Part shown: piece after piece, positions 1 to 64,000 of the stretch | Numbering within the stretch: position 1 is the stretch's first letter | How the letters are laid out: each line of letters begins with the position of its first letter | DNA from: Nereocystis luetkeana | Taxonomy: Eukaryota > Sar > Phaeophyceae > Laminariales > Laminariaceae | Reading direction: 5' to 3' | Length of the DNA: 64,000 bases | Assembly: GCA_031213475.1 (NCBI GenBank) | Contig: JARUPZ010000019.1 | Location: 3,126,770 to 3,190,769 of the forward strand | Position numbers and translations under genes: made by a program | The notes under the pieces: generated by a model | Told to the model about the DNA's origin: nothing | The model's input: only the letters and a program-made list of their open reading frames with translations | The model's database searches: none

Positions 1-124
1 TTTTGAGACGTTATTTCTGGCTTTTTCAGCGATCTCCGAAGCCCAAAAATCAGAACCATCTATTATGGGACAGGAAATCATCGATATTTTTGATCTCAGT
101 TCCTGGAGGGGGCAAAAATCAGCA

Positions 125-160
125 AAACCTCTCAGAACTGAGCTCAGTTCTGAGAGGTTT
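125..160. repeat. Perfect 36-bp palindrome inside the 5' element
   Basis: Bases 125-142 pair perfectly with 143-160, centred on GAG/CTC. Imperfect pairing continues outward to about 90-188, where CTCAGTTC and GAACTGAG arms and AAAATCAGC/GCTGATTT arms recur. It is a subterminal hairpin of the TIR element rather than a gene terminator. Confidence 0.85.
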
Positions 161-319
161 GGCTGATTTCTGAGAACTGAGATTTTTCGTATTTTGGGTG
201 CTACATCTCACTACTACTGCCAGCCCACCTATCTACCTGCGCACCTGCCACCCGTCACCCACCACGCGAAAGCATCAAGCCGACGGCGGGCGGTAACTAC
301 GGCGCTTGTGTAAAGAGAG

Positions 320-727
320 ATGGCTTCTCCTTCACATGGAAGCAATATTAGCGGTGGCAGCAGCAGCTGCAACAGCGGCACCAGCAGTAGCAGAAGCAGC
401 AGCAGCACCGCCAGCAGCAGCAGCAGCAACAGCAGCACCAGCAGCAGCAACAGCAGCAGCAGCAGCAGCAGCAGCGATGGCGACTCGATGTCGCCGGCGC
501 TAATCCTCCCGTGTTTGGATGCTGAAACCACGCTCGCGGCCGCCGCTGCCTTCGCAACGTTTGAAGACGACGAGGAGGACGCTGAGACGCCTGCCGTAAA
601 ACGCTCGCGACGTGCCAAGCCACGCCCAGACTACAGAAAATCAACTTGGATGAAGATGCTACAGGCCGAAGCCAAGCTGTTGGACCCCACCTCAGACGAA
701 GCCACTTTTATACAAAACCACTTTTAA
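320..727 (+). pseudogene. Transposase N-terminal remnant (135 aa)
   Basis: The frame lies wholly inside the 1-823 TIR element. Its first about 50 residues are Ser/Asn encoded by (CAG)n-type repeats. An acidic stretch (FEDDEEDAE), a basic patch (KRSRRAKPRPDY) and a tail with STWMKML, DPTSDEATF and FIQNHF follow. That tail resembles the region before the DDE domain in PIF/Harbinger-type transposases, which read roughly W..ML....DP.S...F...F. The frame stops just there, so no catalytic residue is present. The low-complexity N-terminus is open in other frames too and carries no weight. Recognition of the family is from memory and moderate at best. Confidence 0.4.
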
Positions 728-823
728 AAATCAGAACCCATAATACACGTTATATATTTTCACCCACACTTTTCTGTAGCCCGAAAACTCACAAAATAAA
801 AAGACAGAAATAACGTCTCAAAA

Positions 824-1162
824 AATTCCCATAATACTTCGCCTCATGTCCTTTTCCCTTTACAGATGAGAGACGTCGTTAACGTATTACTATTAATATT
901 GATAGTGCGTACCAGGTACACATGTACGTACCTACGCCAGGTAGACTTTATACCTGGTGTATCATACCATATCCTATCATACATACCACACGAAGAGCAC
1001 CTTGCGCACCGAAAGCAAGACCGCTGAGTCCTCGTTACAACAGACAGCTCCCCAAGGAGCAGCAGCAGCCGTAGCAGCAGCAGCAGGCAGCAGCATCGTC
1101 TCACACTGCTGGACAAGTCGGCCAGTTAACCAGTCAAGTCTGTCAGTCAGCCTACCAGTCAG
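824..1162. other. Intergenic, CAG-rich, no gene seen
   Basis: It holds one TATTAATA (891-898), one TACCAGGTA (910-918) and a CAG-type microsatellite near 1058-1093. The short frames here are translations of the CAG tract on both strands and are not credible genes. Confidence 0.6.
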
Positions 1163-2101
1163 TCAGTAGGCCAGAGATGCAACGCCATGCCCTCCCCTCA
1201 CCAGAGACAGGGCGGTGGCCTCCTTCCTCTTCCGCGCGGCGTTGCGCGCCCCTTCCGCTATCTTGCGCCTGGTCTCCTCAGAGTGGCGCCCCCCCTTATT
1301 CCAAGGCTCCTTCCCCTTGTTCGCCGCCGAGATCCGCGCCCTGCTCGTCGCCGTGTGCGGCCGCCCGCCGGCCTCGGTGATAGTCACGGTGCTCTCCTCC
1401 CCCTCTACGGACTGCAGGACCTCTGCAGATGCGGAGACGTTCATGCTAACGCCCACGGCATGGGCGAAGTGTGGCGGTGCTCTCCCGCGAGAGCCTACCG
1501 GAAGCAGATGCGCTGTCATCTGCCAGCCGTGCCGTCGCTGTCGGCAGCGAAGGTTATGATCGTACTGACGGTGGTTATGGTGATGCTGGTCATGTAGTTG
1601 ACCCCAAAAGGAGACTGGCCCCGTCGACCAACCGGAGCTGGAGTGGTGATGTGGGTCGCTGCCGATGCTGCTGCCGCCGCCGTATGCTGAGCCTCCGGCA
1701 GCAGCGGTCAGACCGTCGTGCTTCCGGCTCTGTCTTCGGACGGAACAACGCACGGCGGGGGAGAATGGGGAGGCAGCGAACCCGGCGGCGGCGCCGGCAG
1801 CAGCGGTCGGCCATGGTCGGCCGAGGTGGCCCGGTGCGTGCGTAGCAGCATCAGCTGTGGGCATGACAACCATCAAAGCTGCCGTCATTAGCGATACCAT
1901 TCCGGTTCGCCATCGCCAAGTCGTGAATATTTCACCTGTTCGCATGCATCGGGAATGGTCGTCGATGGCCTTAGGCCTGTGTGGTCCCATGGTCTTCGCC
2001 AAGGGTAATTGAAACTTGAAACACGGGAGAGCATCATGTGTTGTCGTTTTTCTGGTTGAGGAGTTCCACTTCAATGGGAGGCGTGATTTCATAGGGATCA
2101 A
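1163..2101 (-). CDS. Protein with C-terminal NUMOD3-like motif
   Basis: A 312-codon frame runs on the minus strand. The last 60 residues contain ARISAANKGKEPWNKGGRHS followed by EETRRKIAEGARNAARKRKE. This matches the NUMOD3 pattern (SxxNKGKxxWNKGxxHSEETxxKI), a small DNA-binding module known from GIY-YIG homing endonucleases and found on its own in some plant and algal proteins. No GIY-YIG or other nuclease motif is visible. The middle is His/Ser/Gly-rich and unfamiliar. The start is uncertain: in-frame ATGs lie at 2101, 1945 and 1900. The last begins a hydrophobic run (MVSLMTAALMVVMPTADA) like a signal or organelle-targeting sequence ending in ADA-A. It is convergent with the hydroxylase-like gene to the right only in the loose sense of lying upstream on the opposite strand. 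DNA binding is inferred from the motif; a role in an organelle is a guess. Confidence 0.55.
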   Translation of the reverse strand: MIPMKSRLPLKWNSSTRKTTTHDALPCFKFQLPLAKTMGPHRPKAIDDHSRCMRTGEIFTTWRWRTGMVSLMTAALMVVMPTADAATHAPGHLGRPWPTAAAGAAAGFAASPFSPAVRCSVRRQSRKHDGLTAAAGGSAYGGGSSIGSDPHHHSSSGWSTGPVSFWGQLHDQHHHNHRQYDHNLRCRQRRHGWQMTAHLLPVGSRGRAPPHFAHAVGVSMNVSASAEVLQSVEGEESTVTITEAGGRPHTATSRARISAANKGKEPWNKGGRHSEETRRKIAEGARNAARKRKEATALSLVRGGHGVASLAY

Positions 2102-2440
2102 CAGAAAATAATATGATCGTCATCGAGCCTCCGACACCCACACCAGCAGCGCGTGTCTAGCTCTTATCGCTTTGCGTATGCTGTGCCACCAGCTCGTCTG
2201 AATATCTCTGTTTGTCAGACCACAAGATCTATGCTTCTCGGGAGACGTGTCGCCAATTAATACGGCGAGCCTTCGTCTTTATCCAGGAGCAATCTGTTAG
2301 GTTCCTCTATAAAAATAAACACCTCCCCCCCCCCCCTCTCCCCCGACAAGAACACGAGAATTGTCCAGGCGGAGTCGACCGGCCCCACTACTACGACCAC
2401 ACGTGGCTGCTGGTCGTGAGGACAAAGAGGAACGTTTCTC
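2102..2440. promoter_or_regulatory. Shared upstream region of two divergent genes
   Basis: The NUMOD3-motif gene runs left and the hydroxylase-like gene runs right from this stretch, so it probably holds both promoters and 5' UTRs. TATAAAAATAAA lies at 2310-2321, about 120 bases before the rightward start codon, and could be a TATA box. No other element is recognisable. Confidence 0.3.
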
Positions 2441-2611
2441 ATGAACGACATGCCGCCCAAGACTGAGGCTGGCTCACTTGCCGAAGGAACGCCCGGCCAG
2501 AAGGAGCAACATCGGCCGTCCCAAGCGGCCACTAACACCCATCGTGTGCCTCCTCAGCCGGCTGGAGTGGCGCCGCAGCCGCCGCCGCAACCTCAGCAGC
2601 AGCAGCAGCAG

Positions 2612-2642
<31 letters not shown>

Positions 2643-3202
2643 AGTCTCAGCCGGCCCCATTGACACCGCCATCGACGTCGCCGGTACGCTCCAGCGGTGC
2701 TATTGATAGCACCAGTCAAAGAAGATCACCGACCACACAGGCAGCAGCAGCAGCAGCAGCGGCAGCGGTAAAATCGACAGCTCCACCATTACCTCAACCC
2801 AAAGTGACAACCGACAAAGACGACAGGGAGGGCAGCGAAAGCTTCGTTGCTGCTCCTGCTGCTGTTGTCGCTACTTCTGCCACCGCCGCCGCTCCTGATG
2901 TTGTTGCTTATGCCCCCCCCCCTCCGACGCACGAGTACAACATCTCTGGAGCCTTGATCCCGGTGTCGCCTCCGGTGGGGGCTAGGGCGAGGACGGGGGC
3001 AGGAGCGGAGGTGGGAGGCGGAGACCCGGATGAACCGCGAGACGACGGGACGGCCAACTTCTACGAGTGGAGAGACGTGTTCCCCGAGCTGGAAGCTCTG
3101 GCGATGGGCTTGCCGGAGATAACGGCGGAGTGCTTGCAGGTGGCGTCGTGGAAGGCCTGGCCGGAGAAGCACTACGAAGAGGGAGGTGGGCAAGACTGGA
3201 AG
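2441..3202 (+). CDS. Hydroxylase-like gene, exon 1
   Basis: Starts at the ATG after GAACGTTTCTC and ends DWK|gtaaga. It codes 254 residues: a long Q/H/A/P-rich leader, then NFYEWRDVFPELEALAMGLP and a Trp-rich tail that matches the segment before the catalytic domain. Its reading frame continues 45 bases into the intron, so an unspliced transcript would end early at 3247. Confidence 0.75.
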
Positions 3203-6200
3203 GTAAGAGAGCGGTCGGTGTCGGTTGCAGAGTACGGTTGGTTCTGAGCAGCAAGGCTGGTAGAGAGCAGCTAAGCTGTTGCTTGGTGAGTGTGTCGTTG
3301 TGGTCGGTGTGTGGTGTTGGCATGCGACAGAAATGGGATGGCTGCAGGGTGGGCGATTTTTTGCCAACACATTTTGTCAAGAGTTCGTAGCGTGGGCGGT
3401 TGGTAGCGCGGTCGAGGCGGGCGGGGGTGCTGCGCTGCGGGCATCGGTGTGTGTGTGTGTTCTTCACATTAAGCCGTTCTTTCTACACGTCGACATCCAG
3501 CACAACCAGTGTCCGTGCCGATTCTTCAATCCTATCAATAGAAGAGATACAAGTTCTGGGGTCACAAAGCTACGCCACAGAGATACTACGTTGCCACGTA
3601 TGCAGGAAGCATTGCAGTGGGCAATGCAATGCCATGTCATCATACTAGATACGACAGGCACGACATACACAATCTATGTAATAGAGAAACGAAAGGAAAC
3701 AATCTAAGATAAAACAAAAACAAAGTAGACAAATCGAAAGAGAAGAAGAAAAAAATGAAAGCGAAAACTAGAAGAAACAATCTGTCGTGCCCCCCCCCCC
3801 CCGCAGGCGAGGTGGCCAACACTTGAAAAAGAACGAGCTGGAAAAAAGAAAAAAATAACAAAAACACCACTGCTTGTAAATAGAGTAAGACAAAGAACCG
3901 AGGAAAAAATAACAACGGGAAAATAACAGGCAGACCAAAGTCCAAAGCGCCCTCCAGCAGGTGGCGGCAGCAGTTTGTGGTACGAGTATACGAGAAGAAC
4001 AGCCAGGTTCCCCCTGCTAATCCGCCTGGTACCTCGCTACCCAGACTGCCGTCTCCGCCCTGCGTTCGTCAACTATGCCCAACCCCTTGGCGTCAGACAA
4101 TACGAAACGAGCAGAGCATGTTCGTCATCCAACCACGCCACACGACTCCTTCAGCACGGCTTATCAATCAGAAAAGGAAGAGAAAAAAATAAAATGAAAA
4201 TCACGGAGAGTCAGCGCAAGAAAGAAAAAAACAGAACAAAAAAAGAAGACAAGGGAAGACCACGTTCGAACCAGCTGCACCAGTTGGTGGCGCTAGTAGT
4301 ATGGTCATGTTCTACTTCCTAGTCGGCCTGGTGCCTTGCTACCCTGTCTGCCATCTCCTTACTACTTTCGTCTACCGCAGTTTCCCTTCTACTCCTCCTG
4401 TTCCCCCCCCTCTCCGCATTCCCTTGGTCGGGCTTTCTGCCACTTCTCCTGTTGCCCCCTCCACCCCCATTCCCTTGGACGCCATCCACGGCGGATGCGC
4501 GGCGCTGCCTACTCATCTCAGCCTCAGCCTCGTGCCACCTCACGATGAACCGTTCGGCTGCTTCAAGGATCCCCCGGTACCACTGGCACCCATCTACTCT
4601 CGTATTCCATAGCTCCCCAGTTGTTACAACTTGTACCGGTAGTCTGTGGCATCAACCCAGTTAGGAGCGCAGTCCTGTTCAGGGGACAACCTACATAATA
4701 TTCGACTGGTTTGTCCCCAAACGGGACTGCATTCCTCAGAGGGTTAAGCTGTTGATTTGCACAAGAGTTACCGCTCTCATCATATCTGCATGTTTAAACC
4801 ATACCTGGTATTTCAATAGTGTAAGTACCTCTGGTACCAGGTATGATATTATATTAACAGAATGTCTGCTATTTAGACGATGAGGGGATATTGACGAGAA
4901 AACGCCTTGCTCTACGCGCGCACAGACTGCATCTGCACGTAGGGGTGGGTCGGAGTTTCTGTCTTGCACATCATTTTGAGAGACGATCCCGATGGATCAA
5001 TCTGCCTGCTCTGGACACGAGTCCTGCCACTCGTGCCGGCAGTGACACCGATTGGCTAGGTAGCTCTGCCATCGACAGGTTGGGAGCATCGACAACGCCG
5101 CGAGCGCTGCTGCTTGTTTTTTTTGTGGTCCACCTTTCGTTTGGACGGTTGAAGAGTATGGGACGTGAGCCCCAAGAGCACAAACTCCACCAATCAACAA
5201 TCAACCGTGGTGGCAGTGTAAGGAATCGATGTACGTAATTTGTGGTGTACCAGGTGCCATACACAGAAAACGGTTCTTGGAGCCGTTCGATTGGCCTGGT
5301 TTGCATTTTACTCGCGGTTTCCTTGCCTTAGGCTGTGTGTAAGCTTTGACCACACTTAAGGTTTTGCGTGAGGGTGAACAATTTTATTTTTTTACGCCGG
5401 ACCATTTTTCAGAAACGATGTATACGTGTTTCACCCGTATCTTACCAGTACAGCAGTGCTTCCGTTTCCGGTTAGTATCGGTGAGTGGTGATGTGGTGAT
5501 CAGTGTTGTAAATTGCGCCAAGAAAGGTGCGATACGATTAATGCGATTAGGTTCATTCTTATTGGAGATCGTTTTTTCCATAATTTCCAAAGTTTGGAAA
5601 TAATTGGAGATATGTATCAATACACGGAGGCGTTCTGTCACTATTCGTGAAATTCGTGAAATTCTCCAGAACCAAAAATATCAAGTACGTTAACATTCCA
5701 ATATTTGGAAAAAAAAAACAGGAAAATATGGAAGATTGAAAATTGCACGAAAAAATGTCGAAAATCTGGACAAAAAGCTCTCCCGTAAGAATGACCCTTA
5801 GACCTATGCCAATGGTACAGCGAAGTTCAAGAGTTTTTGAAAAAATATATGGCTTTAAAAAAACAGCCGAAAAAATTCTCGTACCGCCGCTGTGGGAAAA
5901 AAAGAGAAAAAAGTTTTATTTTTTATTTTTTTTCCCCCAACGGCTGCAGGCGGCGCAATTTGTTTTTTCTGATTGCAAATTGTCAACACGCTGATAGAAA
6001 CCAGCTCGTGCGACGATCGACGCTCGTTCTCGGCAGAGACTCAGCCCACGGCCAACCCGCTCGGGATCTGGCAAGGCCAACGAATATAGATGACGGCCTC
6101 GAAGATATCAGGTGGACCCATGGTCTAGGGGGCGAGAGCTTGCCGGCGGCGTCCTACGGTATCCTCCCAAACCTGAAAAAAAGGTCTATTTTTTGCCATT

Positions 6201-9200
6201 CGAGACGGATGGAGAAGTTTTGTTTTCTGTTTTGTGCAAACCAGCGGCCAAATGTTTTTTTATCACAGGCCTGGTCAGCTCCCGCCACATGACACCGGCC
6301 ATGGTGCGAAGACGGTGACCCTAGGGTGGGTCGGAGCCCCTAACGAGCGCCCTCCGTTCAGAATTCATGACGCAATCGTTGGTTTTGTTGATCGATGTCT
6401 GTCGAGGACTCGGAATCTCGCCGCTTCGAACCAAAGATCGGCCTGAGTTTTTCTCAAGCCGATGTTGGCCCAACATCGGCCCCAGATTTGCTTTTTTTGG
6501 GCTTTTCCAAAAGTTAGAAACTTTTTTTTTTTTAGGTGGCCCATAGGAAGCGTGTTCTGAATTTTTTGGCGGATATCTTTAAAATTCAAACTTTTTGTTG
6601 CAACTTCGCTGTACCATTGGCATAGGTCTTAGGGTTTTGTTTTTTTGTGTTGTTTGATCGCCATTAATCGTCGATGAAAAACATTATCGCATATCGCGAG
6701 TAATCGCGATATTCGGGCACAAAGCGGTGCGTTTCAAGAGGAACCCAACTTGTATAGAGCACGTCAACGAAGTGCTCAGCACCCAGCCCGGCGCTGCGGC
6801 GCAGTCCAAGTTTGAACCATTAACCACCGCTTGCATCAAACGTAGAGGCTGAACATAGGTGCACGCGCACAGGAATGCATTGCACGGAAGCAACGAAACC
6901 GATGGTAATTTGGGTTCTGAGATCCACGTCCAGCCACGACCCCACAACCAGACTGATGTTGTATACATACAAAGGGTTTCCACGAGTCCATGATGCATGC
7001 ACGATGTTGGCCTCTTGGGTTGGTCGTTGTATTCGTTACTTTGTACTCAATATTATGTCACCACCTACATACAGTACGTACGACCACGACCACCCTTTCA
7101 CCCGCCACGACAACACAACCACCATACACAAATTCGCGCACCAATGCACAGAGGCGAAAGACACAAACGATGGCGTGGTGCATGCAGGAACTAGGAACTG
7201 AGACAGTCACCCAGCAGCCAGCAGTCTTGCCGGATGTCTGTTCTGCAGAGAGAGATGTATCGGAGGCTTTACTGAACTAGTCGTGGTCGCGGGTGAAAAA
7301 CAAATTGCGATCACGATCAAAGGAGATCGCGATTAAATCGTGATCGCAAAACGCGATTTACAACACTGGTGGTGCTGGTGTCGCGCCCTGGGGGTGATTT
7401 AACCCACCGCGTCGAAGCGTGTCTTTCACTACTTTGCCCGGAAATGTAAGCAACGTCTGCGTATTCGCTTGAAACCCAAACGAATCTTACATTCCCGGAG
7501 ATAGTGGTACCTTGGAAGCGGGCTTCACTTGTTGTGGGCTGTGGGGACACGCTGCGGACGGTGCTGCCACCTGGTCTCTGGCTGTCGAGATGAGCGTGGA
7601 GTGTCATGCCCCAAGATTCCTCACACATTAGCAGCCTCCTCGTTGGTTGAAAAAAATATAACTACGCCCCCCCCCAACCCCATCGCACACGCCTTCCCCC
7701 TTCCGGAAACTCTGGGATTGCTCCCCTCACTTCGCGGCGGTGTGGACGGCCTCACCCAACGACGCTTTCCGCGCGGCTGTTTTTCTATTTTTTAAGGTCT
7801 TCCCGTTCGTGCACACGTTCCCCGCGTACGACGAGTCCCGCCGAACGTGGGTGGAGAGCAGCTGCAAGCGCTGCCCGGAAACGGCGGCGATATTGCGCCG
7901 CCTTCCCAACATCCGGACCGCTCTCTTCTCTCGGCTGGGAGGAGGTTCTCGTATTTCCGGGCACCGGGGATGGGCGGACCTCGCGAATCACGTCCTGCGG
8001 TGCCACTTGCCGATCAAGGTGCCGTCGGACGGAGTGTGCGGGCTGTGGGTGGAAAGCGAGGTGCGTGTCATGAGGCGTTTCGATTTTGCCAGGATATTTT
8101 TGCCAGATTTTTTTACTTGCCTCGCCGAAAAAAACTTTGAGCGGAGAGGGAGAAGAGAGCTGGGAACAACAAGCATTGCAGATGTCCGGATTCAGGCAGC
8201 CAGTGGGTGCGGTGCCTTCTTTTCGCGTCTGTTTTGCGTCTGGAAGTTTCTCCCCCTCCGATATGGGCTCAGCCGCCAATAAGTTGACGACTTACTGTAG
8301 CTTAGCTTGAACGAAAAGGTTGATACCTGGTAGGACAACATGGCTGACAGTGTACAAAAACTCCTCGTGTCACCTCCATTCCTAGAATTTTCACAGGCAG
8401 TCTGCGTAAGGGTTTTATTTATAGTCAAATGTACTTCAACCGTTTGGTCGAAGCAAGTCGTAAGTATGGCTCTCCGCTGCCGCCGTTGCCTCCGCAGCCG
8501 CCGCCGTTCTCGCGCGCACAAAGCCAGTGCTCGATGAAGGGGGGGGGGGGCGGGGTGTACTCGATAGGAGAGATGTACTCGATCTCCTGCATGGCCGTAG
8601 TCGTATGACCATAGACCCTCGCATCCCTACAATGCCGGGACGGAGCATGTCGGGTTTTCACCGACCAGGCAGGCATTGCTTGCACCAAGCGCGAAGCGCC
8701 GTGAGGTGTCTGGCGAGTCGCATGAAGGGTGAGCTGCATCCTACTAAGAACCGCTTGTGAGGCGGACTTGCATATGGACGACAGCTTCAATGAGTTGATT
8801 TAATTTCCGGTGTATGCATTTCCAGAGACAGCAATGGGAGTACTATGCAACTGCCTCTTGGGTGCCTTACCTTGAGCATTACGTGATACGATCAATTCCC
8901 TTGTGCGGAGTAAAGGTTATTTACCTCGCACAAGTGATCTAACTCGACAACCAGCTGTGGGTATCCGCCAAAAAAAATAAAATAAATAACGGTACCCTGG
9001 TTGTCTAGCTCACGTGGTGAGCGGCATATTTTACAGTGTCGTTGCCAACCGACGCCAACCCAACCTATATAAAATAGGGGGGGGGGGCGTAATCATTCAT
9101 TCCTTACCGTAGTTTTTTTTACCATTGACCACGTATTCCTTTCAAGACGCAGCAAGGAGAGGAGGAGGTGCTGAATGTGTTTGTGTTTTGGATCCGCGTA

Positions 9201-9743
9201 TGTGCACTATTAGTGTGGTTATTGTGGGGGGAGAGGTGTTGGAATTCATTTTTTTATTTTTTGCTCATCGCTCGCCGTGCAACATGGGGAGTTTGTTGAG
9301 CGCGTTTTGGGTTTCTACCCGCTGAATACAGCCGTATCGCCCACCAGGCAGGAGGCGGGAATCAACCAAACGGTTCGCCGCGAAATTAAAGAGAGGGTTG
9401 CCCCAGCAACGGTGCAGATAGGGCGGGCTCTCCGTCAAGCAGCTTGTTGTCGCCGAAAGAACGGACTCGCCGCGCCCGTGGTCGCGGCGGCCTCTCGTTC
9501 TCTCCCGACCCTCAACAACGCCTCCGTGCCGCTATTGATCCTCTTGTGCGGCAGTTTCGGCGACACGATGAAGGCGAGATTGTGGTGTTCGACGATAGCA
9601 AGCTGCACAGGGCGTTCAACGGGTGCACGGAGGAGAGACTGGTCTTGATCGTCGACCTGCTCCGACCTCCGGGCGTTCCTCTGGGGACTGCCGACGGAGA
9701 ACACACGCCAGAGCTGGACGCTTTCATCGAGGCGTTCCGATGA
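2441..9743 (+). CDS. Aspartyl/asparaginyl beta-hydroxylase-like gene, 3 exons
   Basis: Joining 2441-3202, 7797-8060 and 9555-9743, all phase 0 with GT..AG borders, gives 404 codons and a stop. Residues 1-200 are low complexity (Q, H, A, P runs). From about 210 the product follows the Fe(II)/2-oxoglutarate AspH family: W..VFPF at the first splice, FSRLGGGSRISGHRG with the first metal His, then VLRCHLPIKVP. Exon 3 gives EIVVFDDSKLHRAFN with the second His, then EERLVLIVDLLRP with the Arg expected to hold the 2-oxoglutarate carboxylate. As in animal AspH, the usual HxD acid is a Gly (HRG), normal for this family. Enzymes of this group hydroxylate Asp or Asn side chains; the substrate here is unknown. 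No membrane anchor or signal peptide is seen, so a soluble protein is likely. Intron 1 (4.6 kb) and intron 2 (1.5 kb) hold transposons. Confidence 0.8.
3450..4370 (+). repeat. Dispersed repeat, copy 1 (intron 1)
   Basis: 3460-3510 and 3915-4370 match the inverted sequence at 18507-19040 at roughly 85-90%. About 400 bases at 3511-3914 are missing from the other copy. A 115-residue frame at 3975-4319 is conserved between copies (RLVP.YPDCRLRPAFVNYAQ, then PLGVRQYETSRA), so an ancestral coding sequence is possible, but no family is recognisable. Confidence 0.7.
4661..4747. mobile_element. MITE family B, degraded copy
   Basis: Short fold-back element: GCGCAGTCCTGTTCAGGGGACAA near the left end pairs with TTTGTCCCCAAACGGGACTGC to the right, and it ends GGGTTAA. 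Left end is TTAGGAG. The TA flanks seen in other copies are lost. Confidence 0.6.
5540..5800 (+). repeat. Dispersed repeat next to element C, copy 1
   Basis: Matches in inverted orientation 45080-45020 and 44620-44370, where a SINE interrupts it. Shared blocks include ATAATTTCCAAA, CACGGAGGCGTTCTGTCAC and AAAATATGGAAGATTGAA. The second copy carries an extra stretch of about 45 bases next to element C. Confidence 0.6.
5801..6628. mobile_element. TIR element family C, copy 1 (828 bp)
   Basis: Ends are GACCTATGCCAATGGTACAG and its inverted copy, about 27 bp, flanked by TTA at 5798-5800 and 6629-6631. A 3-bp TTA duplication is the signature of PIF/Harbinger elements. The interior has no transposase. 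A frame (QLVRRSTLVLGRDSAHGQPA) is shared with copy 2 but is not a known domain. It lies in intron 1 of the hydroxylase-like gene. Confidence 0.75.
6632..7796. other. 3' part of hydroxylase-like intron 1
   Basis: No second gene is visible. Near 7300-7370 lie short palindromic ATCGCGAT/AATCGTGAT strings. The overlapping frames have no conserved features. Confidence 0.5.
7797..8060 (+). CDS. Hydroxylase-like gene, exon 2
   Basis: Acceptor tttttaag|GTCTTC and donor GAG|gtgcgt. Its 88 residues hold the first half of the double-stranded beta-helix with the His of GHRG and the RCHLPI strand. Cys pairs (SSCKRCPE) lie near its start. Confidence 0.85.
8537..9092 (+). repeat. G-tract-bounded repeat family H, full copy
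   Basis: A roughly 550-bp unit that begins in a poly-G run followed by GTGTACTCGATAGGAGAGAT and ends ATAAAATAGGGGGGGGGG. Internal landmarks are CATGCATGGCCGTAG, CCTACAATGCCGGGACGG, AAGCGCGAAGCGCCGTGAGG and CCAACCGACGCCAACCCAAC. It lacks TIRs, a coding frame, A/B boxes and a poly-A tail. Other copies lie at 17581, 46262, 48186, 55050, 56199, 58275, 60403 and 61751. Most sit in annexin introns; this one is in intron 2 of the hydroxylase-like gene. Confidence 0.8.
9555..9743 (+). CDS. Hydroxylase-like gene, exon 3 and stop
   Basis: Acceptor gtgcggcag|TTTCGG. It codes the VFDDSKLHRAF metal-His motif, the 2-oxoglutarate Arg and a C-terminal tail ending EAFR-stop at 9741-9743. The acceptor fits phase 0 and the family spacing, but a nearby AG could be used instead. 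Confidence 0.8.
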   Translation, partial: FRRHDEGEIVVFDDSKLHRAFNGCTEERLVLIVDLLRPPGVPLGTADGEHTPELDAFIEAFR

Positions 9744-12700
9744 AGAAGGGCGGACCCCCCCCTCCCCCCCCCCTCCTCCTGTTACCCACCGACCTATCCA
9801 CCGTGCCACCCCCATCTCCCCCGCGGTCATTCATGGGCTTGGTGATGCCCTGACTGTCGCTATGGTCGCATAACTCTAGGAGTACGATATGCCCGTAGGT
9901 TGGCGTGGTATCATAAAACAAAGCGAAGTGAATGGTGCGTTGCTGTGTTGCATTGCAGCAGAGGCTCTTGACGCCCTTGGTTGTGTTTTTTTTCTTGCAC
10001 TATGTCGCTGGGCTCGAGTGACACGGGGCAGGGTGGCGTAACAATCTCGAAAGTGTATGTGTCTCGGGGCGGTTTTTTGCGGCCGACAAACGAGCGAATT
10101 TGTGTGTGTGTTTGAATGCTCATCCTGTTCTCTGGTATTTAAAAAGCTGCACTTGTTTTTTCCAATTTTTGTAGAAAAGTATTGTGTGCGTTGACTGCGA
10201 GAACGGGTCGAATTTTTTGTCCGGGGGTGTGAACGCAGAAAAATGTAAAATACCACTGTGTCCGTAAATTTAAGGATCGTTTCGTTATCCGTATTTATAT
10301 CCTAATGGTCCTTACATTTCCGAGCAAAATGGTACCTGTTTGTTCTGAGTATTTTGGTCGTGAGTTATCGTCTCCGCGCTGTTTGCAGAGGATGGCAGCC
10401 TCTGTCTTTGCCTCCAGAGAAGCTATAAATGAAGTCAGACGACGTGTATGTTCGTTTTTATGTCGCTGGCGCCATCTACAACAGCACACCAAACTGAAAA
10501 TATGAGTTTTTTTTAGGGAAAAATCCGATATCGAAAGCTGAGTTATTTTTATTTTATATAATACTATCCAATAATAGTTGGTGGGAGCCGGTCGTTTTCT
10601 GCGGCCAGTCTCAAGTTTTGGTTCTCGCGGTCACATGAAACAAACCGTCAATATATTTTTTCAATTTTCGATTGTACAATTTGTCGAGTACGGAAGCAGT
10701 ACATATATATACGTACCTGCTCAATGCATACCAGGTATATATATATATATATGGTACACGCCACATCAGGATCGCATATAGGGGATCAACGCGGTATTTT
10801 ATCTCTCTCTTCCTTTTTCCTTTTTGACGTTTTTTTTTGTGTTTTTTTCTTTTATTTTCTTTTACGTTTTTCGTTTACGTTTTTGTTTTTTCGGTATCGA
10901 GGGGAGGAATGCAGCTATTGCCGTATTGCTACTGCCGTAGCAGCTGGTAATCAAAATGGCTCCAAAATCCAATGCATTGCTTGAAGGCATATTTGGAGAA
11001 GGTTGAGCTCTGTTTGAGTCGCCGCTAAAGTTTTCGTCGACGAGCGTAAGTTGCTCGGCCTCGAGAGAGCACGAATCGGCCTCCTTTGCGCACGCGTCTA
11101 CCCTTTACGTCGTTTTTTTTTCTCGTGGTGATCGAACGCAACATGATGGACGGTAATTGTCCGCACGTTGTGTGGTGTGAGTACCACAGCGGTCGTTGTG
11201 TCTGTGGCTTGGTTCGGCTACGTGGTTGCGTGATGTGAGGGCATTCAATGTGAGCCGTACGGACGGTCTTTGGTGCATTTTCCCGTCTACAAACGAAGAA
11301 GGCAGGCTCCCACAGCGGTGGAAATAAAATTCTCGGAGCTAAAATATTGACACGCAACTGATGGATACGATATGCCTCCGGAGCAGGTAGTAAGTGCGGG
11401 GGAAAAACACACTCTTATGTATTTATTGATACCTGGTAGTTGTTTTCTTGCTTGCAAACGCATCAGGCCCACGATCCGACCCACTTGGTGTCAAGGTCTG
11501 AGTTCGAACGTGAGCTTTTACCCTTCAACTACTATTAATACATACAAAAGTCAAAATTCGAGTTCCGTTTCCAGGAAATAGTATAATCTTTTCTCAAAAT
11601 GTGTGAGTATCTCGCCCTCGCCGCTAATAATCCGCCTGAGTGCAGGTGCGAGCATTTCGCAGCTGCTGCCTCGATAGGCGTGACCTTGTGACATCTCGAC
11701 CCCGCGGCTAACAGGCCAGAGTGTCAGTGCGAGCTTACGTGAAAGTGTAAAATCGACCAAAAAAACAACTCTTCTTGGGAACCTGCTGTGCGCGGTTTCT
11801 TCTATGGATCCGCGCTCAGTCTATTCCGAGGAATTATCCCCCGAAACGTGTATGTGACACTATTTACTCTTGTATTTATTTCGCTAAGGAGCTACCAGAT
11901 TCCGCAGTGGGTGCCACTGGGGTGCCTGCTTTACTAGTTTCGCGTGAGTGCGAGTTTGTAATTTTGACGGCACCAAAAAAAATTGAGGGGTCCGTTTCGA
12001 GTTGCCAGAAGCGTTCGCCATCACGGTCCCGCACGCAAGTTGGCGACAGTTAGTTAGAAATAGTGTGCTGCTGGGCGAGTTCCTGTATTTATTTAATTAA
12101 AAAAAAACTAAAAAAGTACGTCAGCTAGCTGTGAGTTCAACCGATCGGCAGATCGATCGATGCTCAACTTTGCAAGCTGCGTGAACCGTTCGCGCGTTTG
12201 TTTTCCATTCTTTCCCTAGCGATTGACTACTACTGGCCGGTTACTCTCCTCCTGGATGCGACCAGGGTCGACGAGACGATAATACTTGTACTATTTCGTA
12301 CACTGAATTTATAGCGACAGCAACACTGTCTCTTATTTTTTATTTTTTTCCGGTCGATTTTCCTCTCCAAAAACAGGGTGTCAATAGTAAAGTGTCTAAT
12401 CGATTTTGTCTCTTAACGCTAGGAGGTAAACGACCCCTCCAATATCTTTTTAAAAGCAACGTAAATGACCCCTCGATGTCATTCCCTTTTCAATCAAGGC
12501 AAATGTCCGATCGATGTCCTCCCCCGTCGGTGAAAAAAAATAATGCTAGGTGATGTGGCACACGCATGCTGTCATTATGGGTTCTAAAGTTTAATACCGA
12601 GCAAGGCAGCGTGCTCGTAGAACAAGAGTGTCGGCATTATGGCCCATGTTGGGTTTCTAGATTTGACCCCGGCCTCTCGGATTGAAGCACGTGTTTCGCG

Positions 12701-12793
12701 GAAAATTTTATCTGGTACTTATTTCGGGTAGACCTCTGCAACAAATTTGCAGTGGCTATCCAGAAACGACTACCAGGTACCTGGCAATACTTA
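9744..12793. other. 3-kb region without a recognisable gene
   Basis: Follows the hydroxylase-like stop codon and so includes its 3' UTR. Frames are short and unconvincing. It holds TACCWGGTA motifs at 10729, 11430 and 12771, a TATTAATA at 11533, T-rich tracts around 10810-10890 and an (AT)n run at 10735-10752. Confidence 0.5.
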
Positions 12794-13114
12794 CATGGTA
12801 CACCAGAACGCTGCTTCTAAACATCAGCTCCCGCTTGGCACCCTGATCCCTACGGTGACCTAGTCCCAGCCGGGCCTGAACCCTTCAAACTGAAACACGA
12901 ATTATGATAAGCCGCCGGCAGGGCCCACCAAGAACCCGATCCCACAAAATCATCGAAATCGGTGGGATCGGGTTTTTGGTGGGCCCCGCCGGCGGCTAAT
13001 TGTATTTCCTTGTTCAGTTTGAAGGGCTCAGGCCCGGGTGGGATGAGGTCACCGTAGGGATCAGGGTGCCAAGCGGGAGCAGGGTGCTTATAAGCAGCGT
13101 TCTGGTATACCTGG
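12794..13114. mobile_element. Fold-back element J (321 bp)
   Basis: Nearly the whole element is one inverted repeat. The outer arms (about 110 bp) share ACCAGAACGCTGCTT, CTCCCGCTTGGCACCCTGAT and CCCTACGGTGACC. A second inner hairpin at 12912-12997 pairs GCCGCCGGCAGGGCCCACCA with its complement. It can be read as flanked by TA (12792-12793 and 13115-13116) with terminal CATGG on the left and CCTGG on the right. It codes for nothing. The exact ends are uncertain because the right one coincides with a TACCTGGTA motif. Confidence 0.65.
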
Positions 13115-13404
13115 TATATAGCATAATCCTACATATTTGCCGTTTCTGCACAAACATTTTTTTATGCCTGCCTGTGCCCATATACACACCTACTACTGTA
13201 AGTTCCGAATTCGAAGTCGTCCTACACAACTGACTTCACAATAAAGTGCTCCTGAAATTATGTACTGGTATCTATCTTTCGAAACACTCAAAATATAACA
13301 CAATTTGCGGTGCTGTTACTGTCAGGTACTGATGTCAGGTAGGATACCTCGTACGTATACGTAGCTCAGAACGGTGTGGACGTGTTGACGCCGCGTGTTG
13401 TTTC

Positions 13405-13900
13405 AAGCGTAGCGAATGTCTCGACAAGTGCTGCGTGGAGGGTCCTTTGTGAGGGCAAGGATCGAGCTGTGCGAAGCTTCCTGCTGAAATAATGAAGGTA
13501 AGAGGATGAAATCTCGAGATTGGAACGCCATCGCGTGCCTGTGGGACGTCCTATCGAAGCGGGCAACAGCCTGCTCTTTTTCTCAGAACCACCCCCGAAA
13601 TAAAGGAGAAAAGTAAAAACCACCATATGCACTGTCAATCGATATGTCCACTGGTCACGTATCCACTTGATGTGCGTACATATCGCCCACAGCACGCTTG
13701 GTTCCTTGCTAACCAACCGCGTTGCTCGTTCAAGCATCGTAAAACTTGGAATCTGGAAGGAATCTGATGGTCTGAGGAGCTAGAGCAGGGCAAATACTTC
13801 AGACTCTCCATCGAACTCAAGTCAGCTTAGAGGTGACAGCCAGTCTCGGCCGTGGTGATCCGGGGATATCGTGACCCAATTGCTCAAGCTGCTGTAACAT
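13405..13900 (+). repeat. Direct repeat, left copy
   Basis: Aligns at roughly 75-80% with 15495-15945. Shared blocks are CACTGTCAATCGATATGTCC, CGCTTGGTTCCTTG, GAATCTGATGGTCTGA and CTCCATCGAACTCAAGTCA. The pair could be old LTRs around 1.6 kb, but no reverse transcriptase, primer site or polypurine tract is visible. Confidence 0.6.
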
Positions 13901-13964
13901 GGTGAACCCATGGAGATACTTACGTGTCACTATATCAACGATAACTGCTCATGTACTAAGGAGA

Positions 13965-15004
13965 GATGCTCGCATACATATATTTATACATCACACCTAG
14001 AAATGGTACTGGAACAGCAAGTGTGCACCGCTTCCGCATGCAATATATGACATTCTCTTTGACAAGCACGGACGGGAACGTGAAGCCGATTCGTGAAGCC
14101 GACGTCCGGAGAAACACTGTGGTGCACGTTCGTCCCTTGTCGTTTTCCTGGCTATACGACTTATGTCCCGACTACGTGCCGCACGAAAACTCTCCAAGCG
14201 AGAGCGTGCTCGCAAGCACGGAAGCCAAACCAAGCAGCAAACGATTCGAGGACAACGGATGAACGGATCGCCACGGAAAATTGAATAGCTTAGTTGGTCC
14301 GGCGACACCATTCAGCTGCGACCCTGTACACTCGATTTCGCAAGGCGCCCTGGGTGTCTTCTTGGTATCTGAAATATGTTGGCCTGGAGCTCGGTTGTCT
14401 GGGGTCCTGGTGTGTGGAGCTTGTATCTGGAGTCTGCGTGTGAGATCCGGAGGACTGGCTAATATTTCCTTGCACGAGGGTCCCGGGGGCCTACTGTAGT
14501 TCCTTCAACTCTGTTTGTTGTGGGGGGAGGGTCATCAAAAACAACTTTGTGTAGTACTCCGGCGGTATTCGGTTGAAACGTGAGGTGAGCACTTTGTCAA
14601 TCAATCACTGCCGATCGGGAGATGAGACAAGCGTCTCCCGTAGGTGTTGCAAGTAGGTTCGGCGGTAGCACTTCGACTGTGGAAGATAAGCACCTGTGGT
14701 GCTATTGTCGAACGTGTGGCGAAAGTGAGCGCCTTCTCGGAGTTTTGTTCGTGGAAATGGCTCGTCTGTGTTTTTTAGAGTATAACATTGGTGTATGGGA
14801 CCAAACGTATCGTCCATGTTTTGCATTGGCGGGAATGTTGTTGGTTTTGTAGCTCGCCATGGGCGCCACGGAAATAGGACTCGTGCGGATGGCTTCATGA
14901 GTCGTTGGCGGTTAAAAGTCGCGACGAAACTTGGGGAAAGTATGAAGCGTTGGCTAGTCGAATTCTGCTGTTTGTATAACGTACAAGGCCCAGGACGGGC
15001 GCTC
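13965..15004. other. Spacer between the direct repeats
   Basis: Frames at 13966-14262 and 14605-15093 (minus) show no known domain. TG/TC-rich text near 14330-14480 is low complexity. No gene is supported. Confidence 0.4.
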
Positions 15005-15494
15005 TTCTCACCACAGTTCAGGATCAAATCCTCCGACGGAGGGGCATAGCAACATCGGGCCGACGGCGAGGGATGGAGGAGGAAGGCACACACACGCTGT
15101 CACCGGACTATGGCTGGGATGGCTGCTTGGTACCGATGCTCATATGCACCGCGCTGGGGGGGTACTGCAGCGACGGGGAGCCGAGGAGGGACGGAGGATC
15201 GATTAGTCACCGAAATGCCCGCTTGGCACCAACGCTCACATGCGCCGAACTCGGGGGGTGTTGCAGCCACGGGGCGCCAAGGAGGAACGGCGCATCTCAC
15301 GGTAGAGAAACTCGCCCTGGGTCGGCGATAGTAATGCGTCGGACAGGGGAGGTGTTACAACGCCGATCGAGGGTGGAGGATCGAAGAGGAAGGAGCACAC
15401 GCTGTTTCCGGGCCGTGATCGGGATATCCATTTTGCACCAACGATAAGTATACGTCGGGAAGGTGGGGTGCTGCAACGCGAGGGGCTTTGAAGC
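15005..15494. repeat. Degenerate tandem array, unit about 85-90 bp
   Basis: About five diverged units. Clearest are GCTTGGTACCGATGCTCATA at 15125 and GCTTGGCACCAACGCTCACA at 15212, each followed by a GGGGG, TGCAGC and GAGGGACGG-type ending. Later units begin GTCGGCGATAG (15320) and GCACCAACGATAAG (15435). Confidence 0.55.
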
Positions 15495-15945
15495 GTGGCG
15501 ACTGTCATGACCAGTGCTGCGTGGAGAGTCTATTGCGACCCCGCTGAAGAAATAGAGGTTAGAGGAATGGTTCCCGAGATCGCATCGTGTGCCTGCAGAA
15601 AGCCCTGCCGAGGCGGGCCGCAACTTACTCTTCACTCAGAACCACCCCGAAGTGAAGGAACAAACCACCATTTCCACTGTCAATCGATATGTCCACTGGT
15701 CAAATCTCCATGTATTGTGCGTATATATCGCCCGAAACGCGCTTGGTTCCTTGATAGTCAACCGCGTTGATTGTGCAACCATTGGGAGTCTGGGGCCTGG
15801 GGGGAATCTGATGGTCTGATGAGCTTGCCTGGGCAAACGTTCCAGATTCTCCATCGAACTCAAGTCAACATAGAGGTGATCATCAGTCTCGGCCATGGCG
15901 ATCCTGGGATACCGTGACCCGGGGGCTCAAGCTGCTACAACATAG
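15495..15945 (+). repeat. Direct repeat, right copy
   Basis: Partner of 13405-13900. Its left part runs straight on from a degenerate tandem array. Confidence 0.6.
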
Positions 15946-16981
15946 CATAATGCCATACGCCGGCGCCAAGCTCTTGTATGATACCTGGCCGGATTTACCG
16001 GAAACCTCAACTCCACTCGCCTAACTGTCTCTCGCAAAATACCGGGATGGGTGCGTGGGCATGTGAGAGATGCATCTTGTGAACAACATCCATGAGTTTA
16101 ATGTGCACGGGCGTCATGGCGGGGGAAAGGGTGTCGGCTCTAGCCTGTAATGTACTGCGCAATATAATGTACTGGTAACGTTTTCATGCCATCTATGGGG
16201 TAACCTCATCATTTAGTATTCCTCAATCGAGCTGGCTTTCGGTTGCTCGACCCTTTCCACGACACTGCGTATGAATGCCTTTTCGATGCCTGTCTGTGCT
16301 GTCTCCAAGCACCAAACCCCCTTCGAAGGAGGAGCACGCCGGATTGACTTGACCGCCACAGTTTAGCCTCGCCATCGCCGGTGCCCGTACAGGGGCCATC
16401 AACGCATTGCGTCGGGCAACGCGACGATAACCCGGTTTGCAGGCTCGAACCTCGTACTTCGGGGTAGGTAGCCTTAAGTTGGATGCAGGGTAGGTGACGG
16501 TAGGGGTTTGGGTTGGACTTGGGGTTGGGTCGTGACTGCTGAAAGAAAACGTACAATGGTCCTACTGAACGCTTTCTATTCATGGCCTCATCGGTTGGGT
16601 GTGAGTGTGTTTTGGAGGCGCTAAATATTAGTTCGTAGAACAGGTGCTTTCCCCGAATATTTCTAATTTCTGCATAATTTAGAGGCCCATCCGGGTAGAT
16701 TGGTGTTATGATACTCTGTTTCCTTCGAAGCCCTGCAGCGGTCAAGGAAATTCGAGAAATGATGGCTTACTTCGTGTTACTTGTGGAAGGTCTATTGCAT
16801 AGGGAACGAGGGTTTACGGCGAGGCACAGCCGTTCGGACCTCCCATCGGGGCCCTTACTACTAGTACTATTATTAATGATACTTTGATAGTTTAACGTCG
16901 ATCTTGTAACAAAGAACCCATCACACGTGAGTGAGGACGCATGACCTGCTCTCCGTATTTGACGCAAGATGCTAGCCTTCT
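15946..16981. other. Region without a recognisable gene
   Basis: A 178-residue minus-strand frame (16209-16745) covers much of it but has no recognisable domain. A B-box-like GGCTCGAACCTC lies at 16441-16452, so an old SINE-like fragment is possible. Confidence 0.35.
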
Positions 16982-17085
16982 CTTAGATACCACCCTACCA
17001 CAGGAAACAACCCTCGGTGTCAAAAAAAAGGAAAAAACAAGCAAAAACAAGTTTATCACCGCGGTGCGTTAGATACCACCCCCCT
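16982..17085 (+). repeat. Short direct repeat, left copy
   Basis: Holds GATACCACCC at both edges, an A-rich core and CACCGCGGTGCGTTAGATAC. It pairs loosely with 17948-18050, 966 bases to the right. Confidence 0.4.
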
Positions 17086-17571
17086 GGGCCGATATTCCTT
17101 CCAAACAATGCTAAGCAAAATATCACCCAGGGTCCACAGAAAAGTAGCACCGCATATGAAGGAGAACAACACCTTACCAACAATATTAAACAGAGCCAGG
17201 ACCCTTCGGCACGGGCGGCCCATCACCGTGGACAGAACGCCTATGTGGTCCCAGCGAAGGCTGCTGCTGCTCTGACACGGCCTGCTGACGCGTCTTTACC
17301 CAAGCGCAGGCCCACGACCGCTTTATTCTCCGTCGGTCCTCAAATCACCCCTGCTGTACCTGCGCCTCAAGCCCCGACAGAAGCGCTCGACGAGCCGGCC
17401 ACGGCAACGCGTCCCTCGCCAGCCACAACATCGAGTGCTGCCGCCGGCAAAAAAGTCCGCGGTGCCGGCACAGTTGGTCGCGCCTCAATCCCTGGCACTA
17501 GCGTTGAAGGTCCCGCCAGCAGTGGCCTTTGCGGCGTCACCCCCCTCGTTACTACCCCCCCGTACACGTAG
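17017..17571 (+). CDS. Orphan ORF, 184 aa, no known domain
   Basis: Basic start, then an Ala/Pro/Thr-rich body (PAPQAPTEALDEPATATRPS) and a stop at 17569-17571. No Zn knuckle, protease or membrane segment is visible. It sits between two short direct repeats and just before an inverted family H copy. It could be a fragment of a retroelement coat protein or chance. I do not recognise it and give it low weight. Confidence 0.2.
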   Translation: MSKKRKKQAKTSLSPRCVRYHPPGPIFLPNNAKQNITQGPQKSSTAYEGEQHLTNNIKQSQDPSARAAHHRGQNAYVVPAKAAAALTRPADASLPKRRPTTALFSVGPQITPAVPAPQAPTEALDEPATATRPSPATTSSAAAGKKVRGAGTVGRASIPGTSVEGPASSGLCGVTPLVTTPPYT

Positions 17572-17580
17572 TGTTTAAGA

Positions 17581-17920
17581 TAAGGCACCCAAGAGGCAGT
17601 TACTACATAGCACCTCTATTGCTGTCTCTGGAAGTGGCCACACCGGAAAATAAATTAACTCGTTGACGCTGTCATCCATGTGCAAGTCCGCTTCACATGC
17701 GGTTCTTAGAATGATGCAGCTCACCCTTCATGCGACTGGTCGAACACCTCACGGCGCTTCGAGCTTGGTGCAAACAAATATCTGCCTGGTCGGTGAAAAC
17801 CCGGCGTGCTCCCCGTCCCGGCATGGTAGGGATGCGGGGGTACTACGACTGCGGCCATGCATGATAATGAGTTCTCCCCCGTACGACCTGAGGGGGGAGT
17901 ATTAAGTGTATTCATTTTTT
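17581..17920 (-). repeat. Family H repeat, inverted partial copy
   Basis: Starts GGCACCCAAGAGGCAGTTAC and runs through the CTCACCCTTCATGCGACT and GGTAGGGATGCG landmarks to CATGCATGATAATGAG. The far end is missing. A diverged copy. Confidence 0.7.
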
Positions 17921-17947
17921 CGTCAGCGTACTGCTATATCCCCCCGC

Positions 17948-18050
17948 CGATACCACCCCGCACGAGAAAACACCCCCCGTTGATAAAAAGAGCAAAGCGA
18001 AAGCTCGAATAAACTATGCCCATCATCACCGGGGTACGTTATATACCACC
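17948..18050 (+). repeat. Short direct repeat, right copy
   Basis: Diverged partner of 16982-17085 with GATACCACCCC, AAAAAGAGCAAAGCG and CACCGGGGTACGTTATATAC. Confidence 0.4.
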
Positions 18051-18506
18051 CGACCACAGATAACCACCACCCCGGGGGATGAAAAAAGCACAACGCGAAA
18101 TGATCTTCCCATCGGGGGTGGTTTTTTACGTCAAACACGGTACTGATAGGCAAACAGCCTGGAAGGGGATAGGTGTGTCCCAAGCCCCAAGCAACTCTTA
18201 ACAGACTCTAGAGGGAGGGGACAGAGCAACCCCGTCTCCTCTTCCCTCGCCACTAACAAAATTGTTGTGTTTTCAAGGATCGTTCGTACCAGGTAGAAGG
18301 ACGTGCCAACAGTGGTAAAGATGATGTATATATATGCCGAATGATTCGTACCAGGTACCAGGTATATCGTTATTTTGGGTTAATATAGTCATCAATCATA
18401 GCTTGGTGTTATTGTAGAGTCTATAAATTATACTGGCACGTAGCTTAGTAATTTTTTATTGTAGACTATGAAATGGAGCTCTACCGGTATACGAGGTACA
18501 TATTAA

Positions 18507-19040
18507 CCATGTGTAAAGGAAGGAGCTGGCAGACAGGGTAACAAGGCACCAGGCCGACTAGGAAGTAGAACATGACCATACTACTATTAATAGTGCCACC
18601 AACTGGTGCAGCTGGTTCGAACGTGGTCTTCCCTTGCCTTCTCTTTTTGTTCTGCTTTTTTCTTTCTTGCGCTGATTCTCCGTGATTTTCAATTTATTTA
18701 TTTCTCTTCCTTTCCTGATTGATAAGCCGTATTGAAGGAGTCGCGTGGCGTGGTTGGATGACGAACCTGCTCTGCTCGTTTCGTATTGTCTGACACCAAG
18801 GGGCTGGGCATAGTTGACGAACGCAGGGCGGAGACGGCAGTCTGGGTAGCAAGGTACCAGGCGGGTTAGCAGGGAGAACCTGACTATACTACTCGTACCA
18901 CAAACTGCTGCCGCCACCTGCTGGAGGGTGCTTTGGACTTTGGTCTGCCTGTTATTTTCCCTTTGTTAACTGGTTGTGCTGGATGTCGACGTGTAGAAAG
19001 AACGGTTTAACAATGTGAAGAACACACACAAACACACCCA
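18507..19040 (-). repeat. Dispersed repeat, copy 2 (inverted)
   Basis: Inverted relative to 3450-4370. The matching frame is 18558-18917 on the minus strand (119 residues). Against copy 1 this copy has a six-base insertion that turns CTAG (4293-4296) into CTATTAATAG (18584-18593). Confidence 0.7.
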
Positions 19041-19302
19041 CCATTACCATTATATGACACGAAGTAGGTACTGGTACGCAGTACGCAGGTGCGGAAGAAG
19101 GTAGCGGCTAAGGGTTAGAGAGCCTGTATCTATCAAATCATCACCATCCGTATATATATACCAGCATATCGTATTCCGGTACAAAATATTCCTTTCGCCG
19201 GTCGGCAACCAACCATGAGTGACTGCGCCAGCGCATCTTATTCGTTCCGTGTTCTGCAGCTCCGACGAAGAACTCCGAGATCCGAGAAGAATGAGGAGGG
19301 TA

Positions 19303-19397
19303 TTAACCCCTTTAGAACCGCAGTCCCGTTTTGGGGACAAACTACTTGAAGTTAGAATCGTTTGTCCCCAAAACGGGACTGCGGTTCTAAAAGTTAA
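19303..19397. mobile_element. MITE family B, best copy
   Basis: A 95-bp fold-back element starting TTAACCCCTTTAGAACCGCA and ending CTGCGGTTCTAAAAGTTAA. The arms carry AGTCCCGTTTTGGGGACAAA and its complement. It is flanked by TA at 19301-19302 and 19398-19399, so its target duplication is TA, as in Tc1/mariner-type elements. It codes for nothing. Confidence 0.8.
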
Positions 19398-19524
19398 TAG
19401 TACACCACGCACGTATTCCAGAAAAGATGGTGCGCAGGTTCACGGCTTACGATCCCAACCCAATCAACCAATGCTTGTAGCGGGGCTAGTCCTCTTCGTC
19501 TCCTACTGCGCCGATACTGGATAC

Positions 19525-19795
19525 ACTTTTTTGCGTTTTGCTATCTGCTTCTGTTTTTTTTTGTTTTTTTTTTGCTTAGCTTCATCTTCTTTTTTTAGGT
19601 TTTTGTCTTCTATTAATAGTCTCCTTTTTGCTTCCCTGGTGTCCGCAGTGGTGGAGTGCGTATGCTTGTTTTTTGTTTTTGCCTCTGTTTTTACTTGAGG
19701 TATTTCTTCCACTCCAAAATTATTGGAGCCTGTCCTGCGACCACGGACTGCATTGTATTGTGAGTTAATGTGAGAACAACAAACAAAACAACAAC
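19525..19795 (+). mobile_element. LINE 3'-end fragment
   Basis: Matches the 3' UTR of the LINE at 30360-30616 (TTTTTAGGTTTTTGTCT, TGGTGTCCGCAGTGG, GAGTTAATGTGAGAACAAC) and ends in AAC/AAAC repeats. It is a severely 5'-truncated insertion. Confidence 0.75.
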
Positions 19796-19799
19796 ATCA

Positions 19800-20608
19800 G
19801 TCTGTGTCAACCATTTTCTCGGAGAACTTTTGGTACCCTCTACCAGTATCTGCTATTAATATTACGAGTGTCCACGTGTTACGAGTGATCCTGCTACAAT
19901 TATTAAAATTATCAATCGTATGAAGTACCCGAGGTGAGAAGATTGTGTAAACAACTGACCGCCCCGTGAGGTTATCTCGACGGAGGAGGGGGAAGAACGC
20001 GTCTGGCCCCCATCTATTTGCGTTGAGGCTACACCTCACACCTAGTGGTCGTTTTTTTAATTTTATAAATATGCTCACCGCATTACTAGTATTAATAATA
20101 TTACACTGAGGTGAATAGTCCGAATAGTAAAAACACCTACGAGTTCCTTTTGAGCCAAAAACAGGCACATACTGAAGCCAAGTAAAAAACACCCGTCACG
20201 ACCAGTGTTTGTTTTGTGCCAGAACATTGAGCGTGTGGCCTCCAAAAACTTTTTTTGTTTTGTTTTCATGAGGCGGGTGGCATGGCGATGGCTTTCGTTG
20301 ACGATTTATTTCTGCCCCTTAAGGCTAGGTCTTCCTTTCATTTTTTTGTACGTACTTTGCCGGCTTCGTTGCCTTACCGTTCAGGGGTATGGGAGTGGGT
20401 TTTGAGGAGCCGCATCTTCGACTCATTCATGTTCTACTTCGTGGTATCGGGGTTACCATGAATTTTCCATAATTCTGCATATTGTCATGGTATCCCCTCT
20501 CCCCTGTTGCGGCGTGATGATTTGTAGCAATCGTCACCTCATCATACCTGGCAGGCGTTATCGCTTGCTTTTCTGATGAGCGCCTCGCCCCTTCGTTCAG
20601 AAGACATC
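19800..20608. other. Region without a recognisable gene
   Basis: Contains TATTAATA at 19854 and 20090 and an imperfect inverted pair (GGTATCGGGGTTACCATGAA near 20441 and CATGGTATCCCC near 20487). Nothing else is supported. Confidence 0.4.
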
Positions 20609-20782
20609 TGATGGCGAGGCAAGCAACAACTAATACAAGAGCTTACTATGCCATCGTCAAGCACGTCGTGTGAATGACCAGAACAGAGCCAAGATCTGAT
20701 GGCGAGGCAAGCAACAACTAATACAAGAGCTTATTATGCCATCGTCAAGCACCTCGTGTTAGTGACCAGAGCAGAGCCAAAG
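20609..20782 (+). repeat. Tandem duplication, about 88 bp x 2
   Basis: GATGGCGAGGCAAGCAACAA begins each copy (20611 and 20699). The copies differ at a few positions, for example CACGTCGTGTGA versus CACCTCGTGTTA. Confidence 0.85.
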
Positions 20783-20891
20783 GTATCAAAACCTGCTGGA
20801 AGGAGTCGGTCCCTAGGTCCATACTGCCTTACACTTAACCCTGGCGTCATCGGCAGGACGCTTTTTTTGGCTCCTGTTCGAGGTCTGATGT

Positions 20892-21095
20892 GTTATAGGC
20901 TTAGATTGGGTAGGCGATCGGTTAACCTTTCGGCAATAGCCCAATGGACTAAGCCCTTTCCAAATGGTGTCGTCGGCAGGACATGTGTCGTTGGTTGTGA
21001 GTCCACCATAGAATCGCTTTTTTACAGAAAAGTGAATTTCCTCATGTCAAGAATCTGAAAAATAATACTTCTGGATCTCCAAAAATTGGAAGCGC
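20892..21095 (+). mobile_element. tRNA-headed SINE-like family G, copy
   Basis: TTATAGGCTTAGATTGGGTAG, then an A-box-like TAGCCCAATGG, TCGTCGGCAGGAC and GTGAGTCCACCATAGAATCG, then the ACAGAAAAGTGA and CTTCTGGATC body. The pol III B box is damaged here (compare GAGTTCGAATC at 32662). Confidence 0.6.
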
Positions 21096-22064
21096 GCTAG
21101 GAAACTCTCAGAAGGAGACAGCAGTAATCACAATTCGAAAACATACATATATATCCTGTAGGCGCCATGCCTTGTCTTGTGGCGAAGGTCCTAACATGGT
21201 ATACATCACGCAAGACAACATAGACACATCTAGAGTGCTATGAGGGCTGCGTACACGAGGGGCTACTAAAACCGGGAGACGGAGCGAACAACGCGGCGGC
21301 TGGGAGACCTGTTCGTGGTGTGAATAATACCAGCAGGGGTAGCAAGGTAGTTCACTCAACAAAAACATACTCAAAGATGGTGCCGACAAGAAGATCCGCG
21401 AGAAGATCGGCCTAATGCGTGCATTTCGAGGTGGTAGATAGCGCGGGGCTAAAGCACTAGCGTGTGCAACTCGGCCTACAGCAACGACATCAAAAGTGGT
21501 GTCGTTCTGTCAGAGTAGATGGCAGGGGGGCGCATGGAACACCGAACGAACGAGAAGAAAGAAAAGAAGAGAAAGCGAAAACGAAATACCATCGGGACCA
21601 GGGGACTAACTGAGAGCTGGGCACAGGTCGGGGGAAATCGATCATGTCCGAACCACTATGTATGGCCGATAACTCAGCGGCTTTCCGGGGCAACAGTGCT
21701 ACCAGGACCCTACTTTGGCAAACATGGAAGAAACACGGGTGAGCTGGAAGCTCGGTATGGTCCTACGTCGGTGACCGTCTGAAACAGGGGCCGGTGGAAA
21801 CCGACGGAGGCCACGGTACAACCCAGGCTACGACACGAGTTTACCTCGGGGTAGTATTGCCGAGAATTGGCGTTGGGCTAGTCAAGTATAAACACAAATA
21901 AAAAATAAGGTATCGCTACGACACGGCGGCCCGAACGTAAGGAGGCAACACGGACGTGTAGGCGATTGGAAAAAAACAAAATGAAGGCGGGGGAGGGGGG
22001 GGGGGGGGGCGAATTTATTCCCAAACACGCCCTAAAACAACAGACAGAAACAAACACACCCAAG
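21096..22064. other. Region without a recognisable gene
   Basis: Frames at 21108-21389 (minus) and 21519-21782 have no recognisable domain. A G run lies at 21990-22009. Confidence 0.35.
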
Positions 22065-22205
22065 TGTCACGCGTCGACCCGTATATCCGGTCCGTTCCAG
22101 GGGGGGAGAGTGTTGTAAGGCTCAGAAGTGGTAGGCTATCGGTTAGCCTTTTACCTTTCTTTAGCCCAACGGATTAAGGCCTTAACAAATGGCGGCTCAT
22201 CAGAG
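22065..22205 (+). mobile_element. Family G fragments, tail then head
   Basis: CGTCGACCCGTATATCCGGT to GGGGGGGAGAGTGTT is the 3' end of one copy. AGGCTATCGGTTAGCC with CTTTAGCCCAACGGATTAAG is the 5' head of a second. Confidence 0.6.
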
Positions 22206-22435
22206 TGGGCTAGTGTTATGATACTGCCGTGTATGAGGCTGAAAGCCCCTTAATTACCTGGGTTGAAGTATTAGGATCGTATTTGTAGTACTTGGAAGGC
22301 GTATCTTAGATGGAAAGCCAGGGGTTTTTCCTGCGGACACGAGCTTGCCTCTCAGTCTCCGCGTACACGAAAGGAATAAAGCTGTTTTTCTTCCATCTCT
22401 AAGCAAACAACACAGGTGAGTTCCAACGAGTACCG

Positions 22436-22505
22436 ACGTAATAGGCAAACCTGTCCAGGGTAATAGGCAAACCTGTCCAGGGTAATAGGCAAACCTGTCC
22501 AGGGA
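22436..22505 (+). repeat. Tandem triplication, 23 bp x 3
   Basis: AATAGGCAAACCTGTCCAGG occurs three times in a row with no change, so the duplication is recent. Confidence 0.9.
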
Positions 22506-22879
22506 TACGAAGTGTCCCAACCCTGATCTTGGCATCACCCCAAAGAAGAGAAGTAAGCGAATGATAAGTATATGTATGCCCATATACGTACGTACAGAAT
22601 CTCAACATAGTAATCGAAACCGAGGGGACCGGAGACCGCATACGACAAGAAAAAGCGAAAAAACATTACGTGTGGCCTCCGACTGCCTCAAAATCAGGCG
22701 AAAACAGTTGAACGCTAGATACGGTACTTTAGCCAAATCCAGGTGTACCTGGCCATTTTCAAGCCAAAACAAAGTATGATGTGAGGCTGTGGTCAATGGA
22801 GGGTGTCGCGATTCAAACTCCAGCTTAGGGGTCGACAGGAATCGAGAAGGAGCAGGGGGGGGGGGGATGACAGACCCAC

Positions 22880-23960
22880 ACCGATGGCGTGGGGGTGGAG
22901 CTTGGATGCGGCTCTCGGAGGTAGACTTGGTGTGTGGGTTTCCTTTTGTTTCCGAGGTTTTCTTCTTTCGGGAAAGTTATGAGTGATCAATGTTGAAGAT
23001 CATGCTGTACATTGTCGGATGGCAAGAGAAATAACAATTTAAGAATAGAACGTAAATAGTACATTTGAGATGGAGGAGGGAGCAAAGACAACAAAATATA
23101 GAGTATGGTAGATAAATCATAGAGGGAAGTAGAGATAGAAGGTAGATAGACCTTGTGCATAGGCTTCCTTTGCTTCCGGGTACTTCTTGCTTCAGGAATG
23201 TTTTTTGAGTGATCAACGTTGGAGCTCACGCTGAACATTGTCGGATGGCGAGCGTTATAACAATGTTATTATCAATGGTATAGAGCTCTCAGCATGTGTT
23301 TTTTTTTCTATATTTTTTTAGTGTATACCTGTTCTTGGTCCAAAATGGACCGGGTATACCTTATTTTGGTTAAAACCATATTAACGTGAGATCCATGTTG
23401 CCCCGAGATTATCTGATGTATCATAAGGTGCATCACGCGCATCTGTCACATTTCGTCTCTTTCCAGGCTCGTTGTCCAGTCTGCATCCCAACACCTGTGC
23501 ATGTCGTGTATCCACGCCACACATACGAGTACAAGAGATACGAAATTATTCAGTTTTCGAGTCGAATCTTGCGCAGACCCACTCATACCAATATAAATAC
23601 TAATATTAATAGCGTGATTTCCTACGTGGTTTCCTTCTTTTTTCGCGGAATGGTCGTTATGAGAGTGATCAACGTGGAAAGCTCATGCTGCGCATTGTTG
23701 TCGGATGGCAAACACAATAGGCGTGGCGATGGAGCTTGGATGCAGCTTGGGATTTAAGGATAGAACGGAATGAGAAGGGAGGAGCAAAGACTGCAAATAA
23801 ATGGAGTAGACAAGCCGAAAGTTGGCACGGAAGGGAGGTAGACTTGGTGCGTGGGTTTCCTTTTGTTTCCGAGGTTTTCTTATTGCGGGAAAGTTATGAG
23901 TGATCAATGTTGAAGATCGTGCTGCACATTGTCGAATGTCAAGAGAAATCATAATAATTG
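22880..23960 (+). repeat. Diverged tandem repeat, four units of 230-450 bp
   Basis: GAGTGATCAA(T/C)GTT or close variants occur at 22981, 23207, 23663 and 23898. Three units share the upstream GGTTTCCTTTTGTTTCCGAG type of sequence, and all share the downstream CATTGTCGGATGGCAAGA-type block. A short inverted remnant lies at 44961-45015. Confidence 0.65.
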
Positions 23961-23993
23961 TAATCTAGGCTCTGTACGCACACTGTTATAAGG

Positions 23994-23998
<5 letters not shown>

Positions 23999-24035
<37 letters not shown>

Positions 24036-25914
24036 CTCACATTAACTCACAATACAATGCAGTCCGTGGTCGCAGGACAGGCTTCAATAACTCTGGAGTG
24101 GAAGAAATACCTCGGTAGTAAAACAGAGGCAAAAACAAAAAACATACGCACTCCACCACGGCGGACACCAGGGAAGCAAAAAGGAGACTATTAATAGCAG
24201 ACAAAAACCTAAAAAAGAAGATGAAGCGAAGCAAAATAAATAAAAAACAAACAGAAGCAGGTAGCAATACGCAAAAAAGGCGAAACGGACCATACTAACA
24301 GAGACACAAAGAGGTACAAACGGGAATGAAAGAAATATGAAAAAAGAGGGGACAAAAAAGCGATAATCACGGGCGGGGGGGAAAAAGAAAATACGAAAGG
24401 CAGGCACTGGAGCATACAGACACGCAAAGTTGCCCAGGTGGCACCATGCTAGTTACTTGGGTCTCAAAGAAGGGAGTGCATCATGACGATGATGGCCATA
24501 ACCAGGCTTCAGTCTGTTGGGCAGACCGACCCCCCCCCCCCCCCCCCCCCCCATCCCTCCTCGCCCCCCTTTCGCCCCCCCCCTCTTCCCCGCCATTCTG
24601 CGCACTCGCGTTGGCGTCAACGGCTGTGGTCGTGGTTGCAGCTATTCTATGCCGTCCTGCCGATGCCTCCTTCTCATCTGTATGCCATTTCCGCATGAAG
24701 GCCTCCGCCCCTTCCTCGATCCGTTGGAACCATCTGCCGGCTTTCTGTGCTGCCTCGCGCCACCCTTCGAGCTTGATGCCGAACTCCTTGAGGTCCTCCT
24801 CAAGGTACCTCGTCCAGTCCTACTCCTGCCCTCCGGAGTAACCCTTACCCCCAACCATCTCCCCAAACATCACCCTCTTCGGCAGACGCTCCTCTCCCAT
24901 GTGTGTCACAAAGCCCGCAAACAAGAGCCTACGTCTGCGTACCGTCGTCTCAACGCTCTCAGATTTTGTCCTGAGAAGCGCGCTAGCATAGGATAGAATG
25001 TGGTCTTCGCGCTTTCATTTTCGCCAGCCGATGCATCGGAGGAGCATCTTGTGGTGGACCTCCCGTAGCCTACCGTAATCAGTCTTGCTCGGGCCCCAAG
25101 TAACGCAACCGTAGAGCAACGTTTCGATCACCTCGGCTCTCAGCATTCGCACCTTCAGGCGTAGGCGCACACCCGGGCGGTCATAGATTTCCATCTTATA
25201 CCATCCGAAGCATGCCCATGCCCTCTGGAGTCGACGCGTTACCTCGACACTTCTGCCCCTCCAATCTGCGCTGATAGCCCCGCCCAGATACACAAACTCG
25301 GTCGTTTGTTTGTACACTTGGCCGGCTGCGGTGGCGGTGAACGGCACGTTCCCCCCATCTTTCGTTTGCAGACACATTATCTCCGTCTTGGCCTCCGAGA
25401 CCGTCAGGCCGAAAGCGGCCCATGCAGATACGATCACCGTCATCATCCTCTCCAGGCCGTTGGGTGATCTCGATACTATGCCCGCATCGTCAGCATAGAG
25501 CATAGCCCACAGTGTCTGGGCCTCTTTACCATTCCCCTGTCCGTCGGCGTGCCCGGCCCGTGCCTTCCCCCTCTTCTTTTTCTTCTTCTCCTGCTTTTGT
25601 TGGAGTTGCACCAAGCTGTCCGTGATGGCTTTATCAGCAGCGAAACGTTTCTCCGCCACACGCAGCACCGCTGTAAAAAACATGTTGAACAACAATGGCG
25701 CGAGCACACACCCTTGCCGTAGGCCCTGCTTCACGTCGAACATATCTGAGCACTCGCCGTCATCCAGCCGCACGCATGCTCGCATGCCGTCGTGGAATTG
25801 GCGGATAACGGTGAGCATTCTAGGTGGCACGCCAAAGCGAGCCAAGACAGCCCACAGGAGGGTTCGGTCGACGGAGTCATAGGCTTTGGTGAGGTCGACA
25901 AAGCACATGAACAC
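23999..25914 (-). mobile_element. LINE, 5'-truncated copy
   Basis: Near-identical to 28724-30616 but inverted. The 3' end (left) has a (GTT)n tract, which is an (AAC)n tail on the element strand, preceded by the shared CTCACATTAACTCACAATAC. The 5' truncation at 25914 abuts a family F SINE. Non-LTR elements often truncate this way during target-primed reverse transcription. Confidence 0.85.
25012..25914 (-). pseudogene. LINE reverse transcriptase, C-terminal half
   Basis: 299 residues start inside RT motif A ([20 protein letters not shown]). Motif B ([17 protein letters not shown]) and catalytic motif C (AMLYADDAG) follow, then the thumb. The Trp before motif C is intact, unlike in the full-length copy. 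A TGA after CIGWRK ends the frame, and in-frame coding-like sequence continues beyond it. The endonuclease and RT N-terminus are missing, so it cannot move itself. Confidence 0.8.
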
Positions 25915-26150
25915 CTATAGCTCAGTAGGTAACACCTTCACATTTGACGTCGTCCAGGTCACGGGTTCGAACCTCACTTCGAACGTTTCTTTTACAGAAA
26001 CGCTTGCGCGTGCACACCTAAAAACACACATCTCCCTGGATCGCCAGGTAATGAAACGAAGCGGGTAGGTCAGCGTACGGACGTATATACGGTTCCGACG
26101 CCCCACAGACCCCGCCGTTCAGAGGGGGGGAGAGTGTTATAAGCATTACC
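25915..26150 (+). mobile_element. tRNA-headed SINE-like family F, copy
   Basis: Head CCTATAGCTCAGTAGGTAAC holds a canonical pol III A box (TAGCTCAGTAGG) and GGGTTCGAACCTC is a B box 40 bases on. The body has TTTCTTTTACAGAAACG, GTGCACACCTAAAAACACAC and GGTTCCGACGCCCCACAGAC. The end is GGGGGGGAGAGTGTTATAAG. A cloverleaf does not close, so it is not a working tRNA. Confidence 0.7.
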
Positions 26151-26246
26151 TTGGGCTGGGTAATCGATCGATCTCTTACCCCTATAGCTCAGTAGGTAAC
26201 ACCTTCACAAGGGGTAAAAGACCGATCGATTACCCAGCCCAAGGTA
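26146..26246. repeat. Family F fold-back with A-box loop
   Basis: TTACCTTGGGCTGGGTAATC on the left pairs with GATTACCCAGCCCAAGGTA on the right around a loop holding TATAGCTCAGTAGGTAACAC. Its right arm was the insertion site of the full-length LINE. Confidence 0.75.
26209..26246. repeat. 38-bp target-site duplication, left
   Basis: AAGGGGTAAAAGACCGATCG through CCCAAGGTA is repeated exactly at 30617-30654, on both sides of the LINE. Confidence 0.85.
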
Positions 26247-26381
26247 GTCGTACAGAGATACTCTCCCTCGGCTGCTCCCCGGCCGGGGTGGAGCTCCGGC
26301 CTGCGGCTTCCCCAACACGTGCTAGAGCTCCCAGTGGAGCGCAGCCTTGACCTTTCTAGCGCGTCTAACTAGCGTTCGAGC

Positions 26382-27785
26382 ATGGTCGAGCCGGCGGTGA
26401 TGGCCAGCGATACGGCGGAAATTTTCCTCGCGGATTTTTTCCACGCGGCAGTTTTGCCTGCTGTAGCCGTGTCGTATCACCGTCGCGGAAAGCGCGGAAC
26501 TCGCAGCGAACGGAGAAGAGAGGCTAAGATCCACGTGAGTAAGCACCCCATTCGGCGTCATCTAGGAGATGATGGGCGTCGAGGCGCGATGGGATTGCTG
26601 CTCCCAGCACGTCGGAACCTCGGCACGAACCGGGCCGGGCGAAAAAACACGAAACGGAAGAAACCCACCGCCTGGGAAAAGCGGAGGGTAGAGGAGAAAA
26701 AACACGCAGCACGGAAGAAGAGGAGGCAAGGTCGGAAAGGTCGCAGAGAAGCTCGAAGGTTACGCTCAGATGCTAGGGCTAGGTACAGAGCTGGGGAACT
26801 CGTCGTGGGTACGTTCAATGTTCGCACACTCGCCTTCAACGGCAAAAATGGCATCGGCCACAGCGAGGTCATCATGAAGGTATGCCAGAATGAGGATGCG
26901 ATGTCGTAGGTCTCCAAGAGACTAGGCGAGACGGGCATAGCACGTTCACAGCAGCTGGATACACGATTATTTGCTCTGGAGCAGACGGCAGCAAAATACG
27001 AGAGGAAGGGCACCCATGGTGTAGGACTAGCTGTAAGGGAGTCTATTGTGGCAGGTGTGGGCAAGGATGGTCTCGAGGTGGAGTGCGTTAGTGCCAGACT
27101 GATGAAAGTTCGCATTCAACTTGAGGGCAAATCAAACGCTGTTTCTTTTGTTGTCGGCTACGCGCCGATACTGGATGCACCCGTTCGCGAGAAAGATCAC
27201 TTCTGGAACGAACTGAACAAAGTCGTCTCGGGGGTCCCAAGTGGGGGTCACCTAGTTGTGCTCTTGGATGCAAATGCTCGCACCGGCAAGCGAGAGAGCG
27301 GATGTGCCGGCAGTAAGGTGATGGGTAAATACGGGCGCGATGAATTGAACAACAACGGAGAGCGACTACTCCTCCACGCAGCTGACAACAGGCTTGCGCT
27401 CCTCAACACGTTCTTTGCCACACCTACTCGCGGAGTGTCGTACACTTTCCAATCTCCAAACTCCGGGAAGGGTCAGTGTAGGCTAGACTACGTCCTTACT
27501 CGGCAAGTTGATCGACGCCTGGTCCGCAACATGACAGTACGGAAACCACCAGAGGATCGGCATGAATCTGACCACAACCTCGTGGTCTGCAATATTCGCC
27601 TCTTGGGTCGGTTCGCGCCGAATCGGAGGGTAAAAACAGGCAGCGGAAAACGAGCTATTGATCTACAACGGTTGATGGCAGACCCCGGTCTCCGAGCGGA
27701 CCTCAATAGGGAGATAACCAAACTTCCCCCCCCACCGCCTGGTACAATTGGGAGTATCGATGATAAGGCAACTGCTCTAGTGTAG
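26382..27785 (+). pseudogene. LINE ORF: basic N-terminus and APE endonuclease, broken
   Basis: After a Lys/Arg-rich leader, GELVVGTFNVRTL starts the endonuclease/exonuclease/phosphatase fold. A TAG at 26907-26909 and a frame slip follow: GHSTFTAAGYTIICSGADGS reads in a neighbouring frame between about 26935 and 27000 before KGTHGVGLAVRES returns to the first. Later motifs are intact: VVLLDANARTG, GQCRLDYVLT and the catalytic SDHNLV near residue 400. A TAG at 27783-27785 interrupts the link to the RT. Confidence 0.75.
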
Positions 27786-27788
27786 ACC

Positions 27789-29138
27789 GTGATGTCGACT
27801 GCTGCTAAACTAGCACCTCATACCAGTCGAAAACAAGGGCCGCTGGGCTGGTGTACGCCCGAAGAGGTAAAAGCAGAGGTGCACTCACGATGGCAGGAGA
27901 AGGAAAATGCGAGGACGCAACTACGTGCTAACCCGGAAGACAAAAATCTGCGAAAAGCTGTGAAGATTGCCACTAAACAGCTCAAACGTGCGAGGACGGA
28001 CGGAGTGCAGAAGTTCTACGAGGAATACGTCCGTCAACTCGAAAGGCGTATCCAAGAAGGCGATCAGTTTGGGTTCTACAAGCACCTTAAGGGGATGAAT
28101 GTGGAAGGAAAGAGGACTTTCCATTCGCAGTACATCAGGGACGAGGAAGGTAGATTGCTACGAGACATAGGCCTCATCCGGGAACGATGGGTAAGGTGGT
28201 TCCATAAGCTGCTAAACACCAAGTCATCGACCCTCGACCCGACTATCGTCGATGAGCTCAAGGTCTGGCCCTCGTGCAGTCCGCTGGACGACGTCCCGTC
28301 TAGATTCGAGGTGGAAGACGCGATCAGGGCGATGGCGAACCGCAAGGCGGTTGGGCCTGATGGTCTCCCAGCTGAACTTCTGAAGGTCCTGGCCGACAAG
28401 GGAGACTCGGACACCTTGGGAAGCTTCTACAAGATTATCGTCGCTGTGTGGAGGGGAGGGGTCGTGCCGCAGCAATGGAAGGATGCAACGATTAAGGTGC
28501 TGCACAAGAAGAAAGACAGGACGGAGTGTGGTAACTATCGTGGCATTTCCCTTGTCGCGCATGCCGGCAAAGTACTCCTCAAAGTCATCGCGCACCGACT
28601 CAGCGACTACTGCGAACGGGAAGGCATCCTGCCAGAGGAGCAGTGTGGCTTTAGGCCCGAACGATCGACGGTCGACATGTTGTTCGTGGTGCGACGCTTG
28701 CAGGAATTGGCAAGGAAGAAGGACACTCCGCTGTTCATGTGCTTTGTCGACCTCACCAAAGCCTATGACTCCGTCGACCGAACCCTCCTGAGGGCTGTCT
28801 TGGCTCGCTTTGGCGTGCCACCTAGAATGCTCACCGTTATCCGCCAATTCCACGACGGCATGCGAGCATGCGTGCGGCTGGATGACGGCGAGTGCTCAGA
28901 TATGTTCGACGTGAAGCAGGGCCTACGGCAAGGGTGTGTGCTCGCGCCATTGTTGTTCAACATGTTTTTTACAGCGGTGCTGCGTGTGGCGGAGAAACGT
29001 TTCGCTGCTGATAAAGCCATCACGGACAGCTTGGTGCAACTCCAACAAAAGCAGGAGAAGAAGCAAAAGAAGAGGGGGAAGGCACGGGCCGGGCACACCG
29101 ACGGACAGGGGAATGATAAAGAGACCCGGACACTGTGA
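27789..29138 (+). pseudogene. LINE ORF: reverse transcriptase, N-terminal part
   Basis: 449 residues in the same frame as the endonuclease. Motifs in order: [49 protein letters not shown], motif [15 protein letters not shown] and motif [15 protein letters not shown]. It stops at TGA (29136-29138) where the truncated copy has TGG, just before the catalytic YADD. Confidence 0.85.
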
Positions 29139-29141
29139 GCT

Positions 29142-30161
29142 ATGCTCTATGCTGACGATGCGGGCATAGTATCGAGATCACCCAACGGCCTGGAGAGGAT
29201 GATGACGGTGATCGTGTCTGCATGTGCCGCTTTCGGCCTGACGGTCTCGGAGGCCAAGACGGAGATAACGTGTCTGCAAACGAAAGATGGGGGGAACGTG
29301 CCGTTCACCGCCACCGCAGCCGGCCAAGTGTACAAACAAACGACCGAGTTTGTGTATCTGGGCGGGGCTATCAGCGCAGATTGGAGGGGCAGAAGTGTCG
29401 AGGTAACGCGTCGACTCCAGAGGGCATGGGCATGCTTCGGATGGTATAAGATGGAAATCTATGACCGCCCGGGTGTGCGCCTACGCCTGAAGGTGCGAAT
29501 GCTGAGAGCCGAGGTGATCGAAACGTTGCTCTACGGTTGCGTTACTTGGGGCCCGAGCAAGACTGATTACGGTAGGCTACGGGAGGTCCACCACAAGATG
29601 CTCCTCCGATGCATCGGCTGGCGAAAATGAAAGCGCGAAGACCACATTCTATCCTATGCTAGCGCGCTTCTCAGGACAAAATCTGAGAGCGTTGAGACGA
29701 CGGTACGCAGACGTAGGCTCTTGTTTGCGGGCTTTGTGACACGCATGGGAGAGGAGCGTCTGCCGAAGAGGGTGATGTTTGGGGAGATGGTTGGGGGTAA
29801 GGGTTACTCCGGAGGACAGGAGTGGGACTGGATGAGGTACCTTGAGGAGGACCTCAAGGAGTTCGGCATCAAGCTCGAAGGGTGGCGCGAGGCAGCACAG
29901 AAAGTCGGCAGATGGTTCCAACGGGTCGAGGAAGGGGCGGAGGCCTTCATGCGGAAATGGCATACAGATGAGAAGGAGGCATCGGCAGGACGGCATAGAA
30001 TAGCTGCAACCACGACCACAGCCGTTGACGCCAACGCGAGTGCGCAGAATGGCGGGGAAGAGGGGGGGGGGCGAAAGGGGGACGAGGGGGGATGGGGGGG
30101 GAGGGGGGGGAGTCGGTCTGCCCAACAGACTGAAGCCTGGTTATGGCCATCATCGTCATGA
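29142..30161 (+). pseudogene. LINE ORF: RT motif C, thumb and C-terminal domain
   Basis: [10 protein letters not shown] opens the frame. It stops at TGA (29628-29630) after CIGWRK, and the same frame then runs on for about 175 residues (LLFAGFVTRMGEERLPKRVM, WMRYLEEDLKEFGIK, RWFQRVEEGAEAFMRKW), typical C-terminal LINE sequence. The truncated copy has the same TGA, so it predates both insertions. Confidence 0.75.
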
Positions 30162-30616
30162 TGCACTCCCTTCTTTGAGACCCAAGTAACTAGCATGGTG
30201 CCACCTGGGCAACTTTGCGTGTCTGTATGCTCCAGTGCCTGCCTTTCGTATTTTCTTTTTCCCCCCCGCCCGTGATTATCGCTTTTTTGCCCCCTCTTTT
30301 TTTCATATTTCTTTCATTCCCGTTTGTACCTCTTTGTGTCTCTGTTAGTATGGTCCGTTTTGCCTTTTTTGCGTGTTGCTACCTGCTTCTGTTTGTTTTT
30401 TATTTATTTTGCTTCGCTTCATCTTCTTTTTTAGGTTTTTGTCTGCTATTAATAGTCTCCTTTTTGCTTCCCTGGTGTCCGCAGTGGCGGAGTGCGTATG
30501 TTTTTTGTCTTTGCCTCTGTTTTACTACCGAGGTATTTCTTCCACTCCAGAGTTATTGAAGCCTGTCCTGCGACCACGAACCGCATTGTATTGTGAGTTA
30601 ATGTGAGAACAACAAC

Positions 30617-30654
30617 AAGGGGTAAAAGACCGATCGATTACCCAGCCCAAGGTA
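30617..30654. repeat. 38-bp target-site duplication, right
   Basis: Exact direct copy of 26209-26246. It follows the LINE's AACAAC tail and continues into ATCCTTATAACACC, the rest of the fold-back arm. Confidence 0.85.
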
Positions 30655-30706
30655 ATCCTTATAACACCCTATAGCTGAGTAGGTAACACCTTCACATTTG
30701 GCGTCG
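30655..30706 (+). repeat. Remaining fold-back arm and family F head
   Basis: ATCCTTATAACACC closes the interrupted fold-back. CCTATAGCTGAGTAGGTAAC is a second F head with one change in the A box, joined to a GTCGTCGGCAGGACG stretch known from family G. Confidence 0.55.
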
Positions 30707-31934
30707 TCGGCAGGACGATGGCTTCCATTTCTGAGGTAAAAACGAACTGAATGCCTTGTTTGAGCAGGGCGTTAATGGGACGGAGCCGAGTGGAAAGGTT
30801 CTTCAGGAATTTCCGGTAGTATCCGATGCCGCCTAGAAGTGAGCGCACCTGCTTGGTGTTCGTAGGCATGAGCATCTGGGTGAGTGCGGCTACCTTGTCG
30901 GCATTAGGGCTAACACCGGCGGAGGAAATAGTGTGTCCCAAGAAGTCAGCGCTGGTAGCACCAAGTTTGGCTTTCGAAGGAGAGAGCTTGAGATTGTGTT
31001 TCCGAAGGCGTTCAAATAGGGAGCGGATGTTGGCGACGTGAGCCGCGGGGTCGGGGTCGAAAACTATGACGTCGTCGAGGTAGGCCGCTACACGGTTAAG
31101 GTCTTTGATGACCTCGTTGATGACCTTCACAAACCATCCAGGCGCGGCGCTGTTTCCTTGAGGCATGACGAGCCACTCGAAGAGTCGGGTGGGCGTGCAG
31201 AAGGCAGTAAGCGGTATAGTGTCCTTGTCGATGGTGATTTGGTGGAACGAAGACACTAGATCGAACAAGGAGAAGATGCGGCCTTTGCCAAGGGAGTCGA
31301 GGACCTCGTCAACGCGGGGGATGGGCAGTTGGCCCAGGGAGCTGATGGCGTTAAGCTCTTTGTAGCTCACCGTTATCCGGACATTGCCGTCTTTCTTAGG
31401 AATGGCGACCATAGGGCTGGCGTACGGGGACGTGGAGTGTTGGATCAGACCGGCAGCCAGATATTGGTCGAGCACAGCGTTGGCGAGGATAGGGTTGATG
31501 CGGTAAGGGCGGGAATATACGGGGGCACTATCCGGGGGGATGGAAATCTTGAACGGAATAAGGGAGCACGAGCCGAAGTCGGTTTTGGACGTGGAGAAAA
31601 CGTCGGGGAACTCGCAAAGAACTTCCCCTTGCGTTGTGATGACCGAAGGAGACCAACCAGAGCCGCGGAGGTCAAAGGAGACGTCACGAAGGTGCAGCGG
31701 GAGTTGGTCCCAGACGCGGAGAAAGCTGGTTCGTTTGTCAACAGTCAGACGTCCCAAGAGTTGGTTACAAGGGGTTTTGGGGGGGTCAGCCGGAGGTGTA
31801 TCGTCGTCGTGTACGGGAATGTTGTCGTGCAGGGCGTGGACGTCGATAACAGCGGAGGCTGGAGGTGACGTCGTGGGGAGAACTTGCAGTGCTGAAATCG
31901 GAATTTGTATGAGGTGAGAAGGGGAGGTCCCCAA
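30669..31934 (-). pseudogene. Ty3/Gypsy reverse transcriptase, truncated
   Basis: The frame is open for 421 codons. RT motifs appear in order: SPYASPMVAIPKKDGNVRIT, FSLFDLVSSFHQITI, TAFCTPTRLFEWLVMPQGNS, the catalytic YLDDVIVF, KAKLGATSADFLGHTIS and YYRKFLKNLSTRLRPINALL. The protein ends in SEMEAIVL, after which 16 residues come from SINE sequence, so RNase H and integrase are absent. Upstream residues (GDLLGTSPSHL) may be the edge of the protease region, and the ATG chosen is arbitrary. It is a dead fragment. Confidence 0.85.
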
Positions 31935-32185
31935 AAGGTCGCCTGGTTCAAGATCGGTGAATCCCGAGAGCGGGATATTCTGGTATCCGTTGGCGACGAA
32001 GATTTCTGTTTCGGAGGAGAGACCGTCGCGGGGAAGCGTAGTTCGTATTCACGATGCACACATTGTCTCGGTGACTACACAGGTCGCCATTTCGACTAGA
32101 TTATTGCGTTTTAGACTCCAGCTAGGGTCGTCAGGAATCGAGAAAGAGCGAGCAGGGGGGGGGGGGAGATGACAGACACACACTG
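30707..32185 (-). mobile_element. Ty3/Gypsy-type retrotransposon fragment
   Basis: Only the segment around the reverse transcriptase remains. No LTR, integrase, RNase H or gag is visible. It is cut on the left by F/G SINE-like sequence. On the right, GGAATCGAGAAAGAGC next to a G run also occurs at 22833-22861. Confidence 0.8.
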
Positions 32186-32189
32186 TTCT

Positions 32190-32575
32190 GAGGCTTAGAT
32201 TGGGTAGTGTGAAGGTGTTACCTACTGAGCTATAGGGGTAAAAGATCGATCGATTACCCAGCCCAGGGTAATCCTTAATTACCCAGCCCAGGGTAATCCT
32301 TATAACACTCTCCCCTCTGAACGGCGGGGTCTGTGGGGCGTCGGAACCGTATATACGTCCGTGCGCTGACTTACCCGCTTCGTTTCATTACCTGGGGAAC
32401 CAGGGAGATGTGTGTTTTTAGGTGTGCACGCGCAAGTGTTTCTGTAAAAGAAACGTTCGACGTGAGGTTCGAACCCGTGACCTGGACGACGTCAAATGTG
32501 AAGGTGTTACCTACTGAGCTATAGGGGTAAAATACCGATCGATTACCCAGCCCAAGGTAATCCTTCTAACAGTAG
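32190..32575 (-). mobile_element. Family F SINE-like copies, inverted
   Basis: A short F piece (TGTGAAGGTGTTACCTACTG near 32210) and a fuller copy (about 32299-32575) with the A box at 32508-32519, GAGGTTCGAACCC and CGTATATACGTCCG. GATTACCCAGCCCAGGGTAA is locally repeated at 32254 and 32279. Confidence 0.65.
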
Positions 32576-32815
32576 GCGATTGGTTAACCTTTTACCTTTA
32601 GCCCAACGGACTAAGACCTTCACAAAAGGCGTCGACGGCAGGACATGGGTCGTTGGTCGTGAGTTCGAATCTCACGTCCACCATGAAATCGCTTTTTAAA
32701 GAAAAGTGAGTTTCCTCTTTTCGACAATCTGAAAACGCTTCTGGATCCCAAGAAATTGGAACCGCGTGTGGTGGCGCGTCGACCCGTAAAATCCGGTCCG
32801 TTCCAGGGGGGGGAG
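32563..32815 (+). mobile_element. Family G SINE-like copy
   Basis: Best copy of the family: CTTTAGCCCAACGGACTAAG (A box), GTGAGTTCGAATCTCAC (B box with a perfect 5-bp T-arm stem), GTCCACCA, then a body with AAAGAAAAGTGAGTTTCC and CCGGTCCGTTCCAGG and a GGGGGGGAGAGCGTTATGAG end. The anticodon and acceptor arms do not fold, so it is a tRNA relic. Confidence 0.65.
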
Positions 32816-32996
32816 AGCGTTATGAGGCTTAGATTGGGTAGGCGGTTGGTTTACCTTTTACCTTTAGCCCAACGGACTAAGACTTTCACAAATAGACCTG
32901 CCGACGACGCCATTTGTGAAGGTCTTAGTCCGTTGGGCTAAAGGTAAAAAGTTAACCAATCGCCTATACCCAATCTATAAGCCTCAGAACATTGGG
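32816..32996. repeat. Family G fold-back (head against head)
   Basis: GGCTTAGATTGGGTAGGCG and CTTTAGCCCAACGGACTAAG occur once forward and once inverted around a short spacer, a 180-bp hairpin similar in plan to the F fold-back at 26146. Confidence 0.75.
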
Positions 32997-33054
32997 GCGT
33001 TGGCCCTCAAAAGCCTTCATAATTTTGGAGTATGCTGGGGAACAGCACGGCAAT

Positions 33055-33400
33055 TGTGAAGGTGTTACCTACTGAGCTATAGGGGTGAGAGATCGATCGA
33101 TTACCCAGCCCAAGGTAATCCTTGTAACACTCTCCCCCCCGCTTAACGGCGGGGTCTTTGGGGCGTCGGATCCGTATACGTCCGTACGCTGACCTACCCG
33201 CTTCGTTTCATTACCTGGGGAACCAGGGAGATGTGTTTTTTTAGGTGTGCACGCGCAAGCGTTTCTGTAAAAGAAACGTTCGAAGTGAGGTTCGAACCCG
33301 TGACCTGGACGACGTCAAGTGTGAAGGTGTTACCTACTGAGCTATAGGGGTAAACGACCGATCCATTACCCAGCCCAAGGTATAATCCTTATAACACAAC
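33055..33400 (-). mobile_element. Family F SINE-like copies, inverted
   Basis: A short piece (33055-33121) and a nearly full copy (33122-33397) with TTCGAACCCGTGACC and ACCTACTGAGCTATAGG. Confidence 0.65.
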
Positions 33401-34144
33401 GCATATTATGGTTGACGCCGCACCAAAACAAGGCAGTCCTACATGATGTGTATGTGACGAATACAAGCTACAAGTACAAGTGTTATTGATACCAAGTTAA
33501 TAGCTGCTGCTGCCGCTCGTTGTGCATACCAGGTATTATATTATTATTATCCTTGCCATTCGACAATGTGTATTGTTGTTCTAATAAACGACTACCCCTG
33601 GTAACAGAAAGTGAAGAACTCTCCAGAACAAAAGCGCGGCGAGGACCTTTAACAATCTGGGAGAAGGGAGATTTAGGTTGGTAGGCTATTCAGGTGTTGT
33701 GGACCCTGTTGGGATCAAGGTACGGGCGAAGACCCAACCCAACCCCTGACTCTAACCCTAACCCTAACCCTAACCCACACCCAAACCGCAGCCAAAACGG
33801 GCCAAAACTCGCCATAAACGCGGCTGGGCCGCGTTTGCATCGAACCAGGAAATTTCTCGGTTGCGGACGACGATTCCGAAGTGCAGACCACGCTACGCAT
33901 TTTTCAAGTCAAAAACATCCCTAAAGATCCCTTCTCCGAGACTGCTAAACCTACTCTAAAAGCGCGGCACAGCAGTATCCTACGACAAATCAGAACTGAT
34001 GTGACGCTCATGAAGATTACTTCGTAAAAACTGCTTGCTGTTGTTGTGTTCTATTAATAGTACTACTACTGTAGCTGTGTGTACGCTTTGCTTGATTTTA
34101 TTTGTACGCACGCATTGTACTAGTACACATACATCTCCTCATAC
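33400..34144. other. Intergenic stretch, no gene seen
   Basis: Apart from the telomere-like tract it holds TACCAGGTA (33527) and TATTAATA (34052). Confidence 0.4.
33733..33776 (+). repeat. Telomere-like (CCCTAA) tract
   Basis: CTAACCCTAACCCTAACCCT followed by AACCC gives about 3.5 units of the TTAGGG-type telomere repeat (written CCCTAA on this strand), with related AACCCAACCCC text just upstream. It is interstitial, not a chromosome end, since gene sequence continues on both sides. Confidence 0.6.
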
Positions 34145-34502
34145 TTTTTTTTTTTTTTTTTTTTGCTCATCCCATTTATTATCTTCGCACATCTTCTTCT
34201 CCCTCTCTCCTTCCTACTCGTATAACTCAGATCCGGGGTCACATAGCAGGCTCTTCTCCCCCCTTCCCGCTACGGTACGTGCCTTCATTTTTATCGCGAG
34301 AAGATTTCAGCCTTTTCTTCCCTCGTCGACTCGCATCGAATTGTGCCTATACCCACGTTGCAAGGCGCTCTCAGCAATTGAATCCTTTTTTATTTTTATT
34401 TATGATAAAGTCAAATGTCCGACCCACCTGGGGCTCGAACCCAGGACTCAAACACAAGTATAGAATTCGCGGTTAACCACTTGAACCACCGGGGCGACCG
34501 GC
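34145..34502 (-). mobile_element. tRNA-derived SINE family E, copy 1
   Basis: On the minus strand: a tRNA-like head (A box TGGTTCAAGTGG, B box GGTTCGAGCCC within CTGGGTTCGAGCCCCAG), a 270-bp body with GACGAGGGAAGAAAAGGC and CTATGTGACCCCGGATCTG, then a 20-base poly-A tail. Against copies 2 and 3 it shows TA doubled to TATA at 34221, 34348 and 34459. Confidence 0.85.
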
Positions 34503-35200
34503 TTATACTTTGTTTGTCCTTTTTCACTCATCATGTTATTACTTGATGGCTTGCCTCTTTTATCGCATCTATCATGAACGATCTTTGCCTTCTTCGCGTT
34601 CTTTTGCTTCTTTGCGTGCTTGCTTTATCGTGCCACACTTTTTCCCCCGGAAAAAGAAAAATACAAATTACATTCGTACAGCAGGTGTGGGGTCCGCAGT
34701 CCGGCGTTACAGCAGTACTTACTTAGTACCACCACACTACAACAGCAAGCAGTACTACTACTTGATGCTCTATCTTACGATGACAGACAACAACAGCAAG
34801 CAACAGCAAGCAGCAGCAGCAGCACAACATGATCGTTCATGTCGACAGGAATGGCACAGCATCATCATCATCAGTGCTGCAGCACATCAACGCGGCACAT
34901 TTTCTTTCTTCTTGTCAATAATGATCTGTAATTTTTGCGAAGACATCAATCTTGACGTTGATGTTCCATGCGATGGTTGCTGGTTCGACGAACGTATATA
35001 CACATGATTCGATTGCTCGTGATTCGTACCTGATTCTTTACGGTTGAATCTTATCTTTGAATCTGGAAAACAGGGGGTCTCGTGTCCCACAGGTATGTAC
35101 CTGGTATTATTACTTTTTCACTTTTTTACGTTTTTTTTTCAAGGAACTTCCCGCCGCTGCCAGGCCTGCATATTATGTACCTGGTAACACAGCAGAGCTA
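34503..35200. other. Intergenic, no supported gene
   Basis: A 165-residue frame (34510-35007) spans a CAG/CAA-rich patch and has no recognisable domain. Confidence 0.35.
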
Positions 35201-35305
35201 TTACGGGGAAACATAGTTAATAGGACCTATGGTATACATAAAAACCTATATATTTGACCATTTTTACTAACAATATTTGGTCCTATTAACTATGGTCCCC
35301 CGTAA
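35201..35305. mobile_element. MITE family A, isolated copy (105 bp)
   Basis: TIR about 27 bp, starting TTACGGGGGACCATAGTTAA in the consensus and ending with its complement (CCCCCGTAA). The core is AACCTATATATTT, ATTTTTACTAACAATATTTG. TA lies on both sides (35199-35200 and 35306-35307). It is too short to code; ends and TA duplication fit a Tc1/mariner-type MITE. Twelve further copies lie between 42.9 and 63.2 kb. Confidence 0.85.
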
Positions 35306-36161
35306 TAGTGTAGGGAATGTAGACTGAAAATGTTACGTAACAAACGCTACTCGAATTTAAGGCTTCTAAACTCGCTTTCCACCACACTAGTTTTTAGTTT
35401 CAGCTCGGTGTCCTCTTCCTGCCTTTCGTTTGGTACCTGACTCCCTTTTACAACCAAGTCGTCACAAGTTAACCAAGGTGGGTTAGGTGCACGCTGTGCC
35501 GGTGCGCAGATTCCCGGTGCGTCCTTCTGTGATGATGATAGCAAAAGCTACAGCAGTAGTAGTATGTTGTACTTGACGTACCAGTACGGAACATCACAGG
35601 CCATGATCATAGAATGTCCACACACACAGGCCTTCTACCTGGAGGTGCTTGGTGAGCTTTGCCGGAGGCTGTAAAGCTGCTGCTGTATGTAACAGCCCTT
35701 GGTAAAGTCCAAGACGCGTCGAGCCTTCGGTGGTACAGAGAGATAAGACAGGGAGAGAGGTATAAAGAACAGCAGTACATACAGCAGCGCCTCGATGTTC
35801 GATATTGCTGTAGATGTACGAGTACTGCATTGTTCCGCTTCACTAGCAGAGAGCCCAAGAAGTCCATTTTTCTTTCTATACAATAAAATAGATACCGGTA
35901 CAGGAGTGCCTATAATATCAGGACAAATAAAAGAAGCTCCTCCTCGTATCCTGCTCTCTCCTGCTCTCCTTGACTCGAGCGAACCATCAGACATCGGCAG
36001 CCCAGCAAGCACCCCTCACCTATCGTCCTGGGGAGAGAACAACGTCATCAGCCTACCGAGAAGAGAGATAGCGCTACTATACATACAGCAGCACTACTAC
36101 TACTACTACTACTACTGCTCGTACCAGCAAAAATAAGAGGCGGAGAGCGGCGGGCGGCATC
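35306..36161. promoter_or_regulatory. Upstream region and 5' UTR of the annexin gene
   Basis: No other gene is credible here. The last 100 bases carry a (CTA)n run and a GGCGGAGAGCGGCGGGCGGC block just before the annexin ATG. A clear TATA box is not visible. Confidence 0.3.
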
Positions 36162-36254
36162 ATGGGGAACGAGTTTACGGCCGAGCAGGTTGACAGCTCG
36201 AACAACGTCGGAGAAATTATCAAGGTCGTTCAAGAGGAAACCAATGCTCTGAAG
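36162..36254 (+). CDS. Annexin exon 1 (N-terminus)
   Basis: MGNEFTAEQVDSSNNVGEII and 11 more residues, donor AAG|gtatgg, phase 0. It precedes the core as an annexin N-terminal tail would. Its assignment rests on frame, strand and position, since no repeat lies in it. Confidence 0.5.
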
Positions 36255-39200
36255 GTATGGATATCATATCGTATGAGTGAATATACTGCAGGCAGTGCGT
36301 AGTCGTGCCAGGTATAATTTCTTGTGTCGAAATGATGAAACACGACAATAATTATCACACACGAGGTATTATATAATACGAGCAGCATCGCGGCCGTGGC
36401 GACACGCATGGCAGAAGAAGCAAGCGCTCCTATGTGCCCGAACGCGACGTCAGAACTCAGAACGCATACGGCACGCGTGTATATAGCTTGATACTGCATC
36501 TGCACACTTGTCGTCTTTGCAGAGACAGCACTTCTGCGTATTATGGTGCGTGCTTCTTACTCGCCCTATCTATCTATGATGTTGGCGTACCTACCTGGCA
36601 TACCTACCTGGTACGAGTATGCTATACTCGTACAACGCCACAACACGCAAACTTTGACCTTGTGCCTGACTGCTGATGATGGGTGAATGATCCTCTCATT
36701 TTTTCGTATGATGCATGCATGTGTGTACCGCTGTAGTACGAGTATAACAGAACATCAGACTCGCCAAGAATATCAGCACCAAACAGCAGGCACCCAAGGC
36801 GATGAGGCCACCCACTTTCTATGCTATCGTGCTCTCTGCTTGTCATTTTCTCTCTGTCTGTTGTGCTCTTATTGTGCGTGGTGCTTCAACCGTTTTGATA
36901 ACGACTGTGTCTCTCCTCTCTCCTCTCTCCTCTCTCCTCCTCCGCCTTCTCTCGCTCGACCCGACACGAGGTCGGTCAATGCAATCAATTGTAGTTTTTG
37001 CGGGAAATTCATGCGCTCGTGTGAGATAACGCACGGTAAAATAATCAATGAATTTAAAATCAAGCAAATGTGTGTGAGATGGGTCATCTCAGGTTCGACA
37101 TGGGTCTGCAGCAAAATTCTCTTCATCTACGAGTACGAAGCGTGTATGAGTATGTAGCGTGTATATAGGACACGCCAGGTATCGGTGATGCTCGGCACGG
37201 CGAGCCGAGCGGAAGTGATCGAGAGGCAAGACACGAGTCATCTCACATGCCAGCTGTCATCAGTAACTACTTGGCGATGGAGGCTGGTAATTTCCCGCTT
37301 CAATAGAGGGGTTTCCCCGTAAAAAAAAACCGTCGTAAATCGTTGCGAAGTTCGCCGTGACGTTTGAACCACAGCAGTCTGGCGAGTAGTCTGCGGAAAT
37401 GATGTAGATCTCGACGTTCGGCCCGCTTTTTCATCTATTAATACCAGGTATTATATTTCCCAGGGATGCGTATTTCCTCACCCGGAACCCAAAAATTTCC
37501 GGGAAACAGCCTTTTTCAGCTTTTCCAAAAAATTTCCCCTATTTCCTCTCGTTCGAGGAAAAAAAGGCGTAATTTTGGGGGGGGGACAAAAAATATCATC
37601 CCCGGGTGGCCCATGCACTACATAAAGCACAAGTATAAGATTCGTTCAGGCCTTCGGACAGACATTTTCGATCATTTTCACTCTACCGGCACCAGGTGCA
37701 CAGCAGTAGTAGCAGTTGCGCACAATGCAAGTACTTTAGTAAATGTTCATCGGTTTCAGTTGATTTTTAATTGTTCATGTCCTCGTTGATTTCGTCCTGC
37801 AGCAATTTGATACTGGAATAGTAGGACTACTGCCGCAGTACTGATAGCGATCTCTCATGTACGAATATACTTATGATATGTCGCGAGGTAAATCAGCAAC
37901 ACAAAGCGCAAAGCAGGAAGTGAGCAGTTACAGCAGTGCGCTGCTTCGTACGCGTGTAGCGATCGCGACCTTATCCGCGACTAGAAACTGTAAACATGGA
38001 CGCTGGACGCCTCAACGAAATCCCAGCGTCCCAGCTGCATCTGCGCCGAGTTCACCCTTTCCATTCGAATATGTCAGCTCATATATATGATTATATTTTA
38101 TATTGTATTAATAGTACATTCCTTCGATGATTCCGCTCGCCATAACATCCAATTCCTCGCAGCAAAACATCACATGCGTACGCAACGCAATGGGCAGCGC
38201 TACATTCCCAAATAGTCGCAAGTGCACAGCTTAGCAGCGTTTGAAAAAAAAAACGGGGGTTTCCATTCTATATGGAGGCGTTATTTGCCCGGGGATAGGG
38301 GACGCGAAGAATTTCCTCTGAAAAAAATTATTACCTCGAGCCCTATTAATTTCGGGTAATTACCGCTACCGGGAAATACGCATCCCTGGTTATTGTGCCG
38401 ATCGCGCATTCCTCATACTCTCATCACCTACCACAGATACAAAGCATGAACCCGCAAGAACTAAAACCTCCGGTTATCAACCGGCGCTGCTGCCGTTGTA
38501 CACCCCTTCCATTCGAGGTTCCAATCACGTGTGTGTTGATTACTGTATGTATGCCTGAAGCTCGTACAGCAGCAGTTGCTGCTGTAGTGGTATAAAACAC
38601 TCGTATCTGGACAGCAAGCTTCAAGAACGCAAAATCATATGGAGCGATCCTCCGTCCTGCTTCTTCGTACATCATACTCGTACGAACGCCATGTATATGC
38701 CCCGAATGACCCGCTACATACAACCTCAAGCACAACCTGCTGCGGTGCCGCCGCCTGCGTTATTCCCCCCCCTGCTCATCATCCTCGTCCTTTTCATCTG
38801 CCTCCTCCACCCCGCTCGAACCTCCAACGACAGCAGCAGCTCCCCCACCTCTCGTGCCCACAAATTCCAACTCCGGTGAGCGTCCCAGCAAGCCAAAGCT
38901 ATCACCCAGACGCACTGGAGAGCTGTTGCTCCCGGTCGCCCTCTCAGGCCCAACGCCATCCCCCTCGACCCCCAGTCCGAAATGCTACGGCTCTCCACAG
39001 CCTTGGCGATGGTCTCGGCTCGGCGGGGTGCCATTGCAAAGGGAATGTCTTTTGCGCTCGCTGTTGGTGTGGTTGCATGCCCCTTGCTGCGTGCACCCGA
39101 GGACATGTTTCCTCTCGTCGACAAGAAACTCAACATGCGATCAGCGCAGAGCTGTAGATGGGTTTCACACGAACAGAAAGCAGGATCTATCTCCCGCGGT

Positions 39201-42200
39201 GCCGGCCGGCCACACGTTGAAGCGGTATTGTCGTCGTGGCACACTGCTGCAGCTGCTGCTGTGGATTGCTTACAGCGCACGAGATGAGGGATGCCAAGGC
39301 TGGGAGATGGGGATGGCCTGGCTGCGGTCTGTTCGCAGCTGTTCATCCTCACACGACGAAAAAAAATACCTGGTATGCGGTAGAAGTACCTCTCAGATTT
39401 TTTCGTCGTGGTAAAATTTCTAGGTTTTTGAATTTTTACATATAATTTGGCGGCGTAACCTCGAGACGACTTTCTTTTTGCGAGACGACGAACTTTACGA
39501 CTTTCTTTTTTTACGGGGAAACCCTACTAGTAATAAATTATTGAATACCAAGTATTTAATACTGATATCAACAGATCTGGAAGATCTGCCGCCGCTCTAT
39601 TAATAGTACAAGACTCAATAATACCCACGATCTATAACTAGTGGACAAACGAAACACCTTCTGTCCATGCACGATCTTGCAAGACCAGTGAAGATACGTA
39701 ACTACGGTACAGTAACGACCTGAGACTCACATGAAAGTCATATACCCGCAACGATAGCGAGCTATTAATACCAGTTACCTGGTATTACGGAAGACCTCTA
39801 CGTGGGAGTATGTGGGATGTAGAATCTATCTACACTATATATTTGAACCCTCTTACCAGGTATTATTAATATATACTGGTACTGCAGTCCCGTTTTGGGG
39901 ACAAACCACACATGATACCAGTAGTGAGTGAGTGGTTTGTCCCCAAAACGGGTGGTTTGTCCTCGAAACGGGACTGGCAGTACTAAAAATGGGTTAATAT
40001 TTGCTGGTATTCTGTCTGCATGTGATTGGGTAGCGCGACCCACAGCGCTTCAGCCCCGCCTTGCCTCATGGGTAGGGAGGCTAGGTGCCACTAGCAGCAG
40101 AAGACCGGGTCTCATGGCGCGCCGAGCCGCGGCCGTGGCTCAATCCCGAGGCAGTTCTGTCAGCCATCTCCTACTGTAGCAAGCCTAGCTACTGATGTCC
40201 ATTTTGAATACAATTCTGGCAGCTGATTGGTTGTCCAAATCCACGTCCGGGACCGCTGGCTCTTTCTAGAAGATAGTATGTTGAACAGAGCCATCGAGGC
40301 ATCGAGATTCCGCCTCCCCCGGAGAGGTAAGAGGTCAAATCCCCGGATCAGAAATCCCCCCATAGCTCTACCCACTGGGGACGAAAACTGCGATTCGCCG
40401 GGTCGACACTGCCTCGCACGGTGTGGAAACCCGACCCCCATAGACTGATCACTGATTGCGTTAGACTACTGGGGCCAGCGGCATCCGGGTACGGTAGGGT
40501 CCCATCCCCGTATCAGACACCCTTCCATACATGTACAACTCCAACAACCCGCGGGCCTGAAAACGGTGATTCCCCGGGTCGACACTGCCTCGCACAGTGT
40601 GGAAACCCTACCGCCTGAGGCTGATCGCTGCTTGGCAGAGATTCATGGAGTAAGCGGCACCCGGGGATGATAGGGTCCCATCCCCTGACCAGAAATCCTT
40701 TCATGCATCTACAACTCTGACAACCCGGGGACGTAGACCGACATCCCCCTTACCGACACCGCCCCGCGATGTGTGGAACCACAACCAGGTGGTATTTATG
40801 TATTTATGATATGTACTACAAGGCGCTTCGCTCCGCGGGCGGCCTACGCCGCCCGCTACGCTCGCTCAGGAAGGAAAAAAGTACATCAAATTATGCGAAG
40901 CGAACAGAGGTCCACGATTGAGTTTAGTTTTTTCAAGGATCGTAATTGCAAACCGGCGACTTGATAATGCCAAGAGTCCTGCCGCCTTGCTTCAGGAAAA
41001 AACAGCTCCGACGTTAGCTTGGATGCCACATATACGCTTCGCGTCGCGGATGTCGTACGTACGTACATACCCCAGGTAGGGTACTACTACTGTCTGTACT
41101 TATTTTCTTCTTTCGACATGCTCTATGTCTGTACTGTATGTACGAAGAAAGCGAAAGCACAGCACGGCACAGCAGCAAAAACAATGAAAATGAAACCGAA
41201 AACTCGGAAAGGGAAAAAATCCCCGTCCCCTCTCGTGTAATATTTTTCTGCCTGATTGGGACACCTTACCCCCGGTCGAAAAGAAGAAAAGAAAAAATCG
41301 CACAGAAGAGCTTCTCTCTCAGCCTCGTACGCCGCCCGCCCCTCTCGCGACCACCTCGCTACCGATTCGGTCCGGGTAAAGCTTTTATCACTCTCTGCCA
41401 CAATCAGCCCCGTCGCCCGCCTCGCGTGAAGCCCGGTGCTCACCATGGCCGTCGTTCGCCAGCTCGATAACGTTGGTGTTCAAACTGCACACCTCCCCCT
41501 TTCAACTTCAGCGTGGTCGCAAAAATAAGCACCGCTTGAATATTATCTTGCCATCCCGAACGACCTTCATAACTCGTACATACTCTATCAACCATCATAA
41601 ATCGAAGCCAGACAAAGCCCATTCATGCATCCCTCGTGTCTCGAGGCACACGCGACGCCTAGGCACGAAACTGGCGACCGCGCTCCTTGCAACCCCCCCT
41701 CTACCCGCTGACACCCGCGACGGTGCCGGGTCCTCCCGCGATGCCGTGCTCGGAGAACACGCACGCACACGAAACGAAAGAAGAAAAAAGGAAGAAAGTA
41801 CCGAGAAAACAAAGAACTGCTGGAAAGGTCCGGCAAGTAATGAAAGGAGGCGGTTTGGAAGTGGGAGCTCTGAGAGCCCAGGGATGCACCAACGGAGCAC
41901 GCTCAGGGGTTGTGATCTAAGTATGTAGTTCTATATGCATGAGAGTGGGCGACTGCTGTATTAATCCGCCATCGCCTATATCAGGTACCCGTAGCTATTT
42001 TTCATAATGTAGCCACAATAGTAAAAGTACCATCGCCGCGATCATATGATCAGGCCGACTTTTAGTCCGTACTGACTGGTATCGGACATGAACAGCAAAA
42101 CGTTACGAACACACGCCGAGCAGATCACGATCTATCTACTGTACCAGTAACAATCTAGATCGTCTAGATCATGTACAAACATATCTACAGCTACTACTGC

Positions 42201-45200
42201 TGTAGTAGTAACCTGCCGTTCTGAGGCGCTGTGCAGGATCTGTACACAGCACAGATCCAACCCACGCACGGGGAAACACGTCCTACAGTACGTATAATAG
42301 ATCATCATGGGCATATTACGGCTCCGACGCGGCAACCGAACTATTATCAGTAATGCTGTTAAAAAAGTAGTTCGTACTTACTGTAGTACAGACCAAGAAT
42401 ATATCTGCCCTGCAAGGTCTACCACTAATCATCGTCAAGTGTTTTTTTTGTTTTGTTTTTTTCTCATCCCATTCATTATCTTGGCACATCTTCTTCTCTC
42501 TCTCCTTCCAACTAGTAACTCAGATCCGGGGTCACATAGCAGGCTCTTCTCCCCCCTTCCCGATACGGTACGTGCCTTCATTTTTATCGCGAGAAGATTT
42601 CAGCCTTTTTTTCCCTCGTCGACTCGCATCGAATTGTGCCTACCCACGCTGCAAGGCGCTCTCAAAAATTGAATCCTTTTTTATTTTTGCAAATAAAGTC
42701 AAAGCCCGACCCACCTGGGGCTCGAACCCAGGACTCACACAAGTAGAATTCGAGGTTAACCACTTGAACCACCGGGGCGACCGGCGTCAGTGTGGATCCG
42801 ATCATCTGTCCCATGCGTGCAAGGTTTCCACGGTGCCGAGGAGGCCAAGCTGGTCTGGTCAATATGTGGTGCAGGCAGAGCGAGCTGTGACGGGCAAAAG
42901 CGGTCCTCTTCCTCGAAAGGATGCAAGCGCGCTCTTTTCTCCGCCTCTACTATTATACTACGGGGGTCCATATTAAATACAAACCTACCGTCTATACAAA
43001 AACTTATATATTCCCCTTTCTTTACTACTACGGGGGACCATAGTTGATAGGACCAAATATTGTTGGTACAAATGGTTAAATATATACTGGTAGGTTTTTA
43101 CCTATACCACAGGTCCTTTTAACTATGGTCCCCCGTAATAACAATGTTTGGTCTTATTTACTATGGTCCCCCGTATTACGATACTATTACTATTGTAGTG
43201 TTGATAGTAGTTTTTTTGTTTCTTTTTTACCTTCGTTTTTGAGCGTACAGACGGAGTGGAGTTTTGTGTGACCATGTGACAATGCCCCTGCTCCTGCCCC
43301 TGCCCCCCCCCCCCTTTTTTTGGAGCTAAACGGCTCTGAAGTTCACGGCAAGAGGTATTATACGTACAGTATTTCGGTTGCCCCTTTTGGGACTGCAGTC
43401 CCGTTCTTGGGACAAACCACTCACATCGATCTGGGGACAAACTATTCAGAATGTGAGTGGTTTGCCCCCAGAACGGGACTGCAGTCCTAAAAGGCTCAGC
43501 GTTTTTTTTTTAAATCATGACCCGGTTCCTTATTAGACCTATGCCAATGGTACAGCGAAGTTGCAATAAAAAGTTTGAATTTCAAAGATACCCGCCAAAA
43601 AAAATCAGAACACGCCTCCTATGGGCCACCTAAAAAAAAAAAAAAGTTCCTAACTTTTGGAAAAGCCCAAAAAAAGCAAATCTGGGGCCGATGTTGGGCC
43701 AACATCGGCTTGAGAAAAACTCAGGCCGATCTTTGCTCCGAAGCGGCGAGATTCCGAGTCCTCGACAGACATCGATCAACAAATCCAACGATTGCGTCAC
43801 GAATTATGAACGGAGTGCGCTCGTTAGGGGCTCCGACCCACCCTAGGGTCACCGTCTTCACACCATGGCCGGTGTCATGTGGCGGGAGCTGACCAGGCGT
43901 GTGATAAAAAAACATTTGGCCGCTGGTTTGCACAAAACAGAAGACGAAACTTCTCCATCCGTCTCGAATGGCAAAAAATAGTCTTTTTTTCAGGTTTGGG
44001 AGGATACCGTAGGACGCCGCCGGCAAGCTCTCGCCCCCTAGACCATGGATCCACCTGATATCTTCGAGTCCGTCATCTATACTCGTTGGGCTTGCCAGAT
44101 ACCGAGTGGGTTGGCCGTGGGCTAAGTCTATGTCGAGATCGAGCGTCGATCGTCGCACGAGCTGGTTCCTATCAGCGTGTTGACAATTTGCGACCAGAAA
44201 AACACAAATTGCGCCGCCTGCAGCCGTTGGGGAAAAAACAATAAAAAATAAAACATTTTTCTCTTTTTTTCCCACGGCGGCGGTACGAGAAAAATTTGGG
44301 CTGTTTTTTGAAAGCCATATATTTGAAAAAAATCTTTTCAACTTCGCGTTTCCATTGGCATAGGTCTTAACCTCAAATCCTCGGGAAAATGTCATTCTTC
44401 TTGTTTTGCAAACTTGGGGTCATTCTTATGGGAGAGTTTTTTGTTTTTTTTCCCAATTGTTCTACATTTTTTTCGCGCAATTGTTCAATCTTCCATATTT
44501 TCCTGATTTTTTTACCAAATGTCTAAAATTTAACGAAGTTGATTTTATTGCTTCTGGAGAATTTCACGAACAGTGACAGAACGCCTCCGTGTATTTATAC
44601 ATATCTCCAATCCATGCCCAAGCCGGTCGCCCCGGTGGTTCAAGTGGGTCACCTCGAATTCTACTTGTTTGAGTCCTGGGTTCGAGCCCCAGGTGGGTCG
44701 GGCTTTGACTTTATTTGCAAAAATAAAAAAGGATTCAATTTTTGAGAGCGCCTTGCAGCGTGGGTAGGCACAATTCGATGCGAGTCGACGAGGGAAGATA
44801 AGGCTGAAATCTTCTCGCGATAAAAATGAAGGCACGTACCGTAGCGGGAAGGGGGGAGAAGAGCCTGCTATGTGACCCCGGATCTGAGTTACGAGTTGGA
44901 AGGAGAGAGAAGATGTGCGAAGATAATGGATGGGATGAGAAAAAAAAAAAAAAAAAAAAATCCGACAATGTGCAGCATGATTTTCAACATTGATCACTCA
45001 TAACTTTCCCGGAAGAAGAAATCTCCAATTATTTTCAAATTTTGGAAATTATGGAAAAAAGGCTCTCCAATAACAAGAATTGAGCCTTAGAAGTTTTTGT
45101 ACTCGTATACCGAGGCCGTGGGGGAGTATTCATCAACCATTGCAATTTCGTTTGTTCTTGAGTTTTTGGGTGAGACATGAGAGGACGGCAGGTATTGTTT

Positions 45201-48200
45201 GGGGGCATTTTTTTGCTGTTTGCTGCGCCGACGACGCCATTGTGGGGCGGACGTCCTGCACAGGTTTCTCTCCCGTGTGGTTGTGCTTATACTTAGTACT
45301 GTTACGCGGGATCATAGTTAATAGGACCAAATATTGCTAAGTAAGAATGGTTAAATATTTAGGGTTTTTTGTATACCATAGGTCCTATTAACTATGCTAT
45401 GGTCCCCCGTGATATGGTGTACACACCGAGGTGCTGGCTGTAGGTCGGTGTAAATACCTCGGGGTTCTATTCACGCGGAATGGAGTGGCAAGACCTGGGG
45501 TGTGACGTTGAACGTGTTTGTCATGAGGCGATATACTTCTGTCTACCAGGGGGAGGGGACCTGGTATCCACGTGTAACGAACTCCTTTGAGATTTCTTTG
45601 CTTTTTTCTTCCTGCCATCTGCTGTATGCGTATTGCCGAGCAACGTGGTGTGACAAATGATTTGCATGTGATGAGATGGACAAGAAAAAAAAAACACACG
45701 CAGGTTTTTTTTTGTTTTGTTTTAAGAGTGTTACATTTTTTACCAGGTACCATCATACCGGTGCGTGCTCAAACACAGATATGATGTGTACGTACCAGCA
45801 ACGCTTGATGCTTGTGTGTTGTCGATGCTCGCCGCGATGCTTGATGCTTGGTGCTTGGTGCGATGTATCGATGCTATGTGCGATACGATGTCATGATGCT
45901 TGCATGATGATCTATGCATGACTGCTGTGACGTGATCAAACAATGCCCCCTACACCCCGCCCCCCCCACCGCCGCCACCGCCACCACTACCACCACTACC
46001 ATGACATGTAAACTCTGGACTCTGGTAGGACTTCATCGCGTCGAGGGATGTGGACATCGTGCGCCAGGCGACCAAGGGCATCGGCACGAAAGAAGACATG
46101 CTCATCAACACGCTCTGCAACCGCACCAAGAAGCAGCTCGATGCCATCGATTTGCGCTACCACAAGAAGGTGCGTGCCCCGTCGCTATTCCGCAGTCCGG
46201 ACCGCCCGTGCTTTTGCTTACTTGCGGGGGGGTGGGGGAGGTGGAAGGGCGGGGGGTGGAGATGGGGGGGGGCGGTGTACTCATTATCATGCATGGCCGT
46301 AGTCGTATGACCGTAGACCCTCGCATCCCTACAATGCCGGGACGAGGAATGTCGGGTTTTCGCCGACCAGGCAGATTTTGCTTGCACCAAGCGCGAAGCG
46401 CCGTGAGGCACTGGGCGAGTCGCATGAAGGGTGAGCTGCATCCTATTAATACTAAGAACCGCTTTGGAGGCGGATTTTCTTGCATATGGCAGCATCAATA
46501 AATTGATTTAATTTCTGATAAGGCCAGTTTCCAGAGACAGCAATGGGTTTACTATGTAACTGCCTCGTGGGTGCCCCGCCATATACACACTACGTGATAC
46601 GATCATCCCCCCTTGTGGGGAGTAAAGGTTCTCCCCGCACAAAAATGGTCTATAACTTGACCGCCAGCCGTGGAAACCGCCAAAAAAAAACAATAAAAAC
46701 GGCACCCTTGCTGCCTAGCTCACGCAATGAGAGGCGTGTTTTACAGCGTCGTCGCCAACCGACGCCAACCCAACATATATATATATATATATATATACAT
46801 AGGCGGGGGGGAGGGGGGATATAGCCCTTGGTGGCTCGTGCAAACCGCCCACGCGCAGGCTACGTACATCCGTAGCGTCATCATTGTCGCCGTATATGTA
46901 TACGTGCATGCCGTTACCGCCCCGGCTCGCTCGCTGTGTCTGGTCGGTCGCGGACGAAAATATGCTCCGCGTAACGTTTCACTTTTCACACGCATGCGCG
47001 CTAGGAGAGCGGCCTGCTGGAGGTACATGAAGTGATCAGTGTCCATGACCAGCGTGCGGTGCAATAGACTGAGTATCAACCTCTCGAATCGGTCGAGCTC
47101 ACAGCTGACGTACGGATTGCACTAATTTTATTACAAAAACAAATCGCGAGAGTTTGCTCCTGTATATATGTATACCCTGTCTTATCTTTATGCCTTGTCT
47201 TTGGTGTATCGTATGATTTTTTTTTTTTGTTGGTTTGCTCGTTTGTTTTAATTGTTTTGCTTTTTTTTCGTTCGTTTTGTTTGTTGTGATATATATATAT
47301 ATATAATATATATATATATTATATATATATATTAATGTTAACCGTATGCACTTGCAGTACGAGAGCAGCCTGCTGAAAGTGGTGGCCGGCGACGTCGGCG
47401 GCGACTTCGGAAAGATGATGAGGTACGCCCTGCTCGATACCGATGCCTACGGAGCGGAAATCTTCACCCTCGCCACCAAAGGTAAGTAAGCGACAACAGA
47501 GCTAGCCGCCCCTAGGCAGAGGAGGGAGGGGAAGGGGGTAGGAGGGGGAGGGGAGGGGAGAGGGAGGGGGAGGGGGAGGGGGAGGAGGACGGGAGGGAGG
47601 GAAGGGGGGGGGGGAGGGGGAGGAGGATAGGAGCGGGGGGGGAGGGGGGGGGGGACGGCAGGGGGGAGGGAAGGGGGCGGGGGGGGGGGGGGTACTCATT
47701 TGTTGCTTGCCTTGAGTCATACGACCATTGGGGGGGGTGCACTCGATATCATGCATGACCGTAGTCGTATGAGCGGGAGTCAATGCCTCTGTTTAGTAGT
47801 AGTCTGTTTACACGTGGTATGTGCTTGGTAGTTCGTACCGCGAGCCGTGCATTCCTCGGGTCTAGGTACTCACGCGAAACGGGGCGTGGAAAGTAGCAGG
47901 TGGGGGTATACTCTGTGTGACAACGGCGAATCATACCATACATACCAACTCGATTTTTTTGTTTTAAAAAAAAAAAAAAAAATTGCGAAGATGTATATGT
48001 CGTGCGAACATGTTGTTAGTAAAACTCTTGAGTACGTGCCTGCTAGTAAGAGGTAGTAAGAGTATGATGCAAATGGCCGATCTCATTCACGGCTGATATA
48101 TTTTACCTGGTATATATTTTCAGAAGCTACGCTTTGGTATGATACGCCATCTGTGAATTCGCCCCCCCCCCCCCCCCCCCCCCCCGCTACGAGGCAGAGG

Positions 48201-50559
48201 CAGTTACATAGAATACCCAGTGCTGTGTCTTAGAAGTGGCCACACCAAAAAACAAATGAATTATTTCGACTCTTGTCCTCCGTATACACGTGCAAGGAAG
48301 TCCGCCTCACTGCCGCTTCGCACCTGGAGAAAGTAATCAATGTCTGCCTGGTCGGGGAAAAGCCGACGTGCTCCGTCCCGGCGTTGTTGGCGTATCTACG
48401 TCCATACGACTACGGCCATGCATGATAATCAGTACACACCCTCACCCCCCCCCCCCCCCCCCCCCCCCGCTCCCCTTCCCCTCTCTCCTCTTTTTGGTGG
48501 TCCCGTTGGACTCGGTCCGCTGAAGGGATGGGCACGAACGAAGAAGTGCTGATTGACCTAGTGAACACGGTTTCGAACGCCCAGATGGCTGCCATCAAGC
48601 AGAAGTGGGAGGCCAAGGTGATGAGATAGGCTTTGAAGCGATCGGACGCCGCCCTTTCTTTCTGCTGTTGTTGCATGGCGTGTTGGTGGTGGTGGTGGCG
48701 GTATTACTGTATTGTTGGTGCTGTTGGTGGTATGGGTAGCGTAGCTGGTGGTGGTGGTGGTGGTAGTAGTAGGCAGATACATAAGCTTTGTCGAATCCCA
48801 CCTGGTGGTGTGGAGGGGGGGGGGGGGGGCGGGGTATTCATTTAGCTTGAATCGATGTTCCGCCTATTAATAGTGAAGAGGATTTGTTGGATATGTTTTT
48901 TTGTGATAACGTACCGTACTTTCGACATGAGCGGTCGGTCAGCCGTCGTGGTGTACGCAATACTAATACATCGGCTGGTAAGGTGTGCCCGGTGCTCATG
49001 AGATGATTTCGCTAACGACGGCGCGATCGATACAACCTACGGTCGACACCCATCTACGCTATCCTAGGAGATAGACGGTGGCCACAGGTGGCCAAACAGG
49101 ACGGGAATAAGATTTAGCAAGAAATATTTATGTAATATATGGAAACAGCGTAATGAGCGCCCGAAAATGTTGGAAATGTCTCTATTAGGAATAGGAACGG
49201 CGGTCCGTCTCGAAAGGGATACGGTGTCAATTGACTAAGGCAAGCAACAAATAAGTACGCTCCCCCGCTCCCCTACACATGTATGCCAACAAATTAAGTC
49301 ATTCTCCCCCGTTACCCTGAAACGTAACGCATACGCCAAAAGGGTAAAGTTTCCTGCAGAAAATCTGTTTCTTGTGCGATGCTTTTCCGCAGGCAGGCCG
49401 GCCGACCGGCCACACTCGAAGCGACCAACAGACCGACCACTCATAGCGACCGACCGACCACTCATAAACGACCGACCGGCTTACTACTCACAACGACCGA
49501 CCGGCTTACCACTTATAACGACCGACCGTCCGTCTTACCACTCCTAACGACCGACCGGCTTGCCGCTCCTACCTACCGACTGACCGACCGCCCGACCCTT
49601 TATCGGCTGACCGAACCGCAGAACAACAAGTCCATGCTCGACTGCCTCAACTCGGAGCTGAGCGGCAACGCGCGTAAGCTGATGGTTATGCTGCTCCTCG
49701 GGAAGAAGAGCGAATCGCTGGACGTGAGTTGCCGGCCGGAGTTGTTCCGTCCTTCTTCGGTCACTGTTTTCCTTGCTCTTGCTTTTGTTCTCGCTTTTGT
49801 TTTTGGTCGTGTTATCTGTTCTTGGCCTGGTTCTTGGTTTTTCAGAGTTTGCTTTAGTTTTGCTTCTTGTTTTTGTGGTTTGTGATTCGTTCTTGTCCCT
49901 TTGTTCTTCTCGTTTGTTCTTGTTTTTTTGTTTTGTCCTTGCTCTTGTCTTGGGGTGCGAAGGCTTGGCTAGAGGTAACAAACACGACACGATTGGGTGG
50001 TATGGGACGGGTCCAACTGCATACTGCTTGGCGCAGGTTTTGTCCCCGGTTGCTCACGATCGCTCACGCGTGTGTTGTCTTGGTACCGCCGTGTTTAGTT
50101 GTGCTCTTGCCCCGCTCACATGCTTCTCAGCTACCCCTGCCACGAGAGGACTATTATGGGGGACCATAGTAAGTAGAACCAAATATTGTTTGTAAAAATA
50201 GCGAAATATGCAAGTTTTTGTGTTTACCATAGGTCCTATTAACTATGGTCCCCCGTAATAGTCGTTCCTCCCGAGAAACAACAGCAGTAACGCCTATTGG
50301 TACTATTTCGGGGGACTACGATAGTAAATAGGACCTACGGTACACGTAGAAACCTGTATATTCACCTATTTTGCTAACAATAATTGGTCCTATTTACTAT
50401 GGTCCCCCTTAGTATCAACAGAGAGGAAACGGGGACACCCCGTGACAGTTGCTCTTGCTCTTGCCTTCCTTGGCGTTTTCCTCGCCTCGGTCCCTTGTTA
50501 TTGTCCCTGCCACTGCCCGAACGCGCAAAAATAATCGGAAAGCCTGTGTATGCCGCCGG

Positions 50560-50604
<45 letters not shown>

Positions 50605-53600
50605 ACGCCGAGGCCGACCGGGGCACCCTTGCCCCGCCGAAAGGGGAGAGGCGGGGCGGGGGAGGGGGGGGGGGGAGGGAGGGAGGGTCAAGTGAACAAG
50701 AGCAATACTCGTACATCATGCCGCTTGTCAACCCACCCCCACCCCACGAAAGATTAGAGGGATCGGCGATTTCCCCCCCCCTTAAGGGACCGCACCCTTT
50801 ACAATAAAACTATTACGGGGGGGGCATATTAAATAGGACCTACGGTACTCGCCGAAACCTATATATTTCGCTATTTTTAGGGACAATATTTGGTCCTGTT
50901 TACTATGGTCCCCCGAAATAGATATGACGGTGGAGATATCCATGGTGGATTCTGGCTTACTCATATCATAGCCCCTGTGATGTGCGCGGGGTCGCGGATG
51001 GGATGCGTGGTCAATGGTCAGATGACTAAGGCGAGCAACATATGAGTACGCCCCCCCCCCCCCCCCCCCCTGTAATGTGTAATGTGTATCGTTGCGAGGG
51101 GAATACAGTAGTCAGACGCAAAATACGTTAGCGGTACTGTAAAAATAGGGGGGCACAGGGGAGATATATGTTTTCATTTTTGGGGACCATGGTGAGTTCT
51201 GGTTGGTGCTTCGGTTCCCTAGTGATAGGATACTATTAATAATAGATAGTAGAATAGATAGCATACTAATAGATAGTAGAATAGATAGCATACTAATCAA
51301 CAGTGGAATAGATAGGATACTAATAAATAGTAGAATAGATAGAATACTAATAGATAATATAAATAGATCGGATACTAATAAATAGTAGAATAGATAGGAT
51401 ACTATTATGTAGTATCATAGATGGGATACTAATAAATAGTAGAATAAGATACTCTTAAATAATAATAGTAGAAAATATAGGATACTTTTAAATAGTAGAA
51501 TAGAGAGGATACTAATAAATACTAGAGTAGATGAGACACTAATATTGCCCAGAAATAATGCCTAACGAGGCCCTCGACGCGCCCAGAAGGAGACCGGTCT
51601 CACCTCACTAGAGGGGAACATATGAACAGTATTGAGACCCAAATGAGGTGTGTAAAAGTACCTGGTGCGACGTGGGTCCATCGTGGGTTCTGATCACTAT
51701 GCCCCCCCCCCCCCCCCCGCCCGGTAATAATGGCACGACTCTCGACGGAAATATAGGGGGCGTTTATACATAAATATGAAGACCCAACGGTCCTTACATT
51801 TCCGACCTAGAGCAGTCCTTCTATTTCCACTCAAGACCTTCGCGCCGCACTCCACCTCACCACCCCACCCCCCCTCCCCCCAAGCCCCACGCAACCGCTT
51901 GACCCCCTTTTCTTTTTGTTGTTGTTGTTGTTGTCCCTCGCTGCTTGCTTGCTCGAACCGAATCCGTCCGCGAGAGCAGTCCGACCCTTCGTTGGCCGCG
52001 GAGCAAGCGGCAGCCCTGCACGACGCAGGCGTTAATAAGTTGATCGGTACCGACAACGACGTCTTCCTTGACATCCTGGGGGGCCAGTCCCGCCCACAGA
52101 TTCAGGTGAGGGTGGTGGTGGGTGGTGGTGGTGTTGGTGGTGGTGTTGGTGGTGGTGTTGGTGTTGGTGTTGGTGGTGGTGGTGTTGTTGGTGGTGTTGG
52201 TGGTGTTGGTGGTGTTGGTGGTGTTGGTGTTGGTGTTGGTGGTTGTGGTGTTAGTGGTGATGGTATTGGTGTTGGTGATGTTGATGGTGGTGGTGGTGAT
52301 GGTGTTGGTGCTGGTGGTGTTGGTGGCGGTGGTGGCGTTGATGGAGGTTTTGGTGGTGGTGGTAGTGATAGTGATGTCGGTGTTGGTGGTATTGGTATTG
52401 GTGGTGATGTTGTTGATGGTGGTGGTGGTGGTGGTGGTGTTGGTGGTGTTGGTGGTGGTGTTGGTGGTGTTGGTGGTGTTGGTGGTGTTGGTGATGGTGT
52501 TGGTGGTGGTGTTGGTGTTGGTGGTGGTGGTGGTGGTGGTGTTGGTGTTGGTGTTGGTGGTGTTGTTGGGGGTGTTGGTGGTGTTGGTGGTGTTGGTGAT
52601 GGTGTTGGTGTTGGTGGTTGTGGTGTTAGTGGTGATGGTATTGGTGTTGGTGATGTTGATGGTGGTGGTGGTGATGGTGTTGGTGCTGGTGGTGTTGGTG
52701 GCGGTGGTGGCGTTGATGGAGGTTTTGGTGGTGGTGGTAGTGATAGTGATGTCGGTGTTGGTGGTATTGGTGGTATTGGTGGTGATGTTGTTGATGGTGG
52801 TGTGGTGGTGGTGGTGGTGGTGGTGTTGGTGGTGGTGATGGTGTTGGTGGTGATGGTTCTGGTGGTGTTGGTGGTGGTGTTGGTGGTATTGGTGGTGTTG
52901 GTGATGGTGTTGGTGTTGGTGTTGGTGGTTGTGGTGTTAGTGGGGATGGTGTTGGTGTTGGTGATGTTGATGGTGGTGATGGTGTTGGTGGTGTTGGTGG
53001 TTGTGGTGATGGTGTTTGTGGTGTTAGTGGTGATGGTGTTGGTGTTGGTGATGTTGATGGTGTTGGTGGTGATGGTGTTGGTGTTGTTGGTGGTGTTGGT
53101 GGCGGTGGCGGTGGTGGCGTTGATGGAGGTTTGGTGGTGGTGGTTTTGGTGGTGTTGGTAGTGATAGTGATGTTGGTGTTGGTGTTGGTGTTAGTATTGG
53201 TGGTATTGGTGGTGATGTTGGTGTTGGTGTTGGTGGTGGTGGTGGTGTTGGTGGTGGTGTTGGTGGTGGTGATGGTGTTGGTGGTGATGGTTTTGGTGGT
53301 GGTGGTGGTGGTGTTGGTGGTGTTGGTGGTGATGGTGATGGTGTTGGTATTGGTGGTGGTGTTGGTGGTTGTGGTGTTAGTGGGGATGGTGTTGGTGTTG
53401 GTGATGTCGATGGTGATGGTGGTGATGGTGTTGGTGGTGTTGGTGGTTGTGGTGTCAGTGGTGATGGTGTTGGTGTTGGTGATGTTGATGGTGTTGGTGG
53501 TGATGGTGTTGGTGTTGTTGGTGGTGTTGGTGGCGGTGGCGGTGGTGGCGTTGAGGGAGGTTTGGTGGTGGTGGTGGTTTTGGTGGTGTTGGTAGTGATA

Positions 53601-56600
53601 GTGATGTTGGTGTTGGTGTTGGTGTTAGTATTGGTGGTATTGGTGGTGATGTTGGTGTTGGTGTTGGTGTTGGTGTTGGTGGTGGTGGTGGTGGAGGTGG
53701 TGTTGGTGTTGGTGGTGATGGTGTTGGTTTTGGTGGTGTTGGTGTTGGTGGTGGTGTTGGTGGTGTTGGTGGTGTTGGTGATGGTGTTGGTGTTGGTGCT
53801 GGTGCTGGTGTTGGTGGTGATGGTGTTAGTGTTGGTGATGTTGATGGTGATGGTGGTGATGGTGTTGGTTGTGTTGGTGGTTGTGGTGATGGTAGTGATG
53901 GTGTTGGTGGTGTTGGTGGTGTTGGTGGTGATGGTGGTGTTGGTGTTGGTGGTGGTGTTGGTGGTTGTGTTGTTTGTGGTGATGATATTGGTGATGTTGA
54001 TGGTGTTGGTGGTGATGGTGTTAGTGTTGGTGCTGGTGGTGTTGGTGGCGGTGGCGGTGGTGGCGTTGATGGAGGTTTTGGTGGTGGTGGTGGTGGTGGT
54101 GGTGGTAGTGATGTTGGTGTTGGTGGTGGTATTGGTGGTATTGGTGGTGATGTTTTTTTTTTTTTTTTTATCCTCCGGCGGATTGGTAAAAATAAAGCTT
54201 AAGCTCACCACATGTTGATGGTGGTGTGGTGGTGATCGTGGTGATCGTGGTACGGGTGGTATTTGTGTTGTTGTTTTTTGGTGGTGGTTTGTGATGGTTG
54301 TTGGCAGCGGTGGTGTTTCTTGAGACCCTCTCTATCCCTCCGGCGGCCTCTTCCCCCCCTTTGTCGTTCTCCTGTGTTCGCGTTTTTATGCCGAAATAAA
54401 CCTCGATGATGTTCTCTGCTTCACTCCGTTTTCGAGCCTTGTCTCCCGCCCCGTTTTCCATGTTTTGGAGGCCTTTTTTTCGATTCCTTTTTTCGACGTT
54501 CGATTCTTTTCCGATTTCTTTTTTCCCTTGTGCATCAATTTCCACTCCTTTTTCGATCTTGCTTCTTGCTCCTCCTTCTTTTTTTCTTTCGCTCCTTTTT
54601 TTTTTTCGCTCACTTTTTCCTCTCGTCGTTTTTTTGTTGTTGTTTGGTTTGGTTTAGTTTCGATTTTATCTTTTTCCGTGACTGGTGCTCTTTTTTTCGT
54701 TTTCGTTTTCGTTTTATTTCTTCGCCGTGTCTTACCTTTGTTGCAGGCGATCAAGACCGCGTACGAACAAAACTACAGCATGTCCCTCATGAGGGCCGTC
54801 AACAAGAGCTGCAGCGGGACCTACAAGAAGTGCCTGCTCGCCTGCCTCTTCCCCACCTCCGAGGTGATGAAAACCGCTGCGTATTGCCGCTCTGCCGTTA
54901 TTAATATTCTGGCCGTAGATATAGTCCCCATTTCGACTCTGTCATTCGAATTAAACGTTCATTATTTTCCTGGCCAGAGAGAGGGAGAGTGGTATTTACT
55001 TACGAGCGAAACGAGTCGCTGTTATTTGCACGGCATATACATACGTAGGCGGGGGGGAGGGGAGGGGAGGGGAGGGGGAGGGGGAGGGGGGGGGGTGTAC
55101 TCATTATCGTGCATGGCCGTAGTCGTATGACCATAGACCCTCGCATCCCTACATTGCCGGGAGGGGGGGGGGGTCTTTCGTGCTGGGTTCCATTCGGGGA
55201 TAGAAGTTTCCTCGCTTTTTCTACTGGTGTTTTGTAGAGTCAGTCTCGAGCGACCCAGCTGGCGGCGGCGACTCACGCAGATACCTGCTGCTGTACCAGT
55301 TCGTATACGCACCACGCTGGACGGAAAAGTGTAAGGAGCTTTTGGTATTGATGTTAATGTGTCAGCAATCCTTATGTTTCCGTCCAGAGACCCTGCATTC
55401 AAGTACAGTGTTAAAAGTGGTCCCCTTCTGCATGGTGCACCGGTTGCCCGCTAACTATTACGGAGGGCCATAGTAAATACCCTGGTAGGACCAAATATTG
55501 TTATTTATGGGGGACCATAGTTAACAGGACAAATATTGTTAGTAAAAATGGTTAAACATATACCTGGTAGGTTTTTATGTATACCATAGGTCCTGTTAAC
55601 TACGGTCCCCCGTAATAGTAAAGAGAGGTAAGTATATACCTGGTAGTTTTTTTGTGTATAACGTAGGTCCTATTTACTATGGCCCCCCGCTAACTATTAC
55701 GGGGGACCATAGTTAATAGGACCTACGGTACACACGAAAACCTATATATTTTCATATTTTTACCATCAGATATTTGGTTCTGTTTACTATGGTCCCCGCT
55801 AACTAGTGCCTGTGGGATGAATCGCTTGGCACAGAGGGGGGGTTCACCAGCAGGGTGGTATTGATAGTGTGCGGAGTAACCTAGTGCCGGTTGGCGCTAT
55901 GTATAGTGCCGGTGTTGTTGGCTGGCGGATACCATACCGGGACTATATGGAGGGGCCGGCACTACTACTGCATGTATAAACCGAAACGCGAGTTCCTAGC
56001 GATCGCTATCCCATATTGTTAACAAAAGCTGTAGTCACTATAATCCATGCCACAAATCGGTGGGAGGGAGGGAGGGAGGGAGGGAGGGGGTATGGGGGGG
56101 AAAAGGGCGAATGGGAGTTGTGGGGGGGGAGGGGGGAGGGGAGGGCAGGGGGGAGATGGGCAGGGTTGGGGAATCGGGCGGTCGGGGGAGGGGGGGAGGG
56201 GGGGAGGGGGGGGGGGGGTGTACTCGATAGGAGAGATGTACTCGATCTCATGCATGGCCATAGTCGCATGACCATAGACCCTCGCATCCCTACAATGCCG
56301 GGACGGAGCATGTCGGGTTTTCACCGACCAGGCAGACATTGCTTGCACCAAGCGCGAAGCGCCGTGAGGTGTCTGGCGAGTCGCATGAAGGGTGAGCTGC
56401 ATCCTACTAAGAACCGCTTTTGAGGCGGACTTGCATATGGACGACAGCTTCAATGAGTTGATTTAATTTCCGATGTAGGCATTTCCAGAGACAGCAATGG
56501 GAGTACTATGTAACTGCTTCTTGGGTGCCTTACCTAGAACACTACGTGATGCGATCATTCCCCATTGTGCGAAGTAAAGGTTCTTTACCTCGCACAAATG

Positions 56601-59600
56601 ATCTAACTCGACAANNNNNNNNNNNNNNNNNNNNNNNNNNNNNNNNNNNNNNNNNNNNNNNNNNNNNNNNNNNNNNNNNNNNNNNNNNNNNNNNNNNNNN
56701 NNNNNNNNNNNNNNGAACGTACGAACATGTTGTCATCAAGCGTCTACATACGGCAAGCACAGCCCATCAGACCCGCACAAAGCAGAGAAGCAAGTGCGTG
56801 CCGGCTAGAGCGCCACAACGCAAGCCAGCGGCCAACGCAAGCCAACAGACTAAAGTTGGCGAGGGTCAGGATGTCGTCGAGCCTTCGTACAGCTCGCCGG
56901 GGTCTCAAAACGAACGAAGACATCGAAACCTGTGCCCGGCGACTGCGACGGACAACAACAACAACAACAACAATGTTGTCGTATGCTCGTACGTACTGTA
57001 GGAGCTCTTGGCGATTGCGAGTCGTCAGTTTGCGTCTGCGATCGTGGATCCCTCTGTTCGCTCCACTCGTACGTTGTTGTTTTTTGTTCCTTGCGAGCGA
57101 GCGAGCGAGCGCCGCCCGCGGAACGAAGCGCTTTGTAAAGTCTTTCAAACACACACAAGAGGCCCAATAATTGCCCACTAATTCCCACCGCGTAAATCTC
57201 TTCCTCCCCTCGCGTCCCCTCCCCTTCCCACAAACCCACCTCCGCGCCCGACATCACAGGCGGCGACGTGCTGGGCCGCCGGCCCTGACCCGACCGGCGG
57301 CATGGAGTACGTGACGGAGAAGGCCCTAGCGTCGGCTGACTCGTCGAACCAGAAGGACCTGGCCAAGGCCCTCCTTCAGGAGCGTGCCAACGTGAAGGAC
57401 TTCGTCTGCCAGGTAAGGCAGGCCCCCAAAGCCGTCTCCGTCGCCGCCTCTGTTCCTTGCTGTTCGTTCTGTCCGTTTGTTCTCTTGTATCAATCGTTAT
57501 TTTTTCCTGCATACTATCAGTACACATTTATCTCCATCTCCTTTGTTATGTAGTTGTATGAGTTTTTTTTTCTTGGGGGTTAAGTGCTGCCTGTTTTAGT
57601 TCCGCGTTATTTTGCGTATTTTTGGTATTTTTCTCTTTCCTTGTACTTTTTTCGGTATCGTCCTTTGTTTCGTTCGTTTTTGCGTGATTTTTTTATTCTT
57701 TTTTTCTTGCTTTTTAGTGGTATTGAACTATGTACATACACCGAGTATAATATATTTCGTGTTTTATTTATTTTATTTTCGGGTGTTGTTTTTTTGCTGC
57801 TACGCTTTCTTTTCTTGTTGCTTTTTTCATTCGGTAAACATTTCTTTATCCCCGTTTTTCTTGTCCCGCCGTGTCACCGCTTGCCTTTGTTTCGTATTTA
57901 TCATCCTTTTTCCCGGATAACATTATCGCGGGGGACCATGTTGAATAAGACCTACGGTACACCCTAAAACATATACTTACTATATTTCGTTATTTTTACT
58001 AACAATATTTGGTCCTATTACTGCGGGTCCCCCGTTATGGCTAGCATAAAAGCGTTATACAGTATATGGCCTATACACGTAGTGAGGACCCAAATGTTGG
58101 AAGTGTCTCTGCTAGGAGTAGGAACGGTGTCCCGTCTCGAAAGGGGTGCGCGGCCAATGGTCAGATGACCTACAGGGAGACGAACAACGAATTGAGTAAC
58201 CCCCGCCCCCCGCGTCTGTTCTCGAAGCGGATACGTGGTCAATGGTCGAACGCCTTGAGACAAACAACAAATGAATATCCCCCCCCCCCCCGACTTCTGC
58301 CTGGTCGGTGAAAACCCGACATGCTCCGTCCGGCATTGTAGGGATGCGAGGGTCTATGGTCATACGACTACGGCCATGCACGAGATCGAGTACATCTCTC
58401 CTATCGAGTACACCCCCCCCCCCCCCCCCCCCGACTACGTCCCGGCATTGTAGGGATGCGGGGGGCCTATGGCCATACGACTACGACCATGCATGATATC
58501 GAGTACACCCCCCTCCCTTCCCCTCGCCGCCTCCCCCATCGTGAAAGGGATGCGTTACCAATGGTCAAAATACCGAGGCGAGCAACAAGCGAGTACGCCC
58601 GTCTCCCCATCCCCGCGCCCCCCCCCCCCCTCCCTGGTTTTGGCAGGCTGACGCCGGAGACATCCGCAAGGCTTGCAAAGGTCTCGGCACGAACGACTCC
58701 CGTCTGGTTGCCATCGTCTGCGGTCGCACGAAGCCTCACCTGGCGAGGGTGGACGAGTACTACCACTCCCTCTTCGGCATGTCGGTGGCGGCGCAGATCA
58801 AATACGAGTGCTTCGGGACTTACAGGTGAGTGAGTTTTTATTTTTTCTGTCGCGCTCGAGTTTAAGGTAAGTGTACGAGTACTTCGGGACTTACCAAAAA
58901 AAAAGAAAAAAGTCTCCTTTGTGTCTCTGTCCCGTAGTCAGCGGTAATGTGTACCGGTACAGTATGCTTGTTGCAGCAGTAGTCAAGTCAGTACTCGTAG
59001 CCATCTACAGTACATAAAATAGCAGGTTTCGCATTCGTATACACGTCAGCACTGACTTGACATATACACGCCACAAACAAACCAAAGCCCCGCCCCCCAA
59101 CCCCAACCCCCCCTTATTTGTGCCTGTCAGGTATTTCTGAGTAGTATACCTGAGCGGGAATTAAGAGAACGATTTGGTATACGTACAACTAAACGAAACG
59201 CCAAAACCAGCTTTTTAACGCCTGGAACAAGGTCTTGACCTGACGGAGTACCCCCCCCCCCCCCCCCCTCCGCGCCCCATCCCCTAACACAACCCCACCC
59301 CACCCCCCTACCCTCCACAACAACCCCTAACCCACCGACACAACGCCTACCCCTCTGAAAAACGCATATATACCCCCCCCCCCCCCCCCTCTACGAAACC
59401 CCTTGCACACACCACTACGGTTGTATGCCTGAACCGAGTACACCTCTACCCTTTCTGCATATCCCCTATAAATACCCTCCCTATGGAAAGGCCTACCCCC
59501 CCTGCACAGCGCCTCACCTCCCTCTACGAAACCCCTGAACAATCTCTCCCATGTATCACTCTGCACAGCCCCCCCCCCCACACCTGTGCTCAACGCATAT

Positions 59601-62600
59601 GATACCCTCCTGCGCATTCCATTCCATACCATACCATACACCCCCCTGCGCAACGCCTACCCCACCCCCCCCTGGCCTGGCCTAGCCCGCACATCGGTGT
59701 TTCGCATGAAAACGTGCTTGCTTGCCCGCGGTGCTTGTTTGCTGCGTGCTCTCTTGCTTGGTTGCTTTTACTTGTTTTAACTTCTTCCGCTCCCTCACGG
59801 CGTGCTCGACGGCCTGCTTGTTATTCCTTTTTCTTATTATGATTCACTTTTTCTTGCGTTTACTTATGCTGGTACTCACTGACTCGACGTGTTTTTCTCC
59901 CCCATGCCTATTTTCCTGTACACCTATAATACGTAAACAGAGAGAACATCTGGACATACATATATTTATATACTCCCCTATGCCTATTTTCCTGTACACC
60001 TACAATACGTAAACCTGAGAGAACTTCTGGACATGAATATATATATATACTCCCCTATGCGTATTTTCCTGTACACCTACAATACGTAAAAATGAGAGAA
60101 CTTCTGGGCATATACTCGTACACATATATATACACCTTTCGCTTCCCGAGGTTTCCACTTACTCTCACTGACTCGACGTGTTTTTTTTTATTTCCCTTGC
60201 ACCTATAAAATCGTTATCAGAGACTTCTTGACGTACACCATGCTTCCCGAGGCCGACTTCGACGCCCTCATGCTGAAGGAGGCCATGGACGGCTTCGGGA
60301 CGAACGAAGGGCTCATCATCAACATCCTGGCGCCGCAGAGCAACGCCCGCATACTGGCCGCCAAGGCCAGGCACGACCAAAAGGTAACACCATTTCCAGG
60401 AGGCGGGGGGGGGGGGTGGGGGGGGGGGGGGGGGGGGGGCGGGTGTGCTCGATATCATACATGGCCGTAGTCGTATGGCCGTAGACCCTCGCATCCCTAC
60501 AATGCCGGGACGGAGCGCGTCGGGGTTTTCACCGAGCAGGCAGACATTGATTACTTGCACCGAGCGCGAAGCGAAACGTGAGGTGTCCTGGAGGGCGAGT
60601 AGTCGCGCGAAGGGTGAGCTGCGTCCTGCTAAGAACCGGTTGTCAGGCGACTTGCATGTGGATGACAGCTGCTGCAATGAGTCAATTTATTTTCGGGCGT
60701 GGCCACTTCCAGAGACAGCAATGGGAGTACTATGTAACTGCCTCTTGGGTGCCTTGCCATGAGCACTACGTGATACGAGCATTCTCAGTTATGCGGAGTA
60801 AAGGTTCTTCACCTCGCACAAATGATCTAGCTCGACAACCAGCTGTGGCGACCGCCAGAAAAAAAAAAAAAAAACGGTACCCTGGTCGTGTAGCTCACGT
60901 AGTGAGCGGCATTTTTTACAGTGTCGTTGCCAACCGAACCCAACCCAACCAGGGTTCCAGGAGGGGAGGGGGGGGGGGGGTCAGCAGGCGTGCATGCTGA
61001 GAGTATACCCCCGCCTCCTCCACTGCCGACGCCTCGCTTCGCGTGAGTGCCTATTAATAGTAGACTCGCCGAGGAATGCACGGCCCGCGATACAAACCGT
61101 CAAGCGCATACTACTCGTACACAGAGGCATTGACCCCCTCCCCCTCCCCTCCTCCCTCCTCGTCCCTCGTCCGTCCCCCCCCCGCCCCCCCTCCCCGTCT
61201 CCCCCAACCCCCCCCCCCCCCCCCCCCACCCTCCTCCCCCCATCCCTCCTCCCCCTCCCTCCTCCCCCCCCCTCCTCCTCCCCCCCCTCCTCCTCCCCCC
61301 CCCCCCCCCCCCCCCCCCCCCACTCCCCTCTTGGTCATTGCCTTACCCCTGTGACGACGTGCGTTGTTTCTGTTCGGCAGTACCCTAAGCCTTTGATCGA
61401 CCGTCTGAAGTCGGAGCTCAGCGGGGCCCTGGAGGACGTCGTGGTGTCCCTTCTCAAGGGACAGAGGCAGGAAGATGTGGTGCGTATCTGGTACAAAACA
61501 AAAAAAAAACAGGGCGTGCGGATTGTTGTGAATAGTAGCAGCGTGTGTCGTGTATTCAAATTCCGGGGATATACCTGGTGATACGTTTCCCCCAAGACAT
61601 TTTGTTTTTTTCTTGGGCGCCGGAAGATGTTCGTTTCGGGACAAAGTTTTACGCTAAGACACATTTGTGTTTTTTTTCGTTCCAAGACATTTGTTTGGTT
61701 AGGATATACTTTTTTTTCACGTTCTCGTGTACGTACACTCTCCGCTGTTGCGGGGGGGGGAGGGGGGGGGGGGGTGTACTTGATAGGAGAGATGTGCTCG
61801 ATCTCATGCATGGCCGTAGTCGTATGGCCATAGACCCTCGCATCCCTACAATGCCGGGACGGAGCATGTCGGTTTTCACCGACCAGGCAGACATTGCTTG
61901 CACCAAGCGCGAAGCGCCGTGAGGTGTCCGGCGAGTCGCATGAAGGGTGAGCTGCATCCTACTAAGAACCGCTTTTGAGGCGGACTTGCATATGGACGAC
62001 AGCTTCAATGAGTTGATTTAATTTCCGGTGTACCAGGTAGGCATTTCCAGAGACAGCAATGGGAGTACTATGTAACCGCCTCTTGGGTGCCTTACCTTGA
62101 ACACTACGAGATACGATCATTCCCAATTGTGCGGAGTAAAGGTTCTTTACCTCGCACAAATGATCTAACTCGACAACCAGCTGTGGGCGACCGCCAAATA
62201 AAAAACAAAAAAACGGTACCCTGGTTGTCTAGCTCACGTAGTGAGCGGCATGTTTTACAGTGTCGTTGCCAACCGACGCCAACCCAACCTATAAAAAATA
62301 GGGCGGGGGGGGGAAGGGGGGGGGCTACTCATGTCGTGCATGAAGACGGGGAGCGTAACTCATGTTTTTCTTGCCTTGGTCATTTGACCATTGACCACGC
62401 ATTCCTTTCGAGACGGTTGGAGGAACTCGTGCCCGCGCTTGCCAAGCGAGACGCGGTGGGTAAGAAAAGGGTAATCCACTATTACTAGATATTATCGCAC
62501 ATGGTATATACGTATATACATTGAAAAAACTCACTTTTTTTTTGTAATACTCGCGGGCGTTTTTTTTTCTTCTCGTTTTTGTGGCTGCTCTCCCTCCCAC

Positions 62601-63777
62601 CGAAAACCTGCAGGCAGCACGGCGGTTCGTTTGTTCACCGCACCCAACCGCGTGACACCTAGCAGGCACCTAGCAGGCACCTAGCAGGCACCTAGCAGGC
62701 ATCTATTACGGGGGACCATAGTTAATGGGACTTGTGGTGTACATAAAAACCTATATATTTTACCTTTTCTACCAACAATATTTGGTCCTATTAACTATGG
62801 TCCCCCCTAATAGCAGGCACCTAGCAGGCACCTAGCAGGCACCTACTGCTGTTGTACCTCAGCACCAAAGTTGTCGGTAGACATGATTTTTTTTTTTGGC
62901 GCCGTCTCTCACTCTTGTGTGCTTTGAGTATTAACCCAATTTAGAACCGCAGTCCCGTTTTGGGACAAGCCAGTCAATTTTCAAGTATTTTGTCCCCAGA
63001 ACGGGACTGCGTCCCTGAAGGGGTTAAATAGGAGCTCCCCACAAGAAAAAAAAAAACTATACGGGGGGCCGTATTTAATAGGAGGACCTACATTGGACAC
63101 AAAAACCTATTTATTTCACTATTTTTACCGACAATATTTGGTCCTGTTTCCTATGGTCCCCCGTAATGCTGAAGTTGTTGTGCCGTGAGTGTTTAGATCG
63201 GCGTTCGTCACAGGAATATGAAAGTGCCGTCTCCTGATATGTACCTGATGTGTACTTACAGCAGTGTATTCACAGCGCTGCACCGCACGCACCTCACCTC
63301 ATCGGACCAAAAGCAAAATAAAACAACCTTACACCAAAAACCAAAACCCAAAACCAAAACCAAAACAACCCAAAATGAAAAGTACCCAAAACCAAAAACC
63401 AAAAACCAAATCCAAGAACGAAGAACCAAAACAACAAACCGGAACCGAAACCGAAACCGAAACCAAAATCGAACCCAAAAACCGAAACCAAAACCAAAAA
63501 CCAAAAACCAAAAACCAACTCTTTTGGTTTCCTCCTCCGCCGCGATCAATGCTTCTTTTTCGCCGTGCCTCTTTTGCTGCCTCTGTCGTTTGTCTTCCGC
63601 TTGTCTTTTGCTGCCTTTTGCTGTCGGGCGGTCTGGTGGTTGATTGAGCAGGTGGACGAGAGCTTGGCGGTGAGGCAGGCGAAAGAATTGCACGACGCGG
63701 GGATCGGGAAGAGGATGGGCACCGACAAGAAGACGTTCATCCGCATCCTCACGCAGGCTTCTCGCCCCCAGATCAAG
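36162..63777 (+). CDS. Annexin gene, 12 exons traced, 3' end outside the window
   Basis: Joining 36162-36254, 46029-46169, 47358-47481, 48526-48617, 49622-49723, 51980-52105, 54747-54863, 57260-57412, 58647-58825, 60221-60383, 61381-61479 and 63652-63777 keeps one frame for 505 codons with GT..AG borders. Annexins are Ca2+-dependent phospholipid-binding proteins built of about 70-residue repeats. GxGT-type loops, where type-II calcium sites form, are seen in KGIGTKED, KGMGTNEE, KLIGTDND, KGLGTNDS, DGFGTNEG and KRMGTDKK, so at least six repeats. Exons 4-5-6 and 10-11-12 match in order (SELSGNARKLMVMLLL / SELSGALEDVVVSLLK; EQAAALHDAGVNKLIGTD / RQAKELHDAGIGKRMGTD), pointing to internal duplication as in double annexins. 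No signal peptide or membrane segment is seen. Exon 1 joins across a 9.8-kb intron and is the least certain part. Introns are full of MITEs. Confidence 0.85.
37457..38390. mobile_element. hAT-like TIR element (about 0.93 kb)
   Basis: CCAGGGATGCGTATTTCC at the left edge and its exact complement GGAAATACGCATCCCTGG at the right. CAGGG(A/G)TG-type ends are typical of hAT elements, but an 8-bp duplication is not readable. Inside are T/C-rich subterminal repeats and no transposase. TATTAATA and TACCAGGTA lie directly at its left edge. Confidence 0.65.
38880..39287 (+). CDS. Possible exon of an unknown protein
   Basis: One frame, open from about 38882 to a TGA at 39285-39287, gives a plausible globular stretch: AITQTHWRAVAPGRPLRPNA, DPQSEMLRLSTALAMVSARR and a hydrophobic segment MSFALAVGVVACPLL. 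A CCCAG acceptor lies at its start. No family is recognised. An overlapping minus-strand frame (38726-39352) is equally open and GC-rich, so either may be chance. Confidence 0.25.
   Translation, partial: ASQQAKAITQTHWRAVAPGRPLRPNAIPLDPQSEMLRLSTALAMVSARRGAIAKGMSFALAVGVVACPLLRAPEDMFPLVDKKLNMRSAQSCRWVSHEQKAGSISRGAGRPHVEAVLSSWHTAAAAAVDCLQRTR
39288..40329. other. Repeat remnants, no gene seen
   Basis: Four TACCWGGTA or TATTAATA motifs fall between 39367 and 39862, and MITE B lies at 39866. The rest shows no coding signal. Confidence 0.4.
39866..39997. mobile_element. MITE family B, rearranged copy
   Basis: Left arm CAGTCCCGTTTTGGGGACAAA. The right arm is partly duplicated (two ACGGG blocks around 39946-39972). 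It ends GGGTTAA followed by TA. The left end (TTAATATATACTGG) is eroded. Confidence 0.6.
40330..40790 (+). repeat. Tandem array, unit about 175-185 bp, near 3 copies
   Basis: GGTCGACACTGCCTCGCAC occurs at 40400 and 40578, with a diverged third (CGACACCGCCCCGCG) near 40755. Each unit also has GGTCCCATCCCC, ATCAGA(A/C)A(T/C)CC and ACAACTC(C/T)(A/G)ACAACCC. Confidence 0.7.
40790..42441. other. 1.6 kb without a supported gene
   Basis: A 151-residue frame (41473-41925) and its overlaps have no recognisable domain. CGGGCGGCCTACGCCGCCCG at 40837-40856 is a short perfect hairpin. Confidence 0.35.
42442..42785 (-). mobile_element. tRNA-derived SINE family E, copy 2
   Basis: Same head, body and A-rich tail. 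A target duplication of GTCAAGTG (left) and GTCAGTG (right) can be read at its edges. Confidence 0.85.
42958..43176. mobile_element. MITE family A, outer copy with nested copy
   Basis: Starts CTACGGGGGTCC after TA and ends CCCCCGTAT before TA. A second copy interrupts its core. Confidence 0.8.
43028..43138. mobile_element. MITE family A, nested inner copy
   Basis: Inserted at the TA of TTTACTAACAAT in the outer copy: TA is present at 43026-43027 and again at 43139-43140. This proves a TA duplication. Confidence 0.85.
43381..43495. mobile_element. MITE family B, copy lacking ends
   Basis: Inverted arms GGACTGCAGTCCCGTTCTTG and GCCCCCAGAACGGGACTGCA surround an internal repeat of GGGACAAAC. 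The terminal TTAA is not preserved. Confidence 0.55.
43536..44366. mobile_element. TIR element family C, copy 2 (inverted)
   Basis: About 831 bp, inverted relative to 5801-6628, with the same TIR (right end changed to GCGTTTCCATTGG). It is flanked by TTA at 43533-43535 and 44367-44369. It lies in the first annexin intron. Confidence 0.75.
44622..44960 (+). mobile_element. tRNA-derived SINE family E, copy 3
   Basis: Forward copy ending in a poly-A tail. It has inserted into the dispersed repeat that is intact at 5540-5800, next to a short piece of the 22880-23960 repeat. Confidence 0.85.
45302..45412. mobile_element. MITE family A copy
   Basis: TTACGCGGGATCATAGTTAA at the left and CCCCCGTGA at the right, with a small CTATG duplication in the right arm. 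Confidence 0.75.
45416..45920. other. Intron sequence, low complexity at its end
   Basis: TGATGCTTG and GATGCT words recur at 45800-45905. TACCAGGTA lies at 45741. Confidence 0.4.
46029..46169 (+). CDS. Annexin exon 2 (repeat 1, first half)
   Basis: DFIASRDVDIVRQATKGIGT then KEDMLINTLCNRTKKQLDAI; phase 0 at both ends. This is the canonical opening of an annexin core. Confidence 0.9.
46262..46815 (+). repeat. Family H repeat in annexin intron 2
   Basis: Full-length copy beginning in poly-G. Against other copies it has CCTATTAATACTAAG where they have CCTACTAAG, a clean six-base insertion. Its tail holds an (AT)n run before the closing G tract. Confidence 0.8.
47358..47481 (+). CDS. Annexin exon 3 (repeat 1, second half)
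   Basis: YESSLLKVVAGDVGGDFGKM and MRYALLDTDAYGAEIFTLAT; ends in phase 1 at AAAG|gtaagt. An (AT)n run lies just before it. Confidence 0.9.
47498..47696 (+). repeat. 190-bp polypurine (G/A) tract
   Basis: Almost pure GGGGA/GGGAG text with long G runs in annexin intron 3. It can form triplex or G-quadruplex structure. The long proline-rich minus-strand frames over it are artefacts. Confidence 0.8.
48186..48470 (-). repeat. Family H repeat, inverted copy between C tracts
   Basis: Truncated inverted copy lying exactly between two poly-C runs (about 48163-48185 and 48446-48469), in annexin intron 3. Confidence 0.7.
48526..48617 (+). CDS. Annexin exon 4 (repeat 2, first half)
   Basis: The split Gly joins MGTNEEVLIDLVNTVSNAQM and AAIKQKWEAK; donor AAG|gtgatg. 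Confidence 0.9.
49155..49280 (-). repeat. C-tract repeat family I, copy
   Basis: ATGTTGGAAATGTCTCTATT, CCGTCTCGAAAGGGATACG and GGCAAGCAACAAATAAGTAC lead to a C-rich end. Fragments or copies also lie at 47697-47735, 50995-51060, 58085-58205, 58215-58285, 58540-58620, 62330-62420 and 9122-9160, nearly always next to a C or G run. Confidence 0.65.
49622..49723 (+). CDS. Annexin exon 5 (repeat 2, second half)
   Basis: NNKSMLDCLNSELSGNARKL and MVMLLLGKKSESLD. The intron before it has a CCGACCGACC-rich tract (49394-49610). Confidence 0.9.
50154..50258. mobile_element. MITE family A copy
   Basis: TTATGGGGGACCATAGTAAG to CCCCCGTAA, TA on both sides. Annexin intron 5. Confidence 0.8.
50306..50412. 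mobile_element. MITE family A copy
   Basis: TTTCGGGGGACTACG to GGTCCCCCTTAG, TA on both sides; only 47 bases from the preceding copy. Confidence 0.75.
50561..50602 (+). repeat. (CTG)n microsatellite, about 14 units
   Basis: Uninterrupted CTG units in annexin intron 5. Long CTG/CAG runs are prone to expansion. Confidence 0.85.
50813..50918. mobile_element. MITE family A copy
   Basis: TTACGGGGGGGGCATATTAA to CCCCCGAAA, TA on both sides. Confidence 0.8.
51228..51545 (+). repeat. AT-rich tandem array, unit about 25 bp, near 13 copies
   Basis: Variants of GATACTAATAAATAGTAGAATAGATA-like units (for example at 51317 and 51371), diverged but in phase. TACTAAT, which resembles a branch-point consensus, recurs in most units. 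Annexin intron 5. Confidence 0.75.
51980..52105 (+). CDS. Annexin exon 6 (repeat 3, first half)
   Basis: SDPSLAAEQAAALHDAGVNK then LIGTDNDVFLDILGGQSRPQ. Its donor (CAG|gtgagg) opens straight into the GT minisatellite. Confidence 0.9.
52106..54157 (+). repeat. 2-kb GT minisatellite, almost free of C
   Basis: Built of GGTGTT, GGTGGT, GGTGAT words and starting directly at the exon 6 donor. It has higher-order structure: a block with GGCGGTGGTGGCGTTGATGG recurs near 52326, 52700, 53105, 53537 and 54050, and 52240-52440 is repeated near 52614-52810. Long Val- or Gly-rich and Thr-rich frames over it come from the repeat and are not genes. Confidence 0.9.
54158..54746. other. Rest of annexin intron 6, T-rich
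   Basis: Pyrimidine-rich with TTTTTTCG words leading to the exon 7 acceptor. No gene is seen. Confidence 0.5.
54747..54863 (+). CDS. Annexin exon 7 (repeat 3, second half)
   Basis: AIKTAYEQNYSMSLMRAVNK then SCSGTYKKCLLACLFPTSE; acceptor tttgttgcag. Five Cys-containing positions are clustered here. Confidence 0.9.
55050..55170 (+). repeat. Family H repeat, 5' fragment
   Basis: A G-rich run then GTGTACTCATTATCGTGCAT, the GCATCCCTACATTGCCGGGA block and a second G run, after which homology stops. Confidence 0.65.
55458..55694. mobile_element. MITE family A, outer copy with nested copy
   Basis: TTACGGAGGGCCATAG at the left. The right end runs into CCCCGCTAAC instead of CCCCGTAA, and CGCTAACTA recurs at three boundaries here, suggesting unequal exchange. 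It also carries TACCCTGGTA (55479) and TACCTGGTA (55637) absent from sibling copies. Confidence 0.7.
55504..55615. mobile_element. MITE family A, nested inner copy
   Basis: Inserted at the TA of ATTGTTAGTAAA of the outer copy, with TA at 55502-55503 and 55616-55617. It contains TACCTGGTA at 55561 where siblings have TA. Confidence 0.8.
55697..55798. mobile_element. MITE family A copy
   Basis: TTACGGGGGACCATAGTTAA at the left and TTTACTATGGTCCCC at the right. It adjoins the outer copy of the nested pair. Confidence 0.75.
56199..56614 (+). repeat. Family H repeat cut by the assembly gap
   Basis: Begins in poly-G and matches the family to ATCTAACTCGACAA, where the N gap begins. It serves as an empty reference for the insertion in the 61751 copy (GTAGGC at 56475-56480). 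Confidence 0.75.
56615..56714. other. Assembly gap (100 N)
   Basis: Exactly 100 N, the usual placeholder for a gap of unknown size, inside annexin intron 7 and inside a family H copy. Frames drawn across it are meaningless. Confidence 0.95.
57260..57412 (+). CDS. Annexin exon 8 (linker with no annexin loop)
   Basis: AATCWAAGPDPTGGMEYVTE, KALASADSSNQKDLAKALLQ, ERANVKDFVCQ. It is predicted helical in its second half but lacks a GxGT loop, so it extends the join between repeats 3 and 4. The in-frame ATG at 57302 could also start a shorter transcript. Confidence 0.75.
57926..58035. mobile_element. MITE family A copy
   Basis: TCGCGGGGGACCATGTTGAA to GGTCCCCCGT, TA on both sides, diverged. Confidence 0.7.
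58085..58285 (-). repeat. Family I, two copies in a row
   Basis: The first copy (58085-58205) has the full GTTGGAAGTGTCTCTGC, CCGTCTCGAAAGGGG and CAATGGTCAGATGACC series; the second starts at TCTCGAAGCGGATACG. Each ends in poly-C. Confidence 0.65.
58275..58512 (-). repeat. Family H repeat, two short inverted fragments
   Basis: Two consecutive 5' fragments (58275-58432 and 58433-58512), each with CATACGACTACG and ending in GAGTACACCCCC, separated by a poly-C run. Confidence 0.65.
58647..58825 (+). CDS. Annexin exon 9 (repeat 4)
   Basis: ADAGDIRKACKGLGTNDSRL with the second half (EYYHSLFGMSVAAQIKYECF) in the same exon. The intron found at this place in the other repeats is absent. Ends in phase 2. 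Confidence 0.9.
59905..60130 (+). repeat. Tandem array, unit about 84 bp x 3
   Basis: CCTATTTTCCTGTACACCTA begins each unit (59907, 59982 and, as CGTATTTTCC, 60060), followed by AATACGTAAA, GAGAGAAC and a (TA)n end. Confidence 0.8.
60221..60383 (+). CDS. Annexin exon 10 (repeat 5, first half)
   Basis: The split Arg joins DFLTYTMLPEADFDALMLKE and AMDGFGTNEGLIINILAPQS; donor AAG|gtaaca. Confidence 0.9.
60403..60985 (+). repeat. Family H repeat in annexin intron 10
   Basis: Full-length copy with a long opening G run and a closing GGGAGGGGGGGGGG. It carries small insertions (for example in the CGAAGCGAAACGTGAGG block). Confidence 0.75.
61130..61325 (+). repeat. 190-bp polypyrimidine (C/T) tract
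   Basis: Nearly pure C with CTCCT words, 55 bases before the exon 11 acceptor. Mirror in composition of the 47498 polypurine tract. Confidence 0.8.
61381..61479 (+). CDS. Annexin exon 11 (repeat 5, second half)
   Basis: YPKPLIDRLKSELSGALEDV and VVSLLKGQRQEDV; acceptor tgttcggcag after a 190-bp C/T tract. Confidence 0.9.
61751..62325 (+). repeat. Family H repeat in annexin intron 11
   Basis: Full-length copy. It reads GTACCAGGTAGGC at 62030-62042 where siblings read GTAGGC or GTATGC, so CCAGGTA has been added at a TA. Confidence 0.8.
62655..62850 (+). repeat. 11-bp tandem array (CACCTAGCAGG) split by a MITE
   Basis: About four units before and three after the family A copy at 62706-62810. 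Confidence 0.9.
62706..62810. mobile_element. MITE family A copy in an 11-bp tandem array
   Basis: Sits inside a run of CACCTAGCAGG units, splitting one at its TA. The flanks read CATC-TA before and TA-GCAGG after, so the empty site and TA duplication can be read directly. Confidence 0.9.
62941..63028. mobile_element. MITE family B, copy
   Basis: Starts TTAACCCAATTTAGAACCGC after a TA (62939-62940) and ends GGGGTTAAA before TA. Inner arms are the family AGTCCCGTTTTGGGACAAG and TTGTCCCCAGAACGGGACT. Confidence 0.7.
63060..63166. mobile_element. MITE family A copy
   Basis: TACGGGGGGCCGTATTTAAT to CCCCCGTAA; the first T of the TIR is lost. Confidence 0.75.
63325..63520 (+). repeat. CCAAAA-type low-complexity tract
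   Basis: Runs of ACCAAAACC, AACCAAAAACC and GAAACCGAAACC in annexin intron 11. Frames here are artefacts. Confidence 0.8.
63652..63777 (+). CDS. Annexin exon 12 (repeat 6, first half)
   Basis: VDESLAVRQAKELHDAGIGK then RMGTDKKTFIRILTQASRPQ; donor AAG|gtgcgt. The second half must lie past the window edge. Confidence 0.9.
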
Positions 63778-64000
63778 GTGCGTTAGAGGGGAGGGGGGGG
63801 GGGGTGATGGTATATATGTTGTTGATAGTGGTTGCTGTTGTTGTTGTATTTTTTTTTTGTTTCTTTGGTTTCGGTTTTTGTGCGAATACGAACTGCTTTT
63901 TTATTTGGTTTTTGATCGAGTTTTTGTTTGTTTTTGATTTTTTCGTGTTTTGTCTGTTTGTCAGTCTATATATTTTTTTCGCGGGGGGGGGGGGGAGGGG

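Follow-up and report, generated by a model that had tools for sequence, protein, structure and literature searches.

Tc1/mariner transposons leave footprints of 2–4 bp, according to the relevant passages of one account (PMC7913693), and the footprint of Sleeping Beauty, which is made by end-joining repair, is written TAG(T/A)CTA in the corresponding part of another (PMC2874221). For the Stowaway MITEs of Triticeae and for Osmar5 in yeast, the sections on excision in PMC1925063 describe putative footprints at TA that consist of terminal fragments of 1–4 bp, as well as recurrent gains and losses at a single site and an insertion adjoining an existing footprint. The brown alga Ectocarpus contains many Mariner-Tc1 MITEs, namely 17 families with almost 12,000 copies, mostly non-autonomous, and the main text of that paper does not contain the word "footprint" (PMC12477816). 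Within a limited literature set, no paper among the matches listed dealt with the genome-wide accumulation of footprints in brown algae.

Two palindromes, TACCWGGTA and TATTAATA, are scattered through the window, i.e. the whole 64,000-nucleotide stretch of Nereocystis luetkeana DNA that was analysed. It is likely that both are repair scars of excised cut-and-paste transposons that target TA, TATTAATA coming from an element termed MITE A and TACCWGGTA from another transposon. As in the footprints of Tc1/mariner elements (Sleeping Beauty, Frog Prince, ZB, Tc1/Tc3), a TA duplication surrounds a few terminal bases, with A or T at the centre. In contrast to those footprints, which are known from single events, about 275,000 motif copies are present here in one genome, and the CCWGG insert is without a known parent element; at 5 bp, it also lies outside the 2–4 bp range given in the relevant passages of PMC7913693. 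Terminal-fragment scars at TA, re-use of sites and insertion adjoining a scar are features in common with Stowaway and Osmar5, but the Stowaway study, in the sections concerned, dealt with one gene intron, whereas here a genome-wide count is joined to a linked MITE and a target motif (PMC1925063). Excision scars of this kind are already known; what is unusual is how densely they lie, at about 1 per 1.7 kb, and that the source element is missing.

Abundance of the two motifs and polarity of the change

The first-pass annotation had counted 24 copies of TACCWGGTA and 19 of TATTAATA in the window, with a chance expectation of about one each or fewer. The recount gave 24 of the former (centre base A in 12, T in 12) and 20, rather than 19, of the latter, so that the strong excess stands, and the chance estimate agrees with shuffle means of 0.49 and 0.68, respectively (maximum 3 in both cases). 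A C or G at the centre of the TACCWGGTA frame occurs 0 times in the window and 11 times in a 264-kb sample, which consists of the window plus 20 pieces of 10 kb. In this sample, 101 TACCWGGTA were found versus 2.6 expected under a third-order Markov model and 72 TATTAATA versus 6.1; CCAGG is the top-ranked 5-mer between two TAs, and the motifs occur in 18 (TACCWGGTA) and 16 (TATTAATA) of the 20 sampled pieces. The comparison with control words throughout the genome, which had been proposed as a check, places both motifs far above their patterns read backwards: the 465-Mb genome contains 182,395 TACCWGGTA versus 1,744 and 93,112 TATTAATA versus 10,689.

Motif copies in the window (from the motif scan unless another basis is given; strand where one is assigned):
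891..898: first copy of TATTAATA
11533, 18585, 19611, 19854, 20090, 23604, 24189, 30447, 34052: starts of TATTAATA copies 2–10
37436, 38106, 39598, 39763, 39864, 46444, 48865, 51234, 54899, 61052: starts of TATTAATA copies 11–20
910..918: TACCAGGTA, the first TACCWGGTA
4802, 4835, 8324, 10729, 11430, 12771, 13108, 18287, 18349, 18356, 33527: starts of TACCWGGTA copies 2–12
35098, 35178, 36605, 37442, 39367, 39776, 39854, 45741, 48104, 55561, 55637, 62031: starts of TACCWGGTA copies 13–24
18349..18364: two copies in tandem (TACCAGGTACCAGGTA), interpreted as one insertion followed by another into one of its TAs
37436..37450: compound TATTAATACCAGGTA, with one TA common to both motifs
24189..24196: TATTAATA in a repeat common to 24189, 30447 and 19611, all filled (paralogue comparison)
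46444..46451, plus strand: TATTAATA in family H, at CC-TA-CTAAG (a site that is empty or contains MITE A in other copies)
55561..55569, plus strand: TACCTGGTA within a MITE A copy, at the TATATA^GG hotspot (paralogue comparison; same site genome-wide)
62031..62039, plus strand: TACCAGGTA in family H (empty copies at 56475 and 8812)

The pairs of filled and empty sites named in the first-pass annotation (62030 against 56475 and 8812, 46442 against 8740, and 18584 against 4293) were recovered as described when they were re-aligned, and the MITE copy at 55559, also taken there to carry an insertion, has 27 spanning paralogues, of which 9 were scored as empty, 4 as filled with an insert of 6–7 bases and 14 as unclear. 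Among 169 motif sites with 60-bp flanks, a spanning paralogue was found for 23, with at least one empty paralogue at 11 of these 23 and no empty-scored paralogue at 12; at 19611, 24189 and 30447 in the window, both spanning copies are filled. Where copies are many, empty copies outnumber filled ones, with unclear copies excluded, by 9 to 4 (55561), 15 to 4 (L018:7056) and 9 to 2 (46444). Therefore, at the informative sites, which are few, the motifs are insertions that turn TA into TA-x-TA, and not deletions, a polarity opposite to that of motifs that are ancestral and were then deleted, which had been named as the refuting case.

Tandem motifs number 5 in the 264-kb sample, whereas independence of the TA sites would lead to about 0.7. 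It should be noted that among 63 TA-x-TA indels between paralogues, CGAC (11) and a bare TA repeat (10) were more frequent than TTAA (8) or CCAGG (4), which was counted against the best explanation.

MITE A as the proposed source of TATTAATA

MITE A, which had been named in an earlier annotation without a link to the footprint, is a short, high-copy element of about 109 bp with the structure TA-TTACGGGGG...CCCCCGTAA-TA and the terminal inverted repeat TTACGGGGGACCATAGTTAAYAGGACC at both ends. Its perfect 29-mer end is found 14,831 times genome-wide, and no MITE A end was found in viral contigs. A search for pairs of 18-base ends with at most 4 substitutions per end gave the following copies in the window:
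35199..35307: copy of MITE A, the proposed source of TATTAATA (109 bp with both TAs)
43026-43140, 45300-45414, 50152-50260, 55503-55617, 55695-55804, 62704-62812: further MITE A end pairs, among the matches listed

MITE A begins with TT and ends with AA, the two halves of the insert of TATTAATA, and thus the outermost bases of the element predict a footprint of TT+AA. Duplication of TA is evident from the empty paralogues of the copy at L006:8192-8300 (compared with L006:7871), which have a single TA, and five aligned paralogues of the copy at L011:9283-9391 lack the MITE; this evidence leaves out 40 MITE A copies whose search word already contained TA. A matrix built from 76 MITE A flanks separates the flanks of TATTAATA from background TA sites with an AUC of 0.778 (p=3e-30, log-odds correlation 0.80), the target motif in common being TAC-TA, whereas the same matrix applied to TACCWGGTA flanks gives 0.446 and a correlation of -0.07.

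One TA site of family H has been observed in three states, empty, occupied by MITE A and scarred by TATTAATA. Nine paralogues in the sample were scored empty at this site, and the 100 places listed, of 172, comprise 16 TATTAC and 84 TATTAA copies. All 16 listed TATTAC copies were fetched, and 11 of them are MITE A; eight of these 11 retain the right-hand TA, which has mutated in 2 others and is truncated in 1. Of the TATTAA copies, 24 of the 84 listed TATTAA copies were fetched, of which 7 carry TATTAATA, and 15 of the remaining 17 represent the empty site with one substitution. Among the matches listed, a MITE A copy (locus L046) also occupies a TA of the motif seen in the repeat at 24189.

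According to the proposed mechanism, MITE A would enter TA, preferably in the context TAC-TA-GTA, and duplicate it; excision would leave the outermost bases, and end joining would yield TA-TT/AA-TA, either from a filled-in 2-nt TT overhang or from a 3-nt TTA overhang that pairs via TA. For both motifs, such events would recur at the same sites, also within earlier scars. What was observed is the insertion, its target motif and the family H site in its three states; the excision step we infer from these. An excision footprint of MITE A is the best account of TATTAATA.

The TACCWGGTA insert and its putative source

The site preference of TACCWGGTA (A or G before the TA, A/T at -6, A at -5) is unrelated to the target motif of MITE A, which argues for another source. 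Of 40 MITE A copies fetched, the sole criterion being a perfect 29-nt end, 36 were parsed, and 3 of these have the motif inside; the divergence of the copies from their consensus, about 4.5%, indicates recent activity of its source. Relatives of TACCWGGTA with a single mismatch exceed the two-mismatch background, and thus the scars appear to be of varied ages.

The main product is an insertion of 5 bp, with minor products of 6–7 bp. At the hotspot within MITE A, 49 places with a base other than T after CCWGG comprised CCAGGG (42), CCAGGA (1), CCTGGA (2) and CCTGGC (4), with CCTGGG at 0; 33 of the 42 CCAGGG places were fetched and read CCAGGG+TA (28), CCAGGGG+TA (2) or otherwise (3), one of them (L089) lying outside MITE A. 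In the 264-kb sample, CCAGGG occurs at 9 sites and CCTGGG+TA at none, and CCGG stands between TAs at 14 sites versus 3.5 expected; the direction of the seven-base form is not clear, with 3 CCAGGGG and 2 CCTGGGG, the latter both having the same right flank. The directional six-base product, TA-CCAGGG-TA without TA-CCTGGG-TA, points to a Tc1/mariner-like element that would start with CCAG(GG).

The first-pass annotation had drawn a parallel between the A/T centre and the Sleeping Beauty footprint, which is also given as TAC(A/T)GTA and for which pairing of overhangs with an A:A mismatch has been proposed. Because TACCAGGTA and TACCTGGTA are mutual reverse complements, the ambiguity alone proves nothing; what stands is that both letters occur where MITE A gives the orientation: of the 613 hotspot places, 100 were listed, and these have A in 33 cases and T in 67. 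This departure from 50:50 was counted against the best explanation. Some of these 613 copies may stem from MITEs that were amplified with the insert already inside. For TACCWGGTA, a different transposon with ends of the form 5'-CCAG(GG) would be excised, and two CCAG(G) 3' overhangs of 4 or 5 nt would pair with one A:A mismatch, the repair of which would produce either A or T at the centre.

A CCWGG-ended element was sought in several ways. In the 264-kb sample, the exact 9-base terminal inverted repeat pairs that are flanked by TA and start with CC[AT]GG all consisted of two copies of the motif, and TACCWGG without a following TA yielded one recurrent repeat word (TACCAGGCGG), present on both TA sides, and no element. 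Pairs matching at 14 of 18 positions and starting with TACC[AT] or TA[CT]C in the loci examined (49 rows versus 35 in a direct-repeat control) contained no CC[AT]GG-ended family, nor did the TACCAGGG...CCCTGGTA pairs at 86–146 bp (21 places) form a family. No element was present in the 40 fetched of the 49 hotspot places. The word TACCAGGGG[ACG] occurs at 2,388 places, of which 100 were listed and 40 fetched, and several repeats recur among them with an identical left flank. One repeat with varied left flanks, TACCAGGGGAGCGGGG, was tried as a CCAGG element and rejected, since homology among six aligned copies continues through the TA on both sides and it is thus part of a longer repeat, which looks LINE-like to our eye. 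The transposase domain DDE_3 (PF13358) had 0 matches; the pogo-like DDE_1 (PF03184) had 28, which are not tied to either motif family, and 10 of these 28 loci with 1.5-kb flanks contained no TTACGG or CCAGGG ends.

The insertion, its polarity at the testable sites and the directional by-product were observed, and together these sequence data suggest both the excision and the element. The best explanation of TACCWGGTA is thus a footprint left by a second, putative mobile element. Because no CCAG-ended element was found in these searches, the motif is not classed as a Tc1/mariner footprint, but only as one that works like it. The reading of both motifs as excision footprints, put forward in the first-pass annotation, is therefore well supported for TATTAATA, with MITE A as its proposed source, and is for TACCWGGTA the best explanation, no CCAGG-ended element having been found.

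Other origins and the meaning of the proposed scars

It is possible, though doubtful, that an absent or nearly absent transposon left about 180,000 five-base scars, by cut-and-paste with loss, by recent extinction or by removal from the sequenced cells, or that an enzyme lays down CCWGG without any element. A special form of the preferred reading, and compatible with it, assumes a CCWGG transposon that was very active and is now extinct or was excised from the sequenced cells. The presence of the motif in slightly diverged MITE A copies, the excess of its single-mismatch relatives and the lack of an element in the 40 fetched hotspot matches are in its favour, but a low-copy autonomous element of more than 146 bp could have escaped the searches, and this form is rather unlikely. 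Still less probable for TACCWGGTA is a micro-insertion process of its own, the alternative offered in the first-pass annotation, in which an enzyme adds CCWGG and a duplicated TA and an element was never present. The clear site preference and the failure of the searches made to find a source for 182,395 motif copies would agree with such a process; against it, TATTAATA, its sister motif in this genome, shows the behaviour of an ordinary footprint, and the directional CCAGGG (42 against 0 CCTGGG of 49), together with CCGG, resembles the end-joining of a longer asymmetric sequence that starts with CCAGGG.

Very little speaks for the view that the motifs are ancient functional sites for protein binding or methylation that were lost in some copies, or an assembly artefact. 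Palindromes are common as protein targets, CCWGG is a known bacterial methylase site, and 12 of the 23 testable sites have no empty paralogue. Nevertheless, each loss would have to remove exactly x+TA, empty copies prevail where copies are many, tandem re-insertions exist, and the motifs are widely spread over the sampled pieces. An equally remote origin of TATTAATA is a TTAA-targeting piggyBac-like MITE:
19313-19389: piggyBac-like MITE (TTAACCCTTTTAG...), flanked by TTAA

Such MITEs are present, and one copy lies in a TATTAATA (L014:8651-8751). According to the passage on its excision in PMC2874221, piggyBac leaves no footprint and restores its target. It was rejected as the parent of TATTAATA, because the empty state at testable sites is TA and not a precisely restored TTAA, and because the flanks of TATTAATA fit MITE A; it is more likely that the piggyBac-like MITE used a pre-existing TTAA.

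With MITE A excision as the preferred origin of TATTAATA and a second element as that of TACCWGGTA, scars that are normally caught singly are numerous enough for the target preference of a transposase to be read from one genome. The same set of scars gives access to the by-products of end joining, to an age profile of activity and to counts of jumps rather than of surviving copies, and CCWGG scars without a visible element would allow the detection of transposons that are gone from a genome. The 72 TATTAATA in the 264-kb sample compare with 18 MITE A end pairs among the matches listed, and copy number may thus understate activity about fourfold. At face value, with the controls subtracted, the two motifs account for about 1.76 Mb of inserted DNA, i.e. 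(182,395-1,744) x 7 + (93,112-10,689) x 6 bases.

Excess and polarity of the two palindromes

The first-pass annotation had claimed that the palindromes TACCWGGTA (W = A/T) and TATTAATA exceed chance expectation, and the excess holds in the window, in a 264-kb sample (the window plus 20 more 10-kb pieces) and genome-wide versus controls. The window contains 24 TACCWGGTA and 20 TATTAATA, versus 0.49 and 0.68 by chance in shuffles, and the sample 101 and 72, versus 2.6 and 6.1 expected. In the assembly holding the window, probably that of a brown alga (465 Mb, 1,987 contigs), TACCWGGTA occurs 182,395 times versus 1,744 for its reversed control, and TATTAATA 93,112 times versus 10,689. The spread over the 20 pieces exceeds Poisson for both TACCWGGTA (mean 3.9, variance 7.0) and TATTAATA (mean 2.6, variance 7.3).

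Those repeat pairs, read earlier as filled and empty states of TA-x-TA insertions, that were re-aligned proved correct. Polarity was testable at only 23 of 169 motif sites, with at least one paralogue scored empty at 11 of the 23 and none at 12. A blind survey of paralogues gave 443 distinct indel sites, 63 of them TA-x-TA indels, with x being CGAC (11), a bare TA repeat (10), TTAA (8), A (5), C (4), CCAGG (4) or others in smaller numbers. The source of CGAC, the most frequent x overall in the 264-kb sample, may be one repeat family. TACAGTA/TACTGTA occurs 101 times among TA-x-TA in this sample, versus 35 expected, and may be a third footprint, similar to that of Sleeping Beauty, or else CAG-repeat background.

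MITE A and TATTAATA

TATTAATA is very probably the footprint of MITE A, a 109-bp element with long inverted repeats and TA on either end. The outermost bases of MITE A are TT and AA, which, placed between two TA, yield TATTAATA. In 40 fetched copies, chosen by a perfect 29-base end including TA, T-A-C is preferred ahead of TA at the insertion sites (0.53, 0.66, 0.74), and TATTAATA sites have the same preference (0.62, 0.58, 0.53). The MITE-flank matrix tells TATTAATA flanks from other TA sites (AUC 0.778, p=3e-30); it does not single out TACCWGGTA flanks (AUC 0.446).

One TA in the repeat family H was found in three states: empty (9 copies in the sample), with MITE A (11 of 16 TATTAC copies, the right-hand TA being undamaged in 8 of the 11) and with TATTAATA (7 of 24 fetched TATTAA copies, 15 of the remaining 17 being the empty site with one substitution). 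The 16 TATTAC and 84 TATTAA copies are those among the 100 listed of 172 places. At three fetched loci (L045, L046, L048), MITE A is inserted into a TA of a pre-existing TATTAATA, and the L046 site recurs without MITE A, its flanks unchanged, at window 24189 and 30447. The 72 TATTAATA compare with 18 distinct MITE A end pairs in 264 kb.

TACCWGGTA and its by-products

TACCWGGTA is probably the footprint of another TA transposon, itself not found: searches for a CCAG-ended element, which would miss low-number elements longer than 146 bp, retrieved none. DDE_3 was looked for and not found, and none of 28 DDE_1 matches is linked to MITE A or the CCWGG family. Two DDE_1 transposase matches lie in opposed orientation within a long inverted repeat (G000:C34:4443781-4450013; fetched loci L029, L030). 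The TACCWGGTA flanks, unlike those of TATTAATA, have A/G ahead of TA, A/T at -2 and -6, and A at -5.

TACCWGGTA is present at the TATATA^GG site of 3 of 36 parsed MITE A copies, whose mean distance from consensus is 4.5%, a value biased low by how the copies were chosen. The exact form of this hotspot with CCWGG occurs at 613 places genome-wide (308+305), with A (33) or T (67) as centre base among the 100 places listed. Part of the 613 may descend from MITEs amplified with the insert aboard. Independence of several hotspot events is suggested by insertion at different positions (ATA^, ATATA^), the occurrence of either centre base, forms of six bases and tandems (L088, L110). Single MITE A copies at L108 and L110 carry at least three CCWGG-type inserts, nested or separate.

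Where CCWGG is followed by non-T at the hotspot, CCAGGG accounts for 42 of 49 cases and CCTGGG for none in the orientation searched, CCWGG. Among 33 fetched CCAGGG matches, one of which (L089) lies outside MITE A, TA follows in 28, while 2 read CCAGGGG-TA and 3 have other forms. The 264-kb sample contains CCAGGG at 9 sites, no TACCTGGGTA, TACCGGTA at 14 sites (3.5 expected), 32 TACCAGTA (12 expected) and 10 TACCTGTA (7.5 expected); the seven-base forms (3 CCAGGGG, 2 CCTGGGG) have no clear direction. On balance, the by-products fit ends CCAG(GG), staggered by 4 or 5 bases, with losses or gains now and then at the mismatch.

Known footprints and neighbouring elements

Footprints of TA transposons are already known as a kind. 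The literature describes Tc1/mariner footprints of 2-4 bp (PMC7913693), one cereal intron with putative footprints of Stowaway elements and with an insertion next to a footprint (PMC1925063), and footprint formation by end-joining repair, with piggyBac leaving none (review, PMC2874221). The Ectocarpus transposon paper reports 17 Mariner-Tc1 families, and the word 'footprint' is absent from its main text (PMC12477816). As far as the literature was searched, the novelty lies in the footprint count, the linking of one scar to its MITE via target motif and three-state sites, and a second, commoner scar without a parent.

A 1,015-bp TA-flanked element with ends GAGTGTTTG...CAAACACTC (fetched locus L020:412-1430) adjoins a TATTAATA, the second TA of which is common to both. 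A piggyBac-like MITE, flanked by TTAA and with ends of the TTAACCCTTTTAG type, occurs in several copies (window:19313-19389; L005:387-463; L014:8651-8751). Further features of the window are:

1163-2119, minus strand: 318-aa frame matching NUMOD3 proteins (32 matches; those to Hapterophycus and Ectocarpus each cover about 22% of the query, and a diatom is also among them)
24806-29839: two oppositely oriented reverse transcriptase copies, apparently LINEs, whose inverted ends match at many places across 5 kb
42516-44891: large inverted repeat, arms of at least 200 bp, span 2.4 kb
52111-54149: GGT-rich array of 2 kb, periods of 6 and 9 bases, crossed by long open frames
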